Source of the DNA: Burkholderiales bacterium
Lineage (GTDB): Bacteria > Pseudomonadota > Gammaproteobacteria > Burkholderiales > Burkholderiaceae_C
Reading direction: 5' to 3'
Assembly (NCBI GenBank): GCA_003963075.1
Contig: RXJV01000034.1
Span: 1 to 42,460 of the forward strand
DNA length: 42,460 nt
Notes under the pieces: generated by a model
Told to the model about the DNA's origin: nothing
Databases searched by the model: none
The model's input: the letters and a program-made list of their open reading frames with translations, nothing else
Program-made: the position numbers and the translations under genes
Part shown: piece by piece, positions 1 to 42,460 of the stretch
Layout: each line of letters starts with the position of its first letter
How positions within the stretch are numbered: the first letter of the stretch is position 1

Positions 1-110
1 GGGGTCTCCTCGTTTTCAGTGCAATAAGTGACGGTACGCAAAGCTAGCACTGGCGCGGGGGTGGTCTGGGTAGACCGTTGATTTCATTGACTTTCCTGTT
101 CGCTTTGTAA
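1..110 (+). repeat. IS1071 left terminal inverted repeat
   Basis: This pairs with the right end at 3095-3204. Comparing the first 101 bases with the reverse complement of the right end shows five differences by eye (positions 39, 59, 66, 68 and 75). The 110-bp length follows the known IS1071 repeat; similarity fades just after position 101. Confidence 0.92.
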
Positions 111-133
111 ACGGGTATGGTGGCCTCCCACTT

Positions 134-3061
134 TTGAGGTTCACGATGCAGGGTTGGCACACAACGTTTTTGGGGATGCGTGGGCTCCCCCGCGATATCA
201 GCGACTTCGAGATGAAGGCATTTTTCACCTTCGATGGTGCCGAGCGCGACGCAATCAATGCACGCCGAGGTGATTCCCACAAGCTTGGTCTGGCGCTCCA
301 TATTGGTTTCCTGCGCATGAGTGGGCGTTTGCTCGGTGCCTTTCGGGTAATTCCAGTAGCCTTGTGGCGCCACCTTGGCAACGAGCTTGGCATTGCAGCA
401 CCAGAAGTCGCCTCGCTGAGAGCCATGTATGAACGCGGGCGCACGCTATTCGATCACCAACAAGTAGCCTGCACGGTCCTTGGATTCCAGTGGATGAGCG
501 AGCACCAGCGCCGCTCACTGGTACGTGAACTGCGCGACGAAGTGGCGCGCTGCGCCGACCGCGATCAGCTACTCGTGCGGGCGCGTCAATGGCTGTACAA
601 GAACAAGCTGGTGATCGTGCACGAGCGGGCAATTCGGACACTGATTGCGGCGGCACTTGCCCAGCTTGAAGTTGAAACAGGCACCGCCATCGCCGCCAGC
701 GTTGATCCAGCAACACTTGATCGCTGGCGAGCCTCAGTTTCAGAGCTGCGCCCAGATGGACAAACCCAGCAGAGTTGGCTATGGGCTGCACCGGCGAAAC
801 ACTCAACCCGCCAAATCAGCGAGGTACTGGAGCGCATCGACCTGCTTTACACGCTGGACGTTCATAAGCACCTGGCAGACATCCCCGATCTCATCTTGCG
901 CCGCTACGCGCGCCGACTTGTCTCCAGGCCGCCCTCAGCCGGAGCCAAGATCAAAGAGCCAGCGCGCACCGTGGAGGTCGCATGCTTTCTTCGGTATTGC
1001 CTGTTCACCACCACAGACCAGTTGATCCTTATGGTGCAGCGCCGGATCGCCGATCTGTGGCGTCAGGCTGCCGCCGATGTCCCCGCTACCGTCAATTGGG
1101 CCGCAATGTACAAAACGCTGCTCGGCGAACTTGTTGCCTTGAGCGCGCAAGGTGCGGTGCCAGATGCTGAGTTGCGTGCCCGTCTTGAAGCCTTGATCAC
1201 CGAAACCCAGAAACGCAAACCACCGAGCAGGGCCTCCCTGGTCCGCGAGGGATTGATTGATGGAATTCGCCCCGTGCGGTCGTTGCTCGTCGCCATTGCA
1301 AAGCTGCCCTGGCAGGCCACCGGCGAGCATCCTGCCATCGAGTACCTTGCCAAGCTGCAAGCTTTATATCTCAAAGGATCCAGAAAGCTGCCAGTTGAAG
1401 TGGTGGCACCAAGTCTGGGAATGATCTGGCAGGTTTCGATCTCCAGCCCAGACCGGGAACGGGCGTTTCAGGCGTTGGAGGTGGCCACCCTGTTTGCCCT
1501 GCGCCGCGCGGTGCGCAATGGCTCGGTCTGGATTGAGCACAGCCTGAGCTTTCGGGGTCGTGCGCGCTTGTTCTTCACGGACGAGCGTTGGCAGGCAGAG
1601 TCCAAGAAACACTATGCCCGTCTATCGTTACCCAGCAAGGCTGCCACTTTCTTGAAGCCTTTGCTGGCCAGAGTAACTGCCGGTGTCGATGCGGTGGCCG
1701 CTGCAGCCCGCAGTGGCGTACTGCGCGTGGATGATGAACTCCATTTGTCGCCATTGCCCGCAGAGGACGAAGACCCAGAAGTGACCAAGCTGCGCGCGGC
1801 TTTGGATCACCGCATCGGTGAGGTTCAATTGCCGGAAGTGATTCTGGCCGTTGACGCCCAGGTGCGCTTTAGCTGGATCATGCTCGGACGTGAGCCGCGC
1901 TCTACCGACGAGCTGCTGATGGTCTATGCCGGCATCATGGCCCACGGCACCAGTCTGACTGCGGTCGAATGCGCGCGCATGATTCCGCAATTGTCTGCCA
2001 CCAGCATTCGCCAGGCCATGCGCTGGGCGCGGGACGAACGGCGTCTGAGCCAGGCCTGCCAGGCTGTGCTGGAATTCATGCAGCGACACCCGATTGCCGC
2101 CACCTGGGGGCGGTCCGATTTGGCATCTTCTGACATGATGAGCATGGAGACCACCAAACGGGTGTGGCAAGCCCGGCTTGATCCTCGGCGCAACACACCT
2201 TCCATTGGAATCTACTCCCATGTAAAAGATCGGTGGGGCATCTTCCATGCGCAGCCCTTTGTGCTCAATGAGCGCCAGGCGGGCGTGGCCATTGAAGGTG
2301 TCATCCGCCAAGAAAAGCTGGAGACCAGCCAGCTTGCTGTGGATACCCATGGCTACACCGACTTTGCCATGTCACATGCCCGTTTGCTTGGTTTTGATCT
2401 TTGCCCGCGGTTGAAGGAACTCAAACAGCGCCACCTCTTTGTGCCACGCGGCACCAAAGTGCCCGCAGAAATCGCTGCGGTGTGCGAAGCCAATGTCGAC
2501 GTCGCTTTGATCGAAAAGCATTGGGATAGTCTGGTGCACCTGGCAGCCTCGGTCATGAGCGGACATGCCAGTGCGGTGGCAGCTCTTGCGCGGTTCGGTT
2601 CTGCCGCCCAGGGCGATCCAATCTATGAGGCTGGCGTGCAATTGGGGCGGTTGCTGCGTACGGCGTTTTTGGCTGACTACTTTGTCAAGGACGCTTTCAG
2701 GAACGAGTTGCGCCGGGTGCTCAATCGGGGCGAGGCTGTTAACGCCCTCAAGCGCGCCATTTATACCGGCCGGATCAGCCCGGCGCAGGCCAAACGTGTC
2801 GATGAAATGCAGGCTGTGGCCGATGCGTTGAGCCTGATGGCCAACATCGTGATGGCGTGGAATACCTCACAGATGCAGGCGGTCCTGGATCGCTGGTCGA
2901 ACCGCCGCCAGGTCATTCCACCGGAACTGATCGGGAAGATTGCGCCCACCAGGCTGGAGAGCATCAACTTGCGGGGTGTGTTTCGCTTCCCGGTTGACCG
3001 CTATGCTGACCAAATCCTGCCTTCGCGGCCAAATGCATCGATAACTGGCACCAATGGATGA
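134..3061 (+). CDS. tnpA: IS1071 transposase (TnpA, Tn3 family DDE)
   Basis: The 975-residue transposase performs replicative transposition by binding the long inverted repeats and catalysing strand transfer with a DDE active site. The Tn3-family catalytic core is intact: Asp667 in SSDMMS, Asp737 in AVDTHGY and Glu867 in LNRGE. Length agrees with the roughly 970-residue IS1071 TnpA and nothing suggests a frameshift or premature stop. The ATG lies 24 bp inside the left inverted repeat; a slightly later start cannot be excluded. There is no resolvase, so cointegrates would need host recombination to resolve. The protein is clearly related to, but diverged from, the second Tn3-type transposase at 35001-37964, which shares the DMMS, VDTHGY and NRGE motifs. 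Confidence 0.96.
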   Translation: MRFTMQGWHTTFLGMRGLPRDISDFEMKAFFTFDGAERDAINARRGDSHKLGLALHIGFLRMSGRLLGAFRVIPVALWRHLGNELGIAAPEVASLRAMYERGRTLFDHQQVACTVLGFQWMSEHQRRSLVRELRDEVARCADRDQLLVRARQWLYKNKLVIVHERAIRTLIAAALAQLEVETGTAIAASVDPATLDRWRASVSELRPDGQTQQSWLWAAPAKHSTRQISEVLERIDLLYTLDVHKHLADIPDLILRRYARRLVSRPPSAGAKIKEPARTVEVACFLRYCLFTTTDQLILMVQRRIADLWRQAAADVPATVNWAAMYKTLLGELVALSAQGAVPDAELRARLEALITETQKRKPPSRASLVREGLIDGIRPVRSLLVAIAKLPWQATGEHPAIEYLAKLQALYLKGSRKLPVEVVAPSLGMIWQVSISSPDRERAFQALEVATLFALRRAVRNGSVWIEHSLSFRGRARLFFTDERWQAESKKHYARLSLPSKAATFLKPLLARVTAGVDAVAAAARSGVLRVDDELHLSPLPAEDEDPEVTKLRAALDHRIGEVQLPEVILAVDAQVRFSWIMLGREPRSTDELLMVYAGIMAHGTSLTAVECARMIPQLSATSIRQAMRWARDERRLSQACQAVLEFMQRHPIAATWGRSDLASSDMMSMETTKRVWQARLDPRRNTPSIGIYSHVKDRWGIFHAQPFVLNERQAGVAIEGVIRQEKLETSQLAVDTHGYTDFAMSHARLLGFDLCPRLKELKQRHLFVPRGTKVPAEIAAVCEANVDVALIEKHWDSLVHLAASVMSGHASAVAALARFGSAAQGDPIYEAGVQLGRLLRTAFLADYFVKDAFRNELRRVLNRGEAVNALKRAIYTGRISPAQAKRVDEMQAVADALSLMANIVMAWNTSQMQAVLDRWSNRRQVIPPELIGKIAPTRLESINLRGVFRFPVDRYADQILPSRPNASITGTNG

Positions 3062-3094
3062 AACCGACCACGGTTTGACGCCACGAATCGCAGA

Positions 3095-3204
3095 TTTGAA
3101 AGTGAACAGGAAAGTCAATGAAATCAACGATCTACCAACACCACCTCCGCGCCAGTGCTAGCTTTTCGTACCGTCACTTATTGCACTGAAAACGAGGAGA
3201 CCCC
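3095..3204 (-). repeat. IS1071 right terminal inverted repeat
   Basis: This is the inverted partner of 1-110. It ends in GAAAACGAGGAGACCCC at 3204, directly followed by non-IS sequence. Confidence 0.92.
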
Positions 3205-3685
3205 ACACCAGACAAAGCTGCTGCTCCAGCGAAACGTGTGATTTGTCGTCCATGACCAACTCCAGTGATCGGGCGGGATTGCCCGAGACCGGAACCGGCA
3301 CGCCGCAGCGCAGCGGTCACAGGTTCGAAGACGGCCGAGAGGCCGCCAGCGCCCACAGGGCGTGCAGACCTTGACGGCGAGAACGGTGTGCAAGGATGAA
3401 GGGATCAGCAAGCCAGCCCCACCACACCTGCAGGCGTGAGGATGGCAAGCGCAGCGCGCAGGCCGGGACGGCCGGAGCGTCAGGGATCGAAGCCGCATGG
3501 CCGCGACCCGGTACGGGGCGCGGGGCGAAGCCCGCAGAGCCCGACGGCGGTACGCCGGGACGCGTCAGCGAACTTCCGAGGACTCAACGAGAATCATGTT
3601 GTCGTGAACGTCGAGGCACACAGCCCTCAAAAAGCCCGGGACACCCCTGACCTCATCGAAGTTTTCTGTCCGCGTGCAAAACACC
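3205..3685. other. Gene-free scar between IS1071 and the GST gene
   Basis: About 480 bp in which I see no convincing gene. The short open frames resemble nothing I recognise. The stretch from about 3450 to 3570 is very G+C-rich with several short self-complementary blocks (for example CCGGGACGGCCGG, and runs of GCGCGGGGCGAAGCCCGC type), suggesting structured relic DNA. A 23-bp block at 3364-3386 recurs exactly at 14185-14207, also next to a broken gene. It may be the footprint of an older mobile element or deletion joint. Confidence 0.5.
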
Positions 3686-4294
3686 ATGAAAATTCTCTTC
3701 TCCCCTTTCTCCCCCTTTGTTCGCAAGTGCCTGATCACAGGCCTGTCGCTGGGCTTGAATGAACGCATCACGCTGCTGCCCTGCAGTGCTCACCCGATCA
3801 ACCGAGACCAGGACATCATCGTGTCCAATCCGCTGGGAAAGGTGCCCACCTTTTTCACCGACGAAGGACAGGTCCTGTACGACAGCCGGGTGATCTGCGA
3901 ATACCTCAACGATCTGGCACACGGATCACTGATCCCTGCAACAGGCCTGGCACGCTGGGAGACGCTCACCTTGCAGTCATTGGCCGACGGTATGCTGGAC
4001 GCAGCCGTGCTGGCGCGCTACGAAGACGCCGCACGTCCAGAGGCGTTTCGCTGGGCCGAGTGGAAGGCGGCGCAACTGGACAAGGTGGAAACGTCGCTAG
4101 CGGCGCTCAATGATGACCCGCAAAAGCTGGCCGACCGTGTGGACATTGGGACGATCGCTGTGGGCTGTGCATTGTGGTACCTGGATCTTCGCTTCGCTGA
4201 CTTGGGCTGGCGTGAGCGACACCCCTATGTGGCTTCCTGGTATGCGGGATACAGCCAGCGCCCGGAGATGGCGGCCACCTGGTCGCTGGACTGA
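3686..4294 (+). CDS. Glutathione S-transferase family protein
   Basis: This 202-residue cytosolic protein has GST architecture: an N-terminal thioredoxin-like domain beginning MKILFSPFSPFVRK, the cis-proline region NPLGKVPTFF, the glutathione-contact segment YDSRVICEYL near residues 72-81, and an all-helical C-terminal domain. The family conjugates or reduces substrates with glutathione; such genes often accompany xenobiotic pathways, but the substrate here is not readable. I chose the ATG at 3686 because it starts at the canonical beta strand; an in-frame GTG at 3674 would add four residues. The gene is convergent with module A and separated from it by a strong terminator. It has no partner gene on its own strand. 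Confidence 0.88.
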   Translation: MKILFSPFSPFVRKCLITGLSLGLNERITLLPCSAHPINRDQDIIVSNPLGKVPTFFTDEGQVLYDSRVICEYLNDLAHGSLIPATGLARWETLTLQSLADGMLDAAVLARYEDAARPEAFRWAEWKAAQLDKVETSLAALNDDPQKLADRVDIGTIAVGCALWYLDLRFADLGWRERHPYVASWYAGYSQRPEMAATWSLD

Positions 4295-4312
4295 GTGATC
4301 TCTCCCACATGC

Positions 4313-4343
4313 AAAGCGGGCGCCTGCAAGGCGCCCGCTTTTT
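4313..4343. terminator. Bidirectional rho-independent terminator
   Basis: A stem AAAGCGGGCGCC, loop TGCAA and the complementary arm GGCGCCCGCTTT are followed by more T. The 5' A-run makes it functional on both strands. It lies between the convergent GST and etfA genes and can end both transcripts. Confidence 0.9.
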
Positions 4344-4360
4344 ATTCATATTCAGGGTAC

Positions 4361-5293
4361 TTACAGCGCACCCGCTAGTTCCGGCACAGCGGTGAACAAG
4401 TCGGCCTCCAAGCCGTAGTCGGCCACCGAGAAGATCGGTGCCTCGGGGTCCTTGTTGATCGCCACGATCACCTTGCTGTCCTTCATGCCGGCCAGGTGCT
4501 GGATGGCACCCGAGATGCCACAGGCCACATACAGCTGCGGCGCCACGATCTTGCCGGTCTGGCCGACCTGCCAGTCGTTGGGCGCATAGCCCGCGTCCAC
4601 CGCAGCACGGCTCGCGCCGAGTGCCGCACCGAGCTTGTCGGCCAGCGGCGTCATGACCTCGTTGAACTTCTCGGCGCTGCCCAGGGCACGGCCGCCGCTG
4701 ACGATGATCTTGGCGGCGGTGAGTTCGGGGCGGTCGCTCTTGGCGATTTCGCTGCCCAGGAAGGTGCTCTTGCCGCTGTCGGCCAGAGCGGCGGTGGTTT
4801 CCACCGCGGCGCTGCCACCGGATGCTGCTGCCGGGTCGAAACCGGTGGTGCGCACGGTGATGACGTGGGTGGCGTCCATGCTCTGAACCGTGGCCACGGC
4901 ATTGCCAGCGTAGATGGGGCGTTCAAACGTGTCGGCGGCGATCACCTTGGTGATGTCGCTGATCTGGCCGACGTCGAGCTTGGCGGCCACTCGCGGGGCG
5001 ATGTTCTTGCCACTGGCCGTGGCCGGGAACAGGAGGTGGCTGTAGTTCGATGCGATGGCCAGCACCTGGGCGGCCATGTTCTCGGACAGGCCGTGCGCCA
5101 GGTACTCGGCGTCGGCGTGGATGACTTTGGCGACGCCGGCGATCTGGGCCGCGGCTGCGGCGGCCGGGCCGGCGTTGTGGCCGGCGATGAGCACGTGCAC
5201 CTCACCCCCGCACTGGGCGGCGGCGGTGACGGTGTTGAGCGTGGCGCCTTTGATGCTGGCGTTGTCGTGTTCGGCAATGACGAGTGCGGTCAT
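4361..5293 (-). CDS. etfA: Electron transfer flavoprotein alpha subunit (module A)
   Basis: The 310-residue FAD-binding alpha subunit of ETF carries electrons from acyl-CoA dehydrogenase to ETF:ubiquinone oxidoreductase. The N-terminal alpha/beta domain (residues 1 to about 185) begins [11 protein letters not shown]. The C-terminal FAD domain contains the signature [11 protein letters not shown], followed by [31 protein letters not shown] and [16 protein letters not shown]. Length is typical. It is the last gene of module A, downstream of etfB, but a 125-bp spacer with a REP-like palindrome separates the pair. Its paralogue at 15573-16526 is strongly similar, especially in the C-terminal half. 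Confidence 0.96.
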
Positions 5294-5418
5294 GACTTGA
5301 ATTCCTTAAACAGTGTTCGATGAGCGAGGTGTCTTGATTCCAGGCGCCCGTGGAACCGGCTTTGCCGGGCCACCAGGCGCGCCCCCTGGGGGGTGACGCC
5401 GCAGGCGACGCGGGGGGG
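5294..5418. repeat. REP-like palindromic spacer between etfB and etfA
   Basis: This 125-bp intergenic stretch holds nested short palindromes: CCGGCTTTGCCGG near 5356-5368, a GCGCCCCCTGGGGGG block near 5380-5393, and CGCCGCAGGCGACGCG near 5398-5413. Similar elements recur in Comamonadaceae intergenic regions (from general knowledge). It interrupts an otherwise tight operon and could attenuate or stabilise the message; module B has a 2-bp spacer here. Confidence 0.6.
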
Positions 5419-6168
5419 TCAAATCACCTTCGCTTCGTTTTTCAGCTTGTCGACGAGTGCGGCGACATCGGCCACCTTGATGCCCGCACCGCGTTTGGGC
5501 GGCTCGCAGACCTTCAGGGTCTTCAGGCGCGGGCTCACGTCCACACCGAGGTCTTCGGGCTTGACGATGTCCATCTGCTTTTTCTTGGCCTTCATGATGT
5601 TGGGCAACGTCACATAACGCGGCTCGTTCAGGCGCAGGTCGGTGGTGACGATGGCCGGCAGCGTGAGGCTCAGGACTTCCAGGCCACCGTCGACTTCACG
5701 GGTCACATTGACTTTCCCGTCCACCACTTCGACCTTGGACGCAAAAGTGCCCTGCGGCAGGTCGGCCAGCGCGGCGAGCATCTGGCCGGTCTGGTTGCAG
5801 TCGTCGTCGATCGCCTGCTTGCCCAGGATCACCAGGCCGGGCTGTTCCTTGTCCATCAGGGCCTTGAGCAGCTTGGCCACGGCCAGCGGCTGCAGTTCTT
5901 CAGCCGTTTCCACCAGGATGGCGCGGTCGGCGCCGATGGCCATGGCGGTGCGCAGGGTTTCCTGGCACTGCGTGACGCCGCAGGAGACGGCGATGACTTC
6001 GGTGACGACACCCTTTTCTTTCAGGCGCACGGCTTCTTCGACCGCGATCTCGTCAAACGGGTTCATGCTCATCTTGACGTTGGCCAGGTCCATGCCGGAC
6101 TGGTCGGCCTTGACGCGCACCTTGACGTTGTAGTCCACCACGCGTTTGACGGGGACGATGACCTTCAT
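5419..6168 (-). CDS. etfB: Electron transfer flavoprotein beta subunit (module A)
   Basis: The 249-residue beta subunit binds AMP and pairs with EtfA. Diagnostic features are the N-terminus [35 protein letters not shown] near residue 40, and the ETF-beta signature region in the second half containing [10 protein letters not shown] and [20 protein letters not shown]. The start at 6168 is preceded by an AAGGGA ribosome-binding site and fits family length; a longer in-frame extension to 6240 overlaps the upstream thiolase gene and is not family-like. It lies 14 bp after the thiolase stop. It differs from its module B paralogue by roughly one residue in five, by eye. Confidence 0.97.
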
Positions 6169-6182
6169 GGTGTTGATTCCCT

Positions 6183-7391
6183 TCAGATGCGTTCGATGAT
6201 CAATGCAATGCCCTGCCCCACCCCGATGCACATGGTGCACAGCGCGTAGCGACCGCCGGTGGCGTGCAGGCGGTTGACCGCCGTGGTGGCCAGGCGCGCG
6301 CCGCTGGCGCCCAGCGGGTGACCCAGCGCGATGGCGCCGCCCCAGGCGTTCACGCGCTCATCGTCGTCTTTCAACCCCAAGGTGCGCAGCACCGCCAGGC
6401 CTTGCGCGGCGAAGGCTTCGTTGAGTTCGATCACGTCCAGCTGTTCGAGCGTCAGACCGGTGAGCGCCAGCACCTTCTGCGTCGCGGGCGCCGGGCCGAT
6501 GCCCATGATGCGCGGTGCCACCCCCGCCGTGGCCATGCCCACGATGCGGGCCCTGGGGGTCAATCCGTTCTTCGCGGCGGTGGCTTCGTCGGCCAGCAGC
6601 AGCGCGCAGGCGCCGTCGTTCACGCCGCTGGCGTTGCCCGCCGTCACGGTGCCGTCGGGCCGCACCACACCTTTCAGTTTGGCCAGCGTTTCCAGGCTGG
6701 TTTCGCGCGGGTGTTCGTCGGTGTCCACGATCAGGGCGTCGCCCTTCTTCTGCGGGATGCTCACAGCACAGATCTCGCGCGCCAGGTGCCCGGCCTTGAT
6801 CGCGGCCACGGCCTTCATCTGGCTGGCTAGGGCCATGCGGTCCTGGGCTTCGCGCTCGATCTTGAAATCGGTCGCCACGTTCTCGGCCGTCTCGGGCATG
6901 GAGTCCACACCGTACTGGGCTTTCATGAGCTTGTTGACGAAGCGCCAGCCGATGGTGGTGTCGTAGACGGCGTTGTTGCGACTGAAGGCGCTCTCGGCTT
7001 TGGGCATCACGAAGGGCGCGCGGCTCATGCTTTCCACCCCGCCCGCGATCATCAGGCCGGCTTCACCGGCCTTGATGGCGCGTGCAGCTGTGCCGATGGC
7101 GTCCAGCCCCGAACCACACAGGCGGTTGACGGTACCGCCGGGTACTTCCAGCGGCAGACCTGCGAGCAGGCTGCTCATACGGGCGACGTTGCGGTTGTCT
7201 TCGCCGGCCTGGTTGGCACAGCCGTAGATCACATCCACAACAGACGCCCAGTCCACGTTCGGGTTGCGGACCATCAGTGCTCGCAAGGGGATGGCGCCCA
7301 GGTCGTCGGCTCGCACAGAAGACAGTGCACCACCGTAGCGACCGAAAGGGGTGCGGATGGCGTCGCAGATGAAGGCTTGGGAAGTGGTCAT
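6183..7391 (-). CDS. Acetyl-CoA acyltransferase, 3-oxoadipyl-CoA thiolase-like (module A)
   Basis: The 402-residue thiolase would cleave the last beta-oxidation intermediate; in an adipate pathway that is 3-oxoadipyl-CoA, giving succinyl-CoA and acetyl-CoA. All three catalytic elements are present: Cys92 in NRLCGSG, His358 in GHPLGASG and Cys388 in [10 protein letters not shown]. The N-terminus [15 protein letters not shown] resembles PcaF/PaaJ-type 3-oxoadipyl-CoA thiolases, which supports but does not prove a dicarboxylic substrate. The ATG at 7391 was preferred to one four codons upstream because it aligns with the module B paralogue. The gene sits between the hydratase/dehydrogenase fusion and etfB. 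Confidence 0.93.
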
Positions 7392-7438
7392 GACAGAAAT
7401 CAAGTGAAGAGAAAAGACAAGAAAAAAAAGTGCGCGGT

Positions 7439-9502
7439 TCAGCCGAGCAGACGGTCCAGCATGGCCGGCGTGGCGCGCGCCGCGCCAAAACCGTTCGCTG
7501 CGATGAGCCGATCCAGTTCCTGATCCAGACGGGCGCGGGGCTCGGTCCGGGCCCAGTGCACGGGGCCGCCCACCCAGGATGGGAAGCCGTAGCCGTTGAC
7601 CAGCACCACATCGATGTCGCCCGCGCGGTGCGCCACCCCTTCGCTGAACAGCAGCGCGGCTTCGTTCACCATGGCCAGCAGGGCTCGGCGCTGGATGGTC
7701 TCGGCCGACAGTGGCGAGCGCTCAATGCCGCGCGCTGCAGAGGCCTGCGCGATGACGCCACGCACCACCTCGTCGGTGGCGGGGCTGGCCTTGCCGTCGG
7801 TGTAGGTGTAGTAGCCCGCCTGGGTCTTGCGCCCCATGCGGCCCATCTCGCACAAACGGTCGAGGATGTGCACATAGCGTTCCCGCGGGTCGCGGGTGGC
7901 GGCGCCGGCCTGCCGCATGCGCCAGGCGATGTCCAGACCCGAGAGATCGGCCACGGCGAACGGTCCCATGGCGAAACCGAAGTCGGTCAGGGCCCGGTCG
8001 ACGTCCTCGGGCCAGGCCCCGTCTTCCAGCATGAACTCGCACTGCTTGCGGTAGGCGTTGTAGATGCGGTTGCCGATGAAACCGAAGGCGTTGCCACAGA
8101 GAATGGGAATCTTCTTCAGCTGTTTGCCCAGGGCCATGGCCGTGGCCATCGCATCCGCGGCACTGTCCTTGCCTTGAACCACTTCCAGCAGCTTCATGAC
8201 ATTGGCCGGACTGAAGAAGTGCAGACCCAGAACATCCTGCGGTCGGGACGTCACCGACGCGATCGCATCGATGTCCAGGTAAGAGGTGTTGGTGGCCAGG
8301 ACAGCGCCCACCCGGGCGTGCTGGTCGATCAGGCGAAACACCGATTGTTTGACCGCCAGGTCCTCGAACACGGCCTCGATCACCACGTCTGCTGCCTGCA
8401 ACGAAGGCCAGTCCAGCGTCGCCGTCAACCGGCCCAGCAGGCGCTCGGCCTTGGCCGCATCGACCTTGCCGGCTTTCACCCGCGACGAAAAATGTTCGGC
8501 GATGCGGGACGAGCCGCGCTCCAGCGCCTCGGCCGACTGCTCCAGCAGGCTCACCTGCAGGCCGGCTTCCAGCGCGGCAATGGCGATACCCGTTCCCATG
8601 GTGCCGGCGCCGATCACAGCGACATGGTCGAAAGCCCGTGGTGTGGCTGAAAGGTTGGTCGGCAGCTTGGCCGACTCCCGCTGCACCCGGAACTGGTAGC
8701 GCAAGGCGGCCGCTTCGCTGCTTTGCATCAGCGACAGGAACAGCTCGCGCTCGCGTTGCATGCCCTCGTCAAACGGCAGCGCGCTGGCCCTGACAGCGTC
8801 CATCAGGGCCAGGTAGGCCGGCTGTGCGCGCTGGCGTTTGTTGAACCGCGCAGACGCTTTTTCAGCCGCCTGATCGACGGTGGCGGCATCGACGGTCTGG
8901 TCGCGTGCGCGCGGCAACGGCAGGGCTTGCTGTGCGAGTTCTAGGGCCAGGGTCGAGGCTGCGGCCCACAGGTCTTGCCGCACCACCAGGTCCAGCAGTC
9001 CCGAATCCGACAGCTGTTCTGCGGTCTGGGCCTGCCCCGAGCTCATCATCGCGAGCGCACGATCAGCGCCCATCAACCGCGGCAGTTTCTGGGTAGCGCC
9101 CGAGCCGGGAATCAGGCCCAGCTGGATTTCAGGTGTGCCCAAGCGGGCTGAGGCCAGTGCCACCCGGGCATGGCATCCCAATGCCAGCTCCAGGCCGCCA
9201 CCCAGCGCCACGCCGGACAGGGCCGCAACCACCGGTTTCTGACAGGCTTCGATGACCGTGATGACGCTGCGCAGCATGGGCGCTTCAAACTGCATCAGTG
9301 TGCCGAACTCGGCCACGTCGGCGCCGGCCGAAAAGCCTTTGTCCGTGCCGATGAGCACAATCGCCGCCACATGCGGATCGGCTTCGGCGGCCCGGATCGA
9401 TTCGACGATGTGCTTGCGCAGCGCTATGCCCAGGCTGTTGACGGGAGGTGCGTTGAGTTCAACACGTGCCACGCGTTGAGCCGTGAATGATGGTTGGGTC
9501 AT
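7439..9502 (-). CDS. Enoyl-CoA hydratase / 3-hydroxyacyl-CoA dehydrogenase fusion (module A)
   Basis: The 687-residue bifunctional beta-oxidation enzyme is of FadB/FadJ type. The N-terminal crotonase domain (about 1-200) carries the oxyanion-hole segment FSAGADVAEFG, the GGGLELALGCH strand and the catalytic-glutamate region PEIQLGLIPGSG. The 3-hydroxyacyl-CoA dehydrogenase part starts near residue 290 with the NAD-binding VIGAGTMGTGIAIAALEAG, includes the catalytic His in LGLHFFSPANVMKLLEVV, and ends with two dehydrogenase C-terminal domains. In this context it would hydrate 2,3-didehydroadipyl-CoA and oxidise 3-hydroxyadipyl-CoA. The ATG at 9502 directly follows the CoA-transferase gene. Confidence 0.94.
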   Translation of the reverse strand: MTQPSFTAQRVARVELNAPPVNSLGIALRKHIVESIRAAEADPHVAAIVLIGTDKGFSAGADVAEFGTLMQFEAPMLRSVITVIEACQKPVVAALSGVALGGGLELALGCHARVALASARLGTPEIQLGLIPGSGATQKLPRLMGADRALAMMSSGQAQTAEQLSDSGLLDLVVRQDLWAAASTLALELAQQALPLPRARDQTVDAATVDQAAEKASARFNKRQRAQPAYLALMDAVRASALPFDEGMQRERELFLSLMQSSEAAALRYQFRVQRESAKLPTNLSATPRAFDHVAVIGAGTMGTGIAIAALEAGLQVSLLEQSAEALERGSSRIAEHFSSRVKAGKVDAAKAERLLGRLTATLDWPSLQAADVVIEAVFEDLAVKQSVFRLIDQHARVGAVLATNTSYLDIDAIASVTSRPQDVLGLHFFSPANVMKLLEVVQGKDSAADAMATAMALGKQLKKIPILCGNAFGFIGNRIYNAYRKQCEFMLEDGAWPEDVDRALTDFGFAMGPFAVADLSGLDIAWRMRQAGAATRDPRERYVHILDRLCEMGRMGRKTQAGYYTYTDGKASPATDEVVRGVIAQASAARGIERSPLSAETIQRRALLAMVNEAALLFSEGVAHRAGDIDVVLVNGYGFPSWVGGPVHWARTEPRARLDQELDRLIAANGFGAARATPAMLDRLLG

Positions 9503-9518
9503 GGGGTGGGTCAGTGGT

Positions 9519-10739
9519 TCAGATGATCTGGCGGTTCTTCAGTGCGTCCAGCTCTTCGTCGGACAAGGCGGCCAGCGACTGGAGGACTTCGTGCGTGTGT
9601 TGGCCCAGCAGCGGCGGTGCCCTGCGGTAGCTCACCGGTGTGGCCGAGAGCTTCAGGGCGCTGCCGGGAACACTGACCTGGTCGGCCGTGGGATGGGGCA
9701 GTTCTTGGCGCATGCCACGGGCCAGCACTTGCGGATCCTTGAACACATCGGCCATGTCGTTGATGGGACCGCAAGGCACGCCCACCGCCTCCAGCAGCCG
9801 GATCCATTCGTCGCGCTCGCGCTGGAGCATCAGCGCCTCCAGCAAGGGCACCAGTTGCTCCCGGTGCCGCACGCGGGCGGGGTTGCTGGCAAAGCGCGGG
9901 TCCTCGGCCAGTTCGGGCTGACCGGCGACCTGTGTCAATTTGCGGAACTGCCCGTCGTTGCCACAGGCCACGATGACCCAGCCATCCGCCACCTTGAACA
10001 CCTGGTAAGGCACGATGTTGGGGTGCGCATTGCCCCAGCGCACCGGCGGCGATCCCGTGGCCAGGTAGTTCGTCGCCATGTTCGCCATCATGGCCACCTG
10101 CGAGTCCAGCAGGCAGATGTCCAGGTGCTGGCCTTCTCCGGAGCGCTCCTTGTGGTTCAGCGCGGCCAGGATCGCAATGGTGGCGTGCGCGCCGGTGAAC
10201 AGGTCAGCAATCGCGACCCCGGCCTTCTGGGGCGAAGCGCCGGGCAGGCCTTCACGCTCACCGGTGACGCTCATGAAACCACCCATGCCCTGCACGATGA
10301 AGTCGTAGCCGGCGCGCGGAGCGTACGGCCCGGTCTGGCCGAAACCCGTGATCGAACAATAGATGAGGCCCGGATGTTCACCGCGCAGGCTCTCGTGGTC
10401 GAGCCCGTAGCGCTGCATGTCGCCCACCTTGAAGTTCTCGACCAGCACATCGCATTCGGCCAACAGGCGCCGGATCAGGCCTTGGCCTTCCGCTGTGGAG
10501 ATGTCGAGCGTGACCGATCGCTTGTTGCGGTTGACCGCCAGGTAGTAAGCGGCTTCGGTCGTGTCTTGCCCCGAAGCATCGCGCGCATACGGCGGGCCCC
10601 ATTGCCGCGTGTCGTCGCCCTGGCCGGGGCGTTCGATCTTGATCACATCCGCGCCCAGATCGGCCAGCGTCTGCGTGCACCAGGGGCCGGCCAAGATCCG
10701 CGTCAGGTCCAAGACCCGCACATGACTGAGAGCGCCCAT
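9519..10739 (-). CDS. CaiB/BaiF family CoA-transferase (module A)
   Basis: The 406-residue class III CoA-transferase probably activates adipate or a similar dicarboxylate using an acyl-CoA donor such as succinyl-CoA. Family marks are the start MGALSHVRVLDLTRILAGPW, the segment GADVIKIERPG, NRNKRSVTLD near residue 71, and the candidate catalytic Asp179 in VAIADLFTG. The start at 10739 matches the module B paralogue, also 406 residues; an in-frame extension to 10877 would overlap the tctC-like gene. The substrate is inferred from the surrounding beta-oxidation genes. Confidence 0.94.
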   Translation of the reverse strand: MGALSHVRVLDLTRILAGPWCTQTLADLGADVIKIERPGQGDDTRQWGPPYARDASGQDTTEAAYYLAVNRNKRSVTLDISTAEGQGLIRRLLAECDVLVENFKVGDMQRYGLDHESLRGEHPGLIYCSITGFGQTGPYAPRAGYDFIVQGMGGFMSVTGEREGLPGASPQKAGVAIADLFTGAHATIAILAALNHKERSGEGQHLDICLLDSQVAMMANMATNYLATGSPPVRWGNAHPNIVPYQVFKVADGWVIVACGNDGQFRKLTQVAGQPELAEDPRFASNPARVRHREQLVPLLEALMLQRERDEWIRLLEAVGVPCGPINDMADVFKDPQVLARGMRQELPHPTADQVSVPGSALKLSATPVSYRRAPPLLGQHTHEVLQSLAALSDEELDALKNRQII

Positions 10740-10743
10740 GTGT

Positions 10744-11733
10744 TCAGTCCAGTTGAACGTTGGCTGTCTGAACGACCTTCGACCATTTGGCGGCCTCGGT
10801 CTGGATGAAGGCTGCAAATTGCGCCGGACTGTCTGGTGCGGCTTCCGCACCCTGCTCCTTGAGTGTTTGCTTGACATCGGGCTGCGCCAGGATCAGCCTG
10901 ATTTCTTCATTGAGCCGGCTGACCAGGCTGGCCGGCGTCGACGCCGGAGCCCACATCCCAAACCACGAGCTGGCGTCGTATCCCGCAACGCCGGACTCTG
11001 CAATCGTGGGCACATCCGGCAGCGCTGCGGAACGCTTGGCCGTGGTCACCGCAACCGCACGCAGTGCACCAGACTTGATGTGAGGCATGGCCGATGGCAG
11101 GTTGTCGAACATGCAAGTGGTTTGGTTGCCCAGCAAATCCGTGATCGCCGGTGCACTGCCGCGATAAGGCACGTGCGCCATGGAAACCTGGGCCATCTGC
11201 TCGAACATGGCTCCGCACAAATGAATCGAGGTTCCGTTGCCGGCTGACGCGTAGGTCAGCTTGCCGGGTGCGGCCTTGGCGGCCGCTATCAGGTCCTTGA
11301 CCGTCTTGATCGGCTGGGACGGGTTCACGACCAACACGTTCGGGACCATGGCGACCAGACCGATCGGTGCGAAATCCTTGAAAGGATCGTAGGCCAGCTT
11401 CTTGTAGAGGTACTGGTTGATGGAATGCGTTCCGATCGTTCCCATCAGCAGCGTGTGACCATCACCGACTGCCTTGGCCACCATCGCGGAACCGATGGCG
11501 CCGCCCGCACCGGGCTTGTTGTCCACCACCACGGTCCCACCCAAACGGGTGGCCAGATGACGTCCCACCAGACGACCAAGAATGTCGGTGGTACCGCCTG
11601 CGGGGAAAGGCACCAGGATCGTGATCGGTTTGCTCGGATAGCCGGACTGTGCCCACGCAGGCAGCACGATGGTCAGTGCGCTCATGGACAAGAGTTGGCG
11701 ACGGTTCATGAATGGGGATGGGTTTTTTGACAT
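10744..11733 (-). CDS. Orphan tripartite tricarboxylate transporter (TctC/Bug) substrate-binding protein
   Basis: The 329-residue periplasmic binding protein has an N-terminal export signal (basic MNRRQLL, then a hydrophobic run ending ALTIVLPAWAQS). The mature part begins YPSKPITILVPFPAGGTTD, the Bug-family ligand-loop signature, followed by VVDNKPGAGGAIGS. No TctA or TctB membrane components are encoded nearby, so it is an orphan binding protein. An adipate-binding orphan of this family (AdpC) is known from Rhodopseudomonas, so capture or sensing of adipate is a reasonable inference. It lies inside module A and has no counterpart in module B. The start at 11733 could alternatively be 11709. 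Confidence 0.93.
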   Translation of the reverse strand: MSKNPSPFMNRRQLLSMSALTIVLPAWAQSGYPSKPITILVPFPAGGTTDILGRLVGRHLATRLGGTVVVDNKPGAGGAIGSAMVAKAVGDGHTLLMGTIGTHSINQYLYKKLAYDPFKDFAPIGLVAMVPNVLVVNPSQPIKTVKDLIAAAKAAPGKLTYASAGNGTSIHLCGAMFEQMAQVSMAHVPYRGSAPAITDLLGNQTTCMFDNLPSAMPHIKSGALRAVAVTTAKRSAALPDVPTIAESGVAGYDASSWFGMWAPASTPASLVSRLNEEIRLILAQPDVKQTLKEQGAEAAPDSPAQFAAFIQTEAAKWSKVVQTANVQLD

Positions 11734-11778
11734 GGCGCTGTTCCGAGGGTTGGGACGTGGATGATGGGTGGAGGCTGT

Positions 11779-12939
11779 TCAGTCTTGGCGCATGAGGTGT
11801 TTGCCGATGATCAGTTGCTGGATCTGCGTCGTGCCCTCGTACAGGCGCAACAGGCGCACATCGCGGTAAAAGCGCTCGACCTTGTATTCGTTGATGTAGC
11901 CCGCGCCACCATGAACCTGCACGCCACGGTCCGCCACTCGCCCGACCATCTCTGTCGTGAAGAGCTTGGTGCACGAGGCCTGCATGCTCACCTCGGGATC
12001 GGTCACGCCAAAGGGTTTGGCGTCGTAGCGCTGCGCCACCGCCTTGACCATGGACCAGCCCGCCAGCAGTTCGGCCTGGCTGTCGGCCAGCATGGCCTGC
12101 ACCAGTTGAAAGTCGCCGATGCGCTGTCCGAACTGCTTGCGTTCCTGGGCATAGGCAATCGACTCCTGCAGGATGCGTTGCGCCATGCCACAGGCCAGTG
12201 CGGAAACGTGGAGGCGTCCGCGGTCCAGTACCTTCATGGCCGTCTTGAAGCCTTTTCCCGGCACACCGCCGATGATGTCGGCCGCCGGCACGCGCACGTT
12301 GTCCAGGTTCACGTCGCAGGTCTTCGTGCCGCGCTGGCCCATCTTCTTGTCCGGCTTGCCCAGGGTGATGCCTGGCAGATCCGACGGGACGATGAAGGCG
12401 GAGATACCGCCAGCGCCCTGGCCATCGGTACGCGCCATCAGCGTGAAAGCGCCGGCGCGCGGTGCGTTGGTGATGAAGCGCTTGCTGCCGCTGAGCAAGT
12501 AGTCGTCGCCGTCCCGGACACCACGTGTCTGCAGGGCTGCGGCATCCGACCCGGCATTCGGCTCGGTGAGGGCAAAGGAGATGATCAGCTCGCCACTGGC
12601 GATGCGGGGCAGGTATTCGGCTTTCTGTTCGGCGGTGCCGTCCATCAGGATGCCCTGGGACCCAATGCCGATGTTGGTCCCCACCACCGAGCGGAAAGCC
12701 AGAGCGGTCTGACCCAGCTCGTAAGCCACTTCGCATTCCTGTGCCATTGACAGACCGATGCCGCCAAATTCCTCGGGAATCGACAGGCCAAACAGCCCCA
12801 GTTCCTTCATGTCATCGACGATGTCCGAGGGGACGTCGTCCAGTTCTTCCACGCTGTTTTCGGCGGGGACCAGACGCTCGCGGATGAAGCGTTGCACGCT
12901 GTCCTTGAGCAGAGAAAAGGTTTCTGAGTCGAGAGCCAT
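11779..12939 (-). CDS. Acyl-CoA dehydrogenase, probably adipyl-CoA acting (module A)
   Basis: The 386-residue FAD enzyme introduces the 2,3 double bond into an acyl-CoA and passes electrons to ETF. Visible family segments are FALTEPNAGSDAA in the FAD-binding region, GQRGTKTCDVNLDNVRVP, RKQFGQRIGDFQLVQ, VQVHGGAGYINEYKVERFYRD and the C-terminal LYEGTTQIQ, which carries the catalytic-glutamate region of the short/medium-chain group. The start at 12939 matches the 385-residue paralogue in module B. It is first in its operon and divergent from the LysR gene, with a shared regulatory region. Confidence 0.94.
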   Translation of the reverse strand: MALDSETFSLLKDSVQRFIRERLVPAENSVEELDDVPSDIVDDMKELGLFGLSIPEEFGGIGLSMAQECEVAYELGQTALAFRSVVGTNIGIGSQGILMDGTAEQKAEYLPRIASGELIISFALTEPNAGSDAAALQTRGVRDGDDYLLSGSKRFITNAPRAGAFTLMARTDGQGAGGISAFIVPSDLPGITLGKPDKKMGQRGTKTCDVNLDNVRVPAADIIGGVPGKGFKTAMKVLDRGRLHVSALACGMAQRILQESIAYAQERKQFGQRIGDFQLVQAMLADSQAELLAGWSMVKAVAQRYDAKPFGVTDPEVSMQASCTKLFTTEMVGRVADRGVQVHGGAGYINEYKVERFYRDVRLLRLYEGTTQIQQLIIGKHLMRQD

Positions 12940-13073
12940 GTCGTTCGAAGTTCCAGGGTTGTGCCCTTGAGACGGGGCTTTGTAGGGGTCAGGGGGATTG
13001 TGTGGTTCGCGGAATGGTTTGACAATCAGGCCAATGTTTAACACTACGTCAAATACCGTTTGACAGTCGATCC
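12940..13073. promoter_or_regulatory. Divergent promoter/operator region with LysR-type palindrome
   Basis: The spacer between the module A operon and lysR contains GTCAAATACCGTTTGAC at 13048-13064, a perfect 6-bp inverted repeat with a 5-bp centre. A further TTTGAC occurs at 13018-13023, giving three related half-sites. A consensus-like TTGACA at 13019-13024 could be a -35 box for lysR, though no good -10 follows. Position and symmetry suit a LysR-type binding site; function is inferred. Confidence 0.6.
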
Positions 13074-13967
13074 ATGGACCTGACCGGACTGGTGCTGCTG
13101 GTGGACATCCTTGATGCCGGCAACTTGAGCAGCGCTGCGCGCAAACTGAAAGTCAGTCGCGCCAACGTCAGCTACCACCTGCAGCAGCTGGAGAAGTCGG
13201 TGGGCGTGCAACTGGTGCGTCGGACGACCCGGCGCATCGAGCCCACCGAAATCGGCCAGACGCTCTACCGGCACGGCTGCGCCATTCGAGACGAACTCGC
13301 CGCAGCCAGCGAGGCCATCACCATGCTGGGGCGTGGTCTCCATGGGGCCGTCCGGGTCAGCGTGCCCACCGGCTTTGGACAGCTGGTCATGACCGACTGG
13401 CTGCTGGAATTCAAGCGGCAGTACCCCGAGATCAGCCTGGAGCTGCTGTTCGAGAACCGCGTGGACGACCTGCTGCGCGACGAGGTTGATGTGGCCATCC
13501 GGGTCATGTCAGAGCCACCGGAGGCCTTGGTGGCCAGAGAGTTGGCGCAGGTGCGCTACGTGGCCTGTGCCTCGACCGAGTTCGCCCGGACGACAGGGCT
13601 GCCGGAAGATCTAGAAGCGCTGCGGCGCCTGCCGCTGATCACGTCGTCGGTGGTGGGGCGTGAGCTGCGGCTGGCGGCCTACAGGAACGATGTTCGCCAA
13701 GAAGTCACACTGAACCCAACGCTGGCGTCGGAGAACTTTCAGTTCCTGCGAGAAGCCATTCTGTCGGGACTGGGTATCGGTCTGGTGCCCAGCTATGTCG
13801 TTCAGGAAGACGTGAGAACGGGACGCGTGGTCACCGCGCTGGATCCATGGCGCCTCAGTATTTTTGGCACCCGGCTATTCCTGTTGCGGATGCCGGGGCG
13901 GTATCAAACACTGGCGGTGCGCACCTTCATCGACTTCATCATCAACAAGGCTGCCCGCTGGTCGTGA
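13074..13967 (+). CDS. LysR-family transcriptional regulator (module A)
   Basis: The 297-residue regulator has the typical LysR layout. The N-terminal winged helix-turn-helix (about residues 1-60) includes LSSAARKLKVSRANVSYHLQ and the following wing QLVRRTTRRIEPTEIG. The effector-binding domain starts near residue 90 with GAVRVSVPTGFGQLV and includes SGLGIGLVPSYV. Divergent orientation and a short spacer with a palindrome indicate that it controls the module A operon and itself; the inducer is probably a pathway acid or CoA ester, which the sequence does not show. The ATG is preceded by the palindrome only 10 bp away, consistent with autoregulation. Confidence 0.95.
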   Translation: MDLTGLVLLVDILDAGNLSSAARKLKVSRANVSYHLQQLEKSVGVQLVRRTTRRIEPTEIGQTLYRHGCAIRDELAAASEAITMLGRGLHGAVRVSVPTGFGQLVMTDWLLEFKRQYPEISLELLFENRVDDLLRDEVDVAIRVMSEPPEALVARELAQVRYVACASTEFARTTGLPEDLEALRRLPLITSSVVGRELRLAAYRNDVRQEVTLNPTLASENFQFLREAILSGLGIGLVPSYVVQEDVRTGRVVTALDPWRLSIFGTRLFLLRMPGRYQTLAVRTFIDFIINKAARWS

Positions 13968-13984
13968 TGCTGGGCCCAAGCGCC

Positions 13985-14165
13985 TCAAGTGCTGGCGCAA
14001 GACCGCCTGAACTCGGCAGGGGTCACGTTGAGAACACGTCTAAAAACGCGGGTCATGTGGCTCTGATCTGAAAACCCGCAGTTGGCGGCCACCACCTTGA
14101 GCGGAACGTCCGGACGCGCCAGTTGTCGCTGGGCGTGCTTGACCCGTTGATCCAGTAGGCCGCAA
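13985..14165 (-). pseudogene. 3' remnant of an AraC-family regulator gene
   Basis: The last 60 or so residues of an AraC/XylS protein are readable: the second helix-turn-helix with KVVAANCGFSDQSHMTRVFR and the end NVTPAEFRRSCAST. The upstream part, including the first helix-turn-helix and effector domain, is missing. Homology stops near 14165, a few bases before the 23-bp repeat at 14185. The intact AraC gene at 14598-15539 carries the similar CGFSDQSH and TPAEYR motifs, so this may be the module A counterpart, lost by deletion. Confidence 0.8.
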
Positions 14166-14597
14166 GCACTCGCCCCGCGAGCGCGCAGACCTTGACGGCG
14201 AGAACGGCGTGGTAGCTTGGGTCGACACGGCAAGCCCTCCTGCGAGGTAAACACTTCAGACGCCCGCGCGTGCGGAGACGAAATCCTGGCGGGGACCCAT
14301 CGGGCCGGCCACCCCGCTTGCCCTGTGCGCCGACCGGTTGGCGAGCCTTGTACGATTTGGTCGCTCACTGCCTCTTGCTGCATGTTCGTGAAGCCCCCGC
14401 AGCGAGGCGAACTGCCGGTCGTTGAGCCCAGCAGCAGAAGCGGTTTCCCCACGGCCTGACGGCGAGACTCGCGCGCTCAGCGGCACGTTACACCTCGGCT
14501 TGGCGCTGCCGGTGGGGGGAACCCTGATGAAGACCCCAGCCATTAAGACGAAAATAGGGGCTCGGGCAAAACCATCGGAACACCGGAGACGCAGTTT
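14166..14597. other. Junction DNA between modules A and B, no recognisable gene
   Basis: About 430 bp without a convincing coding region. Frames are open on both strands because of base composition, but none resembles a known family to me. It starts with the 23-bp block also found next to IS1071 (3364-3386). The last 100 bp presumably hold the promoter of the AraC gene, with GGAGA just before its GTG start; no clear -35/-10 pair was found. Confidence 0.5.
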
Positions 14598-15539
14598 GTG
14601 GGCCAGCTCATTGCACCTGACGAGGTACCTCGCTGGATTCCCGGTGAGCTGACGCTCGACAGCGCCGCGTCCGGCTGGGAGCAGGTGACCGTCAAGGGCT
14701 ATCGCTACGGCGCGCTCGACGTCGCCATCCCCTCGATGCGCGACTACATGCTCGTCAGCTACAAGGGCGAAGAGTCCATCATGAGCCGGCGCGCCGGAGG
14801 CCCGTGGCAAAGCGAACGTGTCGGGCGCGGCGTGTGTTCCCTGCTGACCCGCGGCGAATCCTCGCAATGGCGATGGGACCGCCCCATCGACGTCGGCCAC
14901 ATCTACCTATCGCAGACCGAGCTGTGCCGCGTCGCCGAGGATGTCTTCGAGCGCCGCGTCAGCGAGGTCGGCATGGAAGACTGGGTCCGGGCCGAAGACC
15001 CCATCTTGCCCGGCCTGATGTCCGCCTTCGAGGACGAACTGACCAGCGGCGGGCTGGGCGGCAACCTCTATCGAGCGGCCCTGGTGAACCAGCTATGCAT
15101 CCACCTGCTGCGCCGCTACGCCAAGGCCGGGGTACGCGAAGTGCCGCTGGCCGGCCGCATGGCCGAGTGGCAGCGGCGGCGCCTGGTGCAGTACGTCGAG
15201 GACAACCTGGAGCGCAACTTCAAGCTCGACGAGCTCGCGGGCGAGGCCAGCGTCAGCGTGTCAGGGCTGATCCGCAAGTTCCGCGTCGAGTTCGGCTGTT
15301 CACCGCATGCCTACGTACTGCGCCAGCGTCTGGAGCGTGCGCGGCGGCTGCTGGCGCGTCAGTTCGCCGAGCCGCTGAAGTGCATTGCCACCGATTGCGG
15401 GTTCTCCGACCAAAGTCACCTGGTCCGCCACTTCAAGCGCGCCTTCCAGCAGACGCCCGCCGAGTACCGCAGTTCGGTCACCGGGCGACCGCTGGATATG
15501 TCGGGGCAGATCATCCGCATCGACGCTTCTGGTCGCTGA
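14598..15539 (+). CDS. AraC/XylS-family transcriptional regulator (module B, ChnR candidate)
   Basis: The 313-residue protein has a variable N-terminal sensory domain (about 1-195) and a C-terminal AraC DNA-binding domain with two helix-turn-helix units: LDELAGEASVSVSGLIRKFR, then LKCIATDCGFSDQSHLVRHF ending TPAEYR. It starts at a GTG (14598) with GGAGA seven bases upstream; no better ATG aligns with the family. In Acinetobacter the chn genes are controlled by an AraC/XylS-type protein, ChnR, so this gene, convergent with the end of module B, is the natural candidate activator of that operon. That role is inference from context. Confidence 0.9.
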   Translation: MGQLIAPDEVPRWIPGELTLDSAASGWEQVTVKGYRYGALDVAIPSMRDYMLVSYKGEESIMSRRAGGPWQSERVGRGVCSLLTRGESSQWRWDRPIDVGHIYLSQTELCRVAEDVFERRVSEVGMEDWVRAEDPILPGLMSAFEDELTSGGLGGNLYRAALVNQLCIHLLRRYAKAGVREVPLAGRMAEWQRRRLVQYVEDNLERNFKLDELAGEASVSVSGLIRKFRVEFGCSPHAYVLRQRLERARRLLARQFAEPLKCIATDCGFSDQSHLVRHFKRAFQQTPAEYRSSVTGRPLDMSGQIIRIDASGR

Positions 15540-15559
15540 CCGGGACGTGACCCCCGGTC
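15538..15559. terminator. Possible hairpin between convergent araC and etfA
   Basis: GACCGGG and CCCGGTC pair across an 8-base loop, overlapping the araC stop. There is no T-run on either side, so rho-independent termination is doubtful. Confidence 0.3.
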
Positions 15560-15572
15560 GTCGGCAACAAGG

Positions 15573-16526
15573 TCAGAGCGTCCTGGCGAGTTCGGGCACT
15601 GCCTCGAAGAGGTCGGCCTCCAGGCCGTAATCGGCGACGCTGAAGATCGGCGCCTCCGGATCCTTGTTGATCGCGACGATGACCTTGCTGTCCTTCATGC
15701 CGGCGAGGTGTTGGATCGCGCCACTGATGCCAGCAGCGATGTACAGCTGCGGCGCGACGATCTTGCCCGTCTGCCCGACCTGCCAGTCGTTGGGGGCGTA
15801 GCCGGCATCCACCGCCGCGCGACTGGCACCCAGCGCAGCGCCGAGCTTGTCCGCCAGGGGGGTCAACACCTCGTTGAACTTGTCGCTCGACCCCAGCGCG
15901 CGGCCGCCGCTGACGACGATCTTCGCGGCCGTCAGCTCGGGCCGGTCGAGCTTGGCGATCTCGCTGCCGACGAAGCGGCTGCGGCTGCCGTCGGCCACCG
16001 CCGCGATGGTCTCGACCGCCGCGTTGCCGCCGCTGCCCGGTGCGGGGTCGAAGCCGGTCGTCCGCACGGTAACGACCTTGATCGCATCCGCACTCTTCAC
16101 GGTGGCGATGGCATTGCCAGCGTAGATCGACCGCTCGAAGGTGTCCGGGGCGATCACCCGGGTCGCATCGCTGATCTGCGCGACATCGAGCAGCGCGGCA
16201 ACGCGTGGCGCCACGTTCTTGCCGTGTGTCGTGGCCGGGAACAGGATGTGGCTGTAGCCCGGCGCCACCGCCAGCACCTGCGCGGCGACGGTCTCCGCCA
16301 GCTGCGCGGCGAGGCTCTCGCCATCGGCCAGCAGCACCCGGGCAACGCCGTCGATCTGCGCCGCCGCCCGGGCGGCGCCGGCGGCCTCGTGGCCGGCGAC
16401 GAGCACATGCACCGCGGCGCCTTCACCGGCACAGGCCAGCGCTGCGGTGACGGTGTTTAGGGTCGCGCCCTTGACCGCGGCGTGGTCGTGTTCGGCCACG
16501 ACGAGGATTCTTCCGGGTATGGACAT
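15573..16526 (-). CDS. etfA: Electron transfer flavoprotein alpha subunit (module B)
   Basis: The 317-residue ETF alpha subunit carries the FAD-domain signature [15 protein letters not shown], then [31 protein letters not shown] and [16 protein letters not shown]. It is a few residues longer than the module A copy because of short insertions in the N-terminal half, which is the more diverged part. The start lies 2 bp after the etfB stop, indicating translational coupling. It is the final gene of the 14-gene operon and would hand electrons from adipyl-CoA dehydrogenase to the quinone pool through ETF:ubiquinone oxidoreductase encoded elsewhere. Confidence 0.96.
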
Positions 16527-16528
16527 GG

Positions 16529-17278
16529 TCAGATCACCTTCTCTTCGTTCTTCAGCCGGGCCACGAGAGCCGCCACATCGGGCACCTTGATGCCGGCGCT
16601 GCGCCTGGCCGGCTCTGCGACCTTCAGCGTCTGGATGCGCGGCGCCACGTCCACGCCCAGCTCGGCCGACCCGACGACGACCAGCGGCTTCTTCTTGGCC
16701 TTCATGATGTTGGGCAGCGTCACATAGCGCGGCTCGTTCAGGCGCAGGTCGGCGGTGACGACGGCCGGCAGCAACAGCGCCAGCGTCTCAAGGCCGCCGT
16801 CGACCTCGCGCGTGACGGTGACCGTCTCGCCCACCACGATGACCTTGCTGGCGAAGGTGGCCTGCGGCCAGCCCAGCAGCGCGGCCAGCATCTGACCGGT
16901 CTGGTTGCAGTCGTCGTCGATGGCCTGCTTGCCCAGGATCACCAGGCGCGGCTGCTCCCGCTCGACCAGACGTTGCAGCAACTTGGCCACCGCCAGCGGC
17001 TCCAGTTCCTCGGCCGTCTCGACCAAGATGCCGCGGTCGGCGCCGATCGCCGTGGCCGTGCGCAGGGTGTCCTGGCAGGGCATGACACCGCAGGAGACGG
17101 CGATGATCTCGGTCGCCACGCCCCTCTCCTTCAGCCGGACGGCCTCTTCGACGGCGATCTCGTCGAAGGGGTTCATGCTCATCTTCACGTTGGCGATGTC
17201 CATGCCGGTGCCGTCGCTCTTGACGCGCACCTTGACGTTGTAGTCGACCACCCGCTTCACTGGGACCAGCACCTTCAT
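16529..17278 (-). CDS. etfB: Electron transfer flavoprotein beta subunit (module B)
   Basis: This is a 249-residue ETF beta subunit, the same length as its module A paralogue. Shared landmarks are [52 protein letters not shown] and [20 protein letters not shown]. The start at 17278 follows AAGGAGCAAGAG, a good ribosome-binding site; a longer frame to 17323 overlaps the thiolase end. Third positions look more G/C-rich than in the module A copy, so the two modules probably had separate histories rather than arising by recent duplication. Confidence 0.97.
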
Positions 17279-17297
17279 CTCTTGCTCCTTGATCTGA

Positions 17298-18512
<1,215 letters not shown>

Positions 18513-18563
18513 GGAAGATCCGTGAAAGGGGTTGCAATGAGTCGCGCAGATCCGTCGCGCGGA

Positions 18564-20618
18564 TCAATCACACAGCAGGGGGCCGAGATCGGCCCGCACC
18601 GCACCGTGGCCGGCCGCTTCGGCCAGGCGCTGCAGGTCGCTGTCCAGCTCGGCCCGGTCCTGCTGCCTCGCCCAGAACACCGGCCCGCCTTCCCACCGCG
18701 GGAAGCCGTAGCCCTGCACCAGCACGACGTCCACGTCGCTGGCACGCGCGGCCACGCCTTCGGCGACCAGCAGCGCGGCCTCGTTGACCATCGCCAGCAG
18801 CGCCCGGCGCTGGATCTCCGCGGGTGGCAGGGCTCTCCGCACGATGCCGCACCGTGCGCTGGCGCGCTCGATGATTTCGCGCACCGTCGCATCGCTCGTG
18901 CGCGTCTGCTTGCCGCCCGGGTACGCGTAGTAGCCGGCACCGGTCTTGCGCCCGAGCCGGCCCTGCTCGCACAGCTGGTCCAGGATGTCGACGTAGCGCT
19001 CGCGCGGGTCACGTGTCGCGGCCTGGCTCTTGCGCATGCGCCAGGCGATGTCCAGGCCCGACAGATCGGCCACCGCGAACGGCCCCATCGCAAAGCCGAA
19101 GCCGGTGAGCGCGTCGTCCACCTGCTCGGGCCAGACGCCGTCCTCGAGCATGAACTCGCACTGGCGGCGGTAGGCGTTGTAGATGCGGTTGCCGATGAAG
19201 CCGAAGGCGTTGCCGGTGAGCACCGGCCGCTTCTCCAGCACCGCGGCGACGGCCATAGCCGTGGCCAGCACCTCGGGCGTGGTGCGCGCGCCGCGCACCA
19301 CCTCGACGAGCTTCATCACGTTCGCCGGGCTGAAGAAGTGCAGGCCCACCACGTCCTGCGGGCGCGCGGTGGCCGCGGCGATGGCATCGACGTCGAGGTA
19401 GGAGGTGTTCGTGGCCAGCACGGCGCCAGGCCGGGCGTGGGCGTCGATGCGGCCGAACACCGCCTGCTTGACGGACAGGTCCTCGAACACGGCCTCGATC
19501 ACCAGGTCGGCTTCGGCCAGGCGCGCCCAGTCCAGCGTGGCCGACAGCCGCGCCTCGTGGGCCGCCGCCACCTTCGCCGGCAGCTTGCCCGCGGTGACGC
19601 GGCCCCGGTAGTGGGCGGCAACGCGCTCGAGGCCGCGCTCCAGCGCGCTGCCGTCCTGCTCCAGCAGCAGCACCCGCAGCCCGGCGTCTAGCGCGGCGAT
19701 GGCGATGCCCGAACCCATGGTGCCGGCGCCGATGACGGCCACGCAGCGCACCGCGCGCGGCGCGGCCTGCAGTTCAGCCGGCAACTTGGCCGACGCGCGC
19801 TCGGCCTGAAACTGGTAGCGCAGCGCCCGCGCCGCTGTCGTCGGCAGCAGCGCCAGGAAGAGCTCTCGCTCGCGCTGCAGGCCATGGTCGAAGGGCAGCG
19901 CCGAAGCCGCCAGCGCGTCCAGCAAGGCCGCGTGCGCTGGCTGCAGCTTCTGACGCGCGTCGAGCCTGGCGCGCTGGCCGTCGACGAAGGCGTGCACCGG
20001 CGCCGCGTCGAGCATGCGGTCGCGCGCGCGCGGGAACGGCGGCCCGGCCTTGGCCAGCTGCGCGGCGAGCGCCGCGGCCGCCGCCACCGCCCCGTCGTCG
20101 ACCATGCGGTCGAAGAGGCCGCTGTCCTGCAGCTGCTGCGCCGTCCGCGGCTGGCCGCTGGCCATCAGGGCATGGGCGGCGGCCAGGCCGATCAGCCGCG
20201 GCAGCCGCTGGGTACCGCCCGAGCCGGGGATCAGGCCCAGCGTGATCTCGGGTAGGCCCACGCGTGCGCCGGCCTGCGCCACGCGGGCGTGACAGGCCAG
20301 CGCCAGCTCCAAGCCGCCGCCGAGCGCCACGCCGTCGATGGCTGCGACCACCGGCTTGGGGCAGGTCTCGACCCGTTCGAGCACGGTGCGCAAGATAGGC
20401 TCCTGCAGCTGGCGCGGCGTGCCGAACTCGGTGAAGTCGGCGCCGGCCGAGAAGGCCTTGTCGCTGCCGGCAAGCACGATGCCGCGCACGGCGGGGTCGG
20501 CCTGCGCGGCGTCGAGCTGCTGCACGATGCGCGCACGCAGCGCGTGGCCCATGCTGTTGACGGGCGGCTGGTCCAGCGTGATGACGGCGATGCCGTCTTG
20601 GAGATCGCTGGCTGCCAT
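18564..20618 (-). CDS. Enoyl-CoA hydratase / 3-hydroxyacyl-CoA dehydrogenase fusion (module B)
   Basis: The 684-residue FadB/FadJ-type fusion parallels the module A enzyme. The crotonase domain shows FSAGADFTEFG, GVALGGGLELALACH and PEITLGLIPGSGGTQRLPRL. The NAD-binding site is VIGAGTMGSGIAIAALDAG, the catalytic His lies in GLHFFSPANVMKLVEVV, and the C-terminal dehydrogenase domains contain GNAFGFIGNRIYNAYRRQCEFMLE (split here only for description). The gene starts 2 bp after the acyl-CoA dehydrogenase stop, so the two are probably translationally coupled. A long open frame on the opposite strand is a composition artefact of this G+C-rich gene. Confidence 0.94.
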   Translation of the reverse strand: MAASDLQDGIAVITLDQPPVNSMGHALRARIVQQLDAAQADPAVRGIVLAGSDKAFSAGADFTEFGTPRQLQEPILRTVLERVETCPKPVVAAIDGVALGGGLELALACHARVAQAGARVGLPEITLGLIPGSGGTQRLPRLIGLAAAHALMASGQPRTAQQLQDSGLFDRMVDDGAVAAAAALAAQLAKAGPPFPRARDRMLDAAPVHAFVDGQRARLDARQKLQPAHAALLDALAASALPFDHGLQRERELFLALLPTTAARALRYQFQAERASAKLPAELQAAPRAVRCVAVIGAGTMGSGIAIAALDAGLRVLLLEQDGSALERGLERVAAHYRGRVTAGKLPAKVAAAHEARLSATLDWARLAEADLVIEAVFEDLSVKQAVFGRIDAHARPGAVLATNTSYLDVDAIAAATARPQDVVGLHFFSPANVMKLVEVVRGARTTPEVLATAMAVAAVLEKRPVLTGNAFGFIGNRIYNAYRRQCEFMLEDGVWPEQVDDALTGFGFAMGPFAVADLSGLDIAWRMRKSQAATRDPRERYVDILDQLCEQGRLGRKTGAGYYAYPGGKQTRTSDATVREIIERASARCGIVRRALPPAEIQRRALLAMVNEAALLVAEGVAARASDVDVVLVQGYGFPRWEGGPVFWARQQDRAELDSDLQRLAEAAGHGAVRADLGPLLCD

Positions 20619-20620
20619 GC

Positions 20621-21778
20621 TCAGGCCTTCATCAGCTGCTTGCCGATCAGCAGCTGCTGGATCTGCGAGGTGCCCTCGTACAGGCGCAGCAGCCGCACGT
20701 CGCGGTAAAAGCGCTCGACCTTGTACTCGTTGATATAGCCGGCGCCGCCGTGGATCTGCACGCCGCGGTCGGCCACGCGGCCGACCATCTCTGTCGTGAA
20801 CAGCTTGGCGCAGCTGGCCTGCATGCTGACCTCGGGGTCGCTCACGCCGAAGGCCTTGGCGTCGTAGCGCCGGGCCACCGCGCGCATCAGCGACAGGCCG
20901 GCCAGCAGCTCGGCCTGGCTGTCGGCCAGCATCGCCTGCACAAGCTGGAAGTCGCCGATACGCTGGCCGAACTGCCTGCGCTGCTGCGCGTAGGCCACGC
21001 TCTCCTGGATGATGCGGTACGCCATGCCGCAGGCCAGCGCCGACAGGTGCAGGCGCCCGCGGTCGAGCACCTTCATCGCCGTCTTGAAGCCCCGGCCCGG
21101 CTCGCCGCCGATCAGGTTGGCGGCCGGCACACGCACGTTGTCGAGGTTGACGTCGCAGGTCTTGGTGCCGCGCTGGCCCATCTTCTTGTCAGGCTTGCCG
21201 AGCGACAGGCCGGGCAAGCCGGCCGGCACGATGAAGGCCGAGATGCCGCCGGCGCCGGGCCCGTCGGTGCGTGCCATCAGCGTGAAGGCGCCGGCGCGCG
21301 GCGCGTTGGTGATGTAGCGCTTGCTGCCGCTGAGCAGGTAGTCGCTGCCTTCCAGCACGCCCTTGGTCTTCAGCGACGCGGCGTCGCTGCCCGCGTCGGG
21401 CTCGGTCAGCGCGAAGGACACGATCAGCTCGCCGCTGGCGATGCGCGGCAGGTACTCGGCCTTCTGCGCCGCCGTGCCGTCCATCAGGATGCCCTGCGAG
21501 CCAATACCGATGTTGGTGCCCGCCACCGATCGGAAGGCCAGCGCCGTGTGCCCGAGCAGGTAGACCACCTCGCACTCTTGCGCCATGCTCAGGCCGATGC
21601 CACCGTACTCCTCGGGAATCGACAGGCCGAACAAGCCCAGTTCCTTCATGTCGGCGACGATGTCGTCGGGCACGGCGTCGTGCTCCTCGACGGTGTCCTC
21701 GGCGGGCATCAGGCGCTCGCGGACGAAGCGCTCGACGCTGTCCTTGAGCAGTTCGAAAGTTTCGGGGTCCAACGACAT
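20621..21778 (-). CDS. Acyl-CoA dehydrogenase, probably adipyl-CoA acting (module B)
   Basis: This 385-residue FAD enzyme is closely similar to the module A acyl-CoA dehydrogenase. FALTEPDAGSDAASLK, GQRGTKTCDVNLDNVRVP, RRQFGQRIGDFQLVQ, VQIHGGAGYINEYKVERFYRD and LYEGTSQIQ mark the FAD- and substrate-binding elements. It follows the CoA-transferase here, whereas in module A it leads the operon, so gene order around the shared core has been rearranged. It should convert adipyl-CoA to 2,3-didehydroadipyl-CoA with ETF as acceptor; substrate is inferred from the ChnB-E genes in the same operon. Confidence 0.94.
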   Translation of the reverse strand: MSLDPETFELLKDSVERFVRERLMPAEDTVEEHDAVPDDIVADMKELGLFGLSIPEEYGGIGLSMAQECEVVYLLGHTALAFRSVAGTNIGIGSQGILMDGTAAQKAEYLPRIASGELIVSFALTEPDAGSDAASLKTKGVLEGSDYLLSGSKRYITNAPRAGAFTLMARTDGPGAGGISAFIVPAGLPGLSLGKPDKKMGQRGTKTCDVNLDNVRVPAANLIGGEPGRGFKTAMKVLDRGRLHLSALACGMAYRIIQESVAYAQQRRQFGQRIGDFQLVQAMLADSQAELLAGLSLMRAVARRYDAKAFGVSDPEVSMQASCAKLFTTEMVGRVADRGVQIHGGAGYINEYKVERFYRDVRLLRLYEGTSQIQQLLIGKQLMKA

Positions 21779-21802
21779 CGGGGCTTCCTTGAGGTTCGGT
21801 GT

Positions 21803-23023
21803 TCAGATGACATGGCGGCAGCGCAGGTCCTGCAGTTCGGCGGACGACAGGCCGGCCAGCGCGCCCAGCACCGCGTCGGTGTGTTCGCCCAGCAGCGGCG
21901 GCGGCAGGCGGTACTCGACCGGCGTGCTGCCCAGCTTCAGCGCGCTGGCCGGCAGGCTGACCTGCCCGGCGGTGGGATGCGCCATGTCCAGCCGCAGGCC
22001 GCGCGCGACGACCTGCGGGTCGGCGAAGACGTCGGCCAGGTCGTTGATCGGGCCGCAGGGCACGCCCGCGGCTTCCAGCGCCGCCAGCCACTGCGCGCGG
22101 GTCTGGCGCAGCATCAACGGCTCGAGCAGCGGCACCAGCGTGTCGCGGTGGCGCACGCGCTGCGGGTTGGTGGCGAAGCGTTCGTCGTCGGCCAGCGCGG
22201 GCGCACCGGCGGCCTCTAGCAGCTTGCGGAACTGGCCGTCGTTGCCGCAGGCCACGATCACCCAGCCATCCGCCACCTTGAACACCTGGTAGGGCACGAT
22301 GTTCGGATGGGCATTGCCCCAGCGCCTGGGCGGCTGGTCGGTGGCGAGGTAGTTCGTCGCCATGTTGGCCATCATGGCCACCTGCACGTCGAGCAGGCAG
22401 ATGTCGAGGTGCTGGCCCTCGCCGCTGCGGTCGCGGTGCGCCAGCGCGGCCAGGATGGCGATGGTGGCGTGGGCGCCGGTGAAGAGGTCGGCAATCGCCA
22501 CGCCAGCCTTCTGCGGCCCGCCGCCGGGCAGCGCGTCGCGCTCGCCCGTCACGCTCATGAAGCCGCCCATGCCCTGCACGATGAAGTCGTAGCCGGGCCG
22601 GGGCGCGTAGGGGCCGGTCTGCCCGAAGCCGGTGATCGAGCAGTAGACGAGGTCCGGCTTGACGGCGCGCAGGCTCTCGAAGTCCAACCCGTAGCGCGCG
22701 AGCTGGCCGACCTTGTAGTTCTCGACCAGCACGTCGCACTGCGCCACGAGCTGGCGCACCAACGCCTGCCCCTGCGGCGTGGCGATGTCCAGCGTCACCG
22801 ACTGCTTGTTGCGGTTCACCGCCAGGTAGTAGGCCGCCTCGCTGGTGGGCTGGCCCTCGGCGTCCTTCGCATAGGGCGGGCCCCACTGGCGCGTGTCGTC
22901 GCCGGCGCCGGGCCGCTCGATCTTGATGACCTCGGCGCCCAGGTCGGCCAGGGTCTGCGTGCACCACGGGCCGGCGAGCACGCGGGTCAGGTCCAGCACG
23001 CGCAAATGGCTCAGGGCTCCCAT
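21803..23023 (-). CDS. CaiB/BaiF family CoA-transferase (module B)
   Basis: This 406-residue class III CoA-transferase is collinear with the module A copy. It has MGALSHLRVLDLTRVLAGPW, GAEVIKIERPGAGDDTRQWG, NRNKQSVTLDIATPQG and the candidate catalytic Asp in VAIADLFTGAHATIAILAAL. It lies directly after the ChnE-type aldehyde dehydrogenase, which makes adipate, and before the acyl-CoA dehydrogenase. It is therefore the best candidate for converting adipate to adipyl-CoA, probably with succinyl-CoA as donor. No separate acyl-CoA ligase is present in the operon. Confidence 0.94.
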   Translation of the reverse strand: MGALSHLRVLDLTRVLAGPWCTQTLADLGAEVIKIERPGAGDDTRQWGPPYAKDAEGQPTSEAAYYLAVNRNKQSVTLDIATPQGQALVRQLVAQCDVLVENYKVGQLARYGLDFESLRAVKPDLVYCSITGFGQTGPYAPRPGYDFIVQGMGGFMSVTGERDALPGGGPQKAGVAIADLFTGAHATIAILAALAHRDRSGEGQHLDICLLDVQVAMMANMATNYLATDQPPRRWGNAHPNIVPYQVFKVADGWVIVACGNDGQFRKLLEAAGAPALADDERFATNPQRVRHRDTLVPLLEPLMLRQTRAQWLAALEAAGVPCGPINDLADVFADPQVVARGLRLDMAHPTAGQVSLPASALKLGSTPVEYRLPPPLLGEHTDAVLGALAGLSSAELQDLRCRHVI

Positions 23024-23045
23024 GTCGCTGACCGTCGGTCCGCGT

Positions 23046-24476
23046 TCAGTTCAGCTGCGAGACGAACTTGGTCGTCAGGTAGCCGTCGAAGGTCTCGCTG
23101 CCGCCTTCGCTGCCGTAGCCGCTTTCCTTGATGCCGCCGAAGGGGGTCTCGGCCAGTGCCAGGCCGATGTGGTTGATCGAGACCATGCCCGCCTCCAGCC
23201 CACGCGAGATCTGGTGCGCGTTCTTCAGCGACGTGGTGAAGGCGTAAGAGGCCAGCCCGAAGGGCAGGCTGTTGGCGCGTACCAGCACCTCGTCCACCGA
23301 CTTGAACCGCACCAATCCGGCGATGGGGCCGAACGGTTCCTCGGTCATGAAGCGCGAGTCGTCCGGCAGGCCGGCCAGCACCGTCGGCGCGAAGAAGTTG
23401 CCGTCGCCGGCAAGCCGCCGGCCGCCGGTCAGCACCTGGCCGCCGCGCTGCCGGGTGTCTTCGACGAAGCCCTCCATCGCCGCCACGCGGCGGCGCTGCG
23501 CCAGCGGACCCATGCGCGTGGTCTCGTCCAGGCCGTCGCCCACCTTCAGGGCTTCGACGTGGCCGACGAATCGGTCGACGAAGCGGGCGTAGGCACCGTC
23601 CTGCACGTAGAAGCGCGTCGGCGAGATGCACACCTGACCGGCGTTGCGGAACTTGAAGCCGGCCAGCACCTTGGCGGCCTGATCGATGTCGGCGTCGTCG
23701 CAGACGATCACCGGCGCGTGGCCGCCCAGTTCCATCGTGCAGCGCTTCATCATCGAGCCGGCCAGCGCCGCCAGCTGCTGCCCCACCGGTGTCGATCCGG
23801 TGAAGGAGATCTTGCGCACGATGGGCGAGCGGATCAGGTGGTCCGAGATCATCCCCGAGTCGCCCGAGACCACGTTCAGCACGCCCGACGGCAGGCCGGC
23901 GTCGTGCAGGACCTCGGCGATACCCAGCACCGAGGCCGGCGTGTCGCTCGAGCCCTTGAGGATGCAAGTGCAGCCCGCACCGATGGCCGCCACCACCTTG
24001 CGGAAGGCCTGGCTGAAGGGGAAGTTCCACGGCGAGAAGGCCACGCACACGCCGACGGGCTCGCGCAGCACGGTCTGCTGCACGCGACCATCGCGCGGCG
24101 GGATCAGGCGGCCATAGATGCGCCGCGCCTCTTCGCCATGCCACTCGGCGTGCTCGGCACAGCTCATTACCTCGCCCACGGCTTCGGCGAGCGGCTTGCC
24201 CTGCTCCAGCGTCAAGTTGCGCGCGATGGCTGGCGTGCGTTCGCGGATCAGCGCGGCGGCCTTTCGCAGAACCTGGGAACGCTCCAGCGCCGAGACCGTG
24301 CGCCAAGCCGCGAAGGCGCGCTGCGAAGAGGCCAGCGCGGCGTCGAGGTCGTCGAGCGCGGCATGCGGCAGCTGGCCGATGACCTCGTTGGTGGCCGGGT
24401 TCAGCACGGGCTGGGTATGGCGGTCGCCGGCGAGCAGCCGCTGGCCGTCGATGTAGAGGTGGAGTTCGGGGTACAT
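23046..24476 (-). CDS. chnE: 6-oxohexanoate dehydrogenase (ChnE-type aldehyde dehydrogenase)
   Basis: This 476-residue NAD(P)-dependent aldehyde dehydrogenase would oxidise 6-oxohexanoate to adipate. It matches the Acinetobacter ChnE protein as I remember it, for example CAEHAEWHGEEARRIYGR, AFSPWNFPFSQA and the end FDGYLTTKFVSQLN. Catalytic residues are in place: Glu249 in MELGGHAP and Cys283 in NAGQVCISPTRF; the cofactor site includes FTGSTPVGQ. The ATG at 24476, with AAGGA upstream, was preferred to one six codons earlier. It lies between the ChnD-type dehydrogenase and the CoA-transferase, in pathway order. A succinate-semialdehyde dehydrogenase role is a less likely alternative. Confidence 0.92.
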   Translation of the reverse strand: MYPELHLYIDGQRLLAGDRHTQPVLNPATNEVIGQLPHAALDDLDAALASSQRAFAAWRTVSALERSQVLRKAAALIRERTPAIARNLTLEQGKPLAEAVGEVMSCAEHAEWHGEEARRIYGRLIPPRDGRVQQTVLREPVGVCVAFSPWNFPFSQAFRKVVAAIGAGCTCILKGSSDTPASVLGIAEVLHDAGLPSGVLNVVSGDSGMISDHLIRSPIVRKISFTGSTPVGQQLAALAGSMMKRCTMELGGHAPVIVCDDADIDQAAKVLAGFKFRNAGQVCISPTRFYVQDGAYARFVDRFVGHVEALKVGDGLDETTRMGPLAQRRRVAAMEGFVEDTRQRGGQVLTGGRRLAGDGNFFAPTVLAGLPDDSRFMTEEPFGPIAGLVRFKSVDEVLVRANSLPFGLASYAFTTSLKNAHQISRGLEAGMVSINHIGLALAETPFGGIKESGYGSEGGSETFDGYLTTKFVSQLN

Positions 24477-24505
24477 GGCAGGTCCTTCAGGCATTCGGAG
24501 TGTGG

Positions 24506-25558
24506 TCAGGGCGCCATGACGGCACGGCCGATCACACGCCCATGATGGAGATCGTCGATCGCCTGGTTAACCTGGGCCATCGGGCGGCGCGACACCGGGA
24601 TCGGCTTCATGCCGGTGCGCTTCACAAGGTCCACGAGTTCACGCAGCTCGACCAGGGTGCCGACATAGCTGCCCTCGATGCGCAGCGGGCGCAGCGGAAT
24701 GGTGGCCAGCGACACCGTGAGGTCGCCGCCCATCAGCCCGCAGATCACGATGTGCCCGCCGCGCCGCGCGCCCTGCATCGCCAGCGTGACGGTGGGCGCG
24801 GCGCCGACCAGGTCCAGGATCAGCCCGGCGCCGCCCTCGGTGGCCGCAATGACCTGCTTGACCGCATCCGGCGCCCTGGCGTCGATGACGGCCAGCGCGC
24901 CCGCCGCCAGCGCCGCCTCGCGCTTGGCGGGGTCGATGTCGACGACGATGGCGCCCTTTCCACCCAGCGCCTTCAGCACCTCGATGGCCATCAGGCCCAG
25001 CCCACCGGCGCCGATCACGAGCACGGGCTCATGCCGGATGCCCTCGCCGAACTTCCGGATCGCGCTGTAGGTCGTGACGCCCGCGCAGGCCAGCGGTGCG
25101 GCCTCAGCCTCGTCCAGGCCGTCGATGTCGACCAGGTAACGCGGATGCGGCACGAGCACGTAGTCCGCGAAGCCCCCGGGACGCGCGACACCGAGCGCCC
25201 GCCCCTTCAGGCAAATGTTCTCGTCGCCGCGCAGGCAGGTCGGGCACTCGCCGCAGCCGATCCACGGGTGGATCACATAGCGACCGCCCGCCTTCAGGCC
25301 GCCCGCCGCCTCGCCAGCGGACACCACCTCGCCGCAGATCTCGTGGCTGAGCACCAGGGGCGGCTTGATGCCGCGGTCCGCCAGGTTCAGGCGCTTGCCG
25401 CCGCCCAGGTCGTAGTAGCCCTCCCAGATGTGCAGGTCGGTGTGGCACAGACCCGCGGCGGTCACGCGGACCAGCACCTCGGTGCCCGTGGGCGTGGGGA
25501 CGTCCTTCTCGACGAGCTCGAGCGGTTGTCCGTGGTGCATGACGCAATAACAGCGCAT
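24506..25558 (-). CDS. chnD: 6-hydroxyhexanoate dehydrogenase (ChnD-type zinc alcohol dehydrogenase)
   Basis: The 350-residue medium-chain, zinc-dependent alcohol dehydrogenase would oxidise 6-hydroxyhexanoate to 6-oxohexanoate. The catalytic zinc ligands Cys38 (AAGLCHTD) and His72-Glu73 (LSHE) and the structural-zinc cysteines 102, 105, 108 and 116 are all present; the Rossmann motif is VIGAGGLGLMA. Overall sequence, including MRCYCVMHHGQPL, WEGYYDLGGGKRL and GGFADYVLVPHPRYLVDI, strongly resembles Acinetobacter ChnD. The start at 25558 gives family length; the much longer open frame upstream runs antisense-like through the spacer and porin gene. Located directly before chnE in the transcript. 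Confidence 0.93.
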   Translation of the reverse strand: MRCYCVMHHGQPLELVEKDVPTPTGTEVLVRVTAAGLCHTDLHIWEGYYDLGGGKRLNLADRGIKPPLVLSHEICGEVVSAGEAAGGLKAGGRYVIHPWIGCGECPTCLRGDENICLKGRALGVARPGGFADYVLVPHPRYLVDIDGLDEAEAAPLACAGVTTYSAIRKFGEGIRHEPVLVIGAGGLGLMAIEVLKALGGKGAIVVDIDPAKREAALAAGALAVIDARAPDAVKQVIAATEGGAGLILDLVGAAPTVTLAMQGARRGGHIVICGLMGGDLTVSLATIPLRPLRIEGSYVGTLVELRELVDLVKRTGMKPIPVSRRPMAQVNQAIDDLHHGRVIGRAVMAP

Positions 25559-25632
25559 GGTGTGTCTCTCCTTCGATGCATCGTGTTTCTGGTTCAATGG
25601 CGCGCAGCGACCTGGGCTGGCTGCCAGGCCGG

Positions 25633-26523
25633 TCAGAACAGCGTCAGCAGGCGCAGGTTGAACTGGTTGTTCACCTTGAAGCCCTCGCGCGCCTTGATGT
25701 CGCGGCCGTAGGTCGCGAGCAGCTGCGTGGTGGGTGCCACGAACCAGCCGGCACCGACGTTGAACTTCGTCGTCGCCTGGCGGTTGTCCTGGTCCACGCC
25801 GCCGAGCTTGGTCTCGCCGCCGAAGGTGTGGAACAGGCCGCCGCGCAGATCCAGCGTCGGGCTGAGCTGGTAGCGCAGGTGCGTCTGCAACGCGAACAGC
25901 GGCTTCTGCTTCAGCGTGGTCGCCCCGCCCGCGCCGTTGTTCGCGTCGTCGTTCTTGCCGAAGAAGGTGACGTCTGCAGCCAGGTCCAGGTTCACGCCCG
26001 CCGCCAGCTCGTGGATGCTGCCGGCCTGCAGCGCGAACTTGTAGCGGTTCTCGCCCAGGCTCAGCGGGTCGTTGCGGTCGTACTTGCCGGTGGGAAGCCA
26101 CAGGTAGGGCGTCACCGCAAAGTGCGTCTTCGCGCCGGGCTTCGTGAACCAGATCGCCGACGCCAGGATGAGGTCGCCGACGCCGCTCGAGGACCCCAGC
26201 CCGGCGGTGTCGTCCTTGCCCTTGAGTCGCCCGAAGGGCAGCAGGAACTGCGGGTCGATGATGAGGCCGCCGACTTCCATGAAGCGCACGCCGCGCAGGA
26301 TGCCGATGTCCGAATCCAGTCCCGGCTTGATCGGCACCTGGTTGCCTTTGCTGTACAGCTTGTCGCGCGTGGCGTGCTGGCCATAGACGACGAGCGCATT
26401 GGTGCCGGCAGGCAGGGCGGTGTAGTCGCCCGCGTCGAGGTCGATGGCGTGGGCCGGCGCCATCAGCGCCAGTGATGTCACGGTGGCTGCGACGGCAGCG
26501 AGGGGCTTGAAGGCTTTAGTCAT
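25633..26523 (-). CDS. Outer-membrane transporter-like protein (COG4313/MetA-like)
   Basis: The 296-residue exported protein has an N-terminal signal peptide (basic MTKAFK, hydrophobic stretch, cleavage after APAHA at about residue 26). The mature protein has repeated amphipathic strands such as TKFNVGAGWFVAPTTQLLATYG and ends with an aromatic residue (LRLLTLF), typical of outer-membrane beta barrels. It resembles the transporter family often encoded in aromatic and alicyclic catabolic clusters (COG4313, phenol meta-pathway type). A role in uptake of a hydrophobic ring substrate such as cyclohexanone is inferred. The start at 26523 was chosen because it gives the signal peptide; the frame remains open further upstream. 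Confidence 0.82.
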   Translation of the reverse strand: MTKAFKPLAAVAATVTSLALMAPAHAIDLDAGDYTALPAGTNALVVYGQHATRDKLYSKGNQVPIKPGLDSDIGILRGVRFMEVGGLIIDPQFLLPFGRLKGKDDTAGLGSSSGVGDLILASAIWFTKPGAKTHFAVTPYLWLPTGKYDRNDPLSLGENRYKFALQAGSIHELAAGVNLDLAADVTFFGKNDDANNGAGGATTLKQKPLFALQTHLRYQLSPTLDLRGGLFHTFGGETKLGGVDQDNRQATTKFNVGAGWFVAPTTQLLATYGRDIKAREGFKVNNQFNLRLLTLF

Positions 26524-26582
26524 GCTCTTGTCTCCAGGTTGGTTGTTGACGGGTTGGGAACTCGTTTCGATCGGGTCGGGGC

Positions 26583-27653
26583 TCATGTGGAGCCCTTCGC
26601 CAGCCAGGCATCCAGTGCGGGCCATAGCCGCTTGACGGCGTTGCCCCCGGCCACGAGGCTGGCGTGGCCGCCCTTCAGCACGATCTCCTGCTTGCGCCGG
26701 GAGCCGATGGCCGCGACCAGCGGTTGCGATGCGCCGTGGGGCACGATGTGGTCGTGGGCAGCCAGGGCGTGGAGCACCGGCCGCTGGATGGCGCGGAGAT
26801 CGACCCGCCGGCCGCCGACGAGCAGCTCGCCGCAGGCCAGCCGGTTCTCGCGGAACAGGTCCTGCACCAGCTGCCGGAACAACGCGCCCGGCAGCGGCAG
26901 CACGTCGCGCGACCAGCGGTCCAGCCGCCGGTGGCCCTCGACGAAGGCGTCGTCCCACAGCTTGTCCCAGAGCTGCAGCTTGGCCGCAGGGCCGGTCGCG
27001 GGGCGCAGCAGGTCGAAGGCGCCGTAGATCACTTCGGGTGGCACGTTGCCCGTGGTGTCGACGAGACGGTCGAGATCGAAGTGGCGCGCGTCGGTCCAGT
27101 GCCTGAACAGCGTCATCTCATGGAAGTCGACGGGGGTCGCGATCAGGGCCAGCTGCTTCATCGGGCCGTCAGGGTGCAGGGCCGCGTGCAGCGTCACCAG
27201 CAGTCCACCCATGCAGTACCCAAGCACGTTGACTTCCGCCTCGCCCGAGATCTCCTGCACGCGGCGCAGGGCCTCCGGCAGGAAGTCGAACACGTAGTCC
27301 TCCAGCCGAAGGCGCTGCTCGTCCGGGCGGGGCGCGTTCCAGTCGACCATGTAGACGTCGTAGCCCCGTTCGAGCAGGTGCTGCACGAAGCTGTGCCCGG
27401 GTGCGAGGTCGAAGACGCTTCCGCGGTTGGTGAGCGCCGCGACGATGAGCAGCGGCACGCGGTAGATCTCGTCCGCACACGGGCGGTAGTGGTACAGCGC
27501 CAGCGTGCCGCGCTGAACGACCAGGTCGCGCGGCGTCGGGCCCAGCATCGGTTCCGGCGCCGTCAGCACGCCCAAAGCCTTGGCTTGGCGTTGCAGCGCG
27601 CGCGCCAGCTCGGTCTGCAGGCTGTCGGCGATGGGCGCGATCTTCCCGGTCAT
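26583..27653 (-). CDS. phaC: Polyhydroxyalkanoate synthase, class III PhaC-like
   Basis: The 356-residue alpha/beta-hydrolase-fold polyester synthase would polymerise hydroxyacyl-CoA. The lipase-like box has the PHA-synthase cysteine (GYCMGG, Cys147), followed by Asp301 in AAHDHIVP and His330 in KGGHASLV, completing the triad. The short length (class I enzymes are near 590 residues) and ...VYMVDWNAPRPDEQ... fit class III PhaC, which works with a PhaE subunit. The gene overlaps the upstream small gene by ATGA, so the two are coupled. Location inside a cyclohexanone operon is unusual. Possible substrates are 3-hydroxyacyl-CoA species or an omega-hydroxy acid CoA ester; the sequence does not decide. 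Confidence 0.9.
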   Translation of the reverse strand: MTGKIAPIADSLQTELARALQRQAKALGVLTAPEPMLGPTPRDLVVQRGTLALYHYRPCADEIYRVPLLIVAALTNRGSVFDLAPGHSFVQHLLERGYDVYMVDWNAPRPDEQRLRLEDYVFDFLPEALRRVQEISGEAEVNVLGYCMGGLLVTLHAALHPDGPMKQLALIATPVDFHEMTLFRHWTDARHFDLDRLVDTTGNVPPEVIYGAFDLLRPATGPAAKLQLWDKLWDDAFVEGHRRLDRWSRDVLPLPGALFRQLVQDLFRENRLACGELLVGGRRVDLRAIQRPVLHALAAHDHIVPHGASQPLVAAIGSRRKQEIVLKGGHASLVAGGNAVKRLWPALDAWLAKGST

Positions 27654-28054
27654 GCTCGCCCCTTCCGCGTCGCGTCACGCGGCGCCGCGGGCGGCTTGCG
27701 CGTGCGTGGCGGCATCGCGCGCGCGGACACCGCCGGCAGCGTGCCGGCGATCTGGGCCAGCGTCGCCTGCAGGCCGATCAGCCGGTCCTCGACGGCCTGC
27801 AGGCGACCCGACAGCGCCTCGATGTCGCCGCGCGTCGGCAGGTTCAGGACCGCGAGCGTGCGGCCCGACACCTGCTGCCCGAGCGCCTGGCCGGCCATCG
27901 AGGCGGCCAGGACCTGGTTCAGCGCCTGCGCGAACGCGTCGGACTGCATGCCGGACGCGGCGAGCGCGTTCAGGCCCTGCTCCATCCGCGCGACGACGTC
28001 GCGCGACAGCGCGAACGGGTCGAACAACGGGTCGAAGGACTGCGGCTCGGCCAT
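27650..28054 (-). CDS. PHA-synthase-associated protein (PhaE/phasin-like)
   Basis: The 134-residue protein has an amphipathic helical body rich in Ala, Gln and Leu (residues 15-70), the segment LNLPTRGDIEALSGRLQAVE near residues 72-91, a predicted coiled-coil helix, and a basic Pro/Arg/Lys tail. The LPTR-D-x-E/D-x-L motif is shared by PhaE subunits and PhaF-type granule proteins. It is coupled to phaC by a 4-bp ATGA overlap, so a role as synthase partner or granule-surface protein is likely. It is much shorter than a typical PhaE. The start at 28054 gives a conventional N-terminus, MAEPQSFDPLF; longer open frames upstream overlap the hydrolase gene. Confidence 0.75.
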   Translation of the reverse strand: MAEPQSFDPLFDPFALSRDVVARMEQGLNALAASGMQSDAFAQALNQVLAASMAGQALGQQVSGRTLAVLNLPTRGDIEALSGRLQAVEDRLIGLQATLAQIAGTLPAVSARAMPPRTRKPPAAPRDATRKGRA

Positions 28055-28062
28055 GGCTGCGC

Positions 28063-28959
28063 TCAGACCGCGTGCGCGGCGATGTCGTCCGCGATGCGAG
28101 GCCACAGGGTCACCGGCAGCGCGTGGCCCATCTCGTCGATGACGGACAGCCTCGCGCCGGGCACGCTGCGCGCGATGTCCACGCCACAGGGCAGCGGAAT
28201 CAAGGGGTCGAGCGCCCCGTGGATCACCAGCGTCGGCACACGCACCGAGGCCAGCTGCGCCTTGCGGCTGCCCGACGCCAGGATCGCCGCCAACTGCCGA
28301 GCGATGCCCGGCGGATTCACGCCACGTGCGTGCAGGCGGGCCGCGCGCTCGGCGTCCAGGGCGTCGTCGAGCGGAAAGTTCCCGGCGCGCAGCACCTTCC
28401 ACACGCGCAGGTAGCGCCGGATGTAGGCCTCGCGCTCGGTCGGCGTCGGCGTGAGCAGCGCCGCGGTCGCCTCCATCGTCGGCCGGGGCAGCCCCGGCGC
28501 ACCGCTGGACGACATGATGGTCGTCAAGCTGCGCAACCGTGCCGGATGAAGGATGGCGACCAGCTGCGCGATCGCCCCACCCATCGATGCGCCGACGATA
28601 TGCGCCTGCTCGATGTCGAGCGCGTCGAGCAGGCCCACCGTGTCGGCTGCCATGTCGTCGAGCAGGTAAGGCGCGCTGATCGGCAGGCCCAGCGTCGCAC
28701 GCGCGATCAGCGCCCGGCCGTCGGGGGCGCCGGCGTGGTCGAACTTCGTCGACAGGCCGATGTCGCGGTTGTCGAAGCGGATCACCCGGTAGCCGCGTGC
28801 GGCCAGCAGCGCACAGAACGCGTCGTCCCAGGCCAGCATCTGGCAGGCCAGGCCCATGACCAGCAGTAGCGGCGGCGCCTTCGGGTCACCGAAGGCGTCG
28901 TAGACCAGTTCGATGCCGTTCGCCTTGGCGACGGCCGGCGCTGTATAGGGGGCGTTCAT
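28063..28959 (-). CDS. Alpha/beta-fold hydrolase
   Basis: The 298-residue hydrolase of the esterase/lactonase-type alpha/beta fold has its nucleophile Ser125 in VGASMGG, acid Asp251 in HGALDPLIP and His279 in DEMGHALP, with the oxyanion segment VMGLACQ near residue 35. The substrate is unknown. It may hydrolyse a lactone, an ester or polyester, being placed between the cyclohexanone monooxygenase and the PHA synthase genes. It is unrelated in subfamily to the HSL-type ChnC at the head of the operon, so two different hydrolases are available. The start at 28959 (MNAPYT) or two codons upstream at 28965 are equally plausible. Confidence 0.88.
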   Translation of the reverse strand: MNAPYTAPAVAKANGIELVYDAFGDPKAPPLLLVMGLACQMLAWDDAFCALLAARGYRVIRFDNRDIGLSTKFDHAGAPDGRALIARATLGLPISAPYLLDDMAADTVGLLDALDIEQAHIVGASMGGAIAQLVAILHPARLRSLTTIMSSSGAPGLPRPTMEATAALLTPTPTEREAYIRRYLRVWKVLRAGNFPLDDALDAERAARLHARGVNPPGIARQLAAILASGSRKAQLASVRVPTLVIHGALDPLIPLPCGVDIARSVPGARLSVIDEMGHALPVTLWPRIADDIAAHAV

Positions 28960-29057
28960 GCGCATGGCGATGGCATGGCGAAGCGGCGCGGCGCGGGAGG
29001 CCCGTGCACGCGCAGCCCGCCCGGCGTACCGGGCGGACAGGCCGCAACACCTTGGCT

Positions 29058-30653
29058 TCAGTTCAGGGCAAAGCCCTCGTAGCCCTTGCTCTTGACCGCG
29101 TCGAGCTGCTGCCGGTAGGCGCCGATGCCGGCCATGTAGAACATCACGGTGTTCTTCTTGCCTGGGATGTTGGCGCCGAAGATCCACGAGTCCACCTTCG
29201 GGAACAGCGTCATGTGGGCGATGTCGTCGCAGGTCTTGGTCCAGGACTGCTCGGCCTCGCGCGTCGGCTCGATCGTCGAAACCTTCGAGCGTTCGGCATG
29301 GCCGATCGCCTCACCGATCCACTCCACCTGGGCCTCGATGCTCGGTGGCAGGTTGGTGAACGGGCCGTTGGGGCCGAGGATCATGAACATGTTCGGGAAG
29401 CCGTGCGTCGACAGCCCCAGGTAGCTGGTCGGGCCGTCGGCCCAGTATTCGTTGATGTGCCGGCCACCGCGCCCGCGCAGGTCCATCGAGCGGTAGTTCC
29501 CGTCCACCGCGTCGAAGCCGGTGGCGAAGACCAGCACGTCGAGTTCGTGCTCCACGCCGTCGGCGGTCAGCACGCCCCTGGGCGTGATGCGCTCGATCGG
29601 CGTCTCCTTGATCGACACCAGGCTGACGTTGTCGCGGTTGAAGGTCTCGTAGTAGCCCTCGTTGCACAGCGGACGCTTGGCGTACAGGCCGCTGGGCGTG
29701 AGCTTGCGCGCGGTCTCCGGGTCCTTGACGATCTCCTTAATCTTCTTGCGGATGAAGGCCGCCGCCGCCTCGTTGGCCTCCGCATTGGTGGCGATGTCGC
29801 AGAAGGTGCCGAACATGAAGCGGAAGCCGTTGCCCTTGTCCCAGTTCTCCTGGAAGATGCGGTCGCGTTCGGCGTCGGTGACCTTCATCGCCTCGACGCC
29901 GCTTTCCTGGAAGCCGAAGGCGACGACCGAGTTGCGCACCTGGTTCCAGATGGCGTCGAAGTTCTTCTTCGTCTCCACCACCTCGGCCTGACCGACCGGG
30001 CCGTTGCCCGAGGGCACGCAGTACTGCGGCGAGCGCTGGAACACCGTCAAGTGGCTGGCCATCTTGGCGGCCTGGACGATGAACTGCGTGCCGGTCGAGC
30101 CGGTGCCGATGACGCCGACGCGCTGGCCCGTGATGTCCAGGTCCTGCGGCCAGGCGTTGGTGTGCACCATGCGGCCTTCGAAGCTGTCACGGCCCGGAAT
30201 GTCGGGGATATTGCTCTTGGCCAGCAGGCCCAGTGCCGTCACGAGGTAGCGGCAGCTGTAGGTCTCGCCGGTGTTCGTGCGCACGGACCAGCGCTTGCCC
30301 GCTTCGTCGAACACCGCACTCGTCACCTCGGTGTTCAGCTGGATGTCGCGGCGCAGGTCATGGCGGTCGACGACGTGGTTGAGGTACTTCTCGATGTCGC
30401 GTTGCTCCAGGTAGCGGGTGTTCCAGTCCCACTCCTGCAGCAGGTCCTTGTCGAAGGAGTAGCGGTAGACGAAGCCCTCAGTGTCGGACTTGGCGCCTGG
30501 GTAGCGATTGAAGTACCAGGTGCCGCCGACGCCGCCGCCCTTCTCGAGGGCGCGTGTCTTCAGCCCAAGTTCGTTGCGCAGCTTGTGCAGCATGTAGATG
30601 CCGCCGAAGCCGCTGCCGATGACGATGGCGTCGAAGCTCTGTTCATTGCTCAT
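29058..30653 (-). CDS. chnB: Cyclohexanone monooxygenase (Baeyer-Villiger, ChnB-type)
   Basis: The 531-residue FAD- and NADPH-dependent type I Baeyer-Villiger monooxygenase would insert oxygen into cyclohexanone to give epsilon-caprolactone. It shows the first Rossmann motif GSGFGG (13-18), the family fingerprint FEGRMVHTNAWP (158-169) and the second motif GTGSTG (183-188). Long blocks match Acinetobacter cyclohexanone monooxygenase as I recall it: GFRFMFGTFCDIATN, LYAKRPLC..GYY, FATGFDAVDGNYR, LGPNGPFTNLPPSIEAQVEW and WIFGANIPGKKNTV. Neighbouring chnC, chnD and chnE genes support cyclohexanone over other ketones, though relaxed specificity is common in the family. Confidence 0.95.
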   Translation of the reverse strand: MSNEQSFDAIVIGSGFGGIYMLHKLRNELGLKTRALEKGGGVGGTWYFNRYPGAKSDTEGFVYRYSFDKDLLQEWDWNTRYLEQRDIEKYLNHVVDRHDLRRDIQLNTEVTSAVFDEAGKRWSVRTNTGETYSCRYLVTALGLLAKSNIPDIPGRDSFEGRMVHTNAWPQDLDITGQRVGVIGTGSTGTQFIVQAAKMASHLTVFQRSPQYCVPSGNGPVGQAEVVETKKNFDAIWNQVRNSVVAFGFQESGVEAMKVTDAERDRIFQENWDKGNGFRFMFGTFCDIATNAEANEAAAAFIRKKIKEIVKDPETARKLTPSGLYAKRPLCNEGYYETFNRDNVSLVSIKETPIERITPRGVLTADGVEHELDVLVFATGFDAVDGNYRSMDLRGRGGRHINEYWADGPTSYLGLSTHGFPNMFMILGPNGPFTNLPPSIEAQVEWIGEAIGHAERSKVSTIEPTREAEQSWTKTCDDIAHMTLFPKVDSWIFGANIPGKKNTVMFYMAGIGAYRQQLDAVKSKGYEGFALN

Positions 30654-30693
30654 GGGATGTCTCCTGTGCGCTGTGTGGGGATGCGGTCAGCGC

Positions 30694-31596
30694 TCAGGCG
30701 CCCTTGAACCACTTGGCGATGCGCCGCAGCTCGTCGTCGGCCTGGGCGGCACGGCCGGCCAGGAAGGGGAAGACGTGTTGCATGCCACCGACCACCGACA
30801 GGGTGACTGACACGCCGGCCGCCTTCGCGATGCGCGCCAGGTCCTGCGCGTTGTCCAGCAGCGTCTCCACTTCGCCGGCATTGACGTACAGGCGCGGGAA
30901 GCCGCGGTAGTCCGCCTTCAAGGGGTTAGCCAGCGGATCGGTGCGCGATCCCTTCTCGCCGAGGAACATGCCCGACATGCCCTGCAGGATGGCCTTGCTG
31001 ACCAGCGCGTCGGAGGCGGCATTGGTCTCCAACGTCTTGCCGACGTGCTCCATGTCGAGCCAGGGCGAGAAGGCGATCACCGCGCCCGGCAGCGCCACGC
31101 CGTCGTCGCGCAGCTTCAGCACGGTGGCGATGGCCAAGTTGCCGCCGGCGGAGTCGCCGCTAGTGGTGATGTCGGCGGGCTTGAAGCCGCGCGACAGCAG
31201 CTCCTTGTAGACAGCCGTCGAATCCTCGAGCTGCGCTGGGAACGGATGCTCCGGGGCACGCCGGTAGTCGATGACCACGGCCGTCACGCCAAGATGCCTG
31301 GCCAGGTGACCCGCGAGCTTGCGGTGGCTCGCCGCCGACCCGACCGCGAAGCCGCCGCCGTGGGTGTAGAGGATGACCTTCTTCGCGTCGGCGCCGACCG
31401 GCAAGGCCCAGAGGGCCTCGACGCCCGCCAGCACGTCCGACTTGTAGGTCACGCCTTCGGGTTCGAGCGTCGGCTGGTGCCATTCGTCGAACAGGCTGCG
31501 CAGGTCGGCGATCGTCAGGTTCGGATTGGCCGCCATGCGGTCCGACCAGGACTGGTACAGCGCGCGCAGGAAATCCGATTGGTCAGTGGTGCCCAT
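30694..31596 (-). CDS. chnC: Epsilon-caprolactone hydrolase (ChnC-type, HSL family)
   Basis: This 300-residue hormone-sensitive-lipase-family hydrolase is expected to open epsilon-caprolactone to 6-hydroxyhexanoate. The oxyanion-hole motif HGGG is at 79-82 and the nucleophile Ser149 in SGDSAGG. A C-terminal GGMQHVFPFL supplies the catalytic His, and VNAGEVETLLDNA the acid region. First gene of the operon, 40 bp before the monooxygenase gene, so the toxic lactone would be removed as it forms. The start at 31596 is preceded by GGAGAC. Other HSL esterase activities remain possible, but context makes ChnC the best call. Confidence 0.9.
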   Translation of the reverse strand: MGTTDQSDFLRALYQSWSDRMAANPNLTIADLRSLFDEWHQPTLEPEGVTYKSDVLAGVEALWALPVGADAKKVILYTHGGGFAVGSAASHRKLAGHLARHLGVTAVVIDYRRAPEHPFPAQLEDSTAVYKELLSRGFKPADITTSGDSAGGNLAIATVLKLRDDGVALPGAVIAFSPWLDMEHVGKTLETNAASDALVSKAILQGMSGMFLGEKGSRTDPLANPLKADYRGFPRLYVNAGEVETLLDNAQDLARIAKAAGVSVTLSVVGGMQHVFPFLAGRAAQADDELRRIAKWFKGA

Positions 31597-31840
31597 GCTT
31601 GTCTCCGTCGGGTGTGGTTTGGGGTAACGGAATGGTCGGCACCGGCGACCGCGCGGTCTTGAACGTCCGGGTCAGGCGTGTTGAAGGAAATGCGCAGCGA
31701 CAGGTCGGGCCGACATGGGTAGAAACCCGCGCCCGCAGGGCAGTGCTACGTCGCAAGCCCAGGCCACCGAAGGCGCAAGGCCTGTCGCGAAACGACAGGC
31801 GGAATCTCTCTGGTAACGGGGACAGGGGGAGCGGCACTCG
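31597..31840 (-). promoter_or_regulatory. Upstream region of the cyclohexanone operon with strong palindrome
   Basis: This is the only sizeable non-coding space ahead of the 14-gene operon, so it should hold the promoter. A perfect inverted repeat GCCTGTCG-CGAAA-CGACAGGC lies at 31780-31800, and a further half-site CGACAGG occurs at 31698-31704. The arrangement suggests a regulator binding site, possibly for the AraC protein of 14598-15539. I could not assign -35/-10 boxes with confidence. Confidence 0.5.
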
Positions 31841-32095
31841 AGCGACGCCGCGCAGCGCGAGCCTGCACGGCGCTACATCCGCCTGCAGCTGGCCGGTGCG
31901 ACCTACATCGCCGAGGATGAATCGGGCGGCGCGAACCGCTTCGCGCACGGGCTGGTGAAGCGCTGCGAAGCCGACGGCGTGCAGTTCCGGGTCAGCAGGC
32001 TGCAGCCCGAGGTCGACTTCGTGTTCGTCGGTGCCAACGCGTCGGCGTCGATCCGCAGTCGTCCGGCGCGGCTCGAAGCGCCTTCGCCGCGCTAG
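31841..32095 (+). pseudogene. Internal fragment of a D-amino acid dehydrogenase gene (dadA-like)
   Basis: One frame reads LAGATYIAEDESGGANRFAH, then GLVKRCEADGVQFRVSRLQPE, matching the central region of DadA-type FAD oxidoreductases (pattern G-A-x-Y-x-x-E-D-E-S-G-D-A). Neither the N-terminal FAD-binding motif nor the C-terminal third is present, and after VDFVFVGANA the similarity fades before a TAG at 32093. This is a decayed internal fragment left by a rearrangement between the catabolic operon and the FUSC gene. Confidence 0.75.
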
Positions 32096-33150
32096 AAGCG
32101 CAGCCTCCGCAGTCCTGCGCCGACCCTCGCGCGAAAACGCGGACTGTGCAGGCAGGCGGCCCCAGCCAGGCCGAGCAGTGCGCCGACCACGGTGTCCAGC
32201 AGGCGCGCCTGCATGAGCTGCTGCGGTGCCGTCACGAACCCCTGGCCGGCCTCCGCGAGGAGGATGGCCAGCGGCGTGATGAACACGGTGGCCAAGCCAT
32301 AGTGGCGCACCACTAGGGTCTCGATCACCAGCGCCAGTGCCGTCAGCACGACGGCCACGCCCCACGGACCCAAGGGCACCTGGGCGATACCGAGGAACAG
32401 CAGCAGGCCGAGCCCGGTGCCGAGGATGCGCTGCAGCTGCCGCGTCCACGCCGCGCGCAGCGACGCACCCTGGATCACCGCCAGGCAGCTGACGGGCACC
32501 CAGTAGGGCCGTTCCAGCTGCAGCGCGTGCGCGGCCAGCAGCGACAGGCCGACGAAGGCGGCCATCACCACCGAGTCCGTCACCACGAGGTCGAAGTCGG
32601 GCTGCGACGGCGGGCTCGGCGCCGGCACGCCATGGCGGCTGACGATGTACAGGCTGTAGAGGAACGCGATCGCCACCGCCAGCACGGTACCCATGGCGAC
32701 GGCACCCACCTGCAACATCGCGTCGCGCCCATGGGCCGGGCCGTACGCGCCGATGGCCGCGGCCATCACGAAGAACAGGGGGCCGGGCGGCGGCGCGGCG
32801 TAGAAGCGCACGACCATCGTCACGAGCAGGGTGATGGTCACCAGCAAGGGCACCACCAGCGCCGGCACCAGATGCCCCAGCAGGCCCAGCGCATGGCTGG
32901 CCGTCATGCCGAAGGAGCAGGCCATCAGCCAGGCCATGCGGTGCGACAGGCGCGTGGCAGGCAGGTGCAGGAACACCAGGCCGCCCAGCGAGGCGGCCAG
33001 GCCCAGACCGAGCTCGCCGAAGGCCGCGCCGATGAAGATCGGCAGCCCGCTGGCCAGCGCCGCGGCCGCGGGCATCTCCCAGGGGCGGTCACTTCGGTTC
33101 AGGCTGGCGAGCGCCCGCCACTCGTCGAACAGGAACTGCCTCATGGCCAT
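32092..33150 (-). CDS. FUSC-family inner-membrane protein
   Basis: This 352-residue polytopic membrane protein has at least nine hydrophobic segments in two blocks (about residues 25-165 and 195-340) joined by a Pro/Ser-rich hydrophilic linker. The repeat-like arrangement and the segment ERPYWVPVSCLAVIQGASLRAAW are typical of the FUSC_2/aromatic-acid exporter (AaeB-like) family. These proteins are linked to efflux of organic acids or aromatic compounds, and export of toxic acid intermediates would suit the setting, but this is inference. The start could be 33150 or 33144. It is divergent from the AhpD-like gene and convergent with the dadA relic. Confidence 0.85.
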   Translation of the reverse strand: MAMRQFLFDEWRALASLNRSDRPWEMPAAAALASGLPIFIGAAFGELGLGLAASLGGLVFLHLPATRLSHRMAWLMACSFGMTASHALGLLGHLVPALVVPLLVTITLLVTMVVRFYAAPPPGPLFFVMAAAIGAYGPAHGRDAMLQVGAVAMGTVLAVAIAFLYSLYIVSRHGVPAPSPPSQPDFDLVVTDSVVMAAFVGLSLLAAHALQLERPYWVPVSCLAVIQGASLRAAWTRQLQRILGTGLGLLLFLGIAQVPLGPWGVAVVLTALALVIETLVVRHYGLATVFITPLAILLAEAGQGFVTAPQQLMQARLLDTVVGALLGLAGAACLHSPRFRARVGAGLRRLRF

Positions 33151-33260
33151 GGGTTCAGCCGGGGTCTACGATGGCTGGGGCCGTCACGCAAAAGCCCCAG
33201 ACCTGCAGCCCGGCCGGGCAGCGTGAGGGAATCGATGAACGGCAGCGAGGAGAAGCCAAC

Positions 33261-33611
33261 ATGATGATGGACTGGAACGCCTACCGCGATCAGGTCAACG
33301 CCGCGGTGAAGGGAATGTCAGCCGCCAATCCGGACCTGGTGAGGGCGTATGCCGGACTGTCGCATGCCAACGCGAAGTCCACCCACATCGACGCGAAGAC
33401 GCGCGAGCTGATCGCGCTGGCCGTTGCGGTGAGCCTGCGCTGCGACGGATGCATCAATGCCCATACCGACGCAGCCATCAATGCCGGCGCGTCGAAGGAA
33501 GAGATCGTCGATGCGCTCGGCGTGTCCATCATGGTCAACGCGGGCGCCGCGATGGTCTACTCGGCACGGACCATCGATGCCTACGACACCAAGATTTCCG
33601 ACAGGGCCTGA
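33261..33611 (+). CDS. AhpD-like carboxymuconolactone decarboxylase family protein
   Basis: The 116-residue all-helical protein has the redox motif CDGC at 61-64 followed by His68 (CINAH), which is the alkylhydroperoxidase AhpD signature. Such proteins reduce peroxides or act as antioxidant enzymes rather than true carboxymuconolactone decarboxylases. The start at 33261 has a strong GAGGAGAAG ribosome-binding site; upstream in-frame ATGs lack one. It lies 49 bp before the dioxygenase gene on the same strand, so the two are likely co-transcribed from the spacer next to the FUSC gene. Confidence 0.9.
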   Translation: MMMDWNAYRDQVNAAVKGMSAANPDLVRAYAGLSHANAKSTHIDAKTRELIALAVAVSLRCDGCINAHTDAAINAGASKEEIVDALGVSIMVNAGAAMVYSARTIDAYDTKISDRA

Positions 33612-33660
33612 CGCCGCGCCCGGTGCGGAATCCAACCCAGAAGTGCGCGCAGGGCCCCCC

Positions 33661-34494
33661 ATGACCGAACTTTCCCGCATGCCCGCCGCGTTCATCGGCC
33701 ACGGTTCGCCGATGAACACGCTGGAGGCAAATGCCTTCACACGCGCCTGGCGCGAGCTGGGGCGCACGATGCCCCGTCCGCGCGCCGTGCTGGCGATCTC
33801 TGCGCACTGGTTCGTCCCTTCCACGGCCGTCACGGCGATGGCGCACCCGCGTGTGATCCACGACTTCTACGGATTTCCTGCCGAACTCTTTGCGTTCCAG
33901 TACCCGGCACCGGGCAGCCCCGAGATCGCCGAGGAGATCGTTGAAGTGGTGCGACCAGGGCTTATCGAGCTGGACCTCGACAGCTGGGGCATCGACCACG
34001 GCACGTGGTCGGTCCTGGCGCATGTGTTTCCTGCGGCAGATGTGCCGGTCCTGCAGTTGTCCATCCACACCGACGCACCGCTGGCCTACCACCTGGAGCT
34101 CGGCGCATGCCTGGCGCCGCTGCGCGAACGCGGCGTGTTCATCCTCGGCAGCGGCAACGTGGTCCACAACCTGCGGCGCATCGACTGGTCGTACGGCGAC
34201 CGGGGCTTCGACTGGAGCGATCGCTTCGATACCCATGTGCGCGCCCTGATGACCTCCGATCCCGCTGCATTGGCCGACGTGGAACAACATCCTGACTACC
34301 GGATGGCGGTGCCGACTGCCGAGCACTTTCTGCCGCTGGCCTACCTGGCGGGCCTGTGCAGTGCTGCAGGCGAAGCCGCGCTGCCGTTTGCCGAGGGGCG
34401 CACGCTGGGCTCTCTCAGCATGACCAGCTACCTGCTCGGCATGCAGCCGCCGACGGCGGATGGCAGCGCGCCGGCTCCGCAGTCCGCGGGCTGA
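33661..34494 (+). CDS. 4,5-DOPA extradiol dioxygenase-like protein (YgiD/LigB family)
   Basis: The 277-residue class III extradiol dioxygenase-like protein has metal-ligand histidines at His14 (FIGHGSPMN) and His49 (ISAHWF). Downstream histidines lie in GIDHGTWSVL and GNVVHNLRRIDW, and SIHTDAPLAYHLELG completes the fold. The bacterial family (YgiD, DODA) cleaves catecholic rings such as DOPA in vitro, but physiological substrates are usually unknown. The ATG at 33661 sits close behind the AhpD-like gene. No other aromatic ring-cleavage genes are nearby, so involvement in cyclohexanone breakdown is unlikely. Confidence 0.9.
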   Translation: MTELSRMPAAFIGHGSPMNTLEANAFTRAWRELGRTMPRPRAVLAISAHWFVPSTAVTAMAHPRVIHDFYGFPAELFAFQYPAPGSPEIAEEIVEVVRPGLIELDLDSWGIDHGTWSVLAHVFPAADVPVLQLSIHTDAPLAYHLELGACLAPLRERGVFILGSGNVVHNLRRIDWSYGDRGFDWSDRFDTHVRALMTSDPAALADVEQHPDYRMAVPTAEHFLPLAYLAGLCSAAGEAALPFAEGRTLGSLSMTSYLLGMQPPTADGSAPAPQSAG

Positions 34495-34532
34495 ACTGCC
34501 GGCCCGCCGATGAGTGCGCGAGCGGTGGCAGC

Positions 34533-34895
34533 TCAGAACATGCCGTTATCGTTCAAGGACTCTTCCGGCACGACCTGGAGGACGTCCCAGTGCTCGACGA
34601 TCTTGCCGTTCTCGAAGCGGAAGATGTCGATGCCAGCGTAGTCGTGGTCGCCGGGCCAGTGCTGGCGGCAATGGAGCACGACGTAGTCTCCTTCGGCAAT
34701 GATGCGCTTGATCTCCACCGTCTTGCCCGGGTACACACGTGCCATGCGCTCGAAGTAGTCGATGAACGCATCCTCGCCATCTCCCACATGGGGATTGTGT
34801 TGGACGTACCGGTCACCAACGTACAGCTCGATGGCTTCACGCGGCTGGCATCTGTTGAACATCAGCTCGTAGAACGCGACCGCCGCATGTTTGTT
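34533..34895 (-). pseudogene. SnoaL/NTF2-like protein gene, 5' end lost at a transposon border
   Basis: About 120 codons are open: [16 protein letters not shown], then [37 protein letters not shown] and [10 protein letters not shown], matching the SnoaL-like polyketide-cyclase/NTF2 group. Complete relatives have roughly 10 to 15 more N-terminal residues. Similarity runs exactly to the GGGG at 34896-34899 that starts the inverted repeat of the Tn3-type element, so insertion removed the start codon. An internal ATG at 34862 could start a 109-residue product lacking the first helix. The biochemical role of this group is poorly known. Confidence 0.8.
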
Positions 34896-35000
34896 GGGGT
34901 GATATCGGATTTCGTGCAGCCTCCGCGGTCTGAAGCAAAAAACGCTAGACCGCTCAATGACTTAGCACGTCTCGACCTATAGTAAGCGCCCTCGTTCCTG

Positions 35001-37964
35001 ATGGGAGAGCCTGTGTCGCGCTTACGGTACCGGTATGTGGGTCGCGCTTCGTTGCCGAGAGAGATGTCGGCCGAAGATGCGCGCCAGTATTGCTCGCTGA
35101 CCAAGCAGCAGATCCAGCAGATCCGCGACGCCAGCGGCCGCCAGGAAAAGAATGCGCTCGCACTGGCTGTCCAGGTCGTGAGCTTGATCAGCACCGGCAA
35201 GCAGCCCGAGAGGAAGGCAGCGCTGCCTCCTGCCCTGCTGAAGTACCTCTGCCAGGAACTCAACGTCTACCGCGTGGCGCCGTCCATTGCGGCATTGAAG
35301 ACGATCTACGACAGCGAACACATCCTGCGCCGGCATCGGGAGGTCGCCAGGAATATCGCGGGCTTCGAAGCTTTCGACGACGCCACCGAAGCCGAACTGC
35401 GCAAGACGCTGGCGCTGCGGGCCACAGACGCATCCTCCGTTGACGAGCTCTACACGTTGGCCGAGCAGTGGCTCTACGATCGCCAGCGCGTCATTCCCGG
35501 CGAGCGCGCCTTGCGGGACATCGCACGCGAGGCCTTCAAGGACGTCGAGGCGCTGGCTCTGCGCACGGTACGCGCAGCCGTCTCGCCATCGCGCTTGAAG
35601 ATGATCCTCAAGGTGATGTTCGAGGAGAGTCTGAAGCCGAAGGTCACCATCCTTGAGTGGCTGCGGCAGTCAGTCGGCAAGCACAACGTCAAGAACATGA
35701 ACAAGGTGTCGGCGCGCATCGAGTACCTGCGTGAACTCGGCGTCGACTCCTGGGACCTCAGCGCCATCTCCATCAACCGCGTCCGTGGGTTCGCGCTGAA
35801 CATCGTCCACCGGCCGCCGTCGGAATCTGCGCGCCGCGTCGAGGACACCCTGGCCGTCGAACTGGTCTGCTTCCTGAAGTACGTCTTGGCGGAGCTGAGC
35901 GATGAACAGGTCTACCGGTTCAACCGGCGCACCGGCGATCTGGTACGGTCCGGACGGAAGAATGTCCAGAAGAAACAGGCGGCCCAATCCACCGCCTTCC
36001 GCGAGTCCATGCAGGCCATGCGTGTCGTGGCCGGCGACACCAGCCAGACGCCCAGCCAGCGGCTGAAGGCCATCACCGAGATGATGGACGAGATGCTCGG
36101 CACGCCGTCCGTCAGCACCGCCGAGGTCGTGCGTGAAAGCATTGCCGGCAACGGCAGCCGCGTGAACACCTTGCTCAAGGACATCGAGTGCCTGGCGATC
36201 AACGGCGACGCAGACAGCAAAGACCTCAAGATCGTGCATGCCCTGCAGCAGCTCAAGGAGAGCGGCGCCAAGGAACTGCCCGCCGATTTCGACACCAGCA
36301 TCGTCGATCCGTCATGGATGCCCTACGTCACGGACACCGACCGGGTGCGCGCGCTAGATGCCTTCAAGGGTTACGCGACCACCCAAATCCGGCACGGCCT
36401 CATCGGCGGCCGGCTGCATGTGTCGCACAGCTCGAACTACCGCTCACACGACGAGATGCTGATTCCGCTCGCCGAGTGGGAAGCCAGCAAGGACACCATC
36501 TGCGAAAGCCTCGGCCTGCCCCGCGACGCCCATGAGTTCCTGGCACCTCACTACGAGCTGCTCAAGGAAGGCTTGCCCAAGATGGAGACCGAGATCCAAC
36601 GCGGCATCGTCGAGATCGACGACAAGGGTTCGGTGCGCATCGACAAGTTCCGGGCACTCGAAGATGACCCCGATCTGGTCAGCACCAAGCAGACGATGAG
36701 CAACATCATCGGGTCAGTTGAACTGCCCGACCTGATGCTGGAGATCGACAGCAAGACCAAGTTCAGCACCATCCTGCTGGGCCGCGAAGCCAACAGCGCC
36801 GACGAGCTCATCTCCCTGTACGGCGGACTGCTTGCGCATGGAACCGACGTCGACGCCAAGGGCGCCGCCGCCATGATTCCCGGCATCCGGCCCAGCGACA
36901 TCTCATCGGCCATGCGCTTGCTGGAGACGCCAGGCCGTCTGCGCGCTGCCAATGACGCCATCGTTGCCTTTCAGCAGTCCCACGCCATCGTCAAACTGTG
37001 GAGCGACGGCAAGAAGGCGTCGGCCGACATGATGAGTCTGGATGCCACCAAGCACCTGGCCCAGGCCCGCCAGGAGCCGCGGCGCAAGTCGCCGGCGGTT
37101 GGGCTTTACACGCACGTCTTGGGCAGCTACGCCATCATCCACGACATGCCGATCGTGCTGATGACGCGCCAGAACGGCCCGGCCGTCGAAGGCGTCGAGC
37201 GCTACAACACCGGCGAGGACCGCATCAAGGTCGAACTGTTGGCGGTCGACACCCACGGCTATACCTATCCCGCCATGTCGGTGGCCAAGCTGCTGCGTTT
37301 TGACCTGTGTCCGCAGCTCGCGGGCCTGCCCGACTGCAAGCTCTGGGTCCCTCGCGGCATCGAGATCCCCGAGTCGTTGGAGAAAGTGGTTCTCCCGACG
37401 ATCTCCGAGAAGGCTATCGTCGAAGCGTGGGATGGCATCCTGCGGCTGATCGCCTCGATCAAGTTGGGCAAGGTCAGCGTCTCCTGGGCCCTGGCCCGCA
37501 ACGGCAGCGCCGCGCGTGGCGCCGTTGTCCAGCGCGGCCTCGATCAGCTAGGCCGGCTGCTGCGGACCATCTTCCTGTGCGACTACATGACCAACCCGGA
37601 TTTCCGGCGCGAACTGCACACACTGCTGAACCGGGGCGAATCGGTCCACCAGCTGCAGCGTGCCATCCACTTCGGCCGCCTTGCCCCCGATCGCGGCCGA
37701 CGCTCCGACGAGCTCAAGACCATCTCCGGTGCCCATGCGCTGATGACCAACATGGTGATCGCCTTCAACACTGCGCACGAGGAGGAAGTGATCGCCAAGC
37801 TTCGGGCGGACGGGCTGCCCATCAGCGACGATCTGGTCCGGCACATCGGCCCTGTCTGGTTTGGCAACATCAACATGCGCGGGACCATGAGCTTCCGCGT
37901 CGAGCGCTACGCTGACATCCTTTTGAAACCCCGTGGCGGTGCTGCAAAAACAGCCCGGAAATAG
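35001..37964 (+). CDS. tnpA: Tn3-family transposase (IS1071-like, divergent)
   Basis: The 987-residue Tn3-family DDE transposase has catalytic residues Asp676 in SADMMSLDATKH, Asp750 in LAVDTHGYTYPAM and Glu880 in LLNRGESVHQL. It resembles the IS1071 transposase in its C-terminal half (motifs DMMS, VDTHGY, LCP.L, FVPRG/WVPRG, NRGE), but the N-terminal, repeat-binding half is much diverged, which fits the different terminal sequences. The reading frame is intact, so the element may still be active in trans. The ATG at 35001 gives a usual Tn3-family length. No tnpR or res site accompanies it. Confidence 0.94.
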   Translation: MGEPVSRLRYRYVGRASLPREMSAEDARQYCSLTKQQIQQIRDASGRQEKNALALAVQVVSLISTGKQPERKAALPPALLKYLCQELNVYRVAPSIAALKTIYDSEHILRRHREVARNIAGFEAFDDATEAELRKTLALRATDASSVDELYTLAEQWLYDRQRVIPGERALRDIAREAFKDVEALALRTVRAAVSPSRLKMILKVMFEESLKPKVTILEWLRQSVGKHNVKNMNKVSARIEYLRELGVDSWDLSAISINRVRGFALNIVHRPPSESARRVEDTLAVELVCFLKYVLAELSDEQVYRFNRRTGDLVRSGRKNVQKKQAAQSTAFRESMQAMRVVAGDTSQTPSQRLKAITEMMDEMLGTPSVSTAEVVRESIAGNGSRVNTLLKDIECLAINGDADSKDLKIVHALQQLKESGAKELPADFDTSIVDPSWMPYVTDTDRVRALDAFKGYATTQIRHGLIGGRLHVSHSSNYRSHDEMLIPLAEWEASKDTICESLGLPRDAHEFLAPHYELLKEGLPKMETEIQRGIVEIDDKGSVRIDKFRALEDDPDLVSTKQTMSNIIGSVELPDLMLEIDSKTKFSTILLGREANSADELISLYGGLLAHGTDVDAKGAAAMIPGIRPSDISSAMRLLETPGRLRAANDAIVAFQQSHAIVKLWSDGKKASADMMSLDATKHLAQARQEPRRKSPAVGLYTHVLGSYAIIHDMPIVLMTRQNGPAVEGVERYNTGEDRIKVELLAVDTHGYTYPAMSVAKLLRFDLCPQLAGLPDCKLWVPRGIEIPESLEKVVLPTISEKAIVEAWDGILRLIASIKLGKVSVSWALARNGSAARGAVVQRGLDQLGRLLRTIFLCDYMTNPDFRRELHTLLNRGESVHQLQRAIHFGRLAPDRGRRSDELKTISGAHALMTNMVIAFNTAHEEEVIAKLRADGLPISDDLVRHIGPVWFGNINMRGTMSFRVERYADILLKPRGGAAKTARK

Positions 37965-38021
37965 GGTATTCGTTTTGAGTCATTGTTTTTGGTGCAGAAA
38001 TGCGCACGCGTTCTATATGAA

Positions 38022-38082
38022 TCAATGACTTAGCGGTGTCGGTGCATTTCAAGGCATTTGGGTTCGGTGCGGAAATGCGTAT
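38022..38082. repeat. Repeated motifs at the right end of the second Tn3-type element
   Basis: TCAATGACTTAGC at 38022-38034 repeats exactly at 34954-34966 near the left end, in the same orientation. GGTGCGGAAATGCGTAT at 38066-38082 resembles GGTGCAGAAATGCGCAC at 37991-38007. These may be transposase-binding subsites or traces of nested ends. Confidence 0.5.
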
Positions 38083-38464
38083 CGCCTTTCCGGAAATGGA
38101 CCACCGCCGCGCGCCCTTGTGGGCCTTTGGCGCGAACCTCGGCCCCGGCAGATGATCCGTCCCTCACCCCGGGGTCGTGAGCGACGAAAACGCCGAAGCG
38201 CCGCTTTGGGTCGAGGCGCATCGTGCCGCACTGAGCACACGCAGCCGGTGCCATCGAGGTACCGCACTGCTGGCAAAACCGTGCCCCGGGCGGATTGATG
38301 CTGCGGCAACTCGGACACGACACGCCGTTGACGACCGGGGGCGGCGCAGGCGGCGGATTGCCGTAACCCCCCGCGGGGGGCGCGCCATAACCACCGCCAT
38401 GATGACCGCCACCGTGGTGACCGCCACCACGATGCCCGCCCAACAGCCGATCCAGGATACCCAT
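38030..38464 (-). CDS. His/Gly-rich zinc-ribbon protein, 3' part altered by transposon border
   Basis: The 144-residue frame begins MGILDRLLGG, followed by a His/Gly-rich stretch (residues 11-26, repeated HHGGG), a Pro-rich linker, a complete zinc ribbon (Cys50, Cys53, Cys64, Cys67) and the first half of a second ribbon (Cys76, Cys79). The second CxxC pair expected after about residue 90 is missing, and the last 20 or so residues are read from the right border of the Tn3-type element, so the C-terminus is probably not original. It follows the csoR gene by 50 bp on the same strand, so a link to metal handling is plausible but unproven. Confidence 0.65.
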   Translation of the reverse strand: MGILDRLLGGHRGGGHHGGGHHGGGYGAPPAGGYGNPPPAPPPVVNGVSCPSCRSINPPGARFCQQCGTSMAPAACAQCGTMRLDPKRRFGVFVAHDPGVRDGSSAGAEVRAKGPQGRAAVVHFRKGDTHFRTEPKCLEMHRHR

Positions 38465-38514
38465 GGTGCTTTCTCCTTCGAGGTTATTGCGTCGGGACCG
38501 CGCCTGCGGTCCCC

Positions 38515-38796
38515 CTACAAGTACTTGGTGACTTCCTTGAACTCGCGGATCAGGTCGTTCGCCGTCCGTGAGGGCTCGTGTGCCGCCTGCTCGAGACAGC
38601 GGTCGATGTGGTCGTGCACCAGCGTCTTCTTGGCGTTGGCGTTGGCGTTGGCGATGGCCCTCTCGACGGCTTGCATCTGCTGGGCGATGTCCAGGCATTC
38701 GCGGCCGTCTGCGAGCATCGTGACGATGCTGCGCAGATGCCCCTCGGCCCGCTTCAGCCGCTTGACGATGTCGGTGCGAATGACCGGGGTCTGCAT
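38515..38796 (-). CDS. CsoR/RcnR-family metal-responsive repressor
   Basis: The 93-residue all-helical DUF156 repressor binds DNA until a metal (Cu, Ni/Co or similar) is bound. The basic N-terminal helix is RTDIVKRLKRAEGHLRSIV. Probable ligands are Cys34 (GRECLDI), His63 and Cys67 (HDHIDRC), a Cys-His-Cys set as in copper-type CsoR; His61 could also take part. Between the ligands, the helix contains ANANANA, encoded by four tandem hexanucleotides (38630-38653), which appears to be an expansion relative to usual family members. A palindrome just upstream is a likely autoregulatory operator. Likely targets are itself, the zinc-ribbon gene and perhaps the CDF exporter gene. Confidence 0.92.
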   Translation of the reverse strand: MQTPVIRTDIVKRLKRAEGHLRSIVTMLADGRECLDIAQQMQAVERAIANANANAKKTLVHDHIDRCLEQAAHEPSRTANDLIREFKEVTKYL

Positions 38797-38802
38797 GGTA
38801 CT

Positions 38803-38821
38803 TATCCTGTGGTGGAGGATA
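38803..38821 (-). promoter_or_regulatory. Candidate CsoR operator
   Basis: TATCCT-GTGGTGG-AGGATA is a 6-bp inverted repeat around a G-rich centre, as in CsoR/RcnR/FrmR operators. It ends 7 bp upstream of the csoR start codon, so binding would block its own transcription. It also lies in the spacer shared with the divergent DUF4124 gene. Confidence 0.6.
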
Positions 38822-38885
38822 GGATGACATACACGAGCCAGCTGGGGTCGTATCGAAGCATCGGGCTCGGCTCATCGGAGGATCC

Positions 38886-39416
38886 ATGTCCCGCACGAGT
38901 CGCCCTTCGCAGACAGCTCGCCTTCTGGTCGGCGCGCTGCGGCTTCTGCGCAGCGTGCTGGCGGTTGCCGGCCTGGGCTGGGCGCTTGCCGCAATGCCGG
39001 CCGAGCGCACGCTATACAAGTCGGTGCTGCCGGACGGTCGCGTCGTCTATGGCGACGCACCGGACCCCCAGGCGCGTCGGCACGAGAAAATCAGTGTCGA
39101 GATCCATCCGGCGGACGCCGCCCAGACCGAAGCCGGGCTGCGGGCGCTGGCGATGACGCGCCAGCAGCTGCTGCGCGACTCCGAAGCGCGGGCGGCGCGG
39201 TTGCGCCAGCTCGAGCGGCAGATCGTCACCGCCTACGCCGAACTTCAGGCCGCAGAAGCCGAGCGCGAACGCGGCAGCGCGGTGCAGGAAGGCGACCGGC
39301 AGGGGCGGCGTTTTTCGGCCGCGTACCTGCAGCGTCAACGCACGCTCGAAGCAGCGGCGCTGCGGCAGCGGCGCAGCCTGGACGCGCTGCTGCGCGAACG
39401 CAGCGCACTGTTGTGA
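38886..39416 (+). CDS. DUF4124 domain-containing protein
   Basis: This 176-residue protein has an N-terminal hydrophobic segment (about residues 14-36, a signal peptide or anchor) after a basic start. A short DUF4124 domain follows (TLYKSVLPDGRVVYGDAPDP, about residues 42-61), then a long charged helix rich in Arg, Ala, Glu and Gln (about 85-176) that is likely coiled coil. DUF4124 proteins are envelope proteins of unknown function common in Burkholderiales. The ATG at 38886 has GGAGG seven bases upstream. It is divergent from csoR; no functional link is evident. Confidence 0.8.
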   Translation: MSRTSRPSQTARLLVGALRLLRSVLAVAGLGWALAAMPAERTLYKSVLPDGRVVYGDAPDPQARRHEKISVEIHPADAAQTEAGLRALAMTRQQLLRDSEARAARLRQLERQIVTAYAELQAAEAERERGSAVQEGDRQGRRFSAAYLQRQRTLEAAALRQRRSLDALLRERSALL

Positions 39417-39462
39417 CGGGGCTGGCGGCGCGGCCGCGCCGACGCGTCGTTTAGGGCCGGCG

Positions 39463-39972
39463 TCACAGCCGGCCCCGAGCCCGGTAAGCCTTTGGCAGCA
39501 CCCACCACAACAGCACGATCAACACCGCGATGCCACCGGCCGCGACGATGCCCACCCGGTGGCCGAACACCGCGGCCAGCACCAGTTGCGTCACCAGCAC
39601 CAGCGCAAGCGCCAGTGTGACCGAACCGACGATGATCTGGCGCGTGGCCAGCCGCTTGAAATGTGCGCGGTCGATCAGCGGTCGTATGACACGGTGCTGT
39701 ACGGCGGGTGCGCTCAGCATCACCAGGCTGGCCACCGCCAGCATGAAGGTCGCGATGAAGACGCCCTTCTCGGCCGCCACGGTGGCGGCAAAGCCACTGC
39801 TGAACGGCACCGTGATCAGGAAAGCCGACAGCAGCTGTGCGCTGGGCAGCAGCACGCGCAGCTCGCTCAGCATGTCGGTCAGGTCGCCTTCGTCGTTGTC
39901 TTCGCCGCCGGCAGCTGCGGCGTCGTTCAGCGCACTGGAACGCACGGGTGTGGGCTCGTTCGTTGTTGTCAT
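39463..39972 (-). CDS. Four-helix membrane protein (DUF6328-like)
   Basis: The 169-residue inner-membrane protein has a hydrophilic acidic N-terminus (about 1-40) followed by four hydrophobic segments near residues 45-62, 70-90, 112-135 and 140-160. The pattern LSELRVLLPSAQLLSAFLITVPFSSGF is typical of a small conserved bacterial family annotated as DUF6328 (from memory). Function is unknown. It lies divergent from the CDF exporter gene, with a 116- to 125-bp spacer, and convergent with the DUF4124 gene. Confidence 0.78.
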   Translation of the reverse strand: MTTTNEPTPVRSSALNDAAAAGGEDNDEGDLTDMLSELRVLLPSAQLLSAFLITVPFSSGFAATVAAEKGVFIATFMLAVASLVMLSAPAVQHRVIRPLIDRAHFKRLATRQIIVGSVTLALALVLVTQLVLAAVFGHRVGIVAAGGIAVLIVLLWWVLPKAYRARGRL

Positions 39973-40097
39973 GTCGTCTCCTGCCCTCGGCGGCTCCGCT
40001 GGCTGAACGCTTTTACCTGAAGCACAACGCCTTTGCGAAGGCTGCCACGAACTGGATTGCGCTGAGCGAGAGGCTCACCTCGCGCAGAATGCACCGG

Positions 40098-41021
40098 ATG
40101 AACGACACGACGCAGGCAAGCACTGTCCCTGACAAACCCGCCGGCACGGCCGCGGCGCGGCACCAGAAGAACCTCAGCTGGGCGCTGGCGCTGACATCGG
40201 CCTTCATGGCCATCGAGGTCGTGGGCGCGCTGTGGACCGGCAGCCTGGCGCTGCTGTCCGACGCCGCACACATGCTGACCGATGCCGGCGGGATGGCGCT
40301 GGCGCTGCTGGCCATCCGCTTCTCGGAGCGCCCGCGCACGCCGCAGAAGACCTACGGCTATGTGCGCATGGAAGTGCTGTCCGCGCTGACCAATGCCGTC
40401 GTGCTGCTGCTCTTGACGATCTACATCTTCTACGAGGCCTACCAGCGCTACCTGAATCCACCCGAGATTCTGGGCGTGCCGATGCTGGCGGTGGCCGCGG
40501 CCGGCCTGGTCGTCAACCTGATCAGCATGAAGCTGCTGGCGGCCGGCTCGAAGGAAAGCCTCAACGTGAAAGGCGCGTATTTCGAGGTGCTGGGCGACAT
40601 GCTGGGTTCGCTGGGCGTGCTGGCCGCCGCCACCATCATCATCTTCACCGGCTGGAAGCTCGCCGACCCGCTGATCGGCGCCGGCATCGGGCTGCTCATC
40701 ATCCCGCGCACCTGGGTCCTGCTCAAGCAGGCGATCCACATCCTGATGGAGGGCACGCCGCCGGAAGTCGACGTCGCGCTGCTCGAGCGCACGCTGCTCG
40801 CCATCCCCGGCGTGACGGCGGTCCGCGACCTGCATGTGTGGACCATCACCTCCGGATTGGATTCGATGAGCGGCCACCTCGTGGTCGATGGCAGCGCAGA
40901 CGCCAGGCTCGTGCTGGCCGCGGCGCGCGAGGCCATGACCGGCAAGTTCGGGCTGTCGCACACCACCATCGAGATCGAAGACGCAGAAAGCGCCGCGGCC
41001 GAAGGCGATCGGTCTGTCTAG
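40098..41021 (+). CDS. Cation diffusion facilitator (CDF) metal exporter, CzcD-like
   Basis: The 307-residue inner-membrane metal/proton antiporter probably exports Zn, Co, Ni or Cd. It has six predicted membrane spans within residues 28-205, the TM2 metal-site motif DAAHMLTDAGG, the TM5 site in GAYFEVLGDMLGS, and a cytoplasmic C-terminal domain with AVRDLHVWTITSGLDSMSGHLVV. The start at 40098 (MNDTTQ) or three codons upstream at 40089 are both possible. A CsoR-type repressor and a His-rich zinc-ribbon protein encoded 1.3-2 kb away suggest a small metal-homeostasis block, though orientation separates them. Metal specificity cannot be told from sequence. Confidence 0.92.
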   Translation: MNDTTQASTVPDKPAGTAAARHQKNLSWALALTSAFMAIEVVGALWTGSLALLSDAAHMLTDAGGMALALLAIRFSERPRTPQKTYGYVRMEVLSALTNAVVLLLLTIYIFYEAYQRYLNPPEILGVPMLAVAAAGLVVNLISMKLLAAGSKESLNVKGAYFEVLGDMLGSLGVLAAATIIIFTGWKLADPLIGAGIGLLIIPRTWVLLKQAIHILMEGTPPEVDVALLERTLLAIPGVTAVRDLHVWTITSGLDSMSGHLVVDGSADARLVLAAAREAMTGKFGLSHTTIEIEDAESAAAEGDRSV

Positions 41022-41034
41022 CTAAGCTAAGCTA

Positions 41035-41857
41035 GGGCCTGTTAACACTAATTGCGCGAAGGCGATGCCTCTGCGACAGTGAGTGCATGGAGATCACAGC
41101 AGCCCAATTCGAGTTGATTGAACACTGTCTGCCAAGGCAGCGCGGCAATGTCAGCCTGACGAATCTGCAGGTGCTCAACGCCATCCTGTATGTCGCTGAG
41201 CACGGCTGCAAATGGCGTGGGCTACCCAAGCGATTCGGCAACTGGCACACGATCTACACGCGCATGAGTCGTTGGGCAAAGTCCGGGGTGCTGGATCGCA
41301 CCTTCGAGCAGTTGCAGCGTGCTCAGGTCGTGCAGATCAAGATCGAGGCCGTGTCCCTGGACAGCACCAGCGTGAAGGTGCATCCGGACGGCACCGGTGC
41401 GCCCAAAAAAACGGTCCGCAGGCTATCGGCAAGTCCCGTGGTGGATGGAACACCAAGATCCACCTCGTCGCGGCGGACGCGCGCACGGCCATAACCTTCT
41501 CGCTGTCGCCTGGGCAAGCGCACGATGCCGTGGAGGGCCGTGAGCTGCTCAAGCGCTTGGGTGCTCCACACAGGCCGCTGCATCTCATCATGGATCGCGC
41601 CTACGAAGGCAACGAGACCCGGCAACTTGCGCTGGACTTGGGCTACACGCCGGTCGTGCCGCCCAAGAGCACCCGCGTTGAACCGTGGGAATACGACCGC
41701 GAGATGTACAGGCGCCGCAACGAGGTCGAGCGCCTGTTCCGCAGGCTCAAGGGATATCGCCGCATCTTCTCCAGGTTCGAGAAGCTCGACGTCATGTTCA
41801 TCGCCTTCATCTGCTTTGCTCTGATCGCAGATGGTCTGCGGTAGTGTTAACAGGCCC
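41035..41857 (+). mobile_element. IS5-family insertion sequence (IS427 group type)
   Basis: An 823-bp element is bounded by perfect 16-bp inverted repeats, GGGCCTGTTAACACTA at 41035-41050 and its complement at 41842-41857. The transposase is split into two frames, the usual IS427-group arrangement. CTAG occurs at both borders (41032-41035 and 41857-41860) and is the probable target duplication, overlapping the repeat by one base. It inserted just behind the CDF gene within a short GCTAA tandem repeat. Confidence 0.93.
41087..41844 (+). CDS. IS5-family transposase, two frames joined by -1 frameshifting
   Basis: The first frame (41087-41494) encodes the N-terminal domain starting MEITAAQFELIEHCLPRQRG, including NLQVLNAILYVAEHGCKWRGLP and the first catalytic Asp in AVSLDSTSVKVH. 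The second frame (open 41212-41844) supplies the rest: SRGGWNTKIHLVAADA, the second Asp in LIMDRAYEGNE, and the end of the DDE domain with RRNEVERLFRRLKGYRRI, which carries the Glu. A run of seven A at 41405-41411 lies where the frames must join, and the required shift is -1, so programmed slippage is likely. The fusion would be about 250 residues and appears intact. Confidence 0.9.
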
Positions 41858-41860
41858 TAG

Positions 41861-42365
41861 CCTCCGACAACTGGTTTACGGCGCAGCGCCCGAGCGCTGC
41901 GCCACTTCTTCAACTTGGCGGATTGTTGCAAAGCCCAGCAGCAGAACCAGAACCTCGCGAAGGCCAGCCTGCCAACCCGTTTGGCGACAGCCGATGTGGG
42001 AAGCCTTATGCCATTCGCATCAGTACGCTGCGATCGTTAGGCCTCGAATGCTTAACGTACAGAATTTTCCGTTTCTTGAGGGCACCCCTATGAGCGAACA
42101 CTGGCTTCATCCCGGCACGGCGTGCTCAACGGCGCTGCAGGCCGCAATCCCAATCATGGTCCGGTAGGTGAACGGGCTGGAAGGCTGGGTGACCCTCTCG
42201 CTTCGGTGGCGGTCGCGGGAAGACAATCGGCGGCATGAAAGTCGAAACCGAAGACGACAACGTCGTACTGACCGCGCGCCAACGCGAAGAAGCGCCCTAT
42301 GTCGTGCTGGTGGACGCGCTGGGCTCCCGCGGCGCTGCATACAACAGCCGTCACAAGCTGATCGT
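41861..42365. other. Scar between the IS5 element and the closing IS1071
   Basis: About 500 bp with no recognised complete gene. A perfect hairpin (10-bp arms GGCGCAGCGC and GCGCTGCGCC, loop CCGA) stands at 41880-41903 and may be an old terminator. The rest contains only short open frames, among them one beginning at 42235 that is cut by IS1071. Confidence 0.5.
41880..41903. terminator. Perfect G+C-rich hairpin
   Basis: GGCGCAGCGC-CCGA-GCGCTGCGCC is followed by ACTTCTTC, a weak T-containing tail. It could end transcription from the CDF gene or the IS5 transposase, but a true T-run is lacking. Confidence 0.45.
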
Positions 42366-42396
42366 GGGGTCTCCTCGTTTTCAGTGCAATAAGTGA
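42235..42396 (+). CDS. Short open frame truncated by IS1071, unknown
   Basis: A 53-codon frame starts MKVETEDDNVVLTARQREEA, continues through LVDALGSRGAAYNSRHKLIV and then reads into the IS1071 end, stopping at 42394. The first 43 or so residues look protein-like but I do not recognise the family. If real, it is the 5' end of a gene interrupted by IS1071; a weak GGGAAG lies about 20 bp upstream. Confidence 0.4.
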   Translation: MKVETEDDNVVLTARQREEAPYVVLVDALGSRGAAYNSRHKLIVGSPRFQCNK

Positions 42397-42460
42397 CGGT
42401 ACGCAAAGCTAGCACTGGCGCGGGGGTGGTCTGGGTAGACCGTTGATTTCATTGACTTTC
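42366..42460 (+). mobile_element. Left end of a further IS1071 copy (window end)
   Basis: These 95 bases are identical to 1-95, in the same orientation. The copy either continues beyond the window as a second IS1071 in direct repeat, or is the same copy seen again because the molecule is circular or tandem. Confidence 0.95.

What the first reader, a model, noticed from the sequence alone, without database searches (positions are those of the whole stretch)
15573..31596. A single 14-gene operon encoding cyclohexanone to acetyl-CoA and succinyl-CoA, including ETF
ChnC-, ChnB-, ChnD- and ChnE-type genes, CoA-transferase, acyl-CoA dehydrogenase, hydratase/dehydrogenase, thiolase and EtfBA genes lie on one strand with small gaps or overlaps (2 bp between several). 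Classical chn clusters stop at adipate; here the lower pathway and its dedicated electron carrier are joined to the upper pathway, giving a nearly self-contained transferable trait. Function is inferred from family membership; the gene order and spacing are seen directly.
Basis: partly seen in the sequence, partly recalled or inferred. Interest (0 to 1): 0.75.

Follow-up and report, generated by a model that had tools for sequence, protein, structure and literature searches.

The report
Joined cyclohexanone-to-central-metabolism operon on IS1071
One continuous run of 14 bacterial genes, lying beside a known mobile element, appears to hold nearly everything needed to eat cyclohexanone down to central metabolites, plus an unexpected bioplastic-synthase pair; it is a new arrangement of mostly known parts, and a related bacterium carries decayed remains of two of these genes at the same places.

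Summary
Fourteen intact ORFs lie on the minus strand, 31596 to 15573, with gaps of -4 to 92 bp: ChnC-type esterase, CHMO-clade monooxygenase, alpha/beta hydrolase, PhaR/PhaE-like protein, PHA synthase, porin, ChnD- and ChnE-type dehydrogenases, SUGCT-like CoA-transferase, acyl-CoA dehydrogenase, FadJ-like protein, 3-oxoadipyl-CoA thiolase, EtfBA.

The three closest relatives share the ChnC-BVMO-ADH-AraC skeleton but not the joined lower pathway. Roseateles aquatilis keeps decayed 3' ends of PhaC and EtfA at the matching places (0 of 100 shuffles score as high), so both stood there before the copies split. The 19 other genomes of the genus have no CHMO match at E<=1e-100.

Most likely an AraC-regulated, horizontally acquired operon taking cyclohexanone to acetyl-CoA plus succinyl-CoA. 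It is not self-contained: no cyclohexanol dehydrogenase was seen in it, and ETF-ubiquinone oxidoreductase lies on another contig. Transcription and substrate specificity are untested.

The parts
31597..31700 (-). Conserved block just upstream of ChnC, candidate promoter/operator; holds two TTCAA-type direct repeats 22 bp apart (about 31685-31655; the first reads TACAA in G938)
   Evidence: Similarity to L012, L013 and G938 stops 100-118 bp upstream of ChnC; repeats read from the alignment, not tested against chance; function inferred
30694..31596 (-). ChnC-type epsilon-caprolactone hydrolase (alpha/beta hydrolase)
   Evidence: Abhydrolase_3 1.1e-52; 92% and 87% to the genes at the same place in L012 and L013
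29058..30653 (-). ChnB-type cyclohexanone monooxygenase (type I BVMO)
   Evidence: About 397 of 525 residues identical to Thermocrispum CHMO 5m0z; motif FEGRMVHTNAWP
28063..28965 (-). alpha/beta hydrolase (abH1); start codon uncertain
   Evidence: Abhydrolase_1 (longer ORF); 62% homologue directly before PhaR-PhaC in L156
27650..28054 (-). PhaR/PhaE-like PHA synthase subunit; overlaps PhaC by 4 bp
   Evidence: Weak PhaR/PhaE model hits, below cut-offs; 33% to Novosphingobium PhaE; a PhaR-like match precedes PhaC in 7 of 7 fetched loci
26583..27653 (-). Class III/IV-like PHA synthase PhaC
   Evidence: TIGR01836 292.7 bits, cut-off 365.3; Cys in GYCMGG, Asp and His aligned with 5hz2
25633..26523 (-). 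Outer-membrane porin, Phenol_MetA_deg family
   Evidence: PF13557 1.1e-40; 91% and 80% in L012 and L013
24506..25558 (-). ChnD-type 6-hydroxyhexanoate dehydrogenase (zinc ADH)
   Evidence: ADH_N and ADH_zinc_N; 92/86/83% in L012/L013/G938
23046..24494 (-). ChnE-type 6-oxohexanoate dehydrogenase (ALDH)
   Evidence: Aldedh 5.1e-153; SSADH-like, below cut-offs
21803..23023 (-). Family III CoA-transferase, SUGCT-like, proposed succinyl-CoA:adipate CoA-transferase
   Evidence: CoA_transf_3 4.4e-133; best solved relatives 4ed9 and 9br6 (succinate-hydroxymethylglutarate CoA-transferase), Asp of GVAIAD conserved
20621..21778 (-). Acyl-CoA dehydrogenase, proposed adipyl-CoA dehydrogenase
   Evidence: Pfam; 86.5% and 87.0% to copies beside pcaF on two plasmids
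18564..20618 (-). FadJ/FadB-like enoyl-CoA hydratase/3-hydroxyacyl-CoA dehydrogenase
   Evidence: 3HCDH_N, ECH_1, 3HCDH
17298..18512 (-). 3-oxoadipyl-CoA thiolase (PcaF)
   Evidence: TIGR02430 703 bits over cut-off 597; PRK09050 723.9 over 605
16529..17278 (-). ETF beta subunit
   Evidence: PF01012 1.1e-38
15573..16526 (-). ETF alpha subunit
   Evidence: PF01012 and PF00766
14598..15539 (+). AraC-family regulator, convergent with the operon, 33 bp from EtfA; proposed operon activator
   Evidence: HTH_18; same convergent place in L012 (90%), L013 (83%) and G938 (75%)
4361..13967 (.). Second adipate/dicarboxylate set: EtfA2, EtfB2, thiolase2, FadJ2, CoAT2, TctC-type binding protein, ACAD2 (all -) and LysR (+)
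   Evidence: 84% DNA identity and same order on Piscinibacter plasmid NZ_CP136338 between IS1071 copies
1..3206 (+). IS1071 with 106-nt inverted repeats
   Evidence: 100% identical to the Pseudomonas sp. ADP plasmid copy
42366..42460 (+). First 95 bp of IS1071 again, same orientation, at the contig end

Best explanation
The array is a single AraC-regulated catabolic operon for cyclohexanone or a near relative. The BVMO makes epsilon-caprolactone. The ChnC-type esterase opens it to 6-hydroxyhexanoate. The ADH and ALDH oxidise that to adipate. The family III CoA-transferase takes CoA from succinyl-CoA to form adipyl-CoA. ACAD (electrons to EtfBA), the FadJ-like protein and the PcaF thiolase then yield acetyl-CoA and succinyl-CoA; the succinyl-CoA regenerates the CoA donor, so activation needs no ATP. 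The porin probably aids uptake. The abH1-PhaR-PhaC module is a polyester-storage side branch whose monomer is unknown. The segment was acquired horizontally and lies in an IS1071-bounded unit assembled from at least two pieces. Shown: gene order, families, catalytic motifs, conserved skeleton, IS1071, remains of PhaC and EtfA in Roseateles. Inferred: one transcript, substrate, the C6 specificity of each enzyme, the role of AraC and of the PHA module.
For: Families and motifs. Skeleton with convergent AraC kept in the three relatives closest by BVMO identity, L012, L013 and G938. Conserved block ending 100-118 bp upstream of ChnC. Remains in Roseateles: PhaC coding sequence alone, score 76, best of 200 shuffles 33; EtfA coding sequence alone, 81 against 31 (first seen). 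Horizontal acquisition: CHMO at E<=1e-100 in 1 of 20 genomes of the genus, the window's own. The genome's only two close ACAD copies are both in the window; its next best are 35-44% identical. IS1071 at 1-3206 and its first 95 bp at the other end.
Against: No expression data. Gaps of 92, 74, 59 and 51 bp could hold internal promoters. NCBIfam matches for ADH, ALDH, CoA-transferase, ACAD, FadJ and PhaC fall below the curated cut-offs, so C6 specificity rests on context. The Roseateles spacer keeps no trace of ACAD, FadJ, thiolase or EtfB (14 of 200 shuffles score as high); only EtfA's former presence is shown. Pandoraea and G938 keep no traces. A second adipate set in the window could carry the flux instead. 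The PHA module has no place in a simple degradation pathway.
Confidence: 0.75

Rival explanations
1. Two or more transcription units: an inducible upper unit (ChnC to ALDH) and a separately expressed lower unit starting at or after CoAT, so 'one operon' is only gene adjacency.
For: In Roseateles and Pandoraea the beta-oxidation genes form a separate cluster beside a LysR gene; in the window's second set LysR is divergent to ACAD2.
Against: In the window's first set the ADH-ALDH-CoAT-ACAD-FadJ gaps are 11, 22, 24 and 2 bp, with no LysR gene inside; the promoter/terminator scan shows nothing on the operon strand but has little power.
Confidence: 0.15
2. The natural substrate is another cyclic ketone or lactone (cyclopentanone, a substituted cyclohexanone, a terpene ketone), with the lower genes serving its dicarboxylic product.
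For: Type I BVMOs are often promiscuous (recalled); abH1 and PhaC are not needed for plain cyclohexanone.
Against: The BVMO is in the CHMO clade, about 397 of 525 identical to Thermocrispum CHMO; the thiolase passes two 3-oxoadipyl-CoA thiolase cut-offs, which fits a C6 dicarboxylate.
Confidence: 0.2
3. The lower block is a recent tandem duplication of the neighbouring adipate set (4361-12939) that slipped in behind the chn genes.
For: Homologous genes in a similar order on the same strand in one window.
Against: Copy 1 and copy 2 proteins are only 65-86% identical in 6 of 6 genes; copy 2 is closer to Piscinibacter in 6 of 6 (85-96%); of the loci compared, copy-1 CoAT is closest to Roseateles (89%) and copy-1 FadJ and thiolase to Cupriavidus; a decayed EtfA end at this place is also in Roseateles.
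Confidence: 0.04

Closest known systems
Roseateles aquatilis CCUG 48205 chn locus (L012/L142)
   Same: ChnC-BVMO-porin-ADH-ALDH-CoAT with convergent AraC, 89-94% protein identity
   Different: Lacks abH1-PhaR and all but decayed 3' ends of PhaC and EtfA; its ACAD-FadJ-thiolase-ETF-QO genes are a separate opposite-strand cluster about 3.7 kb beyond AraC
Pandoraea eparura LMG 31012 chn locus (L013/L162/L163)
   Same: ChnC-BVMO-porin-ADH-ALDH with convergent AraC, 80-89%
   Different: Array stops at adipate; CoA-transferase and ACAD-FadJ-EtfB-EtfA lie in separate clusters further along the same contig; no remains found
chn loci of Pseudomonas kurunegalensis and Polaromonas JS666 plasmids (L075, L076)
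   Same: esterase-BVMO-ADH core (plus ALDH in P. kurunegalensis)
   Different: Carry an SDR dehydrogenase after the BVMO (ChnA-like by position) and no attached beta-oxidation genes; a partial EtfA-like match lies upstream on the other strand in L075 and a 35% CoA-transferase upstream in L076
IS1071-flanked dicarboxylate cluster, Piscinibacter gummiphilus SBD 7-3 plasmid (L078)
   Same: Counterpart of the window's second adipate set, same order, between two IS1071 copies; also an AraC gene (57%) and a porin (45%)
   Different: In the 24.4 kb seen, no BVMO or ChnC; the only clearly chn-like DNA is a 234-bp ALDH 3' fragment (82%) beside IS1071
dca adipate pathway of Acinetobacter baylyi (dcaAKIJP named in a passage of PMC12543098)
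   Same: CoA activation then beta-oxidation of adipate
   Different: Uses DcaIJ, a two-subunit CoA-transferase, rather than a family III enzyme, and is unlinked to chn genes (both recalled)

Membership tests
Type I BVMO, cyclohexanone monooxygenase clade | BVMO fingerprint FxGxxxHxxxW(P/D) and Rossmann GxGxxG motifs | tested here: met
   FEGRMVHTNAWP at residue 158; GSGFGG at 13 and GTGSTG at 183 (motif definitions recalled)
Type I BVMO, cyclohexanone monooxygenase clade | Closest solved relative is a CHMO | tested here: met
   Thermocrispum CHMO, 947.7 bits
Type I BVMO, cyclohexanone monooxygenase clade | Activity on cyclohexanone | not testable with these tools
   needs assay
chn (cyclohexanol/cyclohexanone) cluster | ChnB, ChnC, ChnD and ChnE types together | tested here: met
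   (definition recalled)
chn (cyclohexanol/cyclohexanone) cluster | ChnA cyclohexanol dehydrogenase | tested here: not met
   No SDR among the 14 ORFs; other ORFs of the window scanned only in part, rest of the genome not searched for it
chn (cyclohexanol/cyclohexanone) cluster | AraC-family regulator | tested here: met
   14598-15539, same place in 3 relatives; not compared with ChnR itself
Adipate beta-oxidation | 3-oxoadipyl-CoA thiolase | tested here: met
   TIGR02430 over cut-off
Adipate beta-oxidation | Adipate-specific CoA activation | tested here: inconclusive
   Succinate-glutarate CoA-transferase model 512.8 bits, below cut-off 750; Asp kept
PHA synthase class III/IV | Cys-Asp-His triad in a PhaC-like sequence | tested here: met
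   Aligned with 5hz2; residue roles recalled
PHA synthase class III/IV | Score above the class III PhaC cut-off | tested here: not met
   292.7 against 365.3: not filed as a confirmed class III enzyme
PHA synthase class III/IV | Second subunit PhaE or PhaR next to PhaC | tested here: inconclusive
   Weak model hits below cut-offs; conserved neighbour in 7 of 7 fetched loci; 33% to an annotated PhaE
IS1071 composite transposon | IS1071 at both ends in full | tested here: inconclusive
   Full copy at one end, only 95 bp at the other because the contig ends there

The most novel reading that the evidence does not exclude
The abH1-PhaR-PhaC module polymerises the pathway's own intermediate: 6-hydroxyhexanoate, activated by the operon's CoA-transferase, is stored as poly(6-hydroxyhexanoate), chemically polycaprolactone, and released again by abH1. 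The operon would then be a natural cyclohexanone-to-polycaprolactone storage and degradation system.
Probability: 0.08. Interest if true: 0.85.

Novelty: new variant of a known kind. Interest (0 to 1): 0.5.

Why it matters
It gives a one-piece genetic cassette for growth on an industrial ketone, of use for bioremediation and for upcycling nylon-type monomers. The remains in Roseateles let the joining and splitting of an operon be followed at sequence level. The embedded PHA synthase poses a direct, cheap test: does the strain make a polyester from cyclohexanone, and of what monomer?

Tried and rejected
Tandem duplication of the lower set: rejected on identities. Simple recent accretion of these blocks onto a bare chn operon in the window's lineage, my first reading: rejected when the Roseateles spacers showed decayed PhaC and EtfA ends. 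Remains of ACAD to EtfB in the Roseateles spacer: none detectable (14 of 200 shuffles reach the score). Pandoraea and G938: four spacers tested, no remains (35, 86 and 98 of 100 shuffles reach the score; 117 of 200). The PhaC score included 59 bp of spacer before the porin; one search repeated it on the coding sequence alone and it held. A replication or transfer gene for a plasmid: none among the ORFs scanned, but not every ORF was scanned. Host naming by 16S: no match in the draft; a partial rpoB product is 94% identical to R. aquatilis, 85% to a Ramlibacter MAG and 78% to P. eparura (7 of 8 genomes matched). Terminal inverted repeats of the second Tn3-family transposase: no convincing pair. 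Plasmid search with the right flank: the 15 of 256 records listed show only IS pieces and short matches. Phage search with EtfBA: one unannotated record. Literature: ten searches, some with capped lists; in what was listed I saw no title or abstract start naming a joined chn-adipate operon or a PHA synthase in a chn operon. Only two papers were opened. The library lacks most subscription journals, where I expect the classical chn and dca papers to be. Structure prediction and fold search were not used.
Full report
CHECK. The 14 ORFs are present, intact and collinear on the minus strand. In transcription order: ChnC-type esterase 31596-30694, BVMO 30653-29058, alpha/beta hydrolase abH1 28965-28063, PhaR/PhaE-like 28054-27650, PhaC 27653-26583, porin 26523-25633, ADH 25558-24506, ALDH 24494-23046, CoA-transferase 23023-21803, ACAD 21778-20621, FadJ-like 20618-18564, thiolase 18512-17298, EtfB 17278-16529, EtfA 16526-15573. 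The largest gap is 92 bp. Third-position GC is 0.89-0.96 in the 14 genes and 0.73-0.875 in the second adipate set.

WHAT THE GENES ARE. The BVMO matches solved cyclohexanone monooxygenases best and is identical at about 397 of 525 positions to the Thermocrispum enzyme. The thiolase passes curated cut-offs for 3-oxoadipyl-CoA thiolase. The CoA-transferase is nearest to a CaiB/BaiF protein (4ed9) and to a succinate-hydroxymethylglutarate CoA-transferase (9br6), with the aspartate of the GVAIAD stretch conserved (that this is the catalytic residue, and that the SUGCT enzyme accepts adipate, is recalled). ADH, ALDH, ACAD and the FadJ-like protein are assigned by family and context; their NCBIfam scores are below curated cut-offs.

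(i) abH1-PhaR-PhaC. PhaC keeps the Cys-Asp-His triad against a solved PHB polymerase but scores below the class III cut-off. In a sample of 399 family genomes, 11 including the window's own have a relative at E<=1e-70. I fetched 7 of the 10 others: in 7 of 7 a PhaR-like match precedes PhaC; in one (L156) abH1 stands before both, the same trio, with no BVMO or ChnC match in the 19.5 kb; in another (L160) an abH1-like gene (68%) lies about 7 kb upstream. So the trio exists as a separate module. (ii) A convergent AraC gene at 14598-15539, kept at the same place in Roseateles, Pandoraea and G938. (iii) A second adipate set with its own ETF, a TctC-type binding protein and a divergent LysR gene, about 84% identical in DNA and in the same order as a cluster between IS1071 copies on a Piscinibacter plasmid. 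(iv) IS1071 itself at 1-3206, 100% identical to the Pseudomonas sp. ADP plasmid copy, with its first 95 bp at the contig end.

ORIGIN. The CHMO scan of genome contigs gave 63 loci. Ten have a BVMO of at least 68% identity (L012-L020, L073); with G938 (L124, 86%) and G982 (L126, 67%) that is 12 relatives. In 0 of the 12 is a close ACAD-FadJ-thiolase-ETF block attached to the array, and only in L012 is CoAT in it; some flanks are short because contigs end. Weaker same-strand neighbours exist: in L018 an ACAD-like gene (32%) about 4 kb past the ALDH. In L014, L015 and L020 an AraC gene (46-49%) stands upstream instead. Linkage without joining is seen in Roseateles (LysR/ACAD-FadJ-thiolase-ETF-QO, opposite strand, about 3.7 kb past AraC), in Pandoraea (separate CoAT and ACAD-FadJ-EtfBA clusters on the same contig) and, at 31-48% identity and on the opposite strand, in a Dietzia MAG (L019).

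Roseateles holds the key evidence. Between BVMO and porin it keeps a decayed 3' end of PhaC (122 of 178 aligned positions identical, score 76, best of 200 shuffles 33), and between CoAT and AraC a decayed last part of EtfA with a one-base gap (70 of 89 identical, 81 against 31) (first seen). So PhaC and EtfA stood at those places before the two copies separated, and Roseateles lost most of them. No trace of ACAD to EtfB is detectable in that spacer (14 of 200 shuffles), so their loss with EtfA is the simplest reading, not shown. Pandoraea and G938 show no remains, so an older unjoined form is possible.

The host genus has 20 genomes in the collection; only the window's own has a CHMO match at E<=1e-100. 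In the family sample, 3 of 399 including the own one have a match of at least 67% identity (limit E<=1e-150). In an order sample of 399, the best other match is 49% identical; in a class sample of 369, no other genome passes E<=1e-190. These are samples, but the gene is rare around this host and probably came horizontally. Similarity to the Piscinibacter cluster ends at window 14157 and similarity to Roseateles begins at 14486; between them lies the C-terminal part of another AraC gene (ORF 13985-14452), which marks the join of two catabolic pieces. The Piscinibacter unit itself keeps a 234-bp ALDH 3' fragment, 196 of 237 aligned positions identical to the window's ALDH, next to IS1071.

MECHANISM. 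Cyclohexanone to caprolactone to 6-hydroxyhexanoate to 6-oxohexanoate to adipate to adipyl-CoA to 2,3-dehydroadipyl-CoA to 3-hydroxyadipyl-CoA to 3-oxoadipyl-CoA to acetyl-CoA plus succinyl-CoA (pathway chemistry recalled). The CoA donor succinyl-CoA is returned by the last step. Electrons from ACAD go through EtfBA to an ETF-ubiquinone oxidoreductase; the genome's one match to that family is on contig C58. The 100-118 bp upstream of ChnC are conserved in three relatives and hold two TTCAA-type repeats 22 bp apart, a candidate operator not tested against chance.

LITERATURE. Passages of PMC9477822 describe ChnC as a caprolactone hydrolase and report one active on caprolactam. The abstract of PMC12543098 states that dicarboxylate and fatty-acid metabolism are largely distinct and need different beta-oxidation genes, which fits a dedicated set here; passages of it were also seen. 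Seen in listings with the start of the abstract only: PMC4738008 (ChnR/PchnB as a cyclohexanone-responsive expression system) and PMC7039861 (linuron catabolic genes on PromA plasmids, 71 occurrences of IS1071).

VERDICT. A real, well-formed, rare joined operon: a new variant of chn clusters made of known kinds of enzymes, with an unexplained PHA synthase module and sequence remains in a relative that bear on its history.

Noticed in passing
4361-12939: Second, independently derived adipate/dicarboxylate set in the same window, with its own ETF genes and a TctC-type binding protein; 65-86% protein identity to the first set.
   Followed up: yes
13985-14452: C-terminal remnant of an AraC-family gene at the join between the Piscinibacter-like and Roseateles-like segments.
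   Followed up: partly
1-95 and 42366-42460: Perfect 95-bp direct repeat at both contig ends: either a circular molecule of about 42.4 kb or a contig broken at a multi-copy IS1071.
   Followed up: partly
L078 19780-20013: Piscinibacter plasmid keeps a 234-bp 3' fragment of a ChnE-type ALDH (82%) beside IS1071, next to a porin and an AraC gene: a hint that this unit once held chn genes too.
   Followed up: partly
35001-37964: Second Tn3-family transposase (987 aa) in addition to that of IS1071, without recognisable terminal repeats.
   Followed up: partly
32092-34494: Carboxymuconolactone-decarboxylase-like gene overlapping a 4,5-DOPA-type extradiol dioxygenase, beside a fusaric-acid-resistance-like transporter gene.
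   Followed up: no
L073 5380-8811: Nocardioides MAG: PhaC-like (41%) and abH1-like (53%) genes within about 5 kb of a chn locus, a possible second association.
   Followed up: no
OQ572414.1 8165-8766: Record named Pseudomonas phage Y13 holds DNA 79.6% identical to part of the ETF genes; possibly host DNA.
   Followed up: no
3350-3390 and 14171-14211: 41-bp direct repeat (85%) near both ends of the second adipate segment.
   Followed up: no
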